The translations under genes and the position numbers were made by a program. DNA of 64,000 bases from Ruminiclostridium papyrosolvens DSM 2782 (GTDB taxonomy: Bacteria; Bacillota; Clostridia; Acetivibrionales; DSM-1351), in NCBI RefSeq assembly GCF_029318685.1, contig NZ_CP119677.1:4517001-4581000 (forward strand), given 5' to 3'. Below are positions 1 to 64,000 of the stretch, piece after piece; within the stretch, counting starts at the first letter, position 1, and each line of letters starts with the position of its first letter. The notes below the pieces were generated by a model that made no database searches, was not told the origin of the DNA, and was given only the letters and a program-made list of their open reading frames with translations.

Positions 1-266
1 AGCATCCCTGCAATTATTGCAAGTGCAATTAAAATCCTGCTCAGATTCAATCCAAGAGTAGCGGCATACAAAGCTATGCCAAACGGCATCAAACCACCCA
101 TCAAGGATATCCTGCCCAGCAAAAATGCAGCCGGAATTACAATCAGATTTAATTTATTAGCCCTGTTCAAATAGTCAAGCAATGCTGCTGTTTTTGAACT
201 GCTGTTTTTGTGAAGTTTTTCTCTGAACTCACCTAGATTATTGTATGGAAGTGTTTCTGTTTTCAA
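1..266 (-). CDS. spoIIE: Stage II sporulation protein E, N-terminal fragment (cut by window edge)
   Basis: About 88 N-terminal residues are visible; the rest lies beyond the left edge. After a polar leader beginning MKTETLPYNNLGEF comes a hydrophobic stretch with the motifs LLGR and GGLMPFGIALYAA. This matches the start of the multi-spanning membrane region of SpoIIE, the PP2C-type phosphatase that acts at the asymmetric septum and dephosphorylates SpoIIAA to release sigma-F. I chose the TTG at 266 because it is the only start codon between the fragment and the in-frame upstream stop, and because a G-rich tract (271-280) sits where a ribosome binding site should be. The promoter at 327-359 also fits spoIIE. 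The phosphatase domain is not visible, so the name rests on the N-terminal pattern and the promoter. Confidence 0.72.
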   Translation of the reverse strand, partial: MKTETLPYNNLGEFREKLHKNSSSKTAALLDYLNRANKLNLIVIPAAFLLGRISLMGGLMPFGIALYAATLGLNLSRILIALAIIAGM

Positions 267-326
267 TTTAGTGACCCCCCGCCTTTTATCTTCTGTGTGA
301 TTACCCGGTTACAGCACGCAGGATTG

Positions 327-359
327 ATTATAAGGCAGGAGTATAAAAATATTTGTCAC
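327..359 (-). promoter_or_regulatory. spoIIE promoter with 21-bp spacer
   Basis: On the minus strand a perfect TATAAT (327-332) lies 21 bp from GTGACA (354-359), a five-of-six match to the -35 consensus. A 21-bp spacer is too long for an unaided vegetative promoter. It is, however, the known arrangement of the Bacillus subtilis spoIIE promoter, which is used by sigma-A RNA polymerase with phosphorylated Spo0A. The bases TGACAAA overlapping the -35 differ by one base from the 0A box TGNCGAA. The promoter is seen directly; control by Spo0A is inferred. Confidence 0.65.
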
Positions 360-505
360 TTTTGGTACTTAGGAAATAAGATATTTTAGACAGTTATTTT
401 CAAAATATCTTACTTTTATAACATCAATTAAAGTATATTTTCCTAAGAACAACTTTAAGTAAAACATAAATAATTACTTTTTTAAGTTATTCATGTCGAA
501 AACTT

Positions 506-1945
506 CTATCTGTTATCTTCAATAAGTTTATGCTTAATATCCCAAAGTCTTTGAGATAGGTCTACATAATATTCATGCGGAAACTCAAACCGCTTTACTT
601 CATCCCAAAGAGAATCAATTTGCTCCTTGCAGTAATTTCTGGTTTCTCGGATTGTAGGAACCTTATACACTTTTTTGCCCTCTATAAATATGGGTACTAA
701 AAGTTCCTTTGCAGTAAAATCAGTAATTGTCTTACGCTTCCATGTAGCTTCGGGATCAAAAAGCTCTAATTCCTTTGTTTGGTCTATTGTTTCATCATAT
801 ACACAAAGTTGGTCTGCAATAGCTTTGCCGGTTTCATTTTCAAATAGGCGATAAACCTTTTTAAAGTGGGGATTGGTTATCTTTGTTACATTTTCACTTA
901 GTTTTATCTTTGGAATAACTTCACCGTTTTCACCTTCAATAGCACATAGCTTGTAAACACCGCCGAATACAGGCTCACTTTTGGAAGTTATCAGCCGTTC
1001 TCCTACCCCAAAAATATCAATACATGCCCCCTGTGAAATCAAATCACTGATTATATATTCATCAAGAGCATTTGAGGCTACTATTTTACATTCGGTAAGC
1101 CCTGCTTTATCAAGTATTTCTCTGGCTTTCCTTGACAAATACGTCATGTCTCCTGAGTCCAGACGGATTGCACATTTTGTGATACCCCGAGGAAGGAGCA
1201 CTTCCTTAAACGCACGTATGGCATTAGGAACTCCGCTTTTAAGCACATTATACGTGTCAACCAGAAGGGTACTGTTATTGGGGTAGAGTTCACAATAGGT
1301 CTTAAAAGCCTCATATTCACTGTCAAACATTTGAATCCACGAATGCGCCATTGTTCCGCCTGCCGGTACACCGTATAGTTTGTCCGTCATAGCACATGCT
1401 GTACCTTCGCAGCCTGCAATGAAGGCAGCCCTTGCTCCAAGTACGGCACCATCTGCCCCTTGTGCCCTTCTGGAGCCGAATTCCAGAACTGTTCTACCTC
1501 TGGCTGCCCGAACTATACGGTTGGCCTTAGTAGCAATAAGGGATTGATGATTAATCGAGAGAAGTATAAAAGTCTCAATTATCTGGGCTTCAATAACGGG
1601 AGCTTTAACAGTTATAATGGGTTCATTCGGAAAAACAGGGGTTCCCTCGGGAACTGCATATATGTCTCCTGTGAACCTGAAGTTTGACAGATACTCCAAA
1701 AAGCTGTCTGAAAACATATTCAGGTCTTTTAAATATTTTACGTCATCTTTTGAAAATCGCAGGTTTTCAATATATTCAATAACCTGTTCAAGACCGGCAG
1801 CAATAGCAAAACCGCCTCCATCAGGTACTTTTCTGAAAAAAACATCAAAGTATGCTATTTTGTCGCAAAAACCATTTATAAAATAGCCGTTGCTCATTGT
1901 AAGCTCATAGAAATCACATAAAAGAGCGTAAGTTTCATCAGTCAT
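506..1945 (-). CDS. pncB: Nicotinate phosphoribosyltransferase
   Basis: This enzyme makes nicotinate mononucleotide from nicotinate and PRPP, using ATP, in the NAD salvage pathway (Preiss-Handler route) in the cytosol. The sequence has the family's opening (ALLCDFYELTMSNGYF), the SINHQSLIATKANRIV helix, the LEFGSRRAQG loop and the GTMAHSWIQMF segment, and the length (about 480 residues) is that of the long bacterial form. I start it at 1945 (MTDETYALL): GGAGG lies 11 bases upstream. An ATG at 1963 is in frame, but that GGAGG falls just inside it and nothing resembling a ribosome binding site precedes it. The gene stands alone, divergent from the YitT gene and separated from spoIIE by about 240 bases. 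Confidence 0.93.
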   Translation of the reverse strand: MTDETYALLCDFYELTMSNGYFINGFCDKIAYFDVFFRKVPDGGGFAIAAGLEQVIEYIENLRFSKDDVKYLKDLNMFSDSFLEYLSNFRFTGDIYAVPEGTPVFPNEPIITVKAPVIEAQIIETFILLSINHQSLIATKANRIVRAARGRTVLEFGSRRAQGADGAVLGARAAFIAGCEGTACAMTDKLYGVPAGGTMAHSWIQMFDSEYEAFKTYCELYPNNSTLLVDTYNVLKSGVPNAIRAFKEVLLPRGITKCAIRLDSGDMTYLSRKAREILDKAGLTECKIVASNALDEYIISDLISQGACIDIFGVGERLITSKSEPVFGGVYKLCAIEGENGEVIPKIKLSENVTKITNPHFKKVYRLFENETGKAIADQLCVYDETIDQTKELELFDPEATWKRKTITDFTAKELLVPIFIEGKKVYKVPTIRETRNYCKEQIDSLWDEVKRFEFPHEYYVDLSQRLWDIKHKLIEDNR

Positions 1946-2134
1946 GATTGTACAATCCTCCATATATTAATGCAAATTAGTATTTTACATATAAAAATCT
2001 CGTTATACTCAAAAGTATATACCAATTATCATAAAAATTACAGTAAAGACCTGAATGATTGACGATTAATGTTGTAAAGAATAATATTATATATTGAGTA
2101 CATTATAAATCTGCTATAGGGGCTGTGATATATA

Positions 2135-2980
2135 ATGAAGAAACATATTATGCATTTCATATTAATTAATGTAGGCTTGCTTATGGTGGGTATAGGTATC
2201 TGTTTTTTTAAAATACCTAATAATTTTGCAACAGGCGGAGTAAGCGGACTTGCCATAATAGCCAGCAGTTTTTTCAAAGACATAGACGTAGGCCCGATGA
2301 TGCTGATAATAAATGTAGCCCTGCTTATTGTAGGCTTCATTTTTCTAGGTCAGGATTTCGGCTCAAAAACAATGTATTCCAGCTTTGCTCTCTCAGGGAT
2401 TGTATGGGCTATTCAAAAAATATTTCCCTTAAAGCATTCCCTTACAGACGATATGATGCTAGAACTTATATTCTCAATTATTTTTCCTGCCATAGGCTCT
2501 GCCATTGTTTTTAATCTCAATGCCTCTACAGGAGGAACGGACATTGTAGCCAAGATATTAAGCAAACATACAAACCTGAATATCGGAAAAACATTGCTAT
2601 TGACTGATTTTCTCATCGCAGCCGGAGCCGGAGCAGTCTTTGGGATAAAAATAGGCATGTACTCTGTTCTTGGTCTTTCACTTAAAGCTTTTGTCATTGA
2701 CCTTGTATTGGAAGGGTTCAACGTCAGCAAACAGTTTGTTATAATCAGTTCAAAATCAGATGAGATAAAGGAATATATCGTAACCCAGCTTCATAGAGGA
2801 GCAACTATATATAAAGCCGAAGGTGCCTTCAGCCACAACACTGAGAACGTAATTTCTACAGTCCTCAGCAGAAAACAAGCTATAAAGCTACGGACTTATA
2901 TACGCAGTATAGACAACTCTGCATTTATAACCATAAGCAATACTTCAGAAACCATAGGCAAAGGCTTCAGAAGTATATAA
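2135..2980 (+). CDS. YitT family membrane protein
   Basis: A 281-residue integral membrane protein of the YitT family. The N-terminal two thirds hold about five hydrophobic segments, with the family motifs FKIPNNFATGGVSGLA and NASTGGTDIVAKIL. The last 80 residues form the soluble domain (DUF2179-like: VIISSKSDEIKEYI, GATIYKAEGAFS). Members are common in Firmicutes and their transport substrate is not established. The ribosome binding site (AGGGG) is rather far from the ATG, but no better start exists. It is transcribed away from pncB and ends at the hairpin at 2979-3012 shared with the tRNA operon. Confidence 0.88.
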   Translation: MKKHIMHFILINVGLLMVGIGICFFKIPNNFATGGVSGLAIIASSFFKDIDVGPMMLIINVALLIVGFIFLGQDFGSKTMYSSFALSGIVWAIQKIFPLKHSLTDDMMLELIFSIIFPAIGSAIVFNLNASTGGTDIVAKILSKHTNLNIGKTLLLTDFLIAAGAGAVFGIKIGMYSVLGLSLKAFVIDLVLEGFNVSKQFVIISSKSDEIKEYIVTQLHRGATIYKAEGAFSHNTENVISTVLSRKQAIKLRTYIRSIDNSAFITISNTSETIGKGFRSI

Positions 2981-3012
2981 AAAGACTGCATTTTAAAAAA
3001 TGCAGTCTTTTT
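2979..3012. terminator. Bidirectional rho-independent terminator
   Basis: A near-perfect inverted repeat (AAAAAGACTGCATTTT against AAATGCAGTCTTTTT) lies between the YitT gene on the plus strand and the 3' end of tRNA-Val on the minus strand. Both arms end in A/T runs, so it can stop transcription from either side. Confidence 0.85.
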
Positions 3013-3087
3013 GGTGGGAACTATAGGGCTCGAACCTATGACCCTCTGCTTGTAAGGCAGATGCTCTCCCAGCTGAGCTAAGCTCCC
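3012..3087 (-). tRNA. tRNA-Val (UAC)
   Basis: A 76-nt cloverleaf with encoded CCA. The acceptor stem GGGAGCT pairs with AGTTCCC, the D arm is TTAGCTCAGCTGGGAGAGC, the anticodon stem TCTGC/GCAGA is fully paired around a loop with anticodon TAC, and the T arm carries GGTTCGAGCCC. It is the last of three tRNAs in one leftward transcript. Confidence 0.96.
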
Positions 3088-3090
3088 GAT

Positions 3091-3165
3091 TGGTGACCCA
3101 TAGGGGAATCGAACCCCTGTTATCGCCGTGAAAGGGCGGTGTCTTAACCGCTTGACCAATGGGCC
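3091..3165 (-). tRNA. tRNA-Glu (UUC)
   Basis: A 75-nt cloverleaf with encoded CCA. The acceptor stem GGCCCAT pairs with ATGGGTC, the anticodon loop is CTTTCAC (anticodon TTC) and the T loop is TTCGATT. The anticodon stem CCGCC/GGCGA has a C-A mismatch at the outermost pair (27-43). It lies three bases from tRNA-Val. Confidence 0.96.
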
Positions 3166-3197
3166 ATAAAATAAGCGATAGTGAATATCGCTTAAAA

Positions 3198-3274
3198 TGG
3201 TAGCGGCGGTGGGATTTGAACCTACGACCTGCCGGGTATGAACCGGATGCTCTGGCCAACTGAGCTACGCCGCC
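3198..3274 (-). tRNA. tRNA-Met (CAU), elongator type
   Basis: A 77-nt cloverleaf with encoded CCA. The acceptor stem GGCGGCG pairs with CGCCGCT by one wobble pair, and the anticodon loop is TTCATAC (anticodon CAT). The first acceptor pair is matched (G-C) and the anticodon stem lacks the three consecutive G-C pairs of an initiator, so I call it elongator Met. A CAU tRNA read as Ile after lysidine modification cannot be fully excluded. The outermost anticodon-stem pair is a T-C mismatch. It is the first gene of the tRNA operon. Confidence 0.93.
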
Positions 3275-3309
3275 ATTTTTATGTCGCCCGTTCTCTAACG
3301 TGCTTTTAC

Positions 3310-3339
3310 ATTATACATAAGAAATAGGACATGTGTCAA
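3310..3339 (-). promoter_or_regulatory. Promoter of the Met-Glu-Val tRNA operon
   Basis: Consensus TTGACA (3334-3339) and TATAAT (3310-3315) with an 18-bp spacer, about 36 bases upstream of tRNA-Met on the minus strand. Both hexamers are perfect, as expected for a strong stable-RNA promoter. Confidence 0.85.
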
Positions 3340-3399
3340 TAGAAAGTTTATAATTTTTTTTAAAAATATAAACTTCGATAAATACCCACAAAATGGCAG

Positions 3400-3430
3400 T
3401 AAAAAACCCTTAAACCACAAGGTATAAGGG
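3400..3430 (-). terminator. Rho-independent terminator downstream of the VCBS-repeat gene
   Basis: On the minus strand CCCTTATACC, a TTGT loop and GGTTTAAGGG form a stem of nine or ten pairs, followed directly by TTTTTT. It would end leftward transcripts from the gene at 3596-4327, leaving a 3' region of about 190 bases. Confidence 0.75.
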
Positions 3431-3467
3431 ATCTGTTTTTTCAGGAGGAATATATTTTAAGACCGGC

Positions 3468-3540
3468 CGGCGGAATAATCCGCCGACCAGAATTGATTGT
3501 TTTCAACAATACAAATTTTATAGGAAATAATCCTATTTGT
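3468..3540 (-). other. Three consecutive hairpins in the 3' region of the VCBS-repeat gene
   Basis: Between the stop codon at 3596 and the terminator at 3400-3430 there is no gene, but three more inverted repeats are visible. They are 3511-3540 (outer arms ACAAA/TTTGT, inner TAGGA/TCCTA), 3496-3510 (ATTGTT/AACAAT) and 3468-3485 (CGGCGGA/TCCGCCG with an ATAA loop). With the terminator this gives four hairpins in about 140 bases. It may be a structured 3' UTR or a processed small RNA; nothing identifies a known RNA family. Confidence 0.4.
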
Positions 3541-3595
3541 ATATGTATAAATTATTTAAAAATTTTATTCAATCAATTAATTTTATTGTACATTT

Positions 3596-4327
3596 TTACT
3601 CCTGAGAACCATAAATAGCCACATATTGGCTTGAAAGTTCAAACTTAAAGTTTTGGATTTTTAATATGCTTTGTACGTACCCCAGAGAATCTGCATGGTA
3701 TCGCCCTGCTATTTTCTGATAACCCAGTAGTTCGTATACACCGTTACCGTCAAAATCAACAGGATACAACCCGCTTAGAGGATCGACCCAGCCTTCAATG
3801 GGTGCTTTGAGTATTCCATCGTTAGTATAAATTTCACTTAAGTACTCTCTGCCTTTATATGTTATATCCAGTATGTAAGTAGATTTCTCCGTCAGATTCT
3901 GAACTGACACTTTGTAGTAATTAAGATAGGTTACTTTGTATTGATATTTATTATTAAAATCTTCATAGTTGAATATCATTGAAAGACGGTTATTTACATC
4001 TGAAAAAATGTAATAAAACATTATGGCGCCGCTTCCCCCGGAATTAATCCCTATTAATATATCATTAATTCTGTCTCCGGTAAAATCACCCAGAAACAGA
4101 CTCGGAGAATAGCCTGCATCTGAAGGAAGCTTTGCGCTTTGTTTAATACCCGTTCTTCCGTCCTTTATGACAAGGGTAATATCACGCAAAAAATCACTGT
4201 CAGGTGTTTTGACAGCCGTGAGAAATACATAATCGGCAATCCTGTCTCCGTTTACGTCACCGTAGGCACTGGCAACTATGTTTCCGATATCGTTAGGAAA
4301 CGAACCTGAATTATTTGAATACAGCAT
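3596..4327 (-). CDS. VCBS/FG-GAP-type repeat protein
   Basis: A 243-residue protein with at least three beta-propeller-like repeats, each carrying an acidic loop: YGDVNGDRIADYVFL (about residue 20), LGDFTGDRINDILIG (about 85) and PVDFDGNGVYELLGY (about 190). Such DxDGDGxxD-like loops bind calcium in FG-GAP/VCBS repeats. No signal peptide or membrane segment is present; the protein opens with MLYSNNSGSFP, so any role outside the cell would need another route, for example as a spore-associated protein. A good ribosome binding site (GGGGAG) supports the start. It is divergent from the small gene at 4575, and its function is unknown. Confidence 0.75.
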   Translation of the reverse strand: MLYSNNSGSFPNDIGNIVASAYGDVNGDRIADYVFLTAVKTPDSDFLRDITLVIKDGRTGIKQSAKLPSDAGYSPSLFLGDFTGDRINDILIGINSGGSGAIMFYYIFSDVNNRLSMIFNYEDFNNKYQYKVTYLNYYKVSVQNLTEKSTYILDITYKGREYLSEIYTNDGILKAPIEGWVDPLSGLYPVDFDGNGVYELLGYQKIAGRYHADSLGYVQSILKIQNFKFELSSQYVAIYGSQE

Positions 4328-4574
4328 TTAGTTCTCCCCTTTTTCAATATTTTGAACTGTTACTATATAATATGAAAAGCTTCAGTAAGGGTGAAATTAT
4401 ATATTTCCCATGTTCCGGCGATTGAATAAACTATTTACCCCAAGGGTATAAATATTAATGCCACTTTCGTACTTATTTACAATAACAAATTGCAATATAT
4501 AGGTTCTTCAAATCAATTACATCTAATATTATTATATGGAAGTGAGTAAATTTTATATAAGGTCAGGTGACCAT

Positions 4575-4805
4575 ATGATAATTCAATGTGGAAGACAGGA
4601 ATTTATTCAGCAGGGCGACCAATTGGCAATAACAAGAGATGACAAGTTAATCGGTTACGGTAAGGTTATCGCCCTTCTGGAGGAAAATGTACTAGTGGAT
4701 ATTGATGATGCAGCCAGTAAATCATTATTTGAAATTTTCGCAGAAGCTATCCCTTGTGATTTTACCTTCGTCAACGAAAAATATACCCCTAAAAATATCG
4801 AGTAA
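4575..4805 (+). CDS. Small conserved-looking hypothetical protein
   Basis: I do not recognise a family. The frame encodes about 76 soluble residues with a compact alternating pattern (MIIQCGRQEFIQQGDQLAIT, GYGKVIALLEENVLVDIDD) suggestive of a small beta-rich domain and an amphipathic C-terminal part. I prefer the ATG at 4575 because AGGTGA lies four bases upstream. An in-frame ATG at 4536 would add 13 residues but has no ribosome binding site. It precedes the HtrA-type protease gene by about 235 bases. Confidence 0.5.
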   Translation: MIIQCGRQEFIQQGDQLAITRDDKLIGYGKVIALLEENVLVDIDDAASKSLFEIFAEAIPCDFTFVNEKYTPKNIE

Positions 4806-5039
4806 ACGTCAATATCAGGCATACCACGTTTACCGGGGTAAAATCGTTTGCTGGAAAACATCGGCTTACGATTCCCCTGGCAGACAGGACTCTAACAACT
4901 ATTTATATGTCCTGTTAACATTTTGTTTTAAAAATCATAACAGTTTATTAACTTTTTCTTCGTAAAATATACATAATTTAAAGATATTATATAAGCATAA
5001 GGTAACTTAAGAAATTTTAAACGATAGGAGGACCCAATT

Positions 5040-6332
5040 ATGTATAACAATAATGATGATTGGAAAAATGAATACTATAATAATTCAAACATTGATAACA
5101 ACCAAATTATAACTATTAGCCCCAAAAGAAAAAAACATAAGTTTACAACCTATTTATCACTTGTACTTATAACCTCAATGGTTACCGGGGCAGCAGTTGG
5201 TGGCGGAATGTACTACAAGTTTTCAAAGGAGCTCGACAGACAGGTAGGTGATATCCAGAAAACAGTTGCACTCTCAGCCAAAAGCAATACAGACTCCGCC
5301 GTAGGGACCCTTACTTCATCCTCAGCCGACTCACTAAAAGCGTCCACTCTTTTAAATACTTCGGCAGGTGACATGAGTATATCTCAGATAGCAAAGAAAG
5401 TCGGCCCCTCAATTGTTGGTGTAACAATGAGCGTTCAAAACAATCGTTCTTCGGGATTTTACGGTTTCAGTACACCCTCCAACTCCAGTTCTGAGGGTTC
5501 AGGTATTATAATCAGTTCCGACGGATATATAATGACAAATTACCATGTTGTATCATATGCAGACCCTAAAAAAGGAGCAAAAAATACTACACTTACTGTG
5601 TATTTACCTGATAAAAGACAAGCAAAAGCTACATTTATAGGTGGTGATGAGGATAACGATCTTGCTGTTATAAAGATAAATCTTACTAACCTTCCTGTTG
5701 CAGAACTTGGCAGCTCCTCACAAGTGGAAGTAGGAGATACCGCCGTAGCCATTGGAAACCCACTTGGAATGGAGTTCGCCGGCTCTGTAACCGTTGGTGT
5801 AATAAGTGCACTTAACAGACAGGTTGATACAGGTAACGGGCCTATGGATCTTTTCCAGACTGACGCTGCAATAAACCCCGGTAATAGCGGCGGTGCCCTT
5901 GTGAATTCAAAAGGACAGGTAATAGGTATTAATTCAGCGAAGATATCTGAAAGTGGTGTTGAAGGCCTTGGCTTTGCGATACCAGTTGATACAGCAAAAC
6001 CTATAGTTGAGCAGCTCAAAACTTATGGATATGTTAAGGGAAAACCTTTGATGGGAATTTCAACTCAGGAAGTTCCTGAGCAATACTCTCAAATGTACGG
6101 AATACCGGTTGGACTATATGTAGTAGAAGTAACTCCCGGAGGAGCCGCAGAAAATGCAGGCATCAAAGCAAAGGATATTATCATTAAGGTTGACGGTAAA
6201 AAAATAAAAACAAATGCAGACATTGATGCAATCAAAAAACTGCATAAAGCAGGAGATACTGTGGATGTAGTTGTTTCCAGAAGCGGTCAGCAAGTAACTC
6301 TCAAGCTTACCTTTACTGAAGCTAACCAATAG
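5040..6332 (+). CDS. htrA: HtrA/DegP-like membrane-anchored serine protease
   Basis: A 430-residue envelope protease that degrades or processes misfolded proteins outside the membrane. Order: a short cytoplasmic leader, one transmembrane anchor (about 38-60, LSLVLITSMVTGAAVGGGMYY), a serine-rich linker, a trypsin-like domain (about 115-320) with catalytic His in NYHVV, Asp in DNDLAVIKI and Ser in NPGNSGGAL, then one PDZ domain (about 330-425, with GGAAENAGIKAKDIIIKVDG). All catalytic residues are present and the length is typical of Firmicute HtrA. A strong AGGAGG lies 7 bases before the ATG. It is followed by a bidirectional terminator and appears monocistronic. Confidence 0.93.
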   Translation: MYNNNDDWKNEYYNNSNIDNNQIITISPKRKKHKFTTYLSLVLITSMVTGAAVGGGMYYKFSKELDRQVGDIQKTVALSAKSNTDSAVGTLTSSSADSLKASTLLNTSAGDMSISQIAKKVGPSIVGVTMSVQNNRSSGFYGFSTPSNSSSEGSGIIISSDGYIMTNYHVVSYADPKKGAKNTTLTVYLPDKRQAKATFIGGDEDNDLAVIKINLTNLPVAELGSSSQVEVGDTAVAIGNPLGMEFAGSVTVGVISALNRQVDTGNGPMDLFQTDAAINPGNSGGALVNSKGQVIGINSAKISESGVEGLGFAIPVDTAKPIVEQLKTYGYVKGKPLMGISTQEVPEQYSQMYGIPVGLYVVEVTPGGAAENAGIKAKDIIIKVDGKKIKTNADIDAIKKLHKAGDTVDVVVSRSGQQVTLKLTFTEANQ

Positions 6333-6344
6333 CAATTAATTTTC

Positions 6345-6397
6345 AAAAACAAGACAGGGCTTTAATATACCCCCTAAAGCCCTGTTTTGTTTTTTAT
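6345..6397. terminator. Bidirectional terminator between htrA and the GNAT gene
   Basis: ACAGGGCTTT (6354-6363) pairs perfectly with AAAGCCCTGT (6376-6385), flanked by A and T runs on both sides. The repeat overlaps the last codons of the leftward GNAT gene ending at 6374, so one element serves both convergent genes. Confidence 0.85.
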
Positions 6398-6988
6398 ATT
6401 TAAATCCATCTTATAAAAGAATTTTTTCCCCAGAAGTTTGAGATAAATATCCCCCATAACCTTCCCTATTGTTTCATTTACATCATTTATGGTATCTGTA
6501 TTAATCTTTAGCGTTTCCTTGGGTAAAATCATTAAATACATAGGAATATCCCATAAAACATAATCAATATCCGGCAGCAGTATAAAGCCGGCTTTTTCAT
6601 AGAATTTTATCCTGTTTTCCCTTATGTTGCGTTCTTTCTGCTCCAAAACAACTTCAGGCTTTTCAACCTCAACAATAATGCTTCTTTCACCGCAATAGCT
6701 TTCTTTTAATATTTCAATGAATTTTGAACCAAAGCCTTTTCCTCTATGTCCGTTGTAGACTGCCAATAAGCTTACAAGAACAAAGGAATCCGTACTGTCA
6801 GCGGTACAAATTGAATACGCAACATCCTTTTTGTCATTTACAAGCACAAATCCCTTTTGGATGTCATTTTCAAGCTGATTGTATAAAGTTTCATAGGGTG
6901 GATACTCCCCCGGAGCAAAGTCATTTACTATGTTTATGTATAAATCCCTGAGCTCATGCAAATTAATAGACCTTATATCGTATGCCAT
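6374..6988 (-). CDS. GNAT family N-acetyltransferase
   Basis: A 204-residue protein with a GNAT fold: the motif A region VSLLAVYNGHRGKGFGSKFIEIL (about residues 73-95) includes the R/Q-x-x-G-x-G/A-type acetyl-CoA loop (HRGKGFG), and RIKFYEKAGFILL (about 126-138) is the typical C-terminal strand. The substrate cannot be inferred. The last 50 residues extend past the core fold. It starts three bases after the msrA stop codon and is the last gene of the leftward operon from 8998. Confidence 0.82.
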   Translation of the reverse strand: MAYDIRSINLHELRDLYINIVNDFAPGEYPPYETLYNQLENDIQKGFVLVNDKKDVAYSICTADSTDSFVLVSLLAVYNGHRGKGFGSKFIEILKESYCGERSIIVEVEKPEVVLEQKERNIRENRIKFYEKAGFILLPDIDYVLWDIPMYLMILPKETLKINTDTINDVNETIGKVMGDIYLKLLGKKFFYKMDLNIKNKTGL

Positions 6989-6990
6989 TG

Positions 6991-7509
6991 TTATTCCTTT
7001 CCAATTTCATTCAGTATAGCCAAGTCAATATGACAGTATCCGTTAGGATTTTTGTCAAGGTATTCCTGATGATAATCCTCTGCTTTATAAAAATTATCAA
7101 GTGGAAGTACCTCTGTCAGTATTTTTCCCTTGTAAGAAGCCTGTTTGCCGTTAATATAGCTTTCTATATTTTCTCTGTCTTCGGGATTCTTATAGTAAAT
7201 ACCCGTGCGGTACTGTATACCTATATCATTTCCTTGTCTGTTGAGCAAGGTAGGGTCTATAATTCTAAAAAAGTAATCCAGCAGCTTTTCCATTGCTATC
7301 TTAGTTTTATCAAACTTTACATAAACAGTTTCAGCATGACCTGTTGACCTCCTGCAAACATCTTCATAGGTAGGGTTTTGGGTGTTTCCGTTTGCATATC
7401 CCACCTCAGTATGGATTACTCCCGGAAGTCTTGATAAAAATGCCTGAACTCCCCAGAAGCAGCCACCTGCAAGCCATATCTCAGTAATGCTATTTTTTGC
7501 TTCAATCAT
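6991..7509 (-). CDS. msrA: Peptide methionine-S-sulfoxide reductase A
   Basis: MsrA reduces the S-epimer of methionine sulfoxide in proteins. The catalytic motif GGCFWGVQAF follows a short leader (about residues 14-23), with family signatures EVGYANGNTQNPTYEDVC, GHAETV and HQEYLDKNPNGYC. I start at the ATG at 7509 because AAGGAG lies 8 bases before it; a GTG at 7518 lies directly against that site. No MsrB domain is fused. It sits between the YlxP-like gene and the GNAT gene in the same orientation with very short gaps, so co-transcription is likely. Confidence 0.95.
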   Translation of the reverse strand: MIEAKNSITEIWLAGGCFWGVQAFLSRLPGVIHTEVGYANGNTQNPTYEDVCRRSTGHAETVYVKFDKTKIAMEKLLDYFFRIIDPTLLNRQGNDIGIQYRTGIYYKNPEDRENIESYINGKQASYKGKILTEVLPLDNFYKAEDYHQEYLDKNPNGYCHIDLAILNEIGKE

Positions 7510-7533
7510 TGCAGCCACTCCTTTTGAAAATAT

Positions 7534-7815
7534 TTATCTGTCTTCAAATATAATATCAGTTATTTCTGCTTCTGTATTTGCCTCTATAAATTTCATGACC
7601 TCATTAAGAACGGCATTTGCCTGCGTTCTGGCTGTGGACAGACACGCCACTCCTATTACAATAGTCTGATATAAATCCTGTTCCTCTATCTCAGCTATAG
7701 ATATATTAAATTTGTTTCTGGCCCTTTGCACTATGCTCTTAACTATCATACGCTTGTCCTTTAGTGAATGACACATGGGTGCATAAAGCTTTATTCTCAA
7801 AGTTGATACAATCAT
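7534..7815 (-). CDS. DUF503 / YlxP-like protein
   Basis: A 93-residue protein matching the DUF503 family: MIVSTLRIKLYAPMCHSLKDKRMIVKSI at the N terminus, then FNISIAEIEEQDLYQTIVIGVACLS. Family members are small cytosolic proteins, in Bacillus encoded near ribosome-maturation genes, and their function is not firmly known. A GGGAGG lies just before the ATG. It is part of the compact leftward gene set from 8998 to 6374. Confidence 0.88.
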   Translation of the reverse strand: MIVSTLRIKLYAPMCHSLKDKRMIVKSIVQRARNKFNISIAEIEEQDLYQTIVIGVACLSTARTQANAVLNEVMKFIEANTEAEITDIIFEDR

Positions 7816-7842
7816 ACAGCCTCCCTATTCCATTAAATCCTA

Positions 7843-8517
7843 TTAATAACCCAGTTCCTCTCCAACTATTAATACCTTTATTCTGTCCTTTTGGTTCTGG
7901 TATGCACTGACAACATAATTGCAGCATATTCTGTTTTGACCGCCGCAGCCGCTTGTCATACAGGAATCTCCTGAATTCAGTCCCATACATTCTCCTTTTT
8001 CCCTGCAATAGGATGGATAATCAAGCCTTGTTGCATTTGCAGGAGCTGCCATGGTTTTTACCCTTTTAACTGCCTCATCAAGATTTCTTACTATTTTATT
8101 TATACCCACCACAATTATTACTGAATCCGGACCGTAACATATGGCAGCCACCCTATTGGAATTACCGTCTACATTGTATAGTTCCCCATTTTCCGTTATA
8201 GCATTCGAACTGCTCAAGTACACATCGGCAAAAAAGGATTTACGAAATATTTGTTTCATCTGTTCACGGGATAATCCATTTTCATATCTGTCAAGAAAAG
8301 TATATTTACCACAACGCAGCAAATCTATGATTCCTGCCTCAAACAGGCTCATAGAGCCACCCACAGCAACCGTATCCCCTTCTTTAAGCAATTCGGTTAC
8401 CTTTCCTGCAACATCTTTTACAGTTTCTACGTAATAAGGTTGCATGTTATTGGCTTTTAAATTTTCCATGGTTCTCTTAATTCTTTTGTCTACAATATCC
8501 CTTGCATTTTTATCCAT
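7843..8517 (-). CDS. LUD-domain (lactate utilization-like) protein
   Basis: A 224-residue protein resembling the LUD superfamily that includes LutB/LutC-type proteins: TVAVGGSMSLFEAGIIDLL (about 50-68), FFADVYLSSSNAITENGELYNVDGNSNRVAAICYGP (about 95-130) and IIVVGINKIVRN. A cysteine-rich tail (YCREKGECMG, DSCMTSGCGGQNRICC, about 165-200) could bind metal or an iron-sulfur cluster. These stand-alone forms are frequent in Clostridia and have no proven reaction; oxidation of lactate is not implied because LutA/LutB partners are absent. GGAGGT precedes the ATG. Confidence 0.8.
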   Translation of the reverse strand: MDKNARDIVDKRIKRTMENLKANNMQPYYVETVKDVAGKVTELLKEGDTVAVGGSMSLFEAGIIDLLRCGKYTFLDRYENGLSREQMKQIFRKSFFADVYLSSSNAITENGELYNVDGNSNRVAAICYGPDSVIIVVGINKIVRNLDEAVKRVKTMAAPANATRLDYPSYCREKGECMGLNSGDSCMTSGCGGQNRICCNYVVSAYQNQKDRIKVLIVGEELGY

Positions 8518-8560
8518 TTTTTATACCTCCATATTCCTATATAATATATTTATTGGTGCT

Positions 8561-8998
8561 TTAAGTTTCTGATTTTATGAGCATCAGGAGCGCTTTTTCG
8601 AACGCTTCATCATTTTCCTTTGACCTTTTTCTTATAGTTCCGGTTCTTCCCCCCGCCCTCCTGATTTTTTGTCCCAAATGTCTTTCAAATAACAATCTGT
8701 CGATATTGTTATCCGAGTATATCAAACCGTTCTGATTCAGAACTTTTGCGCCTTTACCCAATCCCATGGCAGCTACACCATAGTCTTGAGTAACTACAAT
8801 ATCATTCTTTTTGAGCATATTAATAAGTTTTATGTCAACACTGTCACGCGCCTTGTCTACGGTTATTACCGTGCTATATCCATCATTTAGTTGGTGACTG
8901 GTATCAATAATCATTATGACAGGAATACCATATTCCTTTGCAATCCTGATGATTATATTTTTTACCGGGCATGCATCTGCATCTACAAGTATTTGCAT
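8561..8998 (-). CDS. UPF0178 / YqxD (YaiI) family protein
   Basis: The protein of about 145 residues begins MQILVDADACPVKNII, the signature of the YaiI/YqxD (DUF188) family, a PIN-like fold. Other family blocks are TVDKARDSVDIKLINML, DIVVTQDYGVAAMGLGKGA and RAGGRTGTIRKRS. The biochemical role is unknown; the acidic DADACP and DSVD residues resemble a nuclease-type metal site. I use the ATG at 8998 because GGAAGG lies just upstream; an in-frame ATG at 9019 has no such site. It is the first gene of the leftward operon. Confidence 0.88.
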   Translation of the reverse strand: MQILVDADACPVKNIIIRIAKEYGIPVIMIIDTSHQLNDGYSTVITVDKARDSVDIKLINMLKKNDIVVTQDYGVAAMGLGKGAKVLNQNGLIYSDNNIDRLLFERHLGQKIRRAGGRTGTIRKRSKENDEAFEKALLMLIKSET

Positions 8999-9121
8999 AT
9001 AATTTCCTTCCGGATTCATTTTATTTATTATACTATACCAAGTAACTCATTTAAATCAACCTTCCTTAGTCTTTCCTCACTGAGACATTAAGTTAACGTT
9101 AAGTTTTACAGTGTGATAAAA

Positions 9122-9148
9122 TAAAAAAATCACATGGATTACCCATGC
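9122..9148 (-). terminator. Terminator of the LacI-type regulator gene
   Basis: Reading leftward, CATGG-GTAAT-CCATG (9133-9147) is followed by TGATTTTTTTA. It is a short but well-formed intrinsic terminator 20 bases past the regulator's stop codon. Confidence 0.7.
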
Positions 9149-9167
9149 AATTTTTAATTTTTGAGAA

Positions 9168-10172
9168 TTAAATTTTTTTAACTGAGTCTCTGTACACAAT
9201 CCTGCCCTTTATGGTGGACCTGCCTTGACTTTTGTTCTCTTTCTTTATCTTGTCAAGGATGGATTTCACAGCTGTTCCCGCCATTTCCTGTACATCCACC
9301 TCTACTGTGGTAATTTGCGGTTCAGAGATTGTAGCATATATATCGTTATCAAACCCCACTACGGAAAAATCCTCCGGCACACTATAGCCCATCTCCTTTA
9401 GCTTTATTATGAGGTTATATGCTATCCCGTCACAGTTACACACAAATGCCGTAGGCATATCTTCAGGGAACTTCAGCTCAATGTATTTTCCATCCTGGTC
9501 TCTGTCACATATCACATAATCTTCCCGCAATTTTATACCATGCTCCAGAAGAGATTTGCACATACCCAGAAATCTGTCCTGTATACTGCTGGTGGCATAT
9601 ATATCTCCCACAAATGCTATACTAACATGTCCGTTTTTTATGAGGTAATTTGTTAATTCATAAGCTCCTGAATAATTGTCAACTGTTATAGAATCAACAT
9701 TTGTACTTTCATCATAAAAATCCAGAAATACAGCGGGTATTTCAATATTCTGCAAAGCCTTTATGTAGGCTTTATTCACCTGTCCCAGAACAATAAGTCC
9801 GTCAACCTTTTTGTCATAATAAAACTTAGGCAGTACAACATTGTGCTCATCCACGGAGTTTAATACCTGAAGGATTGCGCAATACTGGTACCTCTCCATT
9901 ATCTGGGATAGGTGTCTGAATACACTGAAATAATATGACTTTTCATCCCCCAAAAAATGTTCGGGAATGATTACTCCTATATTGTATGACAAACCATCTC
10001 TCATGGATTTTGCCATCATATTATACCTGTACCCCATTTTATCTGCTAAATCTTTTATCTTTTTCTTTAATTCTTCACTGACACCGTCTTTATCATTCAA
10101 TGCTTTAGAAACTGTGACAATGCTGACATTTAACTCTCTGGCGATATTCTTCATGGATATACTGCTTTTCAT
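9168..10172 (-). CDS. LacI/GalR family transcriptional regulator
   Basis: A sugar-type repressor of about 334 residues. The N terminus has the LacI helix-turn-helix and hinge (SMKNIARELNVSIVTVSKALNDKDGVS), followed by a periplasmic-binding-protein-like ligand domain with YNIGVIIPEHF, DGLIVLGQ, TVDNYSGAYELTNYLI, HVSIAFVGD and FSVVGFDND. I start at the ATG at 10172 because GAGAGGTGAG lies five bases before it; a frame extension to 10205 adds 11 residues without support. It stands alone, with no sugar operon next to it, so its ligand and targets are unknown. Confidence 0.9.
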   Translation of the reverse strand: MKSSISMKNIARELNVSIVTVSKALNDKDGVSEELKKKIKDLADKMGYRYNMMAKSMRDGLSYNIGVIIPEHFLGDEKSYYFSVFRHLSQIMERYQYCAILQVLNSVDEHNVVLPKFYYDKKVDGLIVLGQVNKAYIKALQNIEIPAVFLDFYDESTNVDSITVDNYSGAYELTNYLIKNGHVSIAFVGDIYATSSIQDRFLGMCKSLLEHGIKLREDYVICDRDQDGKYIELKFPEDMPTAFVCNCDGIAYNLIIKLKEMGYSVPEDFSVVGFDNDIYATISEPQITTVEVDVQEMAGTAVKSILDKIKKENKSQGRSTIKGRIVYRDSVKKI

Positions 10173-10348
10173 AGTCTCACCTCTCATAAAAACTGTCAGT
10201 ACCATTTTTCTTTAGTGGTTGATTATTATTTTACTATAATTTAACGAGTTTTGTCATCTTTGGCTCAACGCTAACCTAATTAAAAGCATATATATATTTA
10301 CATTTTCTGTCAAGAATTAGAGCACCTTCGTTTCTGGTTGCAGCAGGG

Positions 10349-11443
10349 CTAAACATAGTTTGTTAATATATTATGTAAATTAGATTCCAATTGAATTATA
10401 TCCATAACCATTGCAGCCGTTTTGCTATTAAGGTTATTAGCTTTTGACTGAAGTATTCTATTCATATGCTTTTCTAAAACGGTCCATCTTGAAATGGATT
10501 CTCTCAGTGTACCCAAAAGTTCCTGAGCTTTCACGGAAGTATTGCCGTTTGTACGGTTTAGGTACTCAAGGAGGATTTTTCTGGCGCCGTACAGCATCCA
10601 GAAATCGAAGGTGAGCCTGTCCCTTTGCTCCCAGCCCACTGTCTGAAAATAGTTTTTGAGATTGTACTTCTCATCACACAATTGAATGTATTTATGTAAA
10701 GCATCTATTCCATAATAGATTGTGTATCCGTACAAATTGTTATTGCCTCCTTTGAAATAATTATCTGCCATTGTTTTTAGAAAACCTGTAATTTCATCTT
10801 TTATTATACTTAACTTGCACAACTCGGTTTCATTGATTTCCAGAGTATAACATCTTAAGAAATGGCTGCATGCCTCAGCAAGTTCGCTTATGGGAGCAAC
10901 ACCAATCTGGCTGTTTAAATCGTATGTAACATAATTATTTTTGTTTACTGAAAAATGGGCTTTCTCTGCAAAGTATATCTTGTCATCCTCGTAGTGTAGT
11001 AAAATGTTAACATGATTTTGAGGTCCCTGAAAATAAGTACTTAAATCAAAGTCAGCATCATATTTGTGATAGAATTTCATCTTTTCAAATACTGTTTGCA
11101 CTATTACCATATGGCCTTTATCAAGAAGTGATTTAAGAAAGTCTATGGAGTCCTTTTCCTGAATTTTAACATACTCATTGAGCTTTATATATTTATTCCA
11201 AAGGGGTATCAAATTTTTACTCTCATTATTTATACGTAAGGTATTATCTGTTTTACTAAGCCATAAGGCAGGATTTATATCTCTTATAAAAAGAGATGTA
11301 ATTAAGCTTTTATCTATGCTGACACTGTTCTTTAATATGTTATAAATTGAAGATTCCATGCAGTTGAGCTGTAGTGAAACAAAATCATCTTTTCCGTCAC
11401 TGCACTTAAAGAAGTTAAGAGCTTTTAAATCATATTTATTCAT
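10349..11443 (-). CDS. BtrH-like N-terminal domain protein
   Basis: A 364-residue soluble protein. The opening (FVSLQLNCMESSIYNIL, about residues 21-37) places a conserved-type cysteine followed by glutamate at the start of a helix. Later segments (LDKGHMVIVQTVFE, QNHVNILLHYEDDKIYFAEKAHF) resemble the papain/C39-like N-terminal domain of BtrH, the acyltransferase of butirosin biosynthesis, and related proteins of natural-product clusters. The C-terminal half is helical. I cannot assign a substrate. It is not adjacent to the polyketide genes (15 kb away) and has its own promoter. GAGGTGG precedes the ATG. Confidence 0.5.
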   Translation of the reverse strand: MNKYDLKALNFFKCSDGKDDFVSLQLNCMESSIYNILKNSVSIDKSLITSLFIRDINPALWLSKTDNTLRINNESKNLIPLWNKYIKLNEYVKIQEKDSIDFLKSLLDKGHMVIVQTVFEKMKFYHKYDADFDLSTYFQGPQNHVNILLHYEDDKIYFAEKAHFSVNKNNYVTYDLNSQIGVAPISELAEACSHFLRCYTLEINETELCKLSIIKDEITGFLKTMADNYFKGGNNNLYGYTIYYGIDALHKYIQLCDEKYNLKNYFQTVGWEQRDRLTFDFWMLYGARKILLEYLNRTNGNTSVKAQELLGTLRESISRWTVLEKHMNRILQSKANNLNSKTAAMVMDIIQLESNLHNILTNYV

Positions 11444-11512
11444 ATTTCCACCTCATCAAATCTGAGATTGCACAAGCCTTGGTAACAATATAAATATATG
11501 TTATTTATTGCC

Positions 11513-11541
11513 ATAATAAAACTTTTTATTTAGCTTGTCAA
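11513..11541 (-). promoter_or_regulatory. Promoter of the BtrH-like gene
   Basis: TTGACA (11536-11541) and TATTAT (11513-11518) with a 17-bp spacer, about 70 bases upstream of the leftward gene at 11443. The -35 is perfect and the -10 has one mismatch. Confidence 0.6.
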
Positions 11542-11689
11542 TGGATATATGTAGTTTTTTGTATTAATATGTAGCATTTTGCAGGTTAGGGTACAGGCTT
11601 CCAAATAAGGATTAATGCGTCAGTCATTGACATATAATCCTACAGTGAGCTATATTATATTTGAAAACGAATTAACAGGAGCAGATATT

Positions 11690-12100
11690 ATGGATAAAAA
11701 TGTTCTGAAATCCTCAGATTTAAAAAACACTAAGCGACGTATGGCCATACTTGAGGTGCTGGAAAATTCATCGATACCATTAACGGCGGAAGAGATATAC
11801 TCTCATGTTATTAAGACTGTCCATTTAAGCCTGTCCACAGCGTACAGGACCTTGGGAACTCTTTCTGAAAAGGGAATTCTTTTAAAGAATCTTTGTCAGG
11901 ACGGTAAAACATATTATCAGATAAACAGCCATCAGCACAAGCATCAACTGGTATGCACCTTGTGTAATCAAACCGTACCAATTGATGATTGTCCCTTATC
12001 AATTATTGAAAAAAACCTCATTAAGCAAACAGGGTTTACTATAACAGGACACAGTCTGGAATTTTCCGGTATATGCCCTAAATGTGCCAAACATAATTAG
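11690..12100 (+). CDS. Fur family metal- or peroxide-responsive regulator
   Basis: A repressor of about 136 residues of the Fur/PerR/Zur family. The winged-helix domain is seen in NTKRRMAILEVLENSSIPLTAEEIY and LSLSTAYRTLGTLSEKGIL; the dimerisation part carries HQHKHQLVC and two CxxC pairs (CTLC, CPKC) that would hold structural zinc. Which metal or signal it senses cannot be told. I place the start at the ATG at 11690, with AGGAG eight bases upstream; the in-frame ATG at 11615 would add an unsupported 25 residues. It converges on the GNAT gene, whose stop lies 9 bases away. Confidence 0.88.
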   Translation: MDKNVLKSSDLKNTKRRMAILEVLENSSIPLTAEEIYSHVIKTVHLSLSTAYRTLGTLSEKGILLKNLCQDGKTYYQINSHQHKHQLVCTLCNQTVPIDDCPLSIIEKNLIKQTGFTITGHSLEFSGICPKCAKHN

Positions 12101-12109
12101 CATGATGAT

Positions 12110-12667
12110 TTATTGGTTAGCTGCCTTCCATTCTTCCAAAAGGATACCGTAGTTTTTTTCGTCATCCCAATTTCCGTATTTGAACCTTACCTTGCGAAAC
12201 TCACCTTCAAGGGTCATACCGGCCTTTTTCATGATTCCTTCTGATTTAAGGTTGTTTGAATTGCATCTGGCAGATATCTTGTGCAGTCCAAGCCTTGTAA
12301 AGCCAAATTCTATTAATGCTTTTGCTAGTTCTGTTGCAAAACCTTTTCCCCAATATTCAGGCAGCAAGAAATATCCTATCTCTCCGCAGCCCCCTGAATT
12401 ATTCCTGCTATGTATAACTATGTCTGCAAAACCTACAAATTCATTTCCCTCTTTGGAAAAAACCGCAAAGGCATATGAGCCGTCTTTGTTAACCTCATCT
12501 CCCGTGTTTATGAATCCTTCAAATAAAGTATTTGCACTTTCTTCATTACTTACTTTATCTATCCACGCATACCTCATAACCGTTTCATTTGAAAATACAG
12601 AATAAAATAGTTGAAAATCTTCATGTTTAAAGAATCTGAAACTAAGACGTTCGCTTGATATTTTCAT
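12110..12667 (-). CDS. RimJ/RimL-type GNAT acetyltransferase
   Basis: A 185-residue GNAT protein of the ribosomal-protein-acetyltransferase-like branch. Visible are SERLSFRFFKHEDFQLFYSV at the N terminus, the acetyl-CoA loop region EIGYFLLPEYWGKGFATELA (about 97-116), and NLKSEGIMKKAGMTLEGEFR near the end. Members acetylate N-termini, small amines or antibiotics; the acceptor is unknown here. The gene is monocistronic and converges on the Fur-type gene. Confidence 0.85.
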   Translation of the reverse strand: MKISSERLSFRFFKHEDFQLFYSVFSNETVMRYAWIDKVSNEESANTLFEGFINTGDEVNKDGSYAFAVFSKEGNEFVGFADIVIHSRNNSGGCGEIGYFLLPEYWGKGFATELAKALIEFGFTRLGLHKISARCNSNNLKSEGIMKKAGMTLEGEFRKVRFKYGNWDDEKNYGILLEEWKAANQ

Positions 12668-12943
12668 CTTATCCTCCCAAAGTTGTATACTTGACTAATA
12701 TATTTTATCTATTAATTATATATTCATTTTGCTTAATAGTAACGCTAATGTTAGTAAATAATTTTTTAAGCTGGTTGGTAGGGGTTGAAAATTTTAATGC
12801 CATTTTTCATTATTGCACAACCAATGAGTATTTATTTCTATATTATTACAATTTATTACATATATGTTAGAATAATAATAAATTATATATTTAATAATCT
12901 TATATTACTAATATATAACAAAATTTTAAAAGGAGGAGTTTTT

Positions 12944-14959
12944 TTGAAAAAACTAGTTTTTGCCATATCTGTTTTTTTAATCTGCGCAGTATCAAGTACC
13001 TGTTTCGCAATCCAGTCCAGTTCTTCAGTGGCACCAGAGCCAATTCAGGCATTGGATTCCTTAAGTAATCAAATTGAAACTCTACCATCATCGGCTTTTA
13101 AAAACCCGAAAACGTCAGATACTCAGAAACAAGCACTATTGAAACAAATTAAGGATACATACAGTCTTGTCCAAAAAGCTAATTTTAAAAGTGCAGTTAA
13201 TAAGCTTAATAAGGATATCAAGAAAAAAATAACGGTATTGATTGTTCCATCCAAACAGCCAAAGCTTATTGAAGGTATGAATACCTGCGTAGTTTCAATA
13301 AAAAATGCTTCAAAGACCATAATAACAACAGAATACGGTAAAATTGCAGGTGTGGATGCCGGATTCGGCAGTTGGAAATGGACAGGCATACCTTACGCAA
13401 AACCTCCGGTAGGAGAGCTTAGATGGAAAGCACCCGTAAATCCGGAAGCCTGGCAAGGAGTACGGTTATCCACTGAAGATTTTACCCGCTGTACTCAGCC
13501 TGTAGCAAATAAACAGTGGCTTCCGCAGAATAAGCTTATGGGTTCTGAGGACTGCCTTTACCTTAATATATTCCGACCAAAAACGTTTAAAGAAAAGCTT
13601 CCTGTTTACTTCTGGATTCACGGCGGAGGCAATGTCATGGGAGGAGCAGATGACTACGATCTATCAAACTTTGCAAATATAACTAATATGGTAGTTGTAG
13701 TTATTCAGTATAGACTCGGACCTTTCGGCTGGTTCTACAATACTGCACTGAATCCTGACGGAACAGCAGAGGATAAATCAGGCAATTATGCAAATCTGGA
13801 TATGATTCAGGCTCTAAAATGGGTTAAAAATAATATTGACAGTTTCGGAGGAGATCATAATAACGTTACCATAGCAGGCGAATCGGCTGGCGGTTTTCAA
13901 GTAATGAATCTCATGATTTCACCCCTTGCAAAAGGACTTTTCCATAAAGCTATAAGTCAAAGCGCCGCCGGATCTAATGCACCTGTTCAATCGGCATCAG
14001 CTCTATCAGCCTCAGCTGTTGAAAAACTTCTTGTTATGGATGGAACCTGCAAAGATTTAGACCAAGCAGCTACATACAGCAAAACAATGACTAATACTCA
14101 AATAGAAAAATATCTCAGAAGCAAATCAGCAGAAGACATCGCAAAATCTGTGATGAACGAGAGCGGCGGAATCACCTCTATAACCTCAATCGCAGATGGT
14201 CTAGTACTTTCAGGCCCTCTAAGCAAGGCTTTTGAGTCTGGAAACTATAATCATGTCCCGGTAATAATAGGTTGTAACAGCGATGAAATGAAGCCTTTCT
14301 TCCCATTTACTTTTGGGTCTGCTTCCACAACGACTGGCCACAAATGGGCTGACATATACAATGTTCTTGGATTAGAACAGCCCTCTATGTCACTTGATGA
14401 TGTGATGCCGGCAAACAGCACCGATATACAGCTCTTTGATACAGTTACAAATTATTCATCCTCATACTGGAAATCTGCTTTAGACGGATATACACGACTC
14501 CTTAAAAAGCATCAGGATGATGTGTACAGCTATTGGTTTAAATGGGGCAGTGAGAACTCCGCACCCTCTCCCTTCAATTACCTGTTCGGTGCAGGACACA
14601 GCTTTGACATGGACTTCTTTTTCGGACCAAATAGCAAATCTTTAGCCGGAAGTGCTTATATTGATGCTAATAAAAACGGCAGAGAAGCTCTTCAAAATGC
14701 TATGTCCTCCTATTTAAAGTCTTTTTCGTTATCAGGCAATCCCAATACAAATAACAGCAGCTTACCTATATGGAAAAAGTGGTCCAATAGTGATAATACG
14801 TCCAAGAGCATAATCCTTACTGCAGATTATAACAAAGCCAAGATTAGTATGAGTAACACTGAATATTCAAGAGAAGAAATTGAACTAGAAGTAAACAAAC
14901 TTCCGTCACCAGCAAAAGAGATGACATATGCTCTTATGTGGTATTTATATCAATGGTAA
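12944..14959 (+). CDS. Secreted type-B carboxylesterase
   Basis: A carboxylesterase/lipase of about 671 residues with an alpha/beta-hydrolase fold. I start it at the TTG at 12944 because AGGAGGAG lies five bases upstream and the protein then begins with a clean signal peptide (MKKLVFAISVFLICAVSSTCFA); the in-frame ATG at 12785 would put unrelated residues ahead of it. After about 100 residues of linker come the family blocks: YAKPPVGELRWKAP, SEDCLYLNIF, the oxyanion loop IHGGGNVMGG, the nucleophile in IAGESAGG, the acid residue in GCNSDEMKPF and His in GAGHSFDMDF. The likely substrate is an ester outside the cell, for example acylated plant polymers; this is inference. It ends at a strong terminator. 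Confidence 0.9.
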   Translation: MKKLVFAISVFLICAVSSTCFAIQSSSSVAPEPIQALDSLSNQIETLPSSAFKNPKTSDTQKQALLKQIKDTYSLVQKANFKSAVNKLNKDIKKKITVLIVPSKQPKLIEGMNTCVVSIKNASKTIITTEYGKIAGVDAGFGSWKWTGIPYAKPPVGELRWKAPVNPEAWQGVRLSTEDFTRCTQPVANKQWLPQNKLMGSEDCLYLNIFRPKTFKEKLPVYFWIHGGGNVMGGADDYDLSNFANITNMVVVVIQYRLGPFGWFYNTALNPDGTAEDKSGNYANLDMIQALKWVKNNIDSFGGDHNNVTIAGESAGGFQVMNLMISPLAKGLFHKAISQSAAGSNAPVQSASALSASAVEKLLVMDGTCKDLDQAATYSKTMTNTQIEKYLRSKSAEDIAKSVMNESGGITSITSIADGLVLSGPLSKAFESGNYNHVPVIIGCNSDEMKPFFPFTFGSASTTTGHKWADIYNVLGLEQPSMSLDDVMPANSTDIQLFDTVTNYSSSYWKSALDGYTRLLKKHQDDVYSYWFKWGSENSAPSPFNYLFGAGHSFDMDFFFGPNSKSLAGSAYIDANKNGREALQNAMSSYLKSFSLSGNPNTNNSSLPIWKKWSNSDNTSKSIILTADYNKAKISMSNTEYSREEIELEVNKLPSPAKEMTYALMWYLYQW

Positions 14960-14978
14960 TAAGTGTTTAATTACAAAT

Positions 14979-15017
14979 ATAGTGTGATTGCCGTATTTAA
15001 TCTGGCAATCACACTAT
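14979..15017. terminator. Bidirectional terminator between esterase and ABC operon
   Basis: A perfect 14-bp stem (ATAGTGTGATTGCC with GGCAATCACACTAT, 14979-14992 and 15004-15017) stands between the rightward esterase gene and the leftward ABC operon. The right arm overlaps the last codon and stop of the ATPase gene. Confidence 0.8.
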
Positions 15018-15673
15018 ACTTTCGCATCTTTTCGAATTACCTCAAGTATACCATTGTCCATTTCACATACTGTATCGCACAAAATATCTATATCTTCAGC
15101 GCTATGGCTTGATAGGATAATAGTTTTGCCTTCATTCCGCAGATTAATTAAAAGTTCACGTATCTCGCTAATACCATGCTTATCTATGCCATTCATAGGC
15201 TCATCTAACAAAAGTATTGACTGGTTTTCCATTATTGCTTGTGCAATTCCCAGTCTTTGCCTCATACCCAAGGAGTATTTTCCCACCCATTTTTTATTCT
15301 CCGGGTCAAGTCCAACACGTTTGATAGCATTTTTAATTTCTTCCTTTGAAATACTACTATTAATTGATGCTAAAAACAATAAATTTTTGTAAGCACTATA
15401 GTTTGGCAAAAAACCCGGAGCTTCTATTATAATACCTACATCCTTTGGTACATCAGTATCTACTCCAATCAGCTTACCATTTACTATGATTTCTCCTGAA
15501 GTTACTGGAACAAAACCGCAAATACATTTTAAAAGCATGGTCTTGCCTGACCCATTGCGTCCTATTAAACCATGTATTTTATTTTTCTCAAAAGTAACGG
15601 ACACATTTTTTAACACTGTATTTTCTTTAAATGATTTGCTTACATTATTGATTATAATAATATCCTTATTCAT
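15014..15673 (-). CDS. ABC transporter ATP-binding protein
   Basis: A 219-residue ATPase with a Walker A (GLIGRNGSGKTMLL), a signature motif in the form YSLGMRQRLGIAQAI and a Walker B (ILLLDEPMNGIDKHG), followed by the H-loop SSHSAED. It belongs to the BcrA/CcmA-like group that energises ABC-2 type membrane pairs. The two membrane proteins immediately upstream in the operon are its likely partners. Such systems export lipophilic peptides or give resistance to them; the substrate is not known. Confidence 0.92.
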   Translation of the reverse strand: MNKDIIIINNVSKSFKENTVLKNVSVTFEKNKIHGLIGRNGSGKTMLLKCICGFVPVTSGEIIVNGKLIGVDTDVPKDVGIIIEAPGFLPNYSAYKNLLFLASINSSISKEEIKNAIKRVGLDPENKKWVGKYSLGMRQRLGIAQAIMENQSILLLDEPMNGIDKHGISEIRELLINLRNEGKTIILSSHSAEDIDILCDTVCEMDNGILEVIRKDAKV

Positions 15674-15694
15674 AAAATAACTCTCCTATTTTAA

Positions 15695-16549
15695 TTATAC
15701 CGGAGGTAATATTTTTACCGACCTTTTCCGGGCAGAGAAAACTGCTATAAATCCTGATAAAACTATTCCTACAGAGAAGAAGGAAAATGCATATATATCT
15801 GTTGGACGGGTTGATAATCCGCTAGTATCAAGAATAGATAAACGTGCCAATGATAAAATTGAAAAATGATATGTGTAAAAGGGCAGTGCATTTTGGATTA
15901 CCATATCTAAACAAACCATCACAGAGGCTACAATAGCTCCAATGGCTCTATTAAAGTTGATATTAAAAATAAATATAATAAGTCCCAATAAAGTCCCGGC
16001 ACACCACTCTAGTATCAAACTTAGAAAAAAAGCATGAACAGGCGTGTATATTGATTGTATTTCATAATTTATAGGCAAAGTTATATTAAATACTTGTCCT
16101 GCATTTGTCTGTGCGAGAGTCCCTAAGACCTTCCCCCACTCATTACTAAGGAACATATTCGGCGATATAATGATACAACTGACCACTGCTAAGAATGAAA
16201 AGTAAATAGCTGTACTTACCATGATATATAATACCTGTCCAAGTCCCCATCGGGTTCTGCCACTGCGAATAATAGAATATGGCTGTGTTACATCCATAAA
16301 TGGAGCATCGCAGAAAAGAAATACGATTCCAAACATCATTATCATTTGTGTAAAAACAGAATCAGCGAAAAACGGAAATACCCAAGGGGTAACTCTGTAC
16401 CCTGTACTATTTGAAAAATTAATTATAGGTTTAAGATAATTAATTAAAAATATAATAAGCAATATAAATAATATTATGATACGTGGGTTTGACGGCCATT
16501 TCCGAAGATTATTTACAGCTGTTGAAAGAACCCTTCTCATTTTATCCAT
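15695..16549 (-). CDS. ABC-2 type membrane protein
   Basis: A 284-residue polytopic protein with about six hydrophobic segments, the first at about residues 25-41 (IILFILLIIFLINYL). Its cytoplasmic loop (DVTQPYSIIRSGRTRWGLGQVLYI) resembles the coupling region of ABC-2 permeases. Its start overlaps the end of the next upstream gene by 8 bases, and the ATPase gene follows after 21 bases, so the three are translated from one message. No periplasmic binding domain is visible. Confidence 0.72.
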   Translation of the reverse strand: MDKMRRVLSTAVNNLRKWPSNPRIIILFILLIIFLINYLKPIINFSNSTGYRVTPWVFPFFADSVFTQMIMMFGIVFLFCDAPFMDVTQPYSIIRSGRTRWGLGQVLYIMVSTAIYFSFLAVVSCIIISPNMFLSNEWGKVLGTLAQTNAGQVFNITLPINYEIQSIYTPVHAFFLSLILEWCAGTLLGLIIFIFNINFNRAIGAIVASVMVCLDMVIQNALPFYTYHFSILSLARLSILDTSGLSTRPTDIYAFSFFSVGIVLSGFIAVFSARKRSVKILPPV

Positions 16550-17318
16550 TTTCTAACCTACCTTTTACTTTTCTTGAAAACAAAAATCCTATTACAATAA
16601 TTAGTGAAAGATGTAGTAGTATAATATATCCAAGACTGGTTGCAGTTCCTCCAATTATACACCGTCCCTGACTAATTCTGTTTAACCTAAGCCATACAGG
16701 AAATTTACCAGTGAAAAGGTTTAGAACATAGTACGTTATAAAAGGCGTAAATAGTGCAATATATTTATTGGGTAAGTATGTTGATGCATAAAGCCCAACC
16801 GTAGACCATAAAGCGGCCGTTAAGAATCCCAAAATACAATAAACTCCAAAGTATAAAAAATATCTTTCATTTATAAGCAATTCTCCGCCCAGTGCTTTTG
16901 TATAATTATCTATATCAGAATTAATGGATATTACCGGAAAACTAACTTTGAGTGATGCTACAAATACTAACATTCCAAAGATATACGCACTTCCTGCGGA
17001 TATCATACAAGCTGTAATTTTCGAAATAGTATATCGTTTAATTCCTGTCCGAATAATAAATGGCTTTATGTATTGATTATTCCAATCACTGCAAAAGCAT
17101 GTTGTATACGGGAGAATAGATACTAGTATAAATATTATGTCAAAAGTACCTGCCTCTTTAGCATATCTAAACAAGTATAATATGTCAGGTGCAAACTTCA
17201 GCTCACTCCAAGCACCCATATAGTAAACCACACAAACACCCACAATTGCCAAAATAAACTCAATTGAAATAACTGAGCGTACCAAATCATTTTTTATAGT
17301 TTTGAAAAAAGATTTCAT
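16542..17318 (-). CDS. ABC-2 type membrane protein
   Basis: A 258-residue polytopic membrane protein with about six hydrophobic segments and a cytoplasmic loop (WNNQYIKPFIIRTGIKRYTISKI) similar in placement to that of its neighbour. The two probably form a heterodimeric ABC-2 channel with the ATPase at 15014. It begins 18 bases after the lipoprotein gene. No specific family name can be justified from sequence alone. Confidence 0.7.
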   Translation of the reverse strand: MKSFFKTIKNDLVRSVISIEFILAIVGVCVVYYMGAWSELKFAPDILYLFRYAKEAGTFDIIFILVSILPYTTCFCSDWNNQYIKPFIIRTGIKRYTISKITACMISAGSAYIFGMLVFVASLKVSFPVISINSDIDNYTKALGGELLINERYFLYFGVYCILGFLTAALWSTVGLYASTYLPNKYIALFTPFITYYVLNLFTGKFPVWLRLNRISQGRCIIGGTATSLGYIILLHLSLIIVIGFLFSRKVKGRLENG

Positions 17319-17336
17319 ATTGACACCTCTTATGTA

Positions 17337-18506
17337 TTAAAGAATTTCTTCTCCAGAAATAGCATTAACACGAATATATGTATTTGGAACTTTGTCAATT
17401 TCTGCAATATTTGTGTTTTCCGTATTTTTTCCTTTTTGATTAATTGTAAAAAGCCAGCATGGTACAAGATTTAACTGTTTTAAATCTATTGCACCGGTTT
17501 TTGAATCAATTTTGGGATTTATTAATTTAGGCGTATATATAAGGGAAATATTTTTAATTACAATCTCTTTTTGTAGAATTACACTGTCATACCTTTTTTT
17601 TACAGTTTCTAATGCTTTATCGATTGTAATTACAGACTTGCCATCACCAACAGTTCCAACCTTCTTATAAATCGTACCAAGCGGAGTAAAAAGTTCAATT
17701 CCTTTTTTTGAAATAATAATTTCAATTTGACTACCACTCACCGGAATACCTGAAGGAATCTGTGTATATCCTATATTGTCACATGGTATGCCATTTATAT
17801 CTACTCTAAATTGTATATAATAAAATTCATCATCCTTTGTCCATTTTTCTTTCAGTTTAACCTTACCTAAATCAACAAAACCCTGAAGGCCTTCTTTTAG
17901 GCTTTTTTCCTGTTCCTGTTGCATGGTTTTATAATCAATAGAATAAGCTTTAGGCTGACCATATGTAGTTATATTAAGTTTACTAATAAATTCTTTCGCT
18001 CTTGAAATTGCTTCTTGTTTAAACATGAAGTCCAGATTTTCCAACTTGAATTTATTTAGATTTCCAGTATCAGATGTATTAATAATTCCCTGAATATTAC
18101 TCTTTAACGGCGTAAAAAATTCAAAAAAGGTTTTATCATTAAGTATCATAAGGTTTTTTTCATCATCTTTATACAATACCCCAACACCTTCTTTTTTACC
18201 TTTGATATTTTTTAATTTAAAGAATATGTTAAGTAGTGTTTCGGGGTCAAACTTTATACTTTCAGCTTTTAACACCGAAACACTTTCTATTTTAGGGGCA
18301 TCAACTATCGCATCAACATATAGGTTTTCTCCCAGATTTTTTTTAAATCTATGTATTGAATTGGATGAATTATTTAAGTCCTCTTGAACTGACGTAATCG
18401 AAGATTTTGCAGCTGAGATATTTGTATTTATTCTCTCGTTGTTAGAACACCCGATAAAGGTAAGTATGAGTATGCAAATAAATGTTAATATAAATGTTTT
18501 TTTCAT
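17337..18506 (-). CDS. Putative lipoprotein with PepSY/YycI-like C-terminal region
   Basis: A 389-residue protein with a lipoprotein signal (MKKTFILTFICILILTFIGC, Cys at about 20). After a polar linker, a long extracytoplasmic part ends in a region (about 290-389) with DKALETVKKRYDS, a beta-rich stretch, LVPCWLFTIN and YIRVNAISGEEIL. This pattern recalls the PepSY/YycI type of domain seen in proteins that modulate envelope sensors. I do not recognise the family more precisely. It is the first gene of the ABC operon and may be its extracytoplasmic accessory or ligand-sensing partner. Confidence 0.55.
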   Translation of the reverse strand: MKKTFILTFICILILTFIGCSNNERINTNISAAKSSITSVQEDLNNSSNSIHRFKKNLGENLYVDAIVDAPKIESVSVLKAESIKFDPETLLNIFFKLKNIKGKKEGVGVLYKDDEKNLMILNDKTFFEFFTPLKSNIQGIINTSDTGNLNKFKLENLDFMFKQEAISRAKEFISKLNITTYGQPKAYSIDYKTMQQEQEKSLKEGLQGFVDLGKVKLKEKWTKDDEFYYIQFRVDINGIPCDNIGYTQIPSGIPVSGSQIEIIISKKGIELFTPLGTIYKKVGTVGDGKSVITIDKALETVKKRYDSVILQKEIVIKNISLIYTPKLINPKIDSKTGAIDLKQLNLVPCWLFTINQKGKNTENTNIAEIDKVPNTYIRVNAISGEEIL

Positions 18507-18566
18507 AATAAGATAGCCCTCTGTTGTAATAGATTAAATACGTTTCATAGCATTACCGTTTGTTGT

Positions 18567-18595
18567 ATTTTAGCATTTATGTAATCATATGTAAA
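18567..18595 (-). promoter_or_regulatory. Promoter of the lipoprotein-ABC operon
   Basis: TTTACA (18590-18595) and TAAAAT (18567-18572) separated by 17 bp, about 60 bases before the lipoprotein start codon on the minus strand. Confidence 0.6.
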
Positions 18596-18609
18596 CAAAC
18601 CCCATAAAT

Positions 18610-18636
18610 AAAGCCCCGTTTATAAAACGGAGCTTT
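18610..18636. other. Inverted repeat upstream of the ABC operon promoter
   Basis: AAAGCCCCGTTT and AAACGGAGCTTT form a 12-bp stem with one mismatch just upstream of the -35 at 18590. Neither side has a clean T run, so it is a weak terminator at best; it could be a second stop for the polyketide operon or an operator. The rest of the interval 18507-18816 holds only the promoter and the strong terminator at 18762. Confidence 0.4.
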
Positions 18637-18761
18637 AGAAAAAATAATTTATTAAGAGGAAAAACAAAAATGAAAAAAAGTTTATGCACTTATATTAACA
18701 GCACAATATTAATAAATATTATATAATCAATGAACTTTTTGTAAACACGCAAAAGTGTATA

Positions 18762-18796
18762 AAAAATCCTCAAAGTACGATTCTTTGAGGATTTTT
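18762..18796 (-). terminator. Rho-independent terminator of the polyketide operon
   Basis: AAAAATCCTCAAAG (18762-18775) pairs perfectly with CTTTGAGGATTTTT (18783-18796) around a 7-base loop, followed by a T run on the minus strand. It lies 20 bases beyond the exporter permease stop and marks the end of the leftward operon that begins outside the right edge. Confidence 0.88.
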
Positions 18797-18816
18797 AACA
18801 GGTCTTTATTTTATGC

Positions 18817-19986
18817 TTATGACAATTCCATATGCTTTTTATTAAATAACCTTACACCTATAACATAGTACACAGCTGTAACAATGATAACTACTGCTAA
18901 ATCACCTAAAACATTCTGCAGTCCCGCACCTTCATCCATTACCTTTTTTAGCGCAGTCATTGCAGGGGTTGTAGGCAAAAAGTCATTTATAGCTATAGTG
19001 TAGCCTGATATAGTAAATAAGTTTAATCTTGGTATAGGGAATGCTCCCGAAAAAATGAACAGCAACATATATGGTATATTTCCGAATATCAGAATATCGC
19101 TGGTTGTTCTTGAAAAACTTGCAACAATAAATCCAATAGGTATTACAGAAATACATGCAAGCATACTTATTAGAAATATAGTTGCTACGTTACCGCCAGG
19201 TTTAGCGCCAAATAATACAAAGGCTGTGAATAAGGTTATTCCTACTTCAACAAAACCAATTAATATCTGAGTAAGATTAAGTGACGCAAGCACTTCTAAA
19301 GCTGAAGCTTTAGATATTTGGAGTCTCCTTAATGTTCCGCTGTCAACTTCTTTAATTAAAGCTATTGCAGCAGTAAATAGTATCATTATTATTCCCACCA
19401 TTATAGCTGCCGGTATTGATGCTTCAAAGGTTGTTCTGTTCTTATAATCTACTACAAAATCCTCTACAAAATTCAAGGAAGAACTTTTTCCGGTTATAGA
19501 ATTAATCAGCTGCATACAATACTCGTTTATCATGATTGCTGAAATCATATAGTTTTGATTAGCCTTATCACCATAAACATACATATCTGCTTTAGCAGCA
19601 TTAGGATTATTTTTTTGTTCTGCTATTCTTTGTGAGAAGTTTTCTGGAAATACTATATATCCATCATATTTCTTTGCTCTTATATTTTCTTTAGCTGTGT
19701 CCAGGTCTTTTTCAACAATAACTTTAAACATGGGTGTACCGTCAGAATTCTTTCGCTTATTTAATACATCAAGCAGACTTTGAGCAACATTCACGGTTGT
19801 ACCGCTGTTGTCTGTGACCTGAACGTCCTTATTATAGATTGCAACTTTATATGTAGTTTCATGATTACTAAATACTCCAAAGAATATAGCAACAAACAAT
19901 GGCCCGAATACTAGAACAAAGATGAGCAGTTTCCAGTCTCTAATTGCTTCAATTATAAATTTTTTAAAGAGGTACCATGTTCTCAT
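18817..19986 (-). CDS. ABC-2 type exporter permease
   Basis: A 389-residue membrane protein of the ABC-2 permease type (DrrB/YhgE-like). One transmembrane helix near the N terminus (about 20-40, LLIFVLVFGPLFVAIFFGVF) is followed by an extracytoplasmic domain of about 150 residues (YKVAIYNKDVQVTD, YDGYIVFPENFSQRIAEQ), then five or six helices with the loop EVDSGTLRRLQISKASALEVL. Its start overlaps the end of the ATPase gene by four bases, a translationally coupled pair. As the last gene of the polyketide operon it most likely exports, or protects against, the product; this is inferred from position. Confidence 0.85.
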   Translation of the reverse strand: MRTWYLFKKFIIEAIRDWKLLIFVLVFGPLFVAIFFGVFSNHETTYKVAIYNKDVQVTDNSGTTVNVAQSLLDVLNKRKNSDGTPMFKVIVEKDLDTAKENIRAKKYDGYIVFPENFSQRIAEQKNNPNAAKADMYVYGDKANQNYMISAIMINEYCMQLINSITGKSSSLNFVEDFVVDYKNRTTFEASIPAAIMVGIIMILFTAAIALIKEVDSGTLRRLQISKASALEVLASLNLTQILIGFVEVGITLFTAFVLFGAKPGGNVATIFLISMLACISVIPIGFIVASFSRTTSDILIFGNIPYMLLFIFSGAFPIPRLNLFTISGYTIAINDFLPTTPAMTALKKVMDEGAGLQNVLGDLAVVIIVTAVYYVIGVRLFNKKHMELS

Positions 19987-20939
19987 TCTCTTAATCCCCT
20001 TCCAGTTAAAGTAATAAACACATCTTCTAATGTTCTTTTCCTGAATCTAATATCTTCAACAGTAATTCCATTCTTTTGTAAGATACCTTTAATATTTTGA
20101 ATGTTATCCAGAATATCCGGTGCAACTATATTTAAAAGATCGTCAACAAATGAAAAACTTTCTGAAACCGCTGATAAATCAGTCTTCATGTTTTCAATCT
20201 TTTTAGGTGTAGCCCCTTCTGTTTTGATTTCAAGAACATCCCCCTGTCCTAGCTTGTTCTTTAACTGTTCTGATGTATCTATAACTAAAAGCTTGCCTTT
20301 GTCAATTATAGCAATTCTGTCTGCAACTCTATCGGCTTCATCCATATTATGAGTTGTTAGCAGAACTGTCTTATGTTTTGCAAGAGATTTTATATAGTCT
20401 CTCACTAAAATTTTACTTTGAGGGTCTAATCCGGCCTCCGGTTCATCCAATATAACCAGTTCAGGGTTATGAACCAGAGCAAGAATAATATTCAGTCTTC
20501 TCTGCATACCACCGGAAAGAGTTTTAGCAAGCTTGTTCTTCTTTTCTATCAATCCCATAGACTCAAGCAAACCCATTCCTTTTTCTTTGATTGCTTTTTT
20601 CTCCATATCATACATTTTTCCAACTAACTCGATTTGTTCGTAGCATGTTAAATCCTTCCATACTACAACATTCTGAGGACATATTCCAATAAGCCCTCTG
20701 GCAGTTTTGGGTTCTTTTTTAAGAGAAACGCCGTTTATATAAATATCTCCGTCGTCAGGCTCTATAAGTCCGCTAATCATACTGATAGTAGTGCTTTTCC
20801 CTGCTCCGTTAGGACCAAGGAATCCAAAAATTTCTCCTCTTTTTACATCAAAATTCAACTTATCAACTGCTTGAACCCCTTTGTAACTTTTAGTCAGATT
20901 CGTTACAGTAAGAATCGAAGAAACGTTATTATTTTTCAT
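19983..20939 (-). CDS. ABC exporter ATP-binding protein (DrrA-like)
   Basis: An ATPase of about 318 residues: Walker A FLGPNGAGKSTTISM, Q-loop CPQNVVVW, signature LSGGMQRRLN, Walker B LVILDEPEAGLDPQ, H-loop TTHNMDEADR, and a C-terminal extension of about 80 residues ending in RKRTLEDVFITLTGRGLRE, typical of drug-resistance ATPases. I use the ATG at 20939 because GGAGG lies eight bases before it; the upstream in-frame ATG at 20957 would place that site inside the gene. Its partner is the overlapping permease gene. Self-resistance or export of the polyketide is the natural reading. Confidence 0.92.
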   Translation of the reverse strand: MKNNNVSSILTVTNLTKSYKGVQAVDKLNFDVKRGEIFGFLGPNGAGKSTTISMISGLIEPDDGDIYINGVSLKKEPKTARGLIGICPQNVVVWKDLTCYEQIELVGKMYDMEKKAIKEKGMGLLESMGLIEKKNKLAKTLSGGMQRRLNIILALVHNPELVILDEPEAGLDPQSKILVRDYIKSLAKHKTVLLTTHNMDEADRVADRIAIIDKGKLLVIDTSEQLKNKLGQGDVLEIKTEGATPKKIENMKTDLSAVSESFSFVDDLLNIVAPDILDNIQNIKGILQKNGITVEDIRFRKRTLEDVFITLTGRGLRE

Positions 20940-21013
20940 AGAAACTACCTCCAACATCCTTATAAAAATAATGAAAACTATTCACTTACATGGTTTGTAA
21001 TTAAAATCTATAC

Positions 21014-21559
21014 TTAGATAAACCTTGGAGATTTAGTACAGAACTCTTCAAATTCTTTTCCATAAATTCTTAGAAGATTCTTTTCTTCTATTAAAATCGT
21101 TATATAAATCATTATAAAATATGTAATTAAAACTATTACCGAAAGGAAAGTGTACCAAGCTATATTAAACCCTATTATAGCAATCCCATATCCAACATAT
21201 TGAGGATTCCTGGTAAATCTGTACAAACCGCCTGTTATAAGTTTCTTTGTGTCAGTACCCATAGTTCTGGTGAATTTTCCGAAGTTAACCATACCCAAAA
21301 CCATTACACCAAGTCCAAATACTATTAATAAAATACCAAATACTTTTAGAAGCATGTTATCAGGATGTTGATAAATTGAGTTGTAAGATGAATAATCTAA
21401 GATTATCCCATGCTCACAGAACCAAATTAAGAGAATTATAGAGCCCGTTAGTGTAAGCCTTCCTTTTTTATTGTAATCATACAGCATTTTAACGGAACTT
21501 ATCACTCCTAAAACAAAAAATAAAATAAAGTATCCTAACATTGATTTTTCTGTATACAT
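21014..21559 (-). CDS. Isoprenylcysteine/phospholipid-type membrane methyltransferase
   Basis: A 181-residue membrane protein with about five helices. The C-terminal part has the signature of the ICMT/PEMT methyltransferase group: LITGGLYRFTRNPQYVGYGIAIIGF (about 105-130) and EEKNLLRIYGKEFEEFCTKSPRFI. This region forms the SAM and carboxylate-binding part in the family. Members methylate prenylcysteine carboxylates, phospholipids or, in bacteria, largely unknown lipophilic acceptors. Within the polyketide operon it may methylate a carboxyl or hydroxyl group of the product at the membrane (inference). The 161 bases upstream contain no gene. Confidence 0.8.
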   Translation of the reverse strand: MYTEKSMLGYFILFFVLGVISSVKMLYDYNKKGRLTLTGSIILLIWFCEHGIILDYSSYNSIYQHPDNMLLKVFGILLIVFGLGVMVLGMVNFGKFTRTMGTDTKKLITGGLYRFTRNPQYVGYGIAIIGFNIAWYTFLSVIVLITYFIMIYITILIEEKNLLRIYGKEFEEFCTKSPRFI

Positions 21560-21720
21560 AGTTTTCCCCCTTGTCTTTTCCGTGGTATTTATATAACATA
21601 TGCGTAATTTTTCTATATCAATCCTCCCTGTGATTAAAGTACATCAGCAATACCTAAATAGAAATATACTTCTATTATATTTTCAAATTTCTACTTTAGG
21701 CTGATTGCAGCTAAATAGTT

Positions 21721-23025
21721 CTAAATGGAATCTGTATCATCAGGCATTTTTATACCTTTGTAATATACTTCATTAAAGAGAATATTATATTCAAATATAG
21801 AGTCCTCTCTCAGCTTTACTTCCTCATCAGTTATATCTAAAAAACCCAGTCTTGCTAAATGTTTAATAAAATCGTTAGTGTTTTCAACAGGATCAGCATC
21901 GAACTGCTGCTTAAATTTTCTTCTGGAGATGTTCAGTGAATTTAAACCATAAAATATATTGGAAACTATATCACCCTCTTTATCATTACAGTTTACGTAA
22001 GATAGTGGCGGTATCTCTTTTTCTATACAGTCAATATATTTATCAATGCTTTTATATTTCAGATAGTTGCCTGCTGAAGCTGTCATGCCATGGCCTGAAG
22101 TTCCTAAAGCTAAATTTTCATGTAAAGGTATCCTATCTCTTAAATCTGCATATACATTAATACTTTTATCATCACGTGCAAAGTCATTTATTTTATAGTG
22201 AACAAAACCTTCATCTAATAGTCGCTTCCTTGCATGAAAATACATATCCGTTTCTCTTTTTATCATGGCTTCTTTTGTTTTATTATCTGTATTTCTCATT
22301 AATCCGTATATCGATATATGGTTTGCATTAAATTGAATTGCTCTTTCAAGATCCTCATAAAACATTTCGTCAGTTTCTGAATCAAAACCGTACATTATAT
22401 CAACATTAAAATTCCAGCCGGCCTCTGATACTTTTCTTGCAACTTCTAATGCTCTATTAGAATCATAATCCCTTCCCATTTCCTTCAATACACTATCTTG
22501 AAATGACTGTATTCCCAGACTTATACGGTTTATTCCAGCATCTCTGTACTTGCTTAAATTATCACAGTCAAGAGATTTAGGGTGGGATTCTAATGTTATG
22601 CTGGTGCTCTCGTCAACAAAATATTCTTTTAATTTTCCAATAATATCGGACAGCTGATGAGCAGATAGTACTGTTGGTGTCCCCCCACCAAAATAGACAG
22701 CTTTGGCTCTTATTTTACTATTATTTTTATTCTTTCCGATGAATTCTATTTCTTTTATGAGTGCCCGTACATATTTCTCCAAATTGCCTTTATTTACTGA
22801 TTTACTGTACGGACAATCTCTGCAAAAGGAATCGCAGAAGGGGACATGAATATAAATAATAAAATCTTCTTTTGGAACAAGCCTCTCAAAATCACTGCTT
22901 GCTTTGGCCCTGACCACATCGTTCATACCTTTATTAAAATCCGGCCCTAAACGTTCTACCAGTTTTCTTCTAATAGAAGCTTTTGTTGCAGAATAATTAC
23001 TTGATATATTAATGGAATTAAGCAT
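21721..23025 (-). CDS. HemW/HemN-like radical SAM enzyme
   Basis: A 434-residue radical SAM protein. The cluster motif CDSFCRDC (Cys 64, 68, 71; CX3CX2C) is followed by YFGGGTPTVLS, ESHPKSL, the block GINRISLGIQSFQDSVLKEMGR and a C-terminal HemN-type domain, so it belongs to the coproporphyrinogen oxidase-like family. That family contains heme chaperones, anaerobic heme-degrading methyltransferases and natural-product enzymes such as Jaw5 and YtkT that build cyclopropanes. It begins four bases after the stop of a dehydratase-like gene in the polyketide operon and is far from any heme gene in view, so a tailoring role on the polyketide is more likely than heme handling. The exact reaction is not predictable. 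Confidence 0.82.
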   Translation of the reverse strand: MLNSINISSNYSATKASIRRKLVERLGPDFNKGMNDVVRAKASSDFERLVPKEDFIIYIHVPFCDSFCRDCPYSKSVNKGNLEKYVRALIKEIEFIGKNKNNSKIRAKAVYFGGGTPTVLSAHQLSDIIGKLKEYFVDESTSITLESHPKSLDCDNLSKYRDAGINRISLGIQSFQDSVLKEMGRDYDSNRALEVARKVSEAGWNFNVDIMYGFDSETDEMFYEDLERAIQFNANHISIYGLMRNTDNKTKEAMIKRETDMYFHARKRLLDEGFVHYKINDFARDDKSINVYADLRDRIPLHENLALGTSGHGMTASAGNYLKYKSIDKYIDCIEKEIPPLSYVNCNDKEGDIVSNIFYGLNSLNISRRKFKQQFDADPVENTNDFIKHLARLGFLDITDEEVKLREDSIFEYNILFNEVYYKGIKMPDDTDSI

Positions 23026-23029
23026 AGTT

Positions 23030-24370
23030 TTATATTCCTTTCCTAGTAGCCATTTTTTCTATAAAGGCTTCAAATCTCGTTGTTATTTGAGATTCTGAAA
23101 AATATCTCTCATCCATTGTATCTGAGTCGAAAAACAGTACTGGTATGCCCAGCTCTTCTAAAATGTATTTTCTTATTTCATATTGTGGTAAGGATTGAGG
23201 TCTGCAACTTCTGTCATTATGTAATATAACACCATCAATATTATATCTTTCAACCATATTTTTTATTTTTAGGCATTTATCCTGAACACCTCTATGAACA
23301 TCCGAGTTTAACATTGAAGTTGCTGTATATCTGATCATGCCTTCCCTTACTTCATCAATGGTTTCACCTTTTTTTGAGTATTTTAACTGGAATTTTGCAT
23401 TTTCTATTTGTTCTTTTGTAATCGGATACTTAAAGTCAAATTTCATGGCACTGCCTAACTCGTCATGCATTGCAAGATAAGTTCCGGTAACTAAGGAAAC
23501 ATTGTGTTCATCGAAAAGATTTTTAAAGAACCTCTTTTTTGAGTATATCGGAAGGTAGTGCCACATAACTCTAAACTTTTCATTGTTTTCAATTTTTTTG
23601 TTTCTCTCTGTTTGTATATAAACGTCGTTATATAGTGCAGCCATCATGTTTAGCATACCATCATCGGTATCCATTGAAATAAAACATGAGGTGAACATAA
23701 ATAAATCCAACGCATTTACCGGTGCCGGACTGATAATATTAGCTTCACAAATTTCCCTCCACATTTCTGAAAATGTAAAGATATTAGCGTAGCTATCGTG
23801 TATACTTTCTATATCCATTTTATGACCTATTTTATTTTCTAAAATGTCCATCATCTCAGCTACCTGATCTGATACATAATTTATCATATCTTCATTTATT
23901 TCATCATATACGTATGGAAAATCAAGATTAATTAGGTCAACACCCATATATTTGCTTAAAAACTTAAAGCCCTTAGTTACTTGTCCACATGTACTATTAG
24001 ATGTAATCAATATATCCGGCTTTGGAATATTAAAAGCAATTTCATTTTCACAAAGAACGGCTCCGATAACACCCTTTACTTCGCCACAAATATTGTGTGG
24101 TATTTCCCACTTACTCTCCAAATCATTCATCATGTTTTTAACTGCTTTGCGTTGAGCCTGAAAAGCTGCATGGATTTGTGGAAACACCGGTACAATACCC
24201 ATTGCTCTGAATATGTAAGCCGGAATATCTACTCCTACCCAAGCCACCGGCTGGTTATTATCCTTCTTTCTGTTCATCCCGTTATAATGCTTAAGTAATA
24301 AGTTATTTGCTATTCTTGTAGAATGTGATAAATCGGCTTTATTATTTTTTTTCTTAAATAAATCATTCAT
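23030..24370 (-). CDS. 2-hydroxyacyl-CoA dehydratase-like subunit (HgdA/BcrC-type iron-sulfur protein)
   Basis: A 446-residue member of the 2-hydroxyglutaryl-CoA dehydratase / benzoyl-CoA reductase family. Visible are VAWVGVDIPAYIFRAMGIVPVFP near residue 42, candidate cluster cysteines at 95 (ICGEVKG), 128 (STCGQ) and 389 (DRSCRPQ), and the C-terminal signature DSDTMDERYFSESQITTRFEAF. Known members use a [4Fe-4S] cluster and one-electron chemistry driven by an ATP-hydrolysing activator to eliminate water from, or reduce, CoA thioesters. Its neighbour at 24384 is the natural second subunit. It lies within the polyketide operon with gaps of 4 and 13 bases. No activator gene is present in the window. 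The substrate is unknown. Confidence 0.85.
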   Translation of the reverse strand: MNDLFKKKNNKADLSHSTRIANNLLLKHYNGMNRKKDNNQPVAWVGVDIPAYIFRAMGIVPVFPQIHAAFQAQRKAVKNMMNDLESKWEIPHNICGEVKGVIGAVLCENEIAFNIPKPDILITSNSTCGQVTKGFKFLSKYMGVDLINLDFPYVYDEINEDMINYVSDQVAEMMDILENKIGHKMDIESIHDSYANIFTFSEMWREICEANIISPAPVNALDLFMFTSCFISMDTDDGMLNMMAALYNDVYIQTERNKKIENNEKFRVMWHYLPIYSKKRFFKNLFDEHNVSLVTGTYLAMHDELGSAMKFDFKYPITKEQIENAKFQLKYSKKGETIDEVREGMIRYTATSMLNSDVHRGVQDKCLKIKNMVERYNIDGVILHNDRSCRPQSLPQYEIRKYILEELGIPVLFFDSDTMDERYFSESQITTRFEAFIEKMATRKGI

Positions 24371-24383
24371 AATTATATCCTTT

Positions 24384-25511
24384 CTAAAAACGATATAGTG
24401 ATTCCAAAAATGCCTCTACTCTGGTTTGCATTTGGGCAAAATTATTTGTATTTATCACTGTTTCAACAAGCAAAGATTTTATACCCTCTTCTGCAAATTT
24501 TCTCTTTACGTAGGCATATTCCATAAACTGTGGGTCACAAAATGGAAAATAAATAAATATTACTCCGTCACAATCAGCTTCCCTGAACTTATCTATAAGT
24601 ACCTTATCATAGCTTATATTTTCATAATTCTTTGCAGGGCAGAATAAATTGGACGTTACATTTGCAAAAGCATCCGGATATTTGAAGTCTCCACTGTCCT
24701 TTAGAGGTACAGTTCTTGCTCCTTCACATAAGTCATCACTTAATACTATTGCTCCACTTTCTTCTATGAGCTCAATTAACTTCAGATTACAGTTAATTAT
24801 TCCGGAAACAATAATTTTCTTTTTATCTGTTTGTATATACTCTTGTAAAGACAATTGTTCTAATAAGCTTTTAAGTAGCTCGTTATGCTTATCCTTAGCC
24901 ATGTAAAGTCCGGCTATTGTTACAGCCAAGCTATCGTATCCGCTGATTATTCCGGGCTTATTCCTTCTCAATTCATTGAGTTTAGAAAGTAGTTGTCTGT
25001 TTTCTCTATATATTTCATAACTTTTTTGAAGCATCTCTTCATCAATATCAATGTTCAATCTACTTTCTACCTCTGACTTAAAACCAGATATTGCACTCTT
25101 TATGTAGTCGTAAGAATATTGTGAATCCAGACTGGAAGGTATATTATAAATAAAAATATTTTTGTCAGTAATCCCGTGTGCTATACACGCTGTAACCTGA
25201 AGAGTGTCACAGCAATGACTGAATACAATTCCATCAAGAGAATCAGCATCCTCTGAACTTAGAAAATCAATAATACTCCTTGCAAACTCACAACAGTTAC
25301 TGGTAATATATTTTTCTGAATTTATATTCTTTTTAGAAAAGCCCATAATCCTTACGGGTATGTAGCCTGCTGCATGAAGAATTTCTTCCGGTGGAAATAT
25401 GCATGTATAGCCAATATATTTACCACCACTTTTAACTTTTTCTTCTTTAATATAATTTACAGGATCGTTAACAATTCTATGACATTCTCTATAAATATCC
25501 TTTATATCCAT
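24384..25511 (-). CDS. 2-hydroxyacyl-CoA dehydratase-like subunit (HgdB-type)
   Basis: A 375-residue second subunit of the same family as its neighbour, of the usual length for HgdB-type subunits. The family opening is YIGYTCIFPPEEILHAAGYIPVRIMG (from about residue 32); cysteines at 73/74 (SNCCEFARS), 100/101 (SHCCDTLQ), in DLCEGART, and at 325 (FPFCDPQF) are placed as cluster ligands in relatives. The end carries TRVEAFLESL. With the 446-residue partner it should form the catalytic heterodimer. It starts 15 bases after the last polyketide synthase gene, preceded by GGGAGGT. A role on a CoA- or ACP-bound polyketide, such as dehydration at an unactivated position or reduction of an unsaturated ring, is inference. 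Confidence 0.86.
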   Translation of the reverse strand: MDIKDIYRECHRIVNDPVNYIKEEKVKSGGKYIGYTCIFPPEEILHAAGYIPVRIMGFSKKNINSEKYITSNCCEFARSIIDFLSSEDADSLDGIVFSHCCDTLQVTACIAHGITDKNIFIYNIPSSLDSQYSYDYIKSAISGFKSEVESRLNIDIDEEMLQKSYEIYRENRQLLSKLNELRRNKPGIISGYDSLAVTIAGLYMAKDKHNELLKSLLEQLSLQEYIQTDKKKIIVSGIINCNLKLIELIEESGAIVLSDDLCEGARTVPLKDSGDFKYPDAFANVTSNLFCPAKNYENISYDKVLIDKFREADCDGVIFIYFPFCDPQFMEYAYVKRKFAEEGIKSLLVETVINTNNFAQMQTRVEAFLESLYRF

Positions 25512-25526
25512 GAATACCTCCCACCT

Positions 25527-28500
25527 TTATGTATGCCAGTATTTTTTTCTATTAAATATATATCCCGGCGCACTAACAATTTTAAGCTGTTGACCTAAGT
25601 AATAATTCTTCCAGTTAACCGCTGTCCCTTTAACATAAAAATTTGCTATAGCTGCTCTAAAAAGACTTACGGTACTGATTTTATCAATCTGAGTCAACTC
25701 AAATTTACTTTGTCCGTTAATATGTGCCGTCAGAGCTTCCTTGTTGCATTTTTCCGTTAAATCCTTTATTGATAATTCAGTCATACTGATATCATCAAGT
25801 GCAATAAGATTTTCCCCATTAGAGCCCATGAACTTACAATCTGTTTGGTTGTCATTAAGATTAATAGTCGTTATTTCATCTGTAATTAGCTTTTCTAGTC
25901 CGTTGAATTTTACAATTTTTGATATGATTAATGAAGAAAATACTCCTACTGTTCCCAAACTATATATTCCTTTGAAGCTAATTCCCAGACTAAAGAGAAA
26001 GTTGAATATGCAGAAATTATGAATTATGGTTAATACCAAATTGAAATCATTATTACTGCTTGCTTTTAACTCTCCACTTTTAATAAAATCTTTTATGTAC
26101 TGTATGTATTTATCAGGCAATTCTTTTAGTACACTGTCAAAGCAGTCTCTATAGAGTGAAAAGCTGTTGTAAAAGTTCAGCACATCCTCTTGTTTATGAA
26201 TAGCTTCATTGAGAACTAATATTCTTTCCGGGAACGTTTTTTCTTTATGTCCATAGAATATTCTATCCTTCATAGGGCCTTTTTCGACTAACTCTTGCAG
26301 TTTTTCTTTTATTCCTTCTATTGAGTCGCTTTCAACTGCCACCCTATACTTATGATGAGCTCTTCCATATGATAATGTATAACACAAATTTGAAAAATAG
26401 TAACGATTTTCTTGTCGATTTATAGAATTTATTATTTTCTTGTATATTTCTGTCATAGTGTTTTCGTTCTGAGAGGATAGCACTAATAAATAACCATTAT
26501 TGTTGCATTCATTTACATCATACAGGGGCGTTTGTATGTATTCCTCCACTACAACATGTGCATTAGTTCCTCCAAATCCGAAACAATTTATCCCGGCTCT
26601 TCTGGTATATCCATTAGGCTTCCAATCAGATAATTTATCATTAATATAAAATGAAGAACCTGCCAAATTTATTTTGCGATTTGCTTTATTAAAATTTAAC
26701 ATAGGAGGCAGCTTACGCTTTTTGAGTGCCATTATTACTTTAATAAGCGCCATAATTCCGGCAGCTGATTCACAATGCCCGATATTCCCCTTTGTTGTAG
26801 CAATTGCACAGAACTGTTTTTTATCAGTTGCTTGTTTAAAGGCATCTGCCAAAGCTTTAAACTCAGTATAGTCACCTAACTTTGTTCCGGTGCCGTGTGC
26901 TTCAATATAGGATATTGTATCTGCATCTATACCTGACTTCTTATAGGCTTCCAGTATTGTTTTCTTTTGTGCTACAGGGCTTGGAGTATTAAGTCCGTTA
27001 GTCTGACCTGCATGCATCACAGAAGTACTTTTTATTACAGCATGTATATTGTCCCCTGCTTCAATTGCTTTAGACAGAGGCTTCAATAACACAGCACCTA
27101 CGCCTTCACCTCTTATATAACCATTTGCATAATCATCAAATGGTCTGACTTTACCATCTGTCGATAAAAGTCTTGCCTTAGAAAATATAATATTATTATC
27201 AGGAGCCAAAGTGAGATTAACTCCTCCCACCAGTCCCATTTCACATTCTCCTTGCAAAATATCCCGGCAGGCATTATGCAAGGCTACCATTGAGGATGAA
27301 CATGCTGTATCCACAGCCAAGCTCGGCCCCGTCACATCTAAAACATATGAAATTCTGTTAGCAACTATTGAAAAGGTATTGCCTGACGCTAAATGAGGGG
27401 ATAAATTTTTATAGTCCTTTGATTTTAGGTGAGCGTATTCATTGTTGCATATGCCTATATATACTCCTGTTTTAGTTTTAGCTAACCTTCCGTTACTGTA
27501 ACCTGCATCCTCTACGGCCCTCCATGCAACTTCCAGCATGAGTCTTTGCTGAGGATCTATCATTGACGCCTTGTTAACTGATATACCAAAAAATGCAGGA
27601 TCAAATTTATCAATACCATCTATAAAGCTTCCATATCTGCAGTCAGTTTTTCCCAGTTCCTCCGGATCAACAGAATAGTACTCTTCAATATTCCATCTTT
27701 CTTTAGGAATTTCTTTTATGGAGGTATATCCCTCACATAAATTTCCGAAGAATTCTTCGGCCTCTTCTGTCCCCGGAAACCTTCCTGCAAGACCAATAAC
27801 GGCTATGTCATAACAACCGTCTTGTGTCTTTTTATATATTTTTTCTTCTTTTATAATTTCATCAGTTTTTTTAGCCTCAATAATTTCAGAGGATCTGGCT
27901 TCACTGATGGTTACATCATCAGCAGCTTCCTTCTCGTCCGCTAACCCATTGGCTAATTGTTCTCCATACGTTTCAAGCAAAAATTCGGCATATTTATTTA
28001 TAGTATTATATTCAAACAGTTCTGTAGGGTCCAACTCCATATTTAATGAGTTCTCATATCTTGCAATAACTTTACCCGAAATAATAGAATCAAAGCCTAT
28101 ACAATCTAAGGTTTCGTTAATGTCTATCTCTTCTTTTTCGTATCCCATGCTTTTATTTATCTCGTCCAAAAAAATGTCTATGATTTTGTCTTTTATTTCT
28201 TCCTCACTTATTTTATGAGGTTTTTCAGATACTATATGTTGCTCAATAGACGCAACAGCTTCAACCACTTTTTCTGCTCTCGAAGTATTAGCCTGAACCT
28301 GCCCCGCCCTCTGGACTTTGTTTGTATTATCCTTGAGAGCTTTCAGTGTTACCCAGTATCTCTTATCTTCAAAAGGATATGTAGGAAGTGGTATTATCTG
28401 ACCCTTACTCTTAAAATAATCGCTCCAATTAATTTCGCACCCTGAGCTATATAGTTTAGCAACTATATCATGTATGAATTTAGTACCTGAAACTTGTCTT

Positions 28501-31500
28501 GAACCGGCTGTTATCCTAGTTTCACAATACTGGTTTCTATTATCTCTGTATAAAGGCTCCACTACACCAAAGTCAATAGCTATATCATATTTTTCTTCTA
28601 GCATAGGAGTTTCTGCTATAGAGTTATTATTAGTATCTCTAATAACTTTTTCAAAAACATATTTATGATTATATATTTGATTACCGGCTTTAATAATATC
28701 TGCTAAAACAGCACCTCTGCCTGCTCCAATGGCCATTTTAGGCTTAATTCCCCACTTCATAAAAAGCACTGCCAACGCATATTGATAAGCGGTAATTGCT
28801 ACTCCCAGCTGATAGTTTGTTAATGTTGTAAAAGCACTGCCACTCTTAGTTTCTAATAGTTCAAGTAAAGTTTCACTGTCCTTCGGTTCTGCTTCATTTA
28901 TAAACTTCTGATAATACTGTTTAAAGTCTTCTTCCTCCATGAATAATGCAGTGATATTTTTGATGGTAGTTTCATAATCCAAGTTCTTTGCATTAGGAAA
29001 AACAAATAAACAACTTCCTTTTTGTTTCGCCTGTTCTTTACAATTACTGTAAATATTATTACTTTCTATTTCAGTGTCTAATCCTCTAAGTGATATTATT
29101 TCAAGTTTATCTTTTAATTGTTCAACATCTTTACAAACAAGAGCTATTCTTTTATTAAAATGCTTTCTTCCTACTCCCAGTGTATAGGATATATCTTCTA
29201 TATTGTGGTCAGTTGTAATATAATTAGAATTCTTCGCCAAGTAATTTTTGAGATTTTTCACTATGCTTAAAAGAGCTTCCTTTGTTCTTGCTGATAAAAG
29301 AATAACCACTGAAGTTCTTGCAGGAACATTTATATTTTGTGTCCTTTGTACCTTTCCAACAGGCTGCTGCAATATGACATGTGCATTAGAACCCCCCATG
29401 CCAAAAGAACTCACGGCTACCGTCTTAGTAATATCTTTTCTATCATATCCGGTTACTTTATCTGCAATAAAAAATGGAGTGTCTTCCAATTTTGCCAGTG
29501 CATTTGGCTCATTAAAATTCAAGTTGGGAGTGAGTAGCCCACATTTAAAGCTCATCAGTGCTTTCAATATTCCTGCTATACCTGACGCAGGCTCAAGATG
29601 TCCTATATTTGTTTTTAAAGCTCCTATTGCGCAGAATGATTTCTTATCCGTATACTTGTTGAATACATTAGTTAGAGCCTTTATCTCCAACGAATCTCCA
29701 TATAGGGTTCCTGTGCCATTTGTCTCAACGTACCATAAATCGGATGGATTGACGCCACTGTCCCCGTAGGCCTTTAAAAGCAACTGCTCTTGAGCTTTGG
29801 GATTTGGTGCCATAAGTCCATTAGATTTTCCATTATTATTTACTGCATATCCTTTTATAACTCCATATATAGTGTCTCCATCCCGTAAAGCCTTTTTGGC
29901 GGACTTTAACATAACAAAGCCCCCTCCTTCGCCGGGAACAACACCATTGGCATTCTTATCAAATGCCTTACACTTTCCATCCGATGAAAGAAGGCTCAAC
30001 TGAGAAAAGCCCATATAATGTTCCGGCGGAATAAGAAGTCTTATACCTCCGGCGAGAGCCATTGAACACATACCACTTCTAATACTGTCACATGCGGAGG
30101 TAACTGCAATTAAAGAGGATGAGCATAGTGTTGCAACATGTTCACTGGGTCCTTGCAGTCCAAAAGAGTATGAAATCCTGTTTGCTATAACTGCAGCCTT
30201 ATTCCCTAGCAGTAAAAACGGGCTGTCTGTATCTTCACTCTTACTAATTATGTCTTCGTAACAATTGTAGGAAGAGCCTACAAATACCCCTGTATCAGTA
30301 TTCATGGACCTCTGTGCATATCCGGAAGTTTCAAGAGCCTCCCAGGCCAGCTCGAGCATAACTCTCTGCTGAGGATCCATAACCTTTGCTTCGTTTGGTG
30401 AAATTCCGAAGAAGGCTGCGTCGAACTTATCAACATCCTTTACAAACCCGCCCCATCTGCAACTTACTTTTTCAGAGTCTTCTTCTTTTAAACCACTTAT
30501 ATACCCCTGCCAGTCTATTCTGTCATAGGGTATTTCTTCAACTTTATTTACTCCTGCCGCTAAGTTACTCCAAAACTCCTCTATGTTAGCAGCTCCCGGC
30601 AGTCGGCAAGAATATCCTATTATAGCTATGTCACTATCATCATATACTGTTTTTATATTGCTACTGCTTACTTCTTCTTTGTACTGTTTTTTAGGTTCTT
30701 TCACAATATTATCTATTTGTATAGGCTTTGATTCCTCTTTTAATTCGCCGTCATCTCTTACATGTAACTCTTTTTCTTCTGTTGTTATCTGCGCTACATA
30801 GTCGCTTAACTCATTTATATTTTTATATTCAAAGAATACCGTAGGTTCAAGTTCGACTTTAAATTCTTCAATAATCCTCTCAACTATATTACCAACAATT
30901 ATTGAATCCACTCCGTAGTCGCTGAAGGCTGCGAACCCATCAATTTCTTCTATGTCTATACTCAGAACCTCGGACAATATGATCTTAATCTTGTCCTGAA
31001 CTTTTATTTCATAATTATTATCAGAAAAATCCTTCTTTGGGTTTTCAATTACATTCCCTTCATGCATTCCTTCAATTATATAATCAGATATTTCATCCAC
31101 ATTTTTATATTCAAAAAATATAGTCGGATCTATTTCCATGTTAAATTTAACATTTATAGCTTCCACTATCTCGCTGGCATTTATTGAATCAATGCCATAA
31201 TCAGTGAAGGATGTAGTACTGTCAAATTCTACAGCATCTAACCCAAGTTTTATTGAAAGGATTTCTATTATATCTTGTTGAATAGCATCTTTGGATTTTA
31301 CAGCATTAATTGCACATTCCTCTAATATAGGTTTTTCAGTTCTTTCAACTGATTCACTTATGTTGTCTATCCCCAATACCTTTAAGTAAACTTTATCAAA
31401 ATCAAACTTATCCTCTTTTGTGGGTACGAAGGCTATGTTTTTATATGACGAACCCAAAATTCTTTTAAAAGCCTCAACACCCATCTCTTTGGATATACTT

Positions 31501-33692
31501 ATTAAGCCCATATTTTCATTGGCCTTAAGTACTTCCTCAGATGCCATTCCCTCTGTCCAGGTAGACCAGTTTATACTTATTACCTTTTTTATATTCTTAT
31601 AGGATTTTGATGCAAATGCATCCATATAAGAATTAGCAGCAGCATAGTTTGCCTGACCTCTATTACCTATTACTGAAACAATAGATGAACATAGTATAAG
31701 AAAGTCTAATTGTCTGCTTTTTAAAAGGTTATCTAAAATCCACAACCCGTGAACCTTTGGTTTTAGCACACTGGAAAAATCCTCAGAACTCATATTTACT
31801 ATAAGTTTATCTCTTAAACCTCCGGCAGCATGAATTATTCCATTTATTTTTCCAACTTCTTTTTCTATGCTGCCCATTACTGTTTGCATATCCTCATAAT
31901 TACATATATCAACTGTATAGAGGAATAATTTCGCTCCACTTATTTCAATATTTACCAGTCTTTTGATTTTACTTTTTAATTGAGCATTTTCCGTATTTTC
32001 CAGTACTCTTTTCCAATCCTGTTTTTCAGGATATCGGGTTCTGTTTAATAACACAATTTTAACGTTTTTATATTTGCCTATAAATTCTGCCAGAGATAAA
32101 CCTATACCTCCACAACCGCCTATTATTACATATACTCCGCCTTCTTTGATATCTGTAACTTCATTTTTTAATAAATCTATAGATTCGCTAATTGGAACAT
32201 ACCAATCGTTATTTCGTATTACATTGTTTACTGCTGCCTTTTTGTTACAAATTACCTTTAATACTTTATGTGATAACTCCTCCTCCGAGCTGAAGCTGCT
32301 ATCAACATCTGATAAAGAACAACTCAATCCGGTGTTTTCCATATTTATACTTTTTACTAACCCTGATATGGAAGCATTTTCACAACATATTTCTTCTTCA
32401 TCTGAAATCGAAAAAGCATTTGAGGTTATTACATTTAGAAAACCGGTATTTGTATTTTTTAATTCTTTAAATGCTTTTACTATATTGAAAATACTTATTA
32501 AACCCGTATCCAATCTTTTTTCAAAATCCTCAAATGTATCGTTTTCAATAGTAAAATTACTTATAGTTGTCAAATGAATTATACGGCTTATGTTATTGTA
32601 CTTACTAAAAAAATAGTTAAATACTTTTTTATAGTCTTCAAAGAGGTTATCTCTAATAAGAAAAGAATTCTCAGAGACTTGTCTAAATTCATTGCCTGCT
32701 CTTATAATTAACGGATTTGCGCCATTTGATTTTATGTCTTTGGAAAGCTGCTCTGCCAAAGCAGTTTCCTTGCAGAAAATAATACAATTCTCACCTTGTA
32801 TTGATAATTCATTTCTATTATCACTATTTAGTTTTATATATTTAGAACTTTTAAAACTATTTTGAGGAATACTGATACCATCATTTTTCTGTTTATGTTT
32901 ACCTACTGATTTGATTGTGAGTCCTTTTATTTGAACACATATTGCATCATTTTTATCACATAAACAAATATCGTACTTTTTTATTTGTGAATTATCAAAA
33001 TTACTTTTCCTTTGATTACTTATACAGATAATGGAGTCATCAAAAGATTTAGTATAAATAAGTTCTTCAATATAGTAAGGCAGAAAAATAGAATCTTCAC
33101 TTTCATAAAAAGATGGCATGGCTGCCGCCTGAAATGCACAATCTAATAAAGCAGGATTAACTATAAAATAATCTTGCAGGTAATCGCTGTTTTTATTAAC
33201 GTTTAGTTCTGCAAATACATCCTTATCATTTATCAAAATACTATCAATACATCTGTAGAAATCTCCATATTGAAGTTCGGCCTTTCTATACATCTCATAA
33301 ACTTTATCCTTATTAAGTCTGAATCCATCGTTGTTTTTATACTGAGCATATTCAGGTTTTAGTATCTCTTGGCAGACTTTCTCTTGAATCTGACCTTCAA
33401 CATGTACAAGCCAACTAGAAGTCTCATCCATTGATGAAACGGAAAAATTGTATATGTCCCCTTTATATTCATATTTAATTTGAACTTTCTTCGTTTCTCC
33501 ATTTTGAAATACCATGGGTGTATTTATTTTTACCCTTTTCATAACTACACCTGTTTCAGGATTCCAATACTCAAAATTGGCAAGTACAAGTTCCACATAA
33601 GCTGCGGCAGGAAGAATAGTAATTCCAGAAACTATATGATCATTTACAAATCTATGTTCTAAAGCGTTTAATTCAATTTCAAATATATCCAT
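25527..33692 (-). CDS. Modular polyketide synthase: DH-KR-ACP-ACP / KS0-at0-ACP / KS-at0
   Basis: A 2721-residue protein. Domains by position: dehydratase 33692-32900 (HIVSGITILP and LLDCAFQ, both catalytic motifs intact); ketoreductase, structural half 32830-32150 and catalytic half 32140-31380 (GGCGGIG, CSS, NYAAAN); two ACPs in tandem, serines at 31187 and 30905 (GIDS, GVDS); ketosynthase 30640-29360, Cys kept (TLCSSS) but the first catalytic His replaced (ETNGTGT); decayed acyltransferase 29010-28330; ACP, serine at 28088; ketosynthase 27815-26540 with DTACSSS and EAHGTGT; decayed acyltransferase to the end, closing with a YIFNRKKYW linker. There is no final ACP, thioesterase or other release domain. 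The N-terminal DH and KR complete the module whose KS-AT ends the previous large protein. Confidence 0.92.
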   Translation of the reverse strand: MDIFEIELNALEHRFVNDHIVSGITILPAAAYVELVLANFEYWNPETGVVMKRVKINTPMVFQNGETKKVQIKYEYKGDIYNFSVSSMDETSSWLVHVEGQIQEKVCQEILKPEYAQYKNNDGFRLNKDKVYEMYRKAELQYGDFYRCIDSILINDKDVFAELNVNKNSDYLQDYFIVNPALLDCAFQAAAMPSFYESEDSIFLPYYIEELIYTKSFDDSIICISNQRKSNFDNSQIKKYDICLCDKNDAICVQIKGLTIKSVGKHKQKNDGISIPQNSFKSSKYIKLNSDNRNELSIQGENCIIFCKETALAEQLSKDIKSNGANPLIIRAGNEFRQVSENSFLIRDNLFEDYKKVFNYFFSKYNNISRIIHLTTISNFTIENDTFEDFEKRLDTGLISIFNIVKAFKELKNTNTGFLNVITSNAFSISDEEEICCENASISGLVKSINMENTGLSCSLSDVDSSFSSEEELSHKVLKVICNKKAAVNNVIRNNDWYVPISESIDLLKNEVTDIKEGGVYVIIGGCGGIGLSLAEFIGKYKNVKIVLLNRTRYPEKQDWKRVLENTENAQLKSKIKRLVNIEISGAKLFLYTVDICNYEDMQTVMGSIEKEVGKINGIIHAAGGLRDKLIVNMSSEDFSSVLKPKVHGLWILDNLLKSRQLDFLILCSSIVSVIGNRGQANYAAANSYMDAFASKSYKNIKKVISINWSTWTEGMASEEVLKANENMGLISISKEMGVEAFKRILGSSYKNIAFVPTKEDKFDFDKVYLKVLGIDNISESVERTEKPILEECAINAVKSKDAIQQDIIEILSIKLGLDAVEFDSTTSFTDYGIDSINASEIVEAINVKFNMEIDPTIFFEYKNVDEISDYIIEGMHEGNVIENPKKDFSDNNYEIKVQDKIKIILSEVLSIDIEEIDGFAAFSDYGVDSIIVGNIVERIIEEFKVELEPTVFFEYKNINELSDYVAQITTEEKELHVRDDGELKEESKPIQIDNIVKEPKKQYKEEVSSSNIKTVYDDSDIAIIGYSCRLPGAANIEEFWSNLAAGVNKVEEIPYDRIDWQGYISGLKEEDSEKVSCRWGGFVKDVDKFDAAFFGISPNEAKVMDPQQRVMLELAWEALETSGYAQRSMNTDTGVFVGSSYNCYEDIISKSEDTDSPFLLLGNKAAVIANRISYSFGLQGPSEHVATLCSSSLIAVTSACDSIRSGMCSMALAGGIRLLIPPEHYMGFSQLSLLSSDGKCKAFDKNANGVVPGEGGGFVMLKSAKKALRDGDTIYGVIKGYAVNNNGKSNGLMAPNPKAQEQLLLKAYGDSGVNPSDLWYVETNGTGTLYGDSLEIKALTNVFNKYTDKKSFCAIGALKTNIGHLEPASGIAGILKALMSFKCGLLTPNLNFNEPNALAKLEDTPFFIADKVTGYDRKDITKTVAVSSFGMGGSNAHVILQQPVGKVQRTQNINVPARTSVVILLSARTKEALLSIVKNLKNYLAKNSNYITTDHNIEDISYTLGVGRKHFNKRIALVCKDVEQLKDKLEIISLRGLDTEIESNNIYSNCKEQAKQKGSCLFVFPNAKNLDYETTIKNITALFMEEEDFKQYYQKFINEAEPKDSETLLELLETKSGSAFTTLTNYQLGVAITAYQYALAVLFMKWGIKPKMAIGAGRGAVLADIIKAGNQIYNHKYVFEKVIRDTNNNSIAETPMLEEKYDIAIDFGVVEPLYRDNRNQYCETRITAGSRQVSGTKFIHDIVAKLYSSGCEINWSDYFKSKGQIIPLPTYPFEDKRYWVTLKALKDNTNKVQRAGQVQANTSRAEKVVEAVASIEQHIVSEKPHKISEEEIKDKIIDIFLDEINKSMGYEKEEIDINETLDCIGFDSIISGKVIARYENSLNMELDPTELFEYNTINKYAEFLLETYGEQLANGLADEKEAADDVTISEARSSEIIEAKKTDEIIKEEKIYKKTQDGCYDIAVIGLAGRFPGTEEAEEFFGNLCEGYTSIKEIPKERWNIEEYYSVDPEELGKTDCRYGSFIDGIDKFDPAFFGISVNKASMIDPQQRLMLEVAWRAVEDAGYSNGRLAKTKTGVYIGICNNEYAHLKSKDYKNLSPHLASGNTFSIVANRISYVLDVTGPSLAVDTACSSSMVALHNACRDILQGECEMGLVGGVNLTLAPDNNIIFSKARLLSTDGKVRPFDDYANGYIRGEGVGAVLLKPLSKAIEAGDNIHAVIKSTSVMHAGQTNGLNTPSPVAQKKTILEAYKKSGIDADTISYIEAHGTGTKLGDYTEFKALADAFKQATDKKQFCAIATTKGNIGHCESAAGIMALIKVIMALKKRKLPPMLNFNKANRKINLAGSSFYINDKLSDWKPNGYTRRAGINCFGFGGTNAHVVVEEYIQTPLYDVNECNNNGYLLVLSSQNENTMTEIYKKIINSINRQENRYYFSNLCYTLSYGRAHHKYRVAVESDSIEGIKEKLQELVEKGPMKDRIFYGHKEKTFPERILVLNEAIHKQEDVLNFYNSFSLYRDCFDSVLKELPDKYIQYIKDFIKSGELKASSNNDFNLVLTIIHNFCIFNFLFSLGISFKGIYSLGTVGVFSSLIISKIVKFNGLEKLITDEITTINLNDNQTDCKFMGSNGENLIALDDISMTELSIKDLTEKCNKEALTAHINGQSKFELTQIDKISTVSLFRAAIANFYVKGTAVNWKNYYLGQQLKIVSAPGYIFNRKKYWHT

Positions 33693-33726
33693 AAAAGCAC
33701 TTCCCCTTTAACAATCTAAAAATTAC

Positions 33727-34521
33727 TTAAACAAATCTTTTCAGTACAAAATGCGAAAAGTCCATTACTAAAGAGCCATCTTTATTACAGACCAATATGT
33801 CATATACCAACTGCTCCGGATTTTTTGAGCTATCACAGTATGCAACACCATAGCAGTAACTTATATCCTCCGGTTGTTTATAAACACGAACCCTTCTTAT
33901 AAAACTTGGCAAATAAATATTTTTGGGGCTTCCACGATAAATGGCTCCTATTGATTGTATTACCCCATCTATTATTGAAGGGTTAATTGTAAAAGACTGG
34001 TTTTCTGAATTTATATTGCTGTTTTTTATAGTTGATAAAAATTCAAATTTATTTGTATAAACTTCCTCAACTGTTTTGTAATACTTCCCATATAGTATGC
34101 CGCTATCCTCATATCTTTTATAAAATTCATTTTTATTGATTATGCCTTGGCATCTTGTTCTAATTTCATTAAGCATCAAGGAATCCCCCCGCAAAATAGG
34201 GGACTCACTTACTTTACCTAATGCATGTATAATGTTCTTATCCTGTACACTACTCATTACCTTAAATCTGAACATAGAATTATCATACTCCAGATGAACC
34301 GCTGCTTTTGTGGGCACATCCTCTTCAACAACCATTGCGTTTGTTATATTTATATCTGAAAATTCAATACCTTGGAGCTTTTTGTCTTGTGTTAACGGCA
34401 GCATAACCAATGCAAAATATACTGCTGCCGGTACAACACATCTGGACATAACTTTATGGTCACTGATAAAATTTTGGTTTATTGATAAGAAGGTTTCATA
34501 TATTTTGTGTGAATCATTCAT
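33727..34521 (-). CDS. Free-standing polyketide dehydratase (DH) domain
   Basis: A 264-residue single-domain protein with the double-hotdog dehydratase fold of polyketide synthases: HKVMSRCVVP (the HxxxGxxxxP motif with Ser for Gly) and IIDGVIQ (DxxxQ), so both catalytic residues are present. It lies between a protein ending in KS-AT and one starting with a second DH, so two dehydratases serve one split module. It could dehydrate, shift the double bond to beta-gamma, or support the structural link between the two large proteins. The gaps to its neighbours are 21 and 34 bases and GGGGGAAA precedes the ATG. Confidence 0.85.
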   Translation of the reverse strand: MNDSHKIYETFLSINQNFISDHKVMSRCVVPAAVYFALVMLPLTQDKKLQGIEFSDINITNAMVVEEDVPTKAAVHLEYDNSMFRFKVMSSVQDKNIIHALGKVSESPILRGDSLMLNEIRTRCQGIINKNEFYKRYEDSGILYGKYYKTVEEVYTNKFEFLSTIKNSNINSENQSFTINPSIIDGVIQSIGAIYRGSPKNIYLPSFIRRVRVYKQPEDISYCYGVAYCDSSKNPEQLVYDILVCNKDGSLVMDFSHFVLKRFV

Positions 34522-34542
34522 TTCTTTTCCCCCAAAGTATAA

Positions 34543-37500
34543 TTATTGAACTTTCTTTCCTCTCATAGACGAGGTTCTTCCTGTTTTACTGCTCATATGT
34601 GAGTCCTGAAGTTCTTTAAACCAATAACTTTTTCTGTTGAAAGGGTATGCAGGCAGAGGAATCTTTCTGCCTTTTTTATTAGCATATATTTTGCACCAGT
34701 TTATCTTGCTGCCCAGAGCATACAACTGGCCTAACACATCAGTTACTGTCTCCAAATAATTTTTAGAAGGCTGCAGTGATGATAAAAGTATTTTATCTTT
34801 TTTATCTATAAAAATATTTTTACACAGATTTACAAGAGTTTGTCTTCCGGATATCTCTACAAACACCTTGTACCCTTGTTCTTCAAGTAATTCTATACTG
34901 TCCATAAATTTCACAGGGTTAAGCAAATGTTCAACCAAGTATTCGGGATTAAAAGTTTTATCCTTAAATATATCAGCACTTACATTAGATACAATTGGTA
35001 TAACAGGTTTAAAATATTGAATTTTGCTTGCTAATGCTCTGAATTCATTAACAATAGGCTCCATTAAAGGCGAATGGAATGCATTTGAAACCGCTAACTT
35101 TTGCGAATTTATATTATTTTCAGATAATTTTTTAATTACTTGTCGTGCAATTTCCTTGTCACCTGAAATAACAATATTATTTGGTGAATTTATGGCTGCA
35201 ATGCGTATCTTATCAGAAGGATAATCCTTTATGTATGCTTTAATAACCTCTAAATTTGCAAATACGGCATACATCTCTCCCTCTGCAGCGACTTCACTCA
35301 TAAGCCTTCCTCTTTCGGCAATAAGCTTAATACCATCTTGTAATGAGAAAACTCCTGCAACAACAGCAGCAATATACTCACCTACACTGTGGCCTAATAC
35401 AATGTCAGGTCTTATACCCCATTCCATCCATAAGCAGGTCAGGGCATATCCAAAAGAGAATATAACCGGCTGGGCTATGTTAGTCTGATTAAGAAGCTCT
35501 TCACTACATTTATCCGAGTACAACAAATCCGTAAGCTTATATTTAATATACGGTAATAGTAATTCCTCACACTTTTCAAGGGCTTCCCTGAATATCGGTT
35601 CATTTAGATAAAGAGTATAACCCGCACCCTTATATTGAGAACCTTGACCTGTGTACATAAAAACTACAGGCTGATGTTTTTTATCACTATTTTCACTCTT
35701 CCAGACTCCTTGCATATTATCTGAAAAATCGCTTTCTATAACACTTTCCAGCTTATTAAGCAGTTCGTCTCTACTATTGCATTTAACAGCAAGTCTATTA
35801 TTCATGTGCTGTCTTCCTGTAGAAAGGGTATAACATAAATCATAAATGTTTAAATCATTATTTTTCTTGATATGTGAGTAAATATCTCCTAAATATTTTT
35901 TTAACATGCTCTGATTCTTACCTGATAAAGTCAAAAGTGATAATGCTGAATCAGGCTCTTTACATACATCAGCACTTATTTTCGGTGCCTCTTCAAGTAA
36001 TATATGAGAGTTAGTTCCACCGAAGCCAAAGGAGCTTATTCCCGCCCTTCTAGGAGCACCATCGCAAGACTCCCATTTATTAAGAGCAGCATTTACATAT
36101 ACAGGTGATTCAATAAAATTAATTTTCTTACTTGCCCTTTTAAAGTTGACACTAGGTGGTATATATCCATGTTTCATGGCCAATATTACCTTTATAATTC
36201 CGGCTATCCCTGCCGCTGATTCTGCATGTCCTATATTGCTTTTTATTGACCCTACAGCACAGAAAGACTTTTTATTTGTATATTTCTTAAAGGCTTCGGT
36301 AATTCCCCTTATTTCAATAGGATCTCCTAAAGAGGTAGCTGTTCCATGTGCCTCTATATAACTTATAGTTTCAGGATTTATGCCACCCTTATTCCAGGTA
36401 TCACATAAAAGCTCTGTCTGAGATACAGCATTAGGCACTGTTAATCCGTTAGATCTTCCGTCCTGATTAACCCCGGTAGCTTTAATAACAGCATGTATAT
36501 GGTCACCATCCCTCAGAGCATCCTCTAAGGGTTTCAACATTATTGCCCCTGCACATTCAGCTCTTACATATCCATTTGCTGAATCATCAAAGGTTTTGCA
36601 ATGGTGGTCTGCTGAAAGCATTCCGGCTTTTTCAAATATTGCCTGACTATCATAATCCAGTAGTAAATTTACCCCTCCTGCTATAGCAATATTACTCTCT
36701 CCTGAGTATATGCTTTGACAAGCTAAGTGAATAGCTACAAGAGAAGAAGAACATGCTGTATCAACGGAAATACTGGGCCCTTTTAAATTAAATGTATGAG
36801 ATATTCTGTTAGCAATAATGGAAGGAGCATTTCCCGTTCCCATATAAGGACTGAATGATTTTCCTTCACTTATTAGAACAGAATAGTCTTTACTGCTTGT
36901 ACCTACAAATACCCCTGTCTTTCTATCAGATAATTCCTGGCTGTTATATCCGGAGTGTTCAAGAGTTTCCCAAACCACCTCCAGCATAAGTCTTTGCTGA
37001 GGGTCCATACATTCAGCCTCTTTACCTGATATGTTAAAAAGTAACGGGTCAAACATATGTACATTTCCTATATAGCCTGAAAATACATTTTTTAATGTAT
37101 CATTCTTTTCAGCACCCCCATAAACATATCTCTCTTCCGGCAGTTGGGAAATTCCATCAAACCCTTCCTTCAGCTTGTTCCAAAGCATTTCCGGGCTATC
37201 ACACTTAGGAAACCTTCCTGAATATCCAATTATGGCTATATCACTGCTATTTTTATTTATTAATTTAAGTGGTGTAGTTTCACTTCTTAATGTATCTTCC
37301 GTAGTATTTATTATTGGAGAAATATACTGCTCCACAACAGGCTCTGACTCTTCTGTTCCTGCAAAATATGTCTGGAATTGTTCATTATACTCTTCCGCAA
37401 GATATTTAGAAAAATCTCTTATGGAAGAAAAATCAAACAGAAGTGTTGGGTCAAGCTGTGTCCCAATTTTTTGCTCATATACCTGTAAGGTAGATACAGC

Positions 37501-40500
37501 AAAAATCGAATCAAATCCATAATCCATAAGGCTGGAATCAATATCTATCTGATCAGCTTTAAATTTTAATTTTTCTATTAATTGCTCAACAAATATGCTT
37601 GATATTTTATCTGCCAGACCCTCTGTTGAATAGCTGTAAACCTTAATAGTTTTGCTGTTATCCGAATTTTCGGTTTTTACTAAGCTCTCTTCAGCTTTCT
37701 CTGAGTTTTCTTCGCCGGCTATGTATCTATCTTCATTGAAGCAATAGGGTGGTAATTCTGAGACTCTTCTTTCATCTTCTGCAAAAATCTTAAACCATTG
37801 TATTTTTTCGTCTAAAAGATAGGCCTTCTCCAATTCCTTTAATATTGAAACGCGTTCATCTGCAGTAAGGTTTTCTTCTAACTTTTGTCCCCAAACCTTT
37901 GAAGACCTTACTGCATAGTTAGATTTTATTATGGAATACCCATATTCATTATCAGTTTTAAAATTTTCTTGAGACAATATATACTCCAATTTTCTAATAA
38001 CTTCGTCTCTATTCTGTGCAATGAATACTATACGATTAGAAAAATGTTTTCTTCTTGCTGTCAAGGTATAGCTTATACTGGCAAGATTTATTTCTTTATT
38101 CTTTTTTATATAAGCACAGAGCCTTTTAATATTGTTACGCAAAGAAAGCTGATTTGTAGCAGAAACCGTAAATATACAATGTTTCTCACTGGCGTCTGAT
38201 ACCCTTGCTATGCTTGGAGCTTCCTGAATTACAGCATGGGAATTAGTGCCTCCAAATCCAAATGAACTAACACCTGCAATTCTCTTACCGTTTTCACACT
38301 TCCATGGCTTTACTTCATCAGCAATGTAAAATGGAGAATCTATTAAAGGTATATGTGCATTGAGCTTTTTGAAGTTCAAGGTTGGTAATATTACTTTATA
38401 CTTTAATGCTAATATTACTTTAATTATTGAAGCTATACCTGAAGCGGCTTCTAAGTGTCCTATATTTGTCTTCACCGAACCTATGGCACAAAAAGACTTT
38501 CTATCAGTAAAACTATTAAACACAGATGTCAAAGCCCTTATTTCAATAGGATCACCCAACGGCGTACCCGTTCCATGAGCTTCTATATAAGTAATGTTTT
38601 CCGCATTAACCTTTGATAGCTTTAGTGCCTTCTTTATTACCAGCTCCTGTGATATAGCATTTGGTGCTGTTAATCCGTTTGTATGTCCATCCTGGTTGAC
38701 TGAGCTTCCTTTTATTACTGCCAGTATATTGTCCTTATCTTCCTTTGCTTTTTTCATGGGCTTCAGTACTACAACTCCGCAGCCTTCTCCACGGACATAT
38801 CCGTTGGCTGAACTGTCAAAAGTTTTACAGCGTCCATCTGCAGACAACATGCCAGCTTCATTAAATACTTTAGTAGTATTTGTTGTAAGTATTAAACTTA
38901 CCCCTCCGGCAATAGCCATGTCACAATTTCCCTGTCGTATATTTGCGCAGGCCGTATCGAGGGATACAAGGGAAGATGAACAGGCTGTGTCAATAGCCAT
39001 GCTCGGCCCTTTAAGGTCAAAGAAATAGGATATTCTGTTAGCGGTAATAGATAATGCATTCCCTGTTCCTACTTGTGAATGGTGTTCACCTACCAGCAAT
39101 TGATATTCATTTGTACTCACTCCGATAAAAACTCCTGTATCTGAACCCTGAATTTTATCAGAATATCCGGATACTTCAACTGCCTCCCATACAACCTTGA
39201 GCATAGTTCTTTGCTGTGGGTCCATTAATTCTGCTTCTTTGGGAGTTATATTAAAGAATTGAGGATCAAAGGAGTAAATATCCTCCAAATATCCGCCTAA
39301 TGGCTTGTTGTTGTCTTGCTTCTGCACTTTAGTTAATGCTCTGTCCCAGGGGAATTCATTAATTGCACTTTCTCCCTTTGTTAAAAAATCCAAGAAATCA
39401 TTTTCTTCATCTGTTCCCGGAAGTCTATAGGACATGCCAATTATAGCTATGTCCGTTTCTTCAAACTCTTCTTCTGCTGTATCGGTAATTAAGGTCTCAG
39501 TAGCAATTTCATCAATAAAAGTTCTTTCATTTTCCACACTGCTTGCACTACAAGCTACTAAGCCTTTATCAATAATTTCATCCAAATAGTTTGCAGCTAA
39601 AAAATTAGATAAACGTTCAATATTGGGATAATCATAAATGAAGGTAGGGTTTAAAGGAGTATCCAGCAGGTCTTCTATTTTTCTGATTATCTCTACACCA
39701 AGTATGGAATCTATTCCCAGTTCCACAAAGCTTGTTGTTATGTCTATACTTTCCTTGTTGTAATCCAAAGCAGCACATAAAAAGTCAGCTATTTTATTAA
39801 TAAAATAATCTTCTGCTTCTTGTTTATAATCTTTTCCATCATTATCTTTTTGTGAAGTTATATACTGGGATAAATCTGCTATTATAACCTGCCCATTCTC
39901 TCTAGTAAGACTGTATTCCATTGCCTCCATGGCAGCAGCATTTTTTATAGTCTTAACTCCTCTTGATTTTTGGGCATTTATAAATTTAACTCCCATACCT
40001 ATCTGTTCCCATAGTGTCCAATTTAATGAAACAGCGGTTTTACCCGAAGCTCTCCTTCTATGTGCAAGAGCATCTATATATGAATTTCCTGCTGCATAAT
40101 CAGATTGCCCCATATTTCCTGTAATTGCAGCTACAGAAGAATACATCGCAAAGAAATCAAGGTTATCATTTTCCGTAACCTTATCCAGCAGCTCTGCACC
40201 TATCACTTTTGGTGCCAGTACTTCAACCATATCGTCCCAAGTCTTTAAACTTATAAGCTTGTCCTTTATTATTCCTGCCATATGGAATATTCCATTTATT
40301 TTGCCATATTTTCTTCTTATAGAGTCAATGCAGTCTTTTAATTGAGCTTCATTCGTAATATCGCATTGTAAAACTTCCACTTCACTATCTAAAGCTTCAA
40401 TAGCTTTAATTCTTTTATAATCCTTATGATTTTCATTTTGGTTTTCAATAATAGAGTTCCAGTCTTTTTTATCGGGGAAAGCAGTTCTTGATAGTAATAT

Positions 40501-43500
40501 CAGTTTTGCATTATAATTTTCTGCTAAATATTTGCTTGTTTCTAAGGCTATTTCACCAAGTCCTCCCGTTATAACATATACTCCCTGTTCAAGGAATTTT
40601 GAAGGTGTCTGAGCCACTTCAGACTTTAACTGATATATTTCTGATATGTATCTTTTGCCACCATTATAAAGAACATATTTGTCCGCGCCTAAACAAATTT
40701 CCCTTGCAATACTTTCACTATTCCCCTCTTCATTTAACTGACCACAATCAAAATCAATGCATCTTACATTAAGACTTTCATTTTCTATGTCCATAACCTT
40801 TGAAAAAGCCCAGACAGAAGCATTTTTAGGATTTATTTCAGCTTTTTTCTCTTCAATATATACAGCGTCACCGGTTAAAGTAATAAACTCCAGTTTCTGC
40901 CGTCTATTAGTGCTGCCTAAGCTTTTAGCAAGATAAAACAAATTTCTTAGGGTGGCTCCTTCTTCCCTGTAAAAACATTCAATAGAATTTATTTTTGCTT
41001 TTGCATTATCATAGGCAGTACTGTATATAATGCCTCTTATACTTGAATGCATATCTTTAATGCTTGAAATCTCTTGCTCAATATCCTTAACTTCTGAAAT
41101 AATAATGGCTTCCTGTCCATAACCGGCTAACTTTTCTTTTAGTATATTTGTAAACCTGTTATTGTCGGAAAATATAAGCCACTTTCCTGACTTGTCCATT
41201 TTGATATCATTATTGTTCAGATTTACATTAATCCATCTCACTTCATTCAGATAATTCATAACTTCACTTGACACATTTACATTTTTCCCATTCTGAAGAG
41301 TGAGCTGCTTTTTCTTTACAGTGAAGCCTTCTATAGAAATTATTTTTTTGCCATAAGTGTCATATATATCAATATCACACTTTATATTTGAAGCTGCTTT
41401 TGATATATCTTCTTTTATTTCTCCATGACATATGTATTTTGAGGTATTTAATTTTTCATAAATCAGTATGTTTTCATAGTAAAAAGGTAAATAGGCTGTT
41501 GAGTTATCAACTCCATTATTCATTGAAGCTGCAATTATAGATTGCAATGCCCCATCTAGCATTCCTTGATGGACATAGAAATATCCCAGTTCAGATTGCT
41601 CCTTGAGACTTAAGTGGGATACAAATTGCTTACTATTAATCCGAATAGAGTCTATACACATAAAGGATTTACCATAATTCATGCCAATAGATTTATAAGC
41701 TTCATATATGTCTATGGAATCAATAATATTTCCATCAATTAAGTTGAAATTATTTTTATCAATGTTCTGAGAAACTTGCTTTTCAAAGCTTACCCTTCCT
41801 GTGACACACTCTATTTGTCTTTCTCCCGTTGTTTCAGAATTGCTTTTACAAATAGTAAACAGACCCTCATCACTATTCTTTTTACACTCGATTATTACCT
41901 CACCACTATTAAACTGCTCATATGTAATAGTATTCAATACAGTTACGTTTTGTATTTTTGCAGGCACAGATCCAGTGAACTTCTGCATTACGAACATTAC
42001 AATATCTATATAGCCTGTTCCGGGCATAATCCTATTGTTTAGTACTTTATGTTCATTCATAAGTTTTTCGAGAACTGCGTTAAGCTTAATATTATAAATT
42101 GAATGCTGATAATCTCCACTTATTAAACTTATTTCATAAACCTCTTTTACCGCCGAAGCAGGAGCTATCATACTGCTTTGCTTCCAGAAGCTATTTCTAC
42201 TAAAAGGATAGAGCGGTAATTCTGCCTTTCTGGTACTATATTGCTGGTATATACCTGACCATTCTAAATCAACACCTAAGGAATATAGCTTTGATATAAT
42301 AAAGGTAAACAAATTACAGTCTTTATTTATAAAGCTGTTTATTGGTAATAAACTCTTTTCTTCGTTTATCTGCTCTGTTGATTTATATCCCAGATAAAGT
42401 TTATAGTCAGCTTGTTGGTCTGAATCCCCGTCCAATGACTCTTTTATTTCTTTAAAATAGTCATCTTCCTCTGTTACACCCTTTAATATTAATTCAATAG
42501 CCTTTTCAACTTCCATATAACCAGTCAGGCATGCTACTGTGTAAACTCCTTTATCGGTATACTCCATACTAATAGGTGCCAAGCCCGCATGTTCAAGCAT
42601 TTTGCCTAGGGAGTACTCAAAGAGAAACCCGGTAATGCCTTTAATTTTTTCATCTTCATTGACCTGCTTTTTAAATAAATCTTTTTGTTTTATCAATTGT
42701 AAGAAGTTTATGCCTTTTTTACACAAAATACTATCGAATTTATCCAGTATGGTCTTATACTGCTCTTCACTTTGATATAATTCTTCAATTGTTTCAGCGC
42801 AGGTTTCTAAATTCACTTGCCCGCTAAAATGATAAGTAACCTTTATATTTTTATTATTATTTTCACCATAAAAGAATAATTCTTTTTCCTTCACAGACTC
42901 TGTTTCAAAAGCGTCCAGTGCTGTTATCACTTTGTCAACGGAATCAGCATTTATTGCAAGACGATATTCAAAATGTCCTCTTCCTGTATTAGTGGTGTAG
43001 CAAACATCCTGAAATTCCGCTGTATTATCCTCTAATAACATATTCTTGTATGAAGCTGCAAGCTTTTTTAAGCCGTTTTTATTTTTAGCGGATATTGTAA
43101 TAACGTTATATTTTCTTAGTTTTCTCTCTTCCTGCATTTTGTTTACAGGATATTCTTCTACTATAATATGAGCATTGGAGCCTCCCATACCAAATGAGCT
43201 TATACCCGCTCTTTTAGGGCCTTGGCACTTCCATTCCTTTAGCTTATCATTAATGTAGAATGGAGAATTTATAATATCAATAAATGGATTTAACTTATTA
43301 AAATGAATAGTTGGAGGAAGCTTTCCGTGTTTCATTGCTAAAACAACTTTTATTATTCCTGAAACTCCGGCTGCTGATTCCAAATGTCCGATATTGGATT
43401 TTAACGAGCCTATAGCACAGTATCCCTTTCTCTCTGTATCTTTGCTATATGCAGCATCTAGTCCTCGTATTTCTACCGGATCTCCTAACACAGTGCCTGT

Positions 43501-46500
43501 ACCATGTGCTTCTATGTAAGAAATATCGTCAGGCTTCAATCCCGCATCCTTCATAGCAGACGTTATAACCATTTCCTGAGCCTTTGAGTTAGGTGCCGAT
43601 AAATTGTTTGCTCTTCCTCCGTGATTTATTGCCGAGCCTTTTATTACTGCATATATATTATCTGAATCCTCTAAGGCTTTCTTTAGAGATTTTAGTAATA
43701 ATACTCCGCAGCCTTCCCCGGGAACATATCCATTAGCTTCTTTATCAAAAGCCTTGCAAGACCCATCAGGAGAAAAAGCCTGAAGCTTGCTTCCGCTCAG
43801 ATAATATATAGGGCTGAAGACTGCCATTACTCCCCCTGCTAATGCTTGATCACACTCTCCATTCTGAATACTTCTGCAAGCCAAATGAATGGCAACAAGT
43901 GACGATGAACATTGAGTGTTTACAACCAATGACGGTCCATTGAAATTCATAAAATATGATACACGGTTTGCTATTATCGCCTCATGGTTACCCAGAGGTG
44001 TAAAAGTATTAATGTAAGGAATGTCTTCTTTATATTGAGTATGTGCTACTCCTACAAATACTCCTGTATTACTTTCATAGAGTCTGTTACCTCCGTAGCC
44101 CCCGGCTTCCAATGCATGATATGCTTCCTGTATAAATAATCTCTGCTGAGGGTCCATGTCCTTAGCTTCTTTAGGTGATATACTAAAAAACTCAGCATCA
44201 AACATGTCAACGTTTTCTAAAAGTCCTGATTTTTTCAAGTATGTCTTCTTATCTGCATTACGGTTACTATCATAATATTTATCTAAGTCTAATCTGAAAG
44301 CAGGTATATCACTTACACAATCTAATCCTTGGGAAAGATTACTCCAGAAGGTATTTAATTCTTCTGCTTTTGGAAACTGCCCTGACATTCCTATTATGGC
44401 TATGTCATCGTCTAAGCATTTTTCAACTTTTGCTTCTTTATGCTTAAATTTTTCTTTATTATTCGTATCACTTTCAGGTACATCTTCCATTGATGGAGTT
44501 GTTATATTATCAACACTATTAAAATACCTTAGAACATTTTCTTTATATTCCTTTAATATAAAATCAGACATAGCATCTATACTGTTATATTCAAAAAATG
44601 CTGAAGGATAGAAAACCACATCAAGTCGTTTTTCAATCTCTGAACCAGTATAAATTAAAGAATTAGAATCTAGTCCCATACTCATAAAAGTGTTATAAAC
44701 ACTCAATTGACCTGATATAGGTTTTGAAGCTCCTGCAATTATATCCAGAAGCAAATGATTCACTTTCTCTTTTAATTTATATTCCTTTTTGGGTTTAATT
44801 GCGGGGACTTCTTCGGGCTTTATCTCAAAAGCTTTATTTTCAACAACCTGCTGATTCTGCCAGTATTTCTTACCATTGAAAGGGTATAGCGGAAGAGCAA
44901 TTCTCTTCCTTTTATAGCCCTTATCGTAAGCCTCATAGTTAATGCTTATTCCCTTTATGTATAATTGGGTCATTGCTTCCTGAAAACTGCGCCAATCTGA
45001 ACTTCCCCTTTTCAAGGTGGATAGTATTAGCAAATCTTCTCTGGTTACTATTTTTTTTGCCATGTTGCATAAGGTGTTTGTTGCACCTATCTCCAGCATA
45101 ATTCCAATATTACTCTCTTCACAGCTCTTAACCGACGAATAAAAATCTACCGGCTCCATTACATGTCTTAGCCAGTACTCTTTTCCTAATGTTTCTTCAT
45201 CTGCCTTCTGCCCTGTTACTCCGCTTATTATGGTTATCTTACTTTCATGGAAGTCTACCTCATCCAGAATTCTTTCGTAATCCTTTAACATAGGCTCAAT
45301 CATAGGTGAATGGAAACCGTGGGACACAGAGAGTTCTGTTGCTCTTATGTTTTCTGTCTCTGCTTTGGTCATTAATTCTTTTACTATATCTTTATCCCCG
45401 GAAATAACCGTATTTAAATATCCGTTTTTTGCTCCTATGGATACTAGTTTCTGTTTTTCTGTGTTCAGCCCATTTATTAGGTTTTCAGCCTTTTCCAAGC
45501 TGCACATAAGGGCAGCCATTGCCCCTCTTCGGCATTTTTCCTGCATTAACCTTCCGCGCCATGAGATTAATTTTAGTCCGTCTTCCAGACTGAATATTCC
45601 TGCTATGCAAGCTGCTACATACTCTCCAACGCTGTGTCCCATTACCACCGCCGGTTTTACGCCACAGGCCATCCACATTTTTGCAAGTGCATAGTTAATG
45701 GCAAAGGTTATAGGCTGAGTTACTGAAGTTTCCTTCATTTCCTCCCCATTGGACTGATAAATCATTTCAATCAGTGATTTACCAATATAGTTTCTTAGCA
45801 GCTCATCGCATTTCTTTAATTCAGCTCTGAATATGGGCTGATTTTCATAAAGTTCCAAAGCCATTCCAGAATACTGAGCTCCCTGTCCCGTAAACATAAA
45901 TGCAACTTTATGGGATGCAGCTAAGCCGTCTCCTGTCAGCACCTCCATACTTCCAAGCTTTTGAGAAAGTTCAGAAGTACTTGAACACAGTACCGCTAAG
46001 CGGTTTTTGAAGCTGGTTCGGCTTGTTCCGGCAGTAAAACATATATCCCCAAGCTTGAGCTGAGTGTTCTTTGATAAATATACCGAATAATTTTCAGCTA
46101 ATTTTTTTAGAGCCTCTTGGGATTTTGCCGACAAAAGAAACAGCTGCTCCTTCCTGTCTTCAAATTCTTCTGTAGACTTTACTTGGGCAGGGGCTTCTTC
46201 CAATATCATATGGCAATTTGTACCGCCGAAGCCAAAGGAGCTTATTCCTGCCCTTCTTACCCCGCCTACGGGGTTCCAATCTGACAAATATGCCGCAGGA
46301 TAGAATGGTGAATCTACGAAATTTATTCTTGGATTGGGCATTTCTATATTTAAAGTAGGTGGTATTTTCTTGTTATACAAAGACAGGACAACTTTAATGA
46401 TACTTGCTATTCCTGCCGCAGTGTCAAGATGCCCTATATTAGGCTTAACAGTTCCTAATGCACAGAATGATTTATTGTCTGTATACTTTTTGAAAGCTTT

Positions 46501-47589
46501 ATCTATAGCCCTTATTTCTATTGGATCTCCAATCATAGTACCGGTACCATGGGCTTCTATATATGAAATTGTAGCTGCATCCACTGATGCAGCTTTTAGT
46601 GCCATCTCAACAACCTCCTGCTGGGCATCCAAATCAGGAGTAGTTACACCTATGGTGTTACCGTCGTTATTAACAGCAGAACCTTTGATTACAGCATATA
46701 CTGTATCTCCATCTTCAACTGCTTTTGTTAGGGATTTAAGTATAACTACTCCTACCCCTTCACCGGGTACAAATCCGTCCGCTCTTTTATCAAAAGTATA
46801 ACTTACTCCATTACTTGCTAATGATCTGGGCATTAAATTCAGCGATATAAAGGTATCTGCGTTTATGCATAAATGTACCCCTCCTGCCACAGCCATGTCG
46901 CATTCATGGTTTAAAATACTTTTACAAGCATAATGAGTGCTTACTAAGGATGAAGAGCAAGCTGTATCAAATACTAAGCTTGGTCCTTTGAAATTAAAGA
47001 AGTTAGATATTCTTGCTGAATTAAAATTTCCTAATGTTCCTGTTAATGCAGCACGGGCATTCTGGTAGTTATTATCAAACCCTTGTTTATAATCTCCGCC
47101 TCTTGCCCCGATAAATATACCTGTTCTGCTTCCCCATAAACCTTCACGGCTATATCCTGAATATTCAATACCCTCCATTACAGCTTCAAGTAGTAGTCTG
47201 TGCTGGGGGTCCATTGCAACAGCTTCTTCTTCAGTAATTTCAAAAAAGTTGGCATCAAATAAGTCTACACCATCAATAAACCCGCCATATCTGCACATGG
47301 AAGCAAAAGGCTTAACACCTCTCTTTTTCAGCTCCTCATCAAGCTTCCATCTATCTTCCGGTATATTTTTTATAGCAGCAGAACCCTTTATAATATTTAA
47401 CCATAGCTTGTCACTTGATTCAGCATCAGGAAAACGACATGCAAATCCTATTATAGCTATATCCTTATTATTTTCTGATTTATCTGTATCTTTATATTTT
47501 TCATTTTCATAAATATATGAATATGCTTCCTCAGGGGTTATCTGCCCAGATTCAAGCCCTTTTAATATCTTATCTACTTTCTGTTGCAA
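34543..47589 (-). CDS. Modular polyketide synthase: KS-AT-ACP / KS-at0-DH-KR-ACP / KS-ACP / KS-AT
   Basis: A 4348-residue protein beginning with an N-terminal docking helix (TTG start, GGAGGGG five bases upstream). Module 1: KS 47475-46200 (DTACSSS), AT 45905-44870 (GHSVG, HGFH), ACP serine 44667. Module 2: KS 44410-43150 (TQCSSS), decayed AT 42840-42180, DH 42150-41300 (HKVLNNRIMP; LDGALQ), KR 41240-39890, ACP serine 39708. Module 3: KS 39445-38200, no AT, ACP serine 37509. Module 4: KS 37245-35985 (DTACSSS, EAHGTAT, and RAECAG in place of RGEGxG), AT 35670-34620 (GHSVG, NAFH), then the end. The intact ATs carry malonyl-type motifs. Module 4 is completed by the next two genes. The start overlaps the previous gene by 20 bases. 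Confidence 0.94.
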   Translation of the reverse strand: MQQKVDKILKGLESGQITPEEAYSYIYENEKYKDTDKSENNKDIAIIGFACRFPDAESSDKLWLNIIKGSAAIKNIPEDRWKLDEELKKRGVKPFASMCRYGGFIDGVDLFDANFFEITEEEAVAMDPQHRLLLEAVMEGIEYSGYSREGLWGSRTGIFIGARGGDYKQGFDNNYQNARAALTGTLGNFNSARISNFFNFKGPSLVFDTACSSSLVSTHYACKSILNHECDMAVAGGVHLCINADTFISLNLMPRSLASNGVSYTFDKRADGFVPGEGVGVVILKSLTKAVEDGDTVYAVIKGSAVNNDGNTIGVTTPDLDAQQEVVEMALKAASVDAATISYIEAHGTGTMIGDPIEIRAIDKAFKKYTDNKSFCALGTVKPNIGHLDTAAGIASIIKVVLSLYNKKIPPTLNIEMPNPRINFVDSPFYPAAYLSDWNPVGGVRRAGISSFGFGGTNCHMILEEAPAQVKSTEEFEDRKEQLFLLSAKSQEALKKLAENYSVYLSKNTQLKLGDICFTAGTSRTSFKNRLAVLCSSTSELSQKLGSMEVLTGDGLAASHKVAFMFTGQGAQYSGMALELYENQPIFRAELKKCDELLRNYIGKSLIEMIYQSNGEEMKETSVTQPITFAINYALAKMWMACGVKPAVVMGHSVGEYVAACIAGIFSLEDGLKLISWRGRLMQEKCRRGAMAALMCSLEKAENLINGLNTEKQKLVSIGAKNGYLNTVISGDKDIVKELMTKAETENIRATELSVSHGFHSPMIEPMLKDYERILDEVDFHESKITIISGVTGQKADEETLGKEYWLRHVMEPVDFYSSVKSCEESNIGIMLEIGATNTLCNMAKKIVTREDLLILSTLKRGSSDWRSFQEAMTQLYIKGISINYEAYDKGYKRKRIALPLYPFNGKKYWQNQQVVENKAFEIKPEEVPAIKPKKEYKLKEKVNHLLLDIIAGASKPISGQLSVYNTFMSMGLDSNSLIYTGSEIEKRLDVVFYPSAFFEYNSIDAMSDFILKEYKENVLRYFNSVDNITTPSMEDVPESDTNNKEKFKHKEAKVEKCLDDDIAIIGMSGQFPKAEELNTFWSNLSQGLDCVSDIPAFRLDLDKYYDSNRNADKKTYLKKSGLLENVDMFDAEFFSISPKEAKDMDPQQRLFIQEAYHALEAGGYGGNRLYESNTGVFVGVAHTQYKEDIPYINTFTPLGNHEAIIANRVSYFMNFNGPSLVVNTQCSSSLVAIHLACRSIQNGECDQALAGGVMAVFSPIYYLSGSKLQAFSPDGSCKAFDKEANGYVPGEGCGVLLLKSLKKALEDSDNIYAVIKGSAINHGGRANNLSAPNSKAQEMVITSAMKDAGLKPDDISYIEAHGTGTVLGDPVEIRGLDAAYSKDTERKGYCAIGSLKSNIGHLESAAGVSGIIKVVLAMKHGKLPPTIHFNKLNPFIDIINSPFYINDKLKEWKCQGPKRAGISSFGMGGSNAHIIVEEYPVNKMQEERKLRKYNVITISAKNKNGLKKLAASYKNMLLEDNTAEFQDVCYTTNTGRGHFEYRLAINADSVDKVITALDAFETESVKEKELFFYGENNNKNIKVTYHFSGQVNLETCAETIEELYQSEEQYKTILDKFDSILCKKGINFLQLIKQKDLFKKQVNEDEKIKGITGFLFEYSLGKMLEHAGLAPISMEYTDKGVYTVACLTGYMEVEKAIELILKGVTEEDDYFKEIKESLDGDSDQQADYKLYLGYKSTEQINEEKSLLPINSFINKDCNLFTFIISKLYSLGVDLEWSGIYQQYSTRKAELPLYPFSRNSFWKQSSMIAPASAVKEVYEISLISGDYQHSIYNIKLNAVLEKLMNEHKVLNNRIMPGTGYIDIVMFVMQKFTGSVPAKIQNVTVLNTITYEQFNSGEVIIECKKNSDEGLFTICKSNSETTGERQIECVTGRVSFEKQVSQNIDKNNFNLIDGNIIDSIDIYEAYKSIGMNYGKSFMCIDSIRINSKQFVSHLSLKEQSELGYFYVHQGMLDGALQSIIAASMNNGVDNSTAYLPFYYENILIYEKLNTSKYICHGEIKEDISKAASNIKCDIDIYDTYGKKIISIEGFTVKKKQLTLQNGKNVNVSSEVMNYLNEVRWINVNLNNNDIKMDKSGKWLIFSDNNRFTNILKEKLAGYGQEAIIISEVKDIEQEISSIKDMHSSIRGIIYSTAYDNAKAKINSIECFYREEGATLRNLFYLAKSLGSTNRRQKLEFITLTGDAVYIEEKKAEINPKNASVWAFSKVMDIENESLNVRCIDFDCGQLNEEGNSESIAREICLGADKYVLYNGGKRYISEIYQLKSEVAQTPSKFLEQGVYVITGGLGEIALETSKYLAENYNAKLILLSRTAFPDKKDWNSIIENQNENHKDYKRIKAIEALDSEVEVLQCDITNEAQLKDCIDSIRRKYGKINGIFHMAGIIKDKLISLKTWDDMVEVLAPKVIGAELLDKVTENDNLDFFAMYSSVAAITGNMGQSDYAAGNSYIDALAHRRRASGKTAVSLNWTLWEQIGMGVKFINAQKSRGVKTIKNAAAMEAMEYSLTRENGQVIIADLSQYITSQKDNDGKDYKQEAEDYFINKIADFLCAALDYNKESIDITTSFVELGIDSILGVEIIRKIEDLLDTPLNPTFIYDYPNIERLSNFLAANYLDEIIDKGLVACSASSVENERTFIDEIATETLITDTAEEEFEETDIAIIGMSYRLPGTDEENDFLDFLTKGESAINEFPWDRALTKVQKQDNNKPLGGYLEDIYSFDPQFFNITPKEAELMDPQQRTMLKVVWEAVEVSGYSDKIQGSDTGVFIGVSTNEYQLLVGEHHSQVGTGNALSITANRISYFFDLKGPSMAIDTACSSSLVSLDTACANIRQGNCDMAIAGGVSLILTTNTTKVFNEAGMLSADGRCKTFDSSANGYVRGEGCGVVVLKPMKKAKEDKDNILAVIKGSSVNQDGHTNGLTAPNAISQELVIKKALKLSKVNAENITYIEAHGTGTPLGDPIEIRALTSVFNSFTDRKSFCAIGSVKTNIGHLEAASGIASIIKVILALKYKVILPTLNFKKLNAHIPLIDSPFYIADEVKPWKCENGKRIAGVSSFGFGGTNSHAVIQEAPSIARVSDASEKHCIFTVSATNQLSLRNNIKRLCAYIKKNKEINLASISYTLTARRKHFSNRIVFIAQNRDEVIRKLEYILSQENFKTDNEYGYSIIKSNYAVRSSKVWGQKLEENLTADERVSILKELEKAYLLDEKIQWFKIFAEDERRVSELPPYCFNEDRYIAGEENSEKAEESLVKTENSDNSKTIKVYSYSTEGLADKISSIFVEQLIEKLKFKADQIDIDSSLMDYGFDSIFAVSTLQVYEQKIGTQLDPTLLFDFSSIRDFSKYLAEEYNEQFQTYFAGTEESEPVVEQYISPIINTTEDTLRSETTPLKLINKNSSDIAIIGYSGRFPKCDSPEMLWNKLKEGFDGISQLPEERYVYGGAEKNDTLKNVFSGYIGNVHMFDPLLFNISGKEAECMDPQQRLMLEVVWETLEHSGYNSQELSDRKTGVFVGTSSKDYSVLISEGKSFSPYMGTGNAPSIIANRISHTFNLKGPSISVDTACSSSLVAIHLACQSIYSGESNIAIAGGVNLLLDYDSQAIFEKAGMLSADHHCKTFDDSANGYVRAECAGAIMLKPLEDALRDGDHIHAVIKATGVNQDGRSNGLTVPNAVSQTELLCDTWNKGGINPETISYIEAHGTATSLGDPIEIRGITEAFKKYTNKKSFCAVGSIKSNIGHAESAAGIAGIIKVILAMKHGYIPPSVNFKRASKKINFIESPVYVNAALNKWESCDGAPRRAGISSFGFGGTNSHILLEEAPKISADVCKEPDSALSLLTLSGKNQSMLKKYLGDIYSHIKKNNDLNIYDLCYTLSTGRQHMNNRLAVKCNSRDELLNKLESVIESDFSDNMQGVWKSENSDKKHQPVVFMYTGQGSQYKGAGYTLYLNEPIFREALEKCEELLLPYIKYKLTDLLYSDKCSEELLNQTNIAQPVIFSFGYALTCLWMEWGIRPDIVLGHSVGEYIAAVVAGVFSLQDGIKLIAERGRLMSEVAAEGEMYAVFANLEVIKAYIKDYPSDKIRIAAINSPNNIVISGDKEIARQVIKKLSENNINSQKLAVSNAFHSPLMEPIVNEFRALASKIQYFKPVIPIVSNVSADIFKDKTFNPEYLVEHLLNPVKFMDSIELLEEQGYKVFVEISGRQTLVNLCKNIFIDKKDKILLSSLQPSKNYLETVTDVLGQLYALGSKINWCKIYANKKGRKIPLPAYPFNRKSYWFKELQDSHMSSKTGRTSSMRGKKVQ

Positions 47590-50500
47590 AACTTCCCCTC
47601 CCTTCTAAATTTAATAACGCCTCTAAACCCTCTGCTCTATCCATTTTCCCATTAGATACATCCTTTAAAATATTCATTCTAAGCTGTTTGATATCAGGTT
47701 TAGCAACTTTATTATCTTGTGGTTTTGGTAAAGCACTTACCTTTCCTTTATGAGTTTTACATAAATATTCAGTTAGTTTGCTTATATTTGAATGTTCCAT
47801 AAATACTGAGTGTGGTATTGACCCTCCTAAATATTCTTCTATGGCTTTTACCATATCCCCTATTATCAGAGAATCAAGTCCGAAATTACTAAACTCCAAG
47901 TTTGTATCAATCTGTTCCTCTTCCATATATAAAAGCTTTGCAAGGGTTGTTTTTAAAAATCTTTGTATAGCATTGCTATCTTTATTCACATTATATGTAG
48001 GGAGGACAACCGCATTATTTATATCTATATTCTGTAATATACTGTTTACAGCCTGTATAACTTCCTGAGATTTTATAGGGCCCAATCCCTTCTGACTAAT
48101 GTGCTTTATGTATTTACTATCAACCTTCATACCTCCATCGAGTACAAAAGGAAGATTAATTGATACTTTTCTAACTCCTTTGTCTCCAACAGAAGCATAA
48201 TAATCCATAAAAGCATTTGCTGCAGAATAATCCATCTGACCGGGATTTCCTTCTACAGACGCTAGTGATGACATCATAATAAAGAACCCTGACTTTTTTA
48301 CAGGAACAAGTTTATCTAAAATATAGCTGCCAAATATCTTAGGTGATATTACTTTTTTAAAGGATTTAAAATCTTTATTTACTACCAGTGCATCCTCAAC
48401 TACTCCTGCACAATGAATTAGACCGTCTAACTCCCCATATTTTAACCTGATGTGCTCAGATAGTTGTTCTACACCTTCATAAGATGTAACATCGGTGCAA
48501 ATATATTCAACACTATAACCAGCTTCCACTAATCTCGACAACTCTTCTGACCTTTTTACAGCTTCCTGTGAGTTATCATTGTCAGACAGTTCCGTTCTTC
48601 CAACAATAATAATCTTGCAACGGTATTTTTGCAGGTAATATTTAGCCAGCCTTAATCCTAAACCTGAAGCTCCGCCGACTATCATTATAGCTTTAAAGCT
48701 TTCCGCTATTTCCTTATCAGAACCCGTTAAGATATCCTGTATCTTCTCCAATTGTCTTACATACTTAATTCCATCTCTGAAGCATATCTGTTCCGCCTCG
48801 AAGCTTGACGTCTTAAGCTCATGGAAAATACAGTCTGCTATAATCTCACTATCCTTTTCCTGTCCGTCAATATCTAAAGATTTAGATTTTATCCTCGGAT
48901 TTTCCTTAGTTAAACTCTCTAAACCAATGCAGGAAGAATACTTTATTGCAGATAAAATATTCTTTTCCTCAAATAAATTATGTGTAGAATTTGTAACAAA
49001 TAAGAGTCTGATATTTGCTTCATACTTGTGAATTGCTTTCCCAATAAAAAATATTGAATACAGTCCTAAGGAAAGCCACTTTTCTATTTCTTCAATATTC
49101 TCAACTATGGGTGAAATATTGTGAGAAACATTCCACATATGCACAATTAATACTTCTGAGGAATTGCCCTTTAGAACAGCTTCAAACAGCTGAGTATAAC
49201 TGTTCTCCTCCATAGGATTCAACTGGTAATGAGTTTGCGTTATCCCCCTAAAGCTGTCTGATACCTCAACGACGATATATTCCAGATTATTTTTTTCTAA
49301 TGTTTCCAAAAAAGCTTTACGTTCAACTTCTTGGTTGCTAAAAACAATAATCTTTTTATTCTTTAATTCATAGTCACCTAAACTTACTTTTTCAACTTTC
49401 TTCCATTTATAGCTGAACAGACTATTGGGTTTATCTATTTGATTGGTTAACCCGGCTTTAATTAAATTGCTACTGTTTTCATTTTTCTTTTTAACGGTTT
49501 CCTTCTTAATCAAAATATCATTATTTGTAACATTGTTATTAGCTTCAATAACACTATCAATACAATATCTTTTTCTTTCAAAAGGATACATAGGAAGAAT
49601 TAATCGATTATATTTTTCTCCCTGATAATATTTTGTCCAGTCCGGCTCCAACCCTGACAAAAAGGCTTTAGCTAAGGTTTCAGGGAGGGATGTTATGTTC
49701 ATTATTTGGTAGTCGGAAGCTGTATTTTCCCATTCTATGGCAAAAACTTTATCAATTCTTGCTTCGCTTAAAATAGATTGAACTATTTCATTTCTATCAA
49801 TATCCCCGTCTTCAATAACCCTTATTTTTTTAGAACTGATATTAATTGAAATACTCTCATCTTTAATCAATGCTTCTAAAGCAGTCTCCAAAGAAATCGC
49901 ATCTGTTAGAACTGCAGCCAGCATTAACTGAGATTTTGCAGTTACATACACCGCTGGTTCCAAACCTAACACCTTTAGTGTCTTAAGGGTTACATAGGCT
50001 GAAATAAAGGACATAATTCTAACTGCGGAATGGTAGTTTTTCTTTTCTATAATTTCCTCAAGGCTATCACCTGTCAAATTAACAGCTATTTTGTTTAATT
50101 CATAGATAAGATTAAGATTATCGGATTTTTTTATATTCAGTAATAAATCCATATCAATTTTCGTAGTATTCCCTAATACTACAGCAAATCTGGAAGACTT
50201 GCTGCTATTTAAATCATAAATTACTGCACCGGACTTAGGGGAATTTTCAACACCCTTCATCGCTGCATACTTCAACTTTTCTCTTAAATCAGAAATAGAA
50301 TCAGCCACAAAACAAGCTTTATAGTCAAAGGAATCTCTTCCTGTATTCATTGAGAAACAAAGATCCTGCAACCTTATGTATGGATTTTTATCAATATACT
50401 CTTCTAAATCCCTGATTATTGCATTTAAAGAGTATAAAGTCTTGGCTGAAATAGCAAGTACATTTGTATTGCTCACCGCATCTCTTTCATTTTTACTTTC

Positions 50501-53500
50501 AGTTTCGTAATCACTTAATATTACGTGACAATTGGTTCCCCCAAAGCCAAAGGAGCTCACTGAAGCATATTTCTTTGCTCCTCCTCTGTCCCAAGGACGT
50601 AACTTATCATTTATATAAAATGGTGTAGAAGTAAAAGGTATATGGGGATTTATCTTATTAAAATTTATAGTTGGCGGAAGCATCTTATTTTTGAACATCA
50701 AAACTGTCTTTATTAATCCGGCTACTCCTGATGAAGATTCTAAATGCCCTATTATTGACTTTGCCGTGCTTATGGCACAAAATGAATTTTTATCAGTATA
50801 TTCTCTATATGCTTGTGTCAGAGCCTTAATTTCAACCGGATCTCCCAAAGCCGTACCTGTGCCATGAGCCTCAACGTGACTTATATCCTGAGGAGTAATA
50901 TCCGCTCTCTTAATTGCCTCTAAAATAACTTGTTTTTGAGCGTTAGGATTTGGTGCACTAATACCCACTTTGTCATTGCCGTCGTGATTTACAGCTATGC
51001 CATTAATGACAGCATATATGTTGTCCCCGTCCTCTATAGCCTTATTTAATGGCTTTAGCAGAACTGAGCCAACGCCTTCTCCTCTTACATAACCGTCAGC
51101 TTGTTCATCAAAGGTTTTACATTTACCATCCTTAGCTAACATTCCGGCTGCTTTAAAAACTTTAAAAGCATCGGTAGAAAAATAAAGCTGAACTCCACCT
51201 GCAATAGCCATGTCTACCTGTTTATTAACAATAGCATTATATGCTATATCTAAGGCTACTAAGGAGGATGAACATGCTGAATCTACAGTTAAACTTGGTC
51301 CCTTTAGGTTTAACAGGTAAGATACTCTATTTGCAATGACACACAATGAGTTTCCTAATCCCATATAAGGACTTGTAATTCCGCTATTTTCACATAATTT
51401 TTTGTATTCTACCTGACTGGCTCCAACGTATACTCCAACAGTCTGATTATTTAGTCTCTTTGAGCTATACCCAGCCATATCCAACGTATTCCATGCTGTT
51501 TCCAGAAACAGTCTCTGCTGTGGGTCAACAAAAATTGCTTCTTTCGGAGAAATATTAAAAAATAATGGCTCAAAATATTCTACGTTTTGTAAAAATCCAC
51601 CCCAGATATCAGAATCCTTATTACCTTGTATGAATTTTTCCTCAGTGAGTGCAGTAACTGAGTTTACCCCATTCTTTAAAATCTCCCAATACTCATCTAC
51701 GTTTTTAGCTCCCGGAAACATCCCTGCAAACCCGATAATGGCAACATCATTGTTATTCTGTTGATGTTGCTCAGGCTTTGGGCTATCTGCCTGCACGCTC
51801 TCTGTTTCCTGCTCTTCCTTAATTGCTTCTATTATTTCAACGCTGCTTTTTATTTCTTTTGTCTCATTAATAAGCTTCTTAAAGCAATCTGCATGGTTAC
51901 TGAATAAATATTGTGAAAAATCCTTTATTGTTGAGTATTCAAATAATAGTGTAGGGTAGAGTTCAGCATTTATTCTATCTGCAACCCAACTTGTAAAATC
52001 AACAATAGATATGGAATCTAAACCTAATTCCATAAAGTTAATATCAATATTTATATCTTTCTTACTTATATCTAATATTTCTGATATTTTTGTAATCAGT
52101 TCATCTTCAATAACAAACTCCACATCAACAAAATCAATTTCGTTTGTTTGGGTTTTCGGCAGGGATTCCTGTGGGTGATTTTTGATTTCTTGTGATGGTG
52201 CAGCAGTTGGTAAAGCCATTTCTTCAATAGAGTTATTAAGTGCAATAACCTGGCTTACATTAAGACCTAAAATTTCTTCTAGCGCTTCATATCCGTCTTC
52301 TATACCAAAAGGTTGCATTCCAATTCTTTTTTTAGCGTCTGCCTGTCCACTACGCACTCCCATGCCCACTGCATCCCACAAAGTCCAATTAATTGAGATA
52401 GCTGATATCCCCAAATTTTTACTAATAAAATCAGCGTAATCATCCATGAAACTATTTGCTGCAGCATAATCACTTTGCCCTATGCTTCCAAAGAAAGATG
52501 CAATACTGGAGAAAAACACTATAAAGGAAGGATTGACTTTTTTAAAGGTTTCTACAATATTTACACTTCCTTGAATCTTCGGTGACAAAACTTTATTAAC
52601 ATCCTCAGCACTCTTATTCCTAATAAGGGAATCTCTTATTACACCAGCCATATGGAATATGCCATCTAATTTTAGATTATCACCCAATTGGTCAAATAAG
52701 GTTTCAACCTCATATCTATAAGTCACATCCAAGTTAAAAATCTTAACTTTAGAGCCATTTGCTTCCATCGTCCTGATAGCTTTTATCTTAGTTGAAAAAT
52801 TATCATCTGAATAAGTTCCTTGTAAGTAGGAATCCCATTCTTCTCTATCGGGGAATTTAGATTTGCCTACAAGTATTAAATCAGCACCATATTTCTGAGA
52901 AATAATCTGGGCAATACTAAAACCTAAACCATTAAGTCCCCCGGTAATCAAATAGGTACCTTCTTTTTTTATTTTGCCCATTGCTGATGTAGCAGGCTGT
53001 GAGCTAGTCTGCTCTATAGTCTGAATAAATCTTTTTTGATTTTTATATTTGACAACCAAATCATTACTTTCACTGTTTAACTCATTTATAATGAGCTTAC
53101 ACAGACTGCTTGCGGTACAATCATCCGTATTTACAAGACTCATTTTGATATTCGGATATTCTTTAGCCACAGTTTTAACAACTCCGGAAATCACTGATTT
53201 AAATGTATTAAATAAATTGTTTTTACTAAAACATTCATCCGATACCGTTAATATTTTTGAAACTTTTAAAGCTTTATTCATTTCTATAGCTTGCATTAAG
53301 CTTATAAAATCTATTACTGCTTCCTCTGAACTCCTGAAATATTTATCTTTTTCCCTGCTGAAATAATCAATATTAGTCTTAGGAAGAAAGTTGATAACTT
53401 TAATAGTTTGTATTCCCTCAGAATATAAATTGTTAAACATATTGTTAAAATTATCTGCATTACTAAAGTCCATTTCTGTTGTAGTTTTATCAATTCTCTT

Positions 53501-56500
53501 GAACTCTTTTCCTTTTATACAGCGTATGGTATGAAAATTAAGTTCTTTAAGACATTTTTCAACTCCATCATGGAAACTGTCATTGTTACATAAAATTAAT
53601 ACAGAAAATTCATTACTGTTGCCAGATATAGAACTTTCCTTTTCAACGAATTTAGGAATATAGAAATAGCCATTTCTTTTTGACTTATTTAATGAATGAA
53701 TATTTATATGGGTATTTATTTTTTTGAATGAGTGACCTTGTATTGTTATCTTCACATTTCCTTCAGTATCAGTAATGAGGATATCAGCAGTTATTACCTC
53801 CTTACTATTTCTGGTAATCTTTAAATAGCTATACCCTTCCGACTGAAGCGGTTCATGTATGGAAACTTTATTTACAAGAAATGGGATAAAAGTATCATTT
53901 TTCGATTCCTCATTTTCCTTCAACCCTATTATCGATTGTAAAGCTCCATCCACAAAGTTTGGATAATAGAGGGTTCCATTATTTATTAATTCATCTGTTC
54001 CAGATAATTTCAATTTAGCTATAACACTATTTTCATTTGCCCACAGCTGCTCTATACTTCTGAAGGTACTTCCATAAGCTACACCCTTGCTGTTAAATTT
54101 GTTATATATTTCATCAATAGATACAGGTGATTTACGAAGTTTATTAATCAAATTACTCAAATCTATTCGTTCATTACTAGGGCTATCTCCAAATTCTATA
54201 CTTCCACCGGCGCATAACTTCCAATCGTCTCCATTGTCAGTTTTGTACATAACTTTAAAATCGGAATTATCAATGCCTTCATAAATAATCTTAATTTTAA
54301 GGTTATTTCCATCTTTCAGTTCAAGCTGAGTAATATGTTTAATTTGTTTTAAAGCTGCAACATGCTTTTTGAATTTTTCAGCAGTATTTCTGATTACAGC
54401 TTCCCATAATGCAACCCCCGGAAAAACCTTCACTCCGTTGACTATATGGTCCCTAACCACAGGATTAAATTCATTTATTGTCTCAACTACATCCTCATCC
54501 TGCAAAGATAGGTTGTGGTATCTTTTGCCTTTATATTGTTCAATCCAGCATTTCTCCCTTTCAAGAGGACATATCGGAACCAATTCAGTTCTGGGCTTTT
54601 TAGCCTTAAAAATACTAAAGTCCAAATTTAAACCTGATGTAAATAATTCTGCTGCTGCACTGTTTATACAACTTATTTCGCCTTTATTTTTATTTAAAGA
54701 AGGTATTATTCGTATTCCATCTCTTCCTTTTAATATATCTTTAATCATATTCGAAGCAGATGTGCCGGGCCCGGCTTCGAGGAATATATTAATGCCATTT
54801 TCTGCGGCTGTGTTTATACTCTTTTCAAACATTACAGTCTGCATTAAGTGATTTTTCCAGTAATCTTTATCCAAGGTACCTTTTTTTATAAGGTTTCCCG
54901 TAACATTTTGAACCAAAGGTATTTGTAAATTATTAAAAGCAACATGTTCTAAGGCTCTTTCAAACTCTTCAACAATAGGGTTCATAAGAATTGAATGAAA
55001 GGCGTGAGAAACAGACAGCTTCACATATCTTATTCCTCTTTCGGAGAGTAGCTTTATTATTTTGTTTATAAGTGTAAGTTCACATGAAATTACAGTATTT
55101 GACGGGCTGTTAATTGCAGCTATGGATATGGAGTTTTGTTGGTCAGCTGACAGCTCATGGATTAGCTCTAAAACCTTATGGTGTGGCATAAAAATTACAA
55201 TCATCCCACCATTTAGAGGAAGGCTTTGAATAAGATTGCCTCTGATACAAATCAACTTTAATGCATCTTCCAAGGTTAATATACCGGATATACATGCAGC
55301 AACGTATTCACCTACACTATGTCCAATAACTACCTTAGGTCTGATACCGCTCTTTATCCATACTTGCGCTAAAGAATAACATATGGAAAACAAAGCAGGC
55401 TGCGTATAACATGTCTGATTTAAAAGCTCTTCATTTTCTTTTTTGTATATTATGTCTATTAAGGGTCTGTCCAAAAACTCACTTGCAAGGGCATTACATT
55501 CATCAAAGGCTTTCTTGAACACAGGTATCTGCTGATACAGCTTTTCTGCCATGCCTATATAATGTGAGCCCTGTCCCGGAAAAACCATAGCAACGGAGGC
55601 CTTAGTAAAGCTGTTATCCCTTGTATATACTTTAAGGTTTTTGACTCCCAAAATTTCATTGGTCTCTGCCAGTTTAAGTTTATCTATGGTATCCTGTTTA
55701 TCCTGAACGCATAAAGCTGTCCTGTAATCTAACATTTCTCTGGCAGTATTAGCAGTATAAATAAAGTCTTGTAAATTTATTGAACTGTTATTTTCCAGTG
55801 CAGTTCTATAGAGATATGCTAATTTCTGAAGATTGTATACATTTTCAGCAGAAAGCGTTAATACTTGTTCTTCTTTTATATCTTCCGTAGCTGTTTTCTT
55901 TTTATCAATGTATTCTTCAAGAACCATATGACAATTTGTCCCGCCAAACCCAAAGGAACTAATGGCAGCTCGCCTTATGTTATCAACAGGCTCCCAATTT
56001 TGTAAGGACATAACCGGATAAAAAGGTGAGTTTAAAAAGTTTAGTCTTGGATTAGGTATTTCACAATTTAATGTAGGAACAATTTTTTTATTGTAAAGTG
56101 AAAGAATAACTTTAATAAAACCGGCTACTCCGGAAGCCGTATCTAAATGTCCGATGTTAGTTTTTACTGAACCGATAGCGCAATAACCTTTTTTATCAGT
56201 ATATTCTTTAAAAATCTCAGTCAACGCTTTGATTTCAATAGGATCACCTATTACCGTACCTGTTCCGTGAGCTTCAACATATGATATGGTAGACGGCTCT
56301 GTCTTGGCGTTTTTATATGCTTGCCTTAAGACATCCTTCTGACCGTCGTAATTGGGAGTTGTTATTCCCATAGTATGTCCGTCGTTATTAACACAAGACC
56401 CCGAAATTATACCATATATTATATCCCCATCTTTCAAAGCTTTTTCCAGAGGTTTTAACAGAACTGCACCTCCGCCTTCTCCCGGTACAAATCCATCAGC

Positions 56501-57328
56501 TCGCTTGTCAAAGCTGTAACACTTTCCATCTATAGAAAGAGCTTTTGAATCACTAAGGGTAAGGTAAGGCACTGGGGTAAGTTTCAGATCAATACCTCCG
56601 GCTAATGCCATATCGCATTCCCCTTCATTAAGCATTTTGCATGCATTATGAATTGCTACCAGAGAGGAGGAACATGCGGTATCAATGACATAACTGGAGC
56701 CTTTAAGATTAAAAAAATCTGAAACTCTTGCAGCTATGAAATTAGTTATATTTCCTGTTAATTTTTTGGGTGTTCCATATTCATCGTCAGAGGTATTGTA
56801 GGTACTGGCTCTAGAACCTACAATTACAGAAGTTCTTGAATTCGAAAGCTGTTTTTTTGAATAGCCGGCTCTATGAAATGCTTCAAGTGCAATTTCTAAG
56901 AATACTCTTTGTTGAGGCTCTATATATTGAGCTTCATCTTTATCAATTTTGAAAAAAGCTGTTGCAAACTTATCTGCATCCTTGATAAAGCCGCCCCATT
57001 TTGAGTAGCTCATCCCTTGCTTTTTACCATCGGGGCTATAAAATGAGTCCACAGGGCACCGCTCTGAAGGATATTCAGATATACAATCTTTCCCCGTTAC
57101 TAAATTATTCCAAAAATCTTCAGGACTATCTGCCTGGGGGAATCTTAAAGCCATTCCTATAACTGCTATCTTTTGGTGTTCTTTATCCTTATGTCCGGCT
57201 TCAGGAACGACAGTTTTATATACATTCTTGAAAGATTCCTTCAATTCTTCAATTAATAATGACGCTGTTTTTTTATCTATACTATTATTCTCTAATAATT
57301 CAAGTATGGCTTTTACTAACCGTTCCAC
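47570..57328 (-). CDS. Modular polyketide synthase: KS-AT-DH-KR-ACP / KS-at0-KR-ACP
   Basis: About 3252 residues. I start at the GTG at 57328, with GGAGG seven bases upstream; it overlaps the preceding TAG stop by one base (TAGTG). Docking helices 57328-57190; KS 57172-55910 (DTACSSS, EAHGTGT); AT 55595-54600 (PGQGSHY, GHSVG with serine codon at 55318, HAFH: malonyl type); DH 54520-53720 (HIVNGVKVFP, FVDGALQ); KR with structural half 53650-52990 and catalytic half 52980-52270 (GGLNGLG, FSS, DYAAAN); ACP serine 52015. Second module: KS 51755-50490 (DSACSSS); decayed AT 50200-49560 (VTAKSQL at the nucleophile); KR to 48030 (GGASGLG, DYSAAN); ACP serine 47872 and a C-terminal docking tail. It predicts one double bond, then one hydroxyl group. 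Confidence 0.94.
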   Translation of the reverse strand: MERLVKAILELLENNSIDKKTASLLIEELKESFKNVYKTVVPEAGHKDKEHQKIAVIGMALRFPQADSPEDFWNNLVTGKDCISEYPSERCPVDSFYSPDGKKQGMSYSKWGGFIKDADKFATAFFKIDKDEAQYIEPQQRVFLEIALEAFHRAGYSKKQLSNSRTSVIVGSRASTYNTSDDEYGTPKKLTGNITNFIAARVSDFFNLKGSSYVIDTACSSSLVAIHNACKMLNEGECDMALAGGIDLKLTPVPYLTLSDSKALSIDGKCYSFDKRADGFVPGEGGGAVLLKPLEKALKDGDIIYGIISGSCVNNDGHTMGITTPNYDGQKDVLRQAYKNAKTEPSTISYVEAHGTGTVIGDPIEIKALTEIFKEYTDKKGYCAIGSVKTNIGHLDTASGVAGFIKVILSLYNKKIVPTLNCEIPNPRLNFLNSPFYPVMSLQNWEPVDNIRRAAISSFGFGGTNCHMVLEEYIDKKKTATEDIKEEQVLTLSAENVYNLQKLAYLYRTALENNSSINLQDFIYTANTAREMLDYRTALCVQDKQDTIDKLKLAETNEILGVKNLKVYTRDNSFTKASVAMVFPGQGSHYIGMAEKLYQQIPVFKKAFDECNALASEFLDRPLIDIIYKKENEELLNQTCYTQPALFSICYSLAQVWIKSGIRPKVVIGHSVGEYVAACISGILTLEDALKLICIRGNLIQSLPLNGGMIVIFMPHHKVLELIHELSADQQNSISIAAINSPSNTVISCELTLINKIIKLLSERGIRYVKLSVSHAFHSILMNPIVEEFERALEHVAFNNLQIPLVQNVTGNLIKKGTLDKDYWKNHLMQTVMFEKSINTAAENGINIFLEAGPGTSASNMIKDILKGRDGIRIIPSLNKNKGEISCINSAAAELFTSGLNLDFSIFKAKKPRTELVPICPLEREKCWIEQYKGKRYHNLSLQDEDVVETINEFNPVVRDHIVNGVKVFPGVALWEAVIRNTAEKFKKHVAALKQIKHITQLELKDGNNLKIKIIYEGIDNSDFKVMYKTDNGDDWKLCAGGSIEFGDSPSNERIDLSNLINKLRKSPVSIDEIYNKFNSKGVAYGSTFRSIEQLWANENSVIAKLKLSGTDELINNGTLYYPNFVDGALQSIIGLKENEESKNDTFIPFLVNKVSIHEPLQSEGYSYLKITRNSKEVITADILITDTEGNVKITIQGHSFKKINTHINIHSLNKSKRNGYFYIPKFVEKESSISGNSNEFSVLILCNNDSFHDGVEKCLKELNFHTIRCIKGKEFKRIDKTTTEMDFSNADNFNNMFNNLYSEGIQTIKVINFLPKTNIDYFSREKDKYFRSSEEAVIDFISLMQAIEMNKALKVSKILTVSDECFSKNNLFNTFKSVISGVVKTVAKEYPNIKMSLVNTDDCTASSLCKLIINELNSESNDLVVKYKNQKRFIQTIEQTSSQPATSAMGKIKKEGTYLITGGLNGLGFSIAQIISQKYGADLILVGKSKFPDREEWDSYLQGTYSDDNFSTKIKAIRTMEANGSKVKIFNLDVTYRYEVETLFDQLGDNLKLDGIFHMAGVIRDSLIRNKSAEDVNKVLSPKIQGSVNIVETFKKVNPSFIVFFSSIASFFGSIGQSDYAAANSFMDDYADFISKNLGISAISINWTLWDAVGMGVRSGQADAKKRIGMQPFGIEDGYEALEEILGLNVSQVIALNNSIEEMALPTAAPSQEIKNHPQESLPKTQTNEIDFVDVEFVIEDELITKISEILDISKKDINIDINFMELGLDSISIVDFTSWVADRINAELYPTLLFEYSTIKDFSQYLFSNHADCFKKLINETKEIKSSVEIIEAIKEEQETESVQADSPKPEQHQQNNNDVAIIGFAGMFPGAKNVDEYWEILKNGVNSVTALTEEKFIQGNKDSDIWGGFLQNVEYFEPLFFNISPKEAIFVDPQQRLFLETAWNTLDMAGYSSKRLNNQTVGVYVGASQVEYKKLCENSGITSPYMGLGNSLCVIANRVSYLLNLKGPSLTVDSACSSSLVALDIAYNAIVNKQVDMAIAGGVQLYFSTDAFKVFKAAGMLAKDGKCKTFDEQADGYVRGEGVGSVLLKPLNKAIEDGDNIYAVINGIAVNHDGNDKVGISAPNPNAQKQVILEAIKRADITPQDISHVEAHGTGTALGDPVEIKALTQAYREYTDKNSFCAISTAKSIIGHLESSSGVAGLIKTVLMFKNKMLPPTINFNKINPHIPFTSTPFYINDKLRPWDRGGAKKYASVSSFGFGGTNCHVILSDYETESKNERDAVSNTNVLAISAKTLYSLNAIIRDLEEYIDKNPYIRLQDLCFSMNTGRDSFDYKACFVADSISDLREKLKYAAMKGVENSPKSGAVIYDLNSSKSSRFAVVLGNTTKIDMDLLLNIKKSDNLNLIYELNKIAVNLTGDSLEEIIEKKNYHSAVRIMSFISAYVTLKTLKVLGLEPAVYVTAKSQLMLAAVLTDAISLETALEALIKDESISINISSKKIRVIEDGDIDRNEIVQSILSEARIDKVFAIEWENTASDYQIMNITSLPETLAKAFLSGLEPDWTKYYQGEKYNRLILPMYPFERKRYCIDSVIEANNNVTNNDILIKKETVKKKNENSSNLIKAGLTNQIDKPNSLFSYKWKKVEKVSLGDYELKNKKIIVFSNQEVERKAFLETLEKNNLEYIVVEVSDSFRGITQTHYQLNPMEENSYTQLFEAVLKGNSSEVLIVHMWNVSHNISPIVENIEEIEKWLSLGLYSIFFIGKAIHKYEANIRLLFVTNSTHNLFEEKNILSAIKYSSCIGLESLTKENPRIKSKSLDIDGQEKDSEIIADCIFHELKTSSFEAEQICFRDGIKYVRQLEKIQDILTGSDKEIAESFKAIMIVGGASGLGLRLAKYYLQKYRCKIIIVGRTELSDNDNSQEAVKRSEELSRLVEAGYSVEYICTDVTSYEGVEQLSEHIRLKYGELDGLIHCAGVVEDALVVNKDFKSFKKVISPKIFGSYILDKLVPVKKSGFFIMMSSLASVEGNPGQMDYSAANAFMDYYASVGDKGVRKVSINLPFVLDGGMKVDSKYIKHISQKGLGPIKSQEVIQAVNSILQNIDINNAVVLPTYNVNKDSNAIQRFLKTTLAKLLYMEEEQIDTNLEFSNFGLDSLIIGDMVKAIEEYLGGSIPHSVFMEHSNISKLTEYLCKTHKGKVSALPKPQDNKVAKPDIKQLRMNILKDVSNGKMDRAEGLEALLNLEGRGSFATESR

Positions 57329-60300
57329 TATAGCTCCTCCCAAATACTCTTTTTACCTATTTGAGCAACTATTTGCTCACATGCACTGTTTATATCAATG
57401 TCACCTTTTGCAAATTTATCAATAATGCTATTAAATGGATTAGTAAAATCCAGTCTTATGTGTTCTTCTTTATCTAACACTACACTTTTATTTAATTCTT
57501 CCTCTGTGATTGTTTCAGCCATTTCAGGTATATAATGACTAAGTTTTTCTGACAGGTACCCGGCTAATTCAGCCACATTAGGATACTCTAGAAAAATACT
57601 TGATTCAATTTGAGTATTAAATTCTCTTTCAAATAATACCGTTGCTTCTTTTATTAACATAGAGTCCATGCCATAATCTCCGAAGTTAACACTATCATCC
57701 ATTTCTTGAGGGTCTAATATAAGAAGTCTCAAGATTAAAGTTCTTACCTTTATCAAAATATATTTTTTGACATTATCTTCATTTTCGGCATTATGTAACA
57801 AATTATCACATCTATTTTTATCAATATTATTACATGGAACCCTACTTTTTCCATTTTTATTGTAGCACTTAATTTTATTGCTGTAAACCCCGGGGATGAT
57901 TTTCAAGGCTGAACCCGTATGCTTCATAGCACAGAAAGTATTAATATCTTTATGTGAGAGGGATACCTTCAATGCCTCAATGACTTCCTCCAGTTCTACG
58001 GAATATATGCCATAATTCTCCATTCTTTTTAATACTATATCCGTTGATTTCATTCCACCTCCATTTACAAAGGGTAAACACAGTGAAATAACTCTTTTGG
58101 CTGACTTTTTGAAAGCTGACTTTGCATAACTATTATAAAAGCAGTTAGCTACTGAATAATCTGCTTGTCCCTGATTGCAGAAATACGACGAAACTGATGA
58201 CAATAAAAGTACAAATTCTACAGGCTTATTGCTAAATATTCTCTCGAAATTGAGCAAGCCTTTAACCTTTGGAGAAAGAACTTTCTTAAAGGCAGGAAGC
58301 TCTTTGTTTTGCAATAATGAATCATCCTTAATTCCTGCACAATGGAATATACCGTTTACTTCGCCAAAATTATCCTCAATCTTTTTAACGGTTTTTTCTA
58401 GTTCAGTCAAATCAGCTACATCGCAACTAAAATACATAGTCTTAGAACCTGCTTTTTCAAATTTGGCTATAGCTTCCTTCAATTTTTCTGAAGGTTCCTG
58501 ACTTCTTCCTATAAATGCAATTCTAACAGGGGCTTGCTTTACCACAAATTCAGCAATTTTTACTCCTATATTTGACCCGCCGCCGGTTATAATATAGGTT
58601 CCCATACTTTTTATACAGTTGCTATTGCTGGGTTCAACATTTATTTTCACAAAGTCTTTAACAAACCTTTTTCCTTTTCTATAACATACATCCATATTTC
58701 TGTCGGCAGTCAGTAATTCATCTGCTACGGTTCCTCCTATAAACTCCAAATCTGCACTTGCTTCGTAATCCAGATTCAGAAAACTAACGCCCTTTTCTTC
58801 ATTGGAAAATACTTTAGTTAATACCTGCAAAGACTGCATATGAGGATAGATGTTTAACTTTTCGTTATATGTATTATCTCCATTAAATGTAAGGGTAATA
58901 AAGTCAACCTTTTCTGTTTGTTTATTTTTAATAAGAGACTTAATTATATTAAATAGTGAACTCAGGTTGTCATAAAAATCTTTTTCGACATTATTGATAC
59001 TTAAATTATCATTCTTAACTGTGCTGCCCGGAATATAAATTATCCCTGAAATATTGATATTTTTAGTTTTTAAGTAATCAAACAAATGAGTGTAATGTTC
59101 TTTTGTTGAAGCGTCAATTTCAATGTAATTATTTGCTATATAGTACTTTTTGCCCAAATATACAGTAATACTATTAATATCTTCTGAGGATAATTGTCTA
59201 CTGATATGCTGAGACAACCCATCAGTACCGTCAAATATTATGTAGCTGCCCTGAAGCTTAATATTTTGTTTTTCCGTTACAGGCTCTTCCTGCCAAGTAT
59301 TATCATAAAAACTTATAATATTATTTTTCTCTTTGATGTTAGCAGTAGCCTTCAAATTAGGCTCAACCTTTTCACGAGAAGCGGCTTTAGAAACCTCTGT
59401 CCAATATGACTTCAAATTGAAGGGATATAGTGGTAAGCTAACTTTTTTATACCTCTTGGAAGCGTAGAATGACTGCCATCTTATGCTCACACCTGCCTTG
59501 AATAATTGTGCTATTAAGCTTAAAAAGTCAAATCTGCTTTCCAGATTGCATTCAATAAGCTTACTAAAAATCTCAGGGGCCTCTTTACTGTAATCAATTT
59601 CAGTTATTTCTTTCCCGCTTCCTCCTAAGTGTATAATACAGTCAGTTTTATTTTCACTTATATAGGTTGTAATTGGAGTATCAAATACAGATATTTCCTT
59701 AGCGAGTTTAAATGCTTGTACTAATTCTGCATTTTCAGTAACAAGCTTGTTATTAATAATTGATACCACAGGATAGTTTCCATCATTTACATTTATGGTT
59801 ATGTCCTCTTTATTTAGAACTATCATAATTGCATCCCTAATAGATATACCACCGGATAAAGCCACCCCAGCTATTATTTCCCTGCCATAAGCTATCACGT
59901 ATGAAGGCACGACGCCTAAACTTTCCATAGTTTTCCCGGTGGAGTAAGCTCTAAAGAGTTGCTCCAATTCGTCTTCCGCCTCTACATTTATTTCCAAGTC
60001 AAGTTCCTTAAAAATCTCCCAGCATTCCTCCATTGTTTCATTAAACATGTCATTATCTAAAGACTTTTTATTTGTATTTAAATAGAAAGCTATTTTTTTA
60101 TCTTTCTTTAAAACAACCTGTTCTGAAGTTTCATCAACAAACCGTTGAAGTTTCTGCTTTAATTCCTCCACTGAATAAACAACTTCCGCAAGCCTGCTGT
60201 CCAGTTGTCTTTTACCTACAGCGGATGTATAACATATATCACTTAAACTAAGCTCCTCATTGTTTTCCATCATTTCTGTAAAAGCTTTTGCAAAGCTTCT

Positions 60301-63300
60301 CAGGGATGCTCTGTTAGCAGCTGAGAGTGTGAATATATGCGGAATCTGTTCTTCTTCCGAATAGTTACTATCAATTCTATAATTGTCTGCGCTCTCAATA
60401 ATAATATGTGCATTAGTACCGCTGAAACCAAAAGAACTTACCCCTGCTCTTAAAACTTCAGAATCCCAGTTCCTTAGCTTATCATTTACAAAGAATGGAG
60501 TATTTTGAAGGCTCAATATGGGGTTCATTTCTTTAAAATTTATTGAAGGAGGAAGTTTTTTCTCTTTCATTGCAAGTATAACCTTTATTATACTCGCTAC
60601 CCCTGCTGCTGCTTCCGCATGTCCAATATTCGACTTTACTGAACCTATGGGACATGATGATTTATTTAAAATACCGTCATATACTTTATTAAGTCCTTCT
60701 ATTTCTATAGGGTCCCCTATAAATGTACCTGTACCATGAGCTTCTATGTAGGAAATGGTTTCAGGGTCTACTTTTGCCTTGTCCAATGCCTTTTTTATTA
60801 CCTCTGACTGTGCAGCTGGGTTAGGTGCAGTTATTCCGTTTGAAAAACCATCGTTATTTAATGCTGTACCCTTTATTACTGCATGTATGATGTCACCATC
60901 TTCTAAGGCCTTATCCAACGATTTAAGTAACAGTACTCCAACCCCTTCTGAAGAAACAAATCCATTAGCAGATTTATCAAATGTCTTACAGCTTGCAGAA
61001 AGTGCATTCATAGTTTTAAAGGTACCGCAGCTATCGGGCGTAACCAGAAGATTAACACCTCCGGCCATAGCCATATCGCAATCACCTGTTAAAATACTTT
61101 CACAAGCAAGATGTAATGCAACTAAAGAAGACGAGCACGCAGTATCCACTGCAATTGCGGGGCCCTTTAGATTTAACCAATAGGATATTCTGCTGGCAAG
61201 CATGGAGTGTGTATTTCCTGTAACTGAATATCCTTGAGATTGGGTAGGTATTTTATCAATTATGTCCAGATAATCTCTTCTGGAAACCCCAACAAATACA
61301 CCCGTATTTACCGGAAGTGTTCCGGTATAACCGTACCCTGCATTTTCAATTGCTTCCCAGGCTTTTAGCATGTATAACCTTTGCTGAGGGTCCATTACTA
61401 TTGCTTCAGCAGGAGATATGTTAAAAAACAAGGGGTCAAATTTATCTATGTCCTCTATAAAGCCTCCCTTTATATTGGTTAAATCATAATCTTTATCTAT
61501 AGGCAATAACTCTCTCCGGCTTTCTGGAAAACTATTAATCGAATCAGTTGCTGAACATAAATTATCCCAATATTGTTTCAAATTTTTTGCTCCCGGAAAG
61601 GCACCTGACATACCTATAACTGCTATATCAGAATTACTGGAACCCTTTGTGATATTTGTTTGCGCTATTTGCTTTTCCGTCATTGACTTTATATCCGGAA
61701 AAGTCAGTATTACCTTGCCTACATTTTTTCTGGATGCCATATAAACAAAAGCATCTCTCATATCTTCATATTTAAATGAGGTTACATTGATAGGCTTTAA
61801 GGTTCTGCTTTTTAACATTTTATCCATAGCATTTATATGCTTATCCAATGTCTCTTTACTAAGCCTCTTTAAATCCATGCTGAAGAAGCTTTGATTCTCT
61901 ACAAAGATGCTTAAGTCAATTTTAGGTGCTGCTCTCAAACCGGCCATACCCATCTCTAAAAATCTTCCGTTAGGTGCAACCAGCTTCATTAAGCCTTCTA
62001 TCTCATCCCCGGAGGAAGATGTTAAAAGTAAGTCTACACCTTTTCCGTTTGTCACCTTCATTACAAATTCATCCACGTTTTCTTTTCTATAGTTTACTGT
62101 ATGGTCTACTCCTATAGAATTTAAGTAATCAGCTTTTTCATCTGAACCAACAGCACCAATAACTACAGCCTTTGCTGCTTTAGCTATCTGAATAGCCATG
62201 AGCCCGACTCCGCCGGCAGCACCTCTTATTAATATAGTCTCATTTTCCTCTATTTTCCCCAAATAGTTTAAGCAGTGGTGTGCAGTAAGAAATACTATTG
62301 GCAAAGCAGCTCCTTGTGAGAAACTCATATAAGCCGGTTTTTGCCAAACTGTACTTTCATCTACACTTACAAACTGAGCAAAGCCTCCGATGCCTTTTGT
62401 AAGTCCTATTACCTCCTGACCGACCTTGAACCTTAAAACTTCCTTACCAACTCTTTCAACAATCCCTGAAACTTCATTTCCTAATATATATGGGTATGTA
62501 TTTAATGCGTTAGGATAGTTACCAAGTACAGTCAGTACATCTGAAAAGTTTATGCCTGCTGCTCTTACCTTTATAAGAACTTCCTTTGGGCCTATCTCAG
62601 GGATTTTTGTCCCATTTATAACCAAATTATTAAAACTTCCGGGCCTTGTTATAAGTATGGCTTTCATTTTGTCTACATCTTCATAACATTCTTCCTGTGT
62701 ACATTTACTTTCAGTAGGAATAGGCTCTTCACCGGTTTCTGCTATTATTTTCTGTTCCTCTGTTTCAGCTGGTTCTGTTTCCGCTTCAACTCTGGAAGTT
62801 AACAGTGTTTCAAACTCTGTTTTATATTCCTCCAGCAGATAACTTGATAATTTCTCCACATTGTTATACTCAAAAAATACCGTTGGATAGAGCATAATTC
62901 CAGCATCCTTTTCCAATTCACTGCTCAAATTTATCAGTGTTATGGAATCGATGCTTAAATCTAAAAATGCTGTGTTGGTATCTGTTTCATCAATAACAAT
63001 GCCTATTAATTTATCTATTTTGCTTATTAAGTATTTTTTTGTTAGTGTTTTTAGTAATCCAATCTGATTACTACCTTTTTTTACCACAATTCCTTTGGCA
63101 ACTGAATCAGCCGTAGGCTTACTATGTTGTACAGCTTTAACCTCTATCGGTGCTTGACTGTCGTTATTCATAAGTACCTGTACAGCTCCCGTTGACAAAA
63201 TTCTTTTGAAAGCATCTATTCCTTGTTTATTTGTAATAGGACTTAAATTTCTACTCTTCAAAGACTCTATTATATCAGGTTTAGCTGCCATTCCTGTTTC

Positions 63301-64000
63301 TCCCCAGAACCACCAGTTTATAGCAATTGTCCTTGCCTTCTGCTCCATTTGCCTCTTGAAAGCGAAGGAATCCATAAACATATTTGCACCTGCATACGCA
63401 CTCTGGCCTTGGTTTGGATAAAAGCTTACCATTCCTGAAAACAGAATCATAAAATCCAGATTTTCCTTCCGGAGCAGTTTATCTAAAATCAATGTTCCTT
63501 TAACTTTTGGTGCAAATACTTCCTTTACATCTTCAATGGAGCTATTTACAGATATACAGTCCTTTACAATGCCGGCAGCATGAATTACTCCTGTTATACC
63601 GCCAAAATCCTCTTCTATTCTGCCAATACATTGGCTCATGCTGACTTCATCAGCTACGTCTGCCTTGTAGTAAGCGGCTTTTGCTCCATATTCTTTAAGT
63701 TCATCAATAATTGCAGTTTCTTTATTACTTCTTCCAATTAATGCGATATTACTTTTATAGTTTTTTGCTATGAACTTTGCAATTTCGCTGCCCACACCTC
63801 CAAGGCCCCCTGTAATAACATAAGTGCCCTGACTTTTAAAGTAGATATTATCGAACTTACCTTTATTAAGCTTAACTATATCTCGCACCCACCTGCTGTT
63901 TCTCCTGTAAGTTACCAATTCTTGGGACGGGTCACTTAGTTCATTTAATAAAACCTCATAAATGCCTATGTTTTCATCTGAATCAATACTGAAGCATTTT
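57328..64000 (-). CDS. Modular polyketide synthase, 5' end outside window: ..KR-ACP-ER / KS-at0-KR-ACP
   Basis: The frame is open to the right edge (first full codon at 63999), so the N terminus lies beyond the window; at least 2223 residues are visible. KR from 63999 to about 63220 (GGLGGVG, FSG, AYAGAN); ACP serine 62946 (SIDSI); a medium-chain enoyl reductase 62667-61690 (AAGINFSD, RGAAGGVGLMAIQ) placed after its ACP; KS 61634-60390 (DTACSSS, Cys codon at 61137; EAHGTGT; SNIGHAE); decayed acyltransferase 60340-59400 (AYGREI where GHSxG should be), closed by LPLYPFNLKSYW; KR to 57950 (GGGSNIG, LSS, DYSVAN); ACP serine 57663 (GMDSM); C-terminal docking helices. The gene probably starts many kilobases upstream. 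Confidence 0.93.
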   Translation of the reverse strand, partial: KCFSIDSDENIGIYEVLLNELSDPSQELVTYRRNSRWVRDIVKLNKGKFDNIYFKSQGTYVITGGLGGVGSEIAKFIAKNYKSNIALIGRSNKETAIIDELKEYGAKAAYYKADVADEVSMSQCIGRIEEDFGGITGVIHAAGIVKDCISVNSSIEDVKEVFAPKVKGTLILDKLLRKENLDFMILFSGMVSFYPNQGQSAYAGANMFMDSFAFKRQMEQKARTIAINWWFWGETGMAAKPDIIESLKSRNLSPITNKQGIDAFKRILSTGAVQVLMNNDSQAPIEVKAVQHSKPTADSVAKGIVVKKGSNQIGLLKTLTKKYLISKIDKLIGIVIDETDTNTAFLDLSIDSITLINLSSELEKDAGIMLYPTVFFEYNNVEKLSSYLLEEYKTEFETLLTSRVEAETEPAETEEQKIIAETGEEPIPTESKCTQEECYEDVDKMKAILITRPGSFNNLVINGTKIPEIGPKEVLIKVRAAGINFSDVLTVLGNYPNALNTYPYILGNEVSGIVERVGKEVLRFKVGQEVIGLTKGIGGFAQFVSVDESTVWQKPAYMSFSQGAALPIVFLTAHHCLNYLGKIEENETILIRGAAGGVGLMAIQIAKAAKAVVIGAVGSDEKADYLNSIGVDHTVNYRKENVDEFVMKVTNGKGVDLLLTSSSGDEIEGLMKLVAPNGRFLEMGMAGLRAAPKIDLSIFVENQSFFSMDLKRLSKETLDKHINAMDKMLKSRTLKPINVTSFKYEDMRDAFVYMASRKNVGKVILTFPDIKSMTEKQIAQTNITKGSSNSDIAVIGMSGAFPGAKNLKQYWDNLCSATDSINSFPESRRELLPIDKDYDLTNIKGGFIEDIDKFDPLFFNISPAEAIVMDPQQRLYMLKAWEAIENAGYGYTGTLPVNTGVFVGVSRRDYLDIIDKIPTQSQGYSVTGNTHSMLASRISYWLNLKGPAIAVDTACSSSLVALHLACESILTGDCDMAMAGGVNLLVTPDSCGTFKTMNALSASCKTFDKSANGFVSSEGVGVLLLKSLDKALEDGDIIHAVIKGTALNNDGFSNGITAPNPAAQSEVIKKALDKAKVDPETISYIEAHGTGTFIGDPIEIEGLNKVYDGILNKSSCPIGSVKSNIGHAEAAAGVASIIKVILAMKEKKLPPSINFKEMNPILSLQNTPFFVNDKLRNWDSEVLRAGVSSFGFSGTNAHIIIESADNYRIDSNYSEEEQIPHIFTLSAANRASLRSFAKAFTEMMENNEELSLSDICYTSAVGKRQLDSRLAEVVYSVEELKQKLQRFVDETSEQVVLKKDKKIAFYLNTNKKSLDNDMFNETMEECWEIFKELDLEINVEAEDELEQLFRAYSTGKTMESLGVVPSYVIAYGREIIAGVALSGGISIRDAIMIVLNKEDITINVNDGNYPVVSIINNKLVTENAELVQAFKLAKEISVFDTPITTYISENKTDCIIHLGGSGKEITEIDYSKEAPEIFSKLIECNLESRFDFLSLIAQLFKAGVSIRWQSFYASKRYKKVSLPLYPFNLKSYWTEVSKAASREKVEPNLKATANIKEKNNIISFYDNTWQEEPVTEKQNIKLQGSYIIFDGTDGLSQHISRQLSSEDINSITVYLGKKYYIANNYIEIDASTKEHYTHLFDYLKTKNINISGIIYIPGSTVKNDNLSINNVEKDFYDNLSSLFNIIKSLIKNKQTEKVDFITLTFNGDNTYNEKLNIYPHMQSLQVLTKVFSNEEKGVSFLNLDYEASADLEFIGGTVADELLTADRNMDVCYRKGKRFVKDFVKINVEPSNSNCIKSMGTYIITGGGSNIGVKIAEFVVKQAPVRIAFIGRSQEPSEKLKEAIAKFEKAGSKTMYFSCDVADLTELEKTVKKIEDNFGEVNGIFHCAGIKDDSLLQNKELPAFKKVLSPKVKGLLNFERIFSNKPVEFVLLLSSVSSYFCNQGQADYSVANCFYNSYAKSAFKKSAKRVISLCLPFVNGGGMKSTDIVLKRMENYGIYSVELEEVIEALKVSLSHKDINTFCAMKHTGSALKIIPGVYSNKIKCYNKNGKSRVPCNNIDKNRCDNLLHNAENEDNVKKYILIKVRTLILRLLILDPQEMDDSVNFGDYGMDSMLIKEATVLFEREFNTQIESSIFLEYPNVAELAGYLSEKLSHYIPEMAETITEEELNKSVVLDKEEHIRLDFTNPFNSIIDKFAKGDIDINSACEQIVAQIGKKSIWEEL

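Follow-up and report, generated by a model that had tools for sequence, protein, structure and literature searches.

PDB entry 4oqj, labelled 'partial AT-domain', is what we take to be OzmQ KS1 of oxazolomycin, a ketosynthase (KS) with a partial acyltransferase (AT) that Lohman et al. reportedly described in 2015 as an isolated instance within a trans-AT PKS. A post-KS region kept although the AT is gone is documented as the AT-docking region of the leinamycin trans-AT PKS (PMC6164871). Mixed cis/trans-AT PKS/NRPS clusters, CcelB, CpapD and CpapF, come from Clostridium cellulolyticum and C. papyrosolvens (Behnken and Hertweck 2012, PMC3250452); as that paper presents them, and as in the line analyzed here, AT-bearing and AT-less KSs share one cluster, and cis and trans KSs fall into different clades.

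A line of intact and truncated ATs

The PKS line has 18 KSs, the last nine of which lie inside the 64,000-nt window (the whole stretch of DNA analyzed), with the remainder extending up to about G000:4626037. An intact malonyl-type AT follows seven of the KSs, an AT remnant without nucleophile (psiAT) follows nine, and the AT region is absent after two. Within the window, positions 25527 to 63999 of the minus strand carry the KSs of modules G4, H1, H2, I1 to I4, K1 and K2 (Table 1). The preliminary description had counted nine KSs, three with a GHSVG-bearing AT, and five remnants ending in the post-AT linker motif. Both counts hold (ATs after H1, I1 and I4; remnants in G4, H2, I2, K1 and K2), and the quoted elbow strings are exact, a different one in each remnant. 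A sixth AT-less KS in the window, that of I3, was absent from that list. From the KS end to the post-AT linker motif, psiATs span 266 to 307 aa (279 to 297 aa for the five in the window) versus 407 to 419 aa for intact ATs. Where the AT region is wholly absent, 113 aa (D2) or 130 aa (I3) follow the KS; in eight trans-AT modules of the same genome the post-KS region measures 121 to 129 aa, the KSs own824_2 and G010C235_1 being excluded from this comparison as unclassified.

Table 1. Domains of the assembly line in the window (window coordinates)
Feature	Position	Strand	Evidence
KS of module G4, AT-less	60259..61629	-	own KS HMM; C-H-H motifs
psiAT of G4, 291 aa, elbow AYGREI	59401..60273	-	length, alignment; AF2 KS-psiAT pLDDT 78.3
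KS of H1	55787..57172	-	KS call and motifs
Intact AT of H1, GHSVG, HAFH	54650..55594	-	PF00698
KS of H2, AT-less	50384..51748	-	KS call and motifs
psiAT of H2, 279 aa, elbow VTAKSQ	49562..50398	-	length, alignment
KS of I1	46066..47463	-	KS call and motifs
Intact AT of I1, GHSVG, HGFH	44968..45906	-	Pfam and motifs
KS of I2, AT-less	43027..44406	-	KS call and motifs
psiAT of I2, 286 aa, elbow YTDKGV	42184..43041	-	alignment; phmmer to CurL KS-AT; AF2 pLDDT 83.5
KS of I3, AT-less	38098..39453	-	KS call and motifs
Post-KS region of I3, 130 aa (length as in trans-AT modules), no AT left	37723..38112	-	length
KS of I4, among AT-less KSs in trees	35860..37242	-	KS call; trees
Intact AT of I4, GHSVG, NAFH	34729..35667	-	Pfam and motifs
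Dehydratase J, stand-alone, flanked by I4 and the DH-KR-ACP of K	33727..34521	-	PF14765, PF21089
KS of K1, HGTGT His replaced (ETNGTGT)	29229..30632	-	motif reading
psiAT of K1, 297 aa, elbow GAGRGA	28353..29243	-	length, profile, alignment
KS of K2, terminal, no ACP after	26412..27809	-	KS call and motifs
psiAT of K2, 297 aa, elbow GTVGVF, end of protein	25536..26426	-	length, alignment
ER of module G3, after ACP, before next KS	61690..62619	-	PF08240/PF00107

The repeated AT/AT-less bimodules proposed earlier are borne out by five units, E, F, G1-2, G3-4 and H, built KS-AT-DH-KR-ACP-KS-psiAT-KR-ACP, two of which have extra domains (an MT and a flavin oxidoreductase in E, an ER in G3-4). Modules D1 and D2 lie on a protein without an AT. 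The stretch from KS end to linker is 97% identical between G3 and I1 (blastn); a repeat search inside each of two regions found no internal repeats. The cluster also encodes a stand-alone PfaD trans-ER, a typical companion of trans-AT lines. All seven intact ATs have an HxFH or NAFH motif, which in this line we take to be malonyl-type; therefore, any shared loader would be chemically indifferent.

The AT-less modules might be mostly passive, with the chain in transit without elongation. Indeed, the KS of K1 lacks the HGTGT His, from which it is predicted to be probably non-elongating, and K2 has no ACP. However, the catalytic C-H-H residues are complete in the other 10 of the 11 AT-less KSs, the ACPs of AT-less modules have the carrier Ser, and most of these modules continue with KR and ACP motifs, so we consider a mostly passive role quite unlikely.

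The remnants derive from ATs

At E <= 0.001, Pfam Acyl_transf_1 recovered all seven intact ATs but none of the line's nine psiATs, and none of the nine reaches the family's curated cut-off; some psiATs of relatives do match it, over roughly positions 1 to 120. A profile of 14 intact ATs from this genome scored G2 (42.1 bits), I2 (24.6 bits) and K1 (17.0 bits) above the best of 2,200 shuffles (11.5 bits), a level that the other 8 of the 11 AT-less regions did not individually exceed. Conversely, a profile of the AT-less regions (10 of 11; F2, split between loci, was omitted) matched the CurL KS-AT (positions 1 to 178, E 3e-32) and the ZmaA AT (2 to 177, E 8e-30), matches contributed in part by the KS-AT linker. 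The I2 psiAT by itself found the CurL KS-AT by phmmer (E 4e-13).

In the alignment, all nine psiATs match the same AT parts, and all lack the small subdomain of about 90 aa that holds the HxFH His. The same deletion is present in all 12 aligned relatives (11 from other genomes and one own-genome paralogue), which are the best remnant-profile matches, one per genome, and were thus selected for likeness. One relative, G035:C1, has this truncation with GHSIG still present. The AF2 model of the I2 KS-psiAT superposes on the CurL KS-AT with an rmsd of 2.5 across 705 of the model's 741 residues; in the G4 model, residues 631-650 and 671-690 have a pLDDT of 40 to 51. An unrelated insertion was rejected on the AT-less-region profile, the alignment, phmmer and the superposition on CurL. 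The earlier reading of a mixed line with AT-derived, nucleophile-less remnants is thus supported by profile matches and a common AT alignment.

Discrete ATs and related loci

Looking for a discrete AT near the locus had been suggested in the preliminary description. None was found in or beside the cluster, among either Pfam matches or scanned flanking genes; the nearest Pfam match is 535 kb away, and the next 20 kb beyond the scanned flanks (L043) hold no KS or AT. Elsewhere the genome has seven discrete ATs, two of them AT-PfaD fusions. One, G000:3506220, is fabD-type (328 bits) and lies about 10 kb from the own-genome psiAT paralogue. In a quick tree search (the own3516 joined-locus ATs were skipped, that AT being already included), it falls with G000:2365605 into one clade (98) with discrete ATs of psiAT-bearing loci in G010, G054, G040, G056 and G035.

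On 60 genomes, including this one, the remnant profile gave 261 to 300 bits for eight listed psiATs of the line, scores inflated because those rows built the profile, and 155 bits for the best match elsewhere. Outside the line we counted 30 psiATs (matches at E <= 1e-28 spanning most of the profile, not all inspected by eye). For twenty, a discrete AT, defined as one in an ORF of <=600 aa (one of 577 aa, one of 253 aa), is encoded no more than 30 kb away; for five the only AT alongside belongs to a large ORF, and five have none. In one of the cases scored as 'cis' the ORF is a 1131-aa AT-KS fusion. Weaker psiATs (G010:C235, G026:C52, G056:C191, G005:C84 and own 824 kb) were left uncounted. In G004, a 100% complete genome of the same genus, psiAT modules occur in two clusters with one cis-AT each, and genome-wide Pfam (E <= 0.01) recovered the two cis-ATs, a FabD inside the fab operon, the psiAT itself (17.7 bits) and nothing else. 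A contig scan with the G2 KS-psiAT, possibly excluding own or very near genomes, found no orthologous line; its one hit was a trans-AT PKS of Acetivibrio alkalicellulosi that lacks a psiAT.

These data bear on two ways of loading. A single discrete malonyl-AT elsewhere (G000:3506220, 2365605 or FabD) might serve all AT-less modules, a reading we place somewhat below an even chance: the seven discrete AT or AT-PfaD genes, the position and clade of 3506220, and the PfaD trans-ER in the cluster agree with it, whereas the 535-kb distance, the other biosynthetic genes that the candidates adjoin, and G004, with no discrete AT except FabD, do not. Alternatively, the intact AT of a bimodule might charge both its own ACP and that of the adjoining psiAT module, with the psiAT accommodating or docking the visitor. 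The five AT/psiAT pairs, the lack of a nearby discrete AT, the G004 clusters, and homologous KS-AT-KR-ACP-KS-psiAT proteins in G004, G026 and G054 make such sharing possible. Yet simple 1:1 pairing fails for D1 and D2, I2 and I3 would both depend on the AT of I1 or I4, most psiATs outside the line have a discrete AT nearby, and FabD could load in G004, so we entertain sharing tentatively. Comparison of KRs gave no class signal for a loader (p 0.08) and that of ACPs a weak one (p 0.04); mean identity was 0.256 for adjacent AT/AT-less ACPs versus 0.251.

Common truncation and KS phylogeny

Among four near-orthologues, psiAT dN/dS was 0.18 to 0.20 in all six pairs (about 0.19), and that of the KS was 0.03 to 0.06; the psiAT in near-orthologous proteins elsewhere is under purifying selection. 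Related bacteria suggest that the shortened AT is a kept part, not debris.

Six of the seven AT-bearing KSs form one clade (SH-aLRT 99); in a smaller tree five group together (91/90), with F1 unresolved beside them. The 11 AT-less KSs and that of I4 cluster with 13 trans-AT-type KSs (SH-aLRT 89, an unstarred branch in a quick search of the larger tree, where two labels were set by hand, Acetiv_3 to none and G035C1_1 to psi). AU tests rejected monophyly of the seven AT KSs (p 0.006) and likewise of the 11 AT-less ones (p 0.027). The AT-bearing clade and the proximity of AT-less to trans-AT KSs point to duplication of an AT/psiAT bimodule.

The preliminary description had instead read the differing elbows as repeated independent loss. 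Nine independent in-place decays would fit those elbows, the AU result for the AT-less KSs, and the distribution across the order, where truncated ATs accompany KSs of several lineages and starred branches force at least four changes. Within the line, however, the identical deletion in all nine psiATs, shared by all 12 relatives, and the KS grouping disfavor such decay, which we judge very unlikely. The related idea of a cis-AT line turning trans-AT stands in part: the AT-less KSs do lie near trans-AT KSs, but the fit is loose, and that same proximity makes a mosaic drawn from two KS lineages just as likely.

Loading of the AT-less modules

AT-less modules, if working, must be loaded in trans, and with only 7 of 18 stations having their own loader, one loader probably serves several. 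We think it fairly probable that this is a mixed cis/trans-type PKS derived by bimodule duplication, with the psiAT as scaffold and AT-less modules malonyl-loaded in trans. We infer a functional line that repeated duplication of a two-module unit (KS-AT-DH-KR-ACP, then KS-psiAT-KR-ACP) would have built. The psiAT would be the inherited AT core minus the nucleophile and the entire ferredoxin-like small subdomain, which bears the catalytic HxFH histidine, probably incapable of acyl transfer and kept as a folded scaffold for the KS-AT and post-AT linkers. The otherwise complete AT-less modules would get malonyl in trans from the intact ATs of neighboring modules, a discrete malonyl-AT elsewhere in the genome, or both; the best discrete candidates would be G000:3506220 and G000:2365605, else FabD.

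A more specific version, in which one AT of a bimodule charges at least two carrier proteins and the psiAT is a part adapted to receive the visiting AT or ACP, seems to us rather doubtful. If true, it would add a third loading logic, intermediate between the cis-AT and trans-AT ones, with its minimal form in G004, and if one AT serves two modules, engineered lines would need fewer AT domains. The step that separates cis-AT from trans-AT assembly lines is AT loss, and a regularly alternating line, together with relatives sharing its truncation, allows direct tests of the order in which ATs were lost and of which enzyme is the loader.

Comparison with known systems

A cis-AT modular PKS has an AT in every elongation module, and in this line 11 of the 18 KSs have no intact one. 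A trans-AT PKS has no integrated AT and a discrete AT in or near the cluster; here 7 of 18 KSs carry an intact AT, and the nearest discrete one found by Pfam is 535 kb away. The coexistence of modules with and without an AT matches a mixed cis/trans-AT PKS, and the nine psiATs, with both linkers kept, the AT incomplete and the catalytic Ser and His gone, match partial-AT KSs. The mixed clusters CcelB, CpapD and CpapF have 2 to 7 KSs, and their description mentions no truncated AT in the passages on these clusters (PMC3250452); the present line has 18 KSs and five AT/psiAT units, and its neighborhood yielded no discrete AT. The short post-KS regions of D2 and I3 resemble the AT-docking region described for leinamycin (PMC6164871), whereas psiATs are about 150 to 180 aa longer than AT-docking regions of trans-AT PKSs. 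The best Foldseek match by E-value to the I2 KS-psiAT model is the CurL KS-AT didomain (PDB 4mz0), which has GHSVG and, at 896 residues against 741, is longer by about 150, while the psiAT lacks the nucleophile and small subdomain. OzmQ KS1 likewise has a partial AT after the KS, and 4oqj covers the model better (TMq 0.77) than the ordinary trans-AT KSs among the matches listed (0.62 to 0.70); its sequence matches the AT-less profile over the last 45 positions only. Top matches in open-licence PMC literature included no description of ATs and psiATs alternating regularly or of a truncated AT being conserved. Mixed cis/trans lines and the partial-AT KS are already known; what is new here is the repeated alternation, nine partial ATs in one line interspersed with intact ones, where OzmQ KS1 reportedly stands alone.

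Domain organization of the line

The polyketide synthase, from a single-contig genome of 5.03 Mb, consists of eight proteins, lettered D to K as they are transcribed. The complete line has 18 ketosynthases (KSs), the window holding the final nine. The preliminary description of an assembly line mixing acyltransferase (AT) and remnant modules is borne out by the domain layout, which is well ordered (see the table; modules are named by protein letter and number). From the KS end to the post-AT motif there are 407-419 aa in the seven intact-AT modules, 266-307 aa in the nine psiAT modules, whose AT remnant lacks the nucleophile and the small subdomain of ~90 aa, and 113 and 130 aa in D2 and I3.

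Several domains depart from the usual pattern. The ER of G3 lies behind the ACP, not between DH and KR. E2 has a PF00724 domain with clustered Cys residues, a candidate enoyl reductase unusual in place and type. The usual catalytic Tyr is apparently absent from the E1 KR (GQSNHTS region), which is probably inactive. J and the start of K give one split module two DHs, and K ends in KS-psiAT without an ACP; proteins of three related genomes (G004, G026, G054) likewise end shortly past KS-psiAT. Directly after the PKS lie two PF06050 proteins, the first of which has a match in its own genome only among 11 genomes of the genus (E <= 1e-30).

Coordinates and content of the line and related features (G000, own genome; L001 to L003 and L030, other stretches with their own numbering)
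Feature	Coordinates	Content
Window	G000:C1:4517001-4581000	
Line, minus strand	~G000:4626037 down to 4542527	proteins D to K
Upstream of D	L003:8345-18921	FkbH; MaoC-SDR fusion; two thioesterases; stand-alone PfaD trans-ER; two HpnR-like B12 radical SAM proteins; 3-hydroxyacyl-CoA dehydrogenase
D		KS-psiAT-DH-KR-ACP-ACP-KS-(none)-KR-ACP
E		KS-AT-DH-KR-MT-ACP-KS-psiAT-flavin oxidoreductase-KR-ACP
E2, PF00724 between psiAT and KR	L002:8327-11008	NADH:flavin oxidoreductase
F, H (each)		KS-AT-DH-KR-ACP-KS-psiAT-KR-ACP
G		two KS-AT-DH-KR-ACP-KS-psiAT-KR-ACP units
ER of G3	window 61690-62619	
I		KS-AT-ACP-KS-psiAT-DH-KR-ACP-KS-(none)-ACP-KS-AT
J	window 33727-34521	stand-alone DH
K	window 25527-33692	DH-KR-ACP-ACP-KS-psiAT-ACP-KS-psiAT
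PF06050 pair	window 23030-25511	2-hydroxyacyl-CoA dehydratase/benzoyl-CoA reductase-like
Radical SAM protein adjoining PKS	window 21721-23025	HutW/HemW-related
Truncated AT	L030 (G035:C1:121605-122612)	GHSIG

Origin of the alternation

In a 76-row KS tree, six of the seven AT-bearing KSs form one clade (SH-aLRT 99), the exception being I4, which clusters with the AT-less KSs and 13 trans-AT-type KSs (SH-aLRT 89). A 25-row tree groups five AT-bearing KSs (91/90) and leaves F1 unresolved; on it, AU tests reject single clades for all seven AT-bearing (p 0.006) and all 11 AT-less KSs (p 0.027). This grouping, together with the deletion common to the psiATs, favours one AT/psiAT unit that would have been duplicated, with some exchange. 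Repeated independent AT loss, as first proposed, is disfavoured within the line. Across the order, the psiAT label requires eight changes on the KS tree, at least four forced by well-supported branches, and therefore the same truncation was gained, lost or moved more than once. A truncated AT in G035, a related genome, lacks most of the small subdomain and retains its nucleophile motif; this possible intermediate suggests that subdomain loss can precede nucleophile loss.

Judging from DNA identity, ATs also move as blocks, since G3 and I1, whose KSs are 66% identical, share a 1.95-kb block (L001 and window) that is 92% identical, comprises the second part of the KS, the AT and the post-AT linker, ends at that linker, and indicates recent AT copying inside the line.

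The searches made, among them one of 60 genomes (this one included) with a remnant profile, found no close relative of the line. Among paralogues of its modules, the genus has four KS-psiAT proteins that are near-orthologues of one another; their psiAT dN/dS is 0.18-0.20 in all six pairs (KS, 0.03-0.06; region behind psiAT, 0.15-0.25), which shows purifying selection on these psiATs.

Loading of the AT-less modules

The early idea of modules sharing one AT made a discrete AT near the locus worth seeking; a Pfam search found none within 535 kb. The genome does have discrete ATs at other loci: FabD in a fab operon, four more, and two AT-PfaD fusions, one under the PfaD cut-off. One (at 3506220) lies ~10 kb from a psiAT paralogue, and it and another (2365605) share a clade (98) with discrete ATs of psiAT-bearing loci in G010, G054, G040, G056 and G035. 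Within 30 kb of 30 psiATs outside the line there are discrete ATs only for 17 (many apparently orthologues of one cluster), both kinds for three, large-ORF ATs only for five and none for five. In G004, psiAT modules adjoin cis-ATs in two clusters, and the sole further AT found in the genome is FabD, flanked by PlsX, FabH, FabG and FabF. A neighbouring cis-AT and a discrete AT are therefore both possible loaders. All seven intact ATs carry motifs that we take to be malonyl-type, so extender identity would not distinguish the two kinds of loader.

Comparison with known systems

OzmQ KS1 is said to carry a partial AT. It is a trans-AT KS (PDB 4oqj). Earlier accounts describe clostridial mixed cis/trans-AT clusters (2012; PMC3250452), propose AT displacement with module duplication in algae (PMC4661987), and report in vitro complementation of AT-null DEBS by discrete ATs (PMC6164871). 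Searches of open-licence papers turned up no description of regular AT/psiAT alternation. The line is a real, well-ordered and new version of a mixed cis/trans line, and it poses a testable question: which AT loads.
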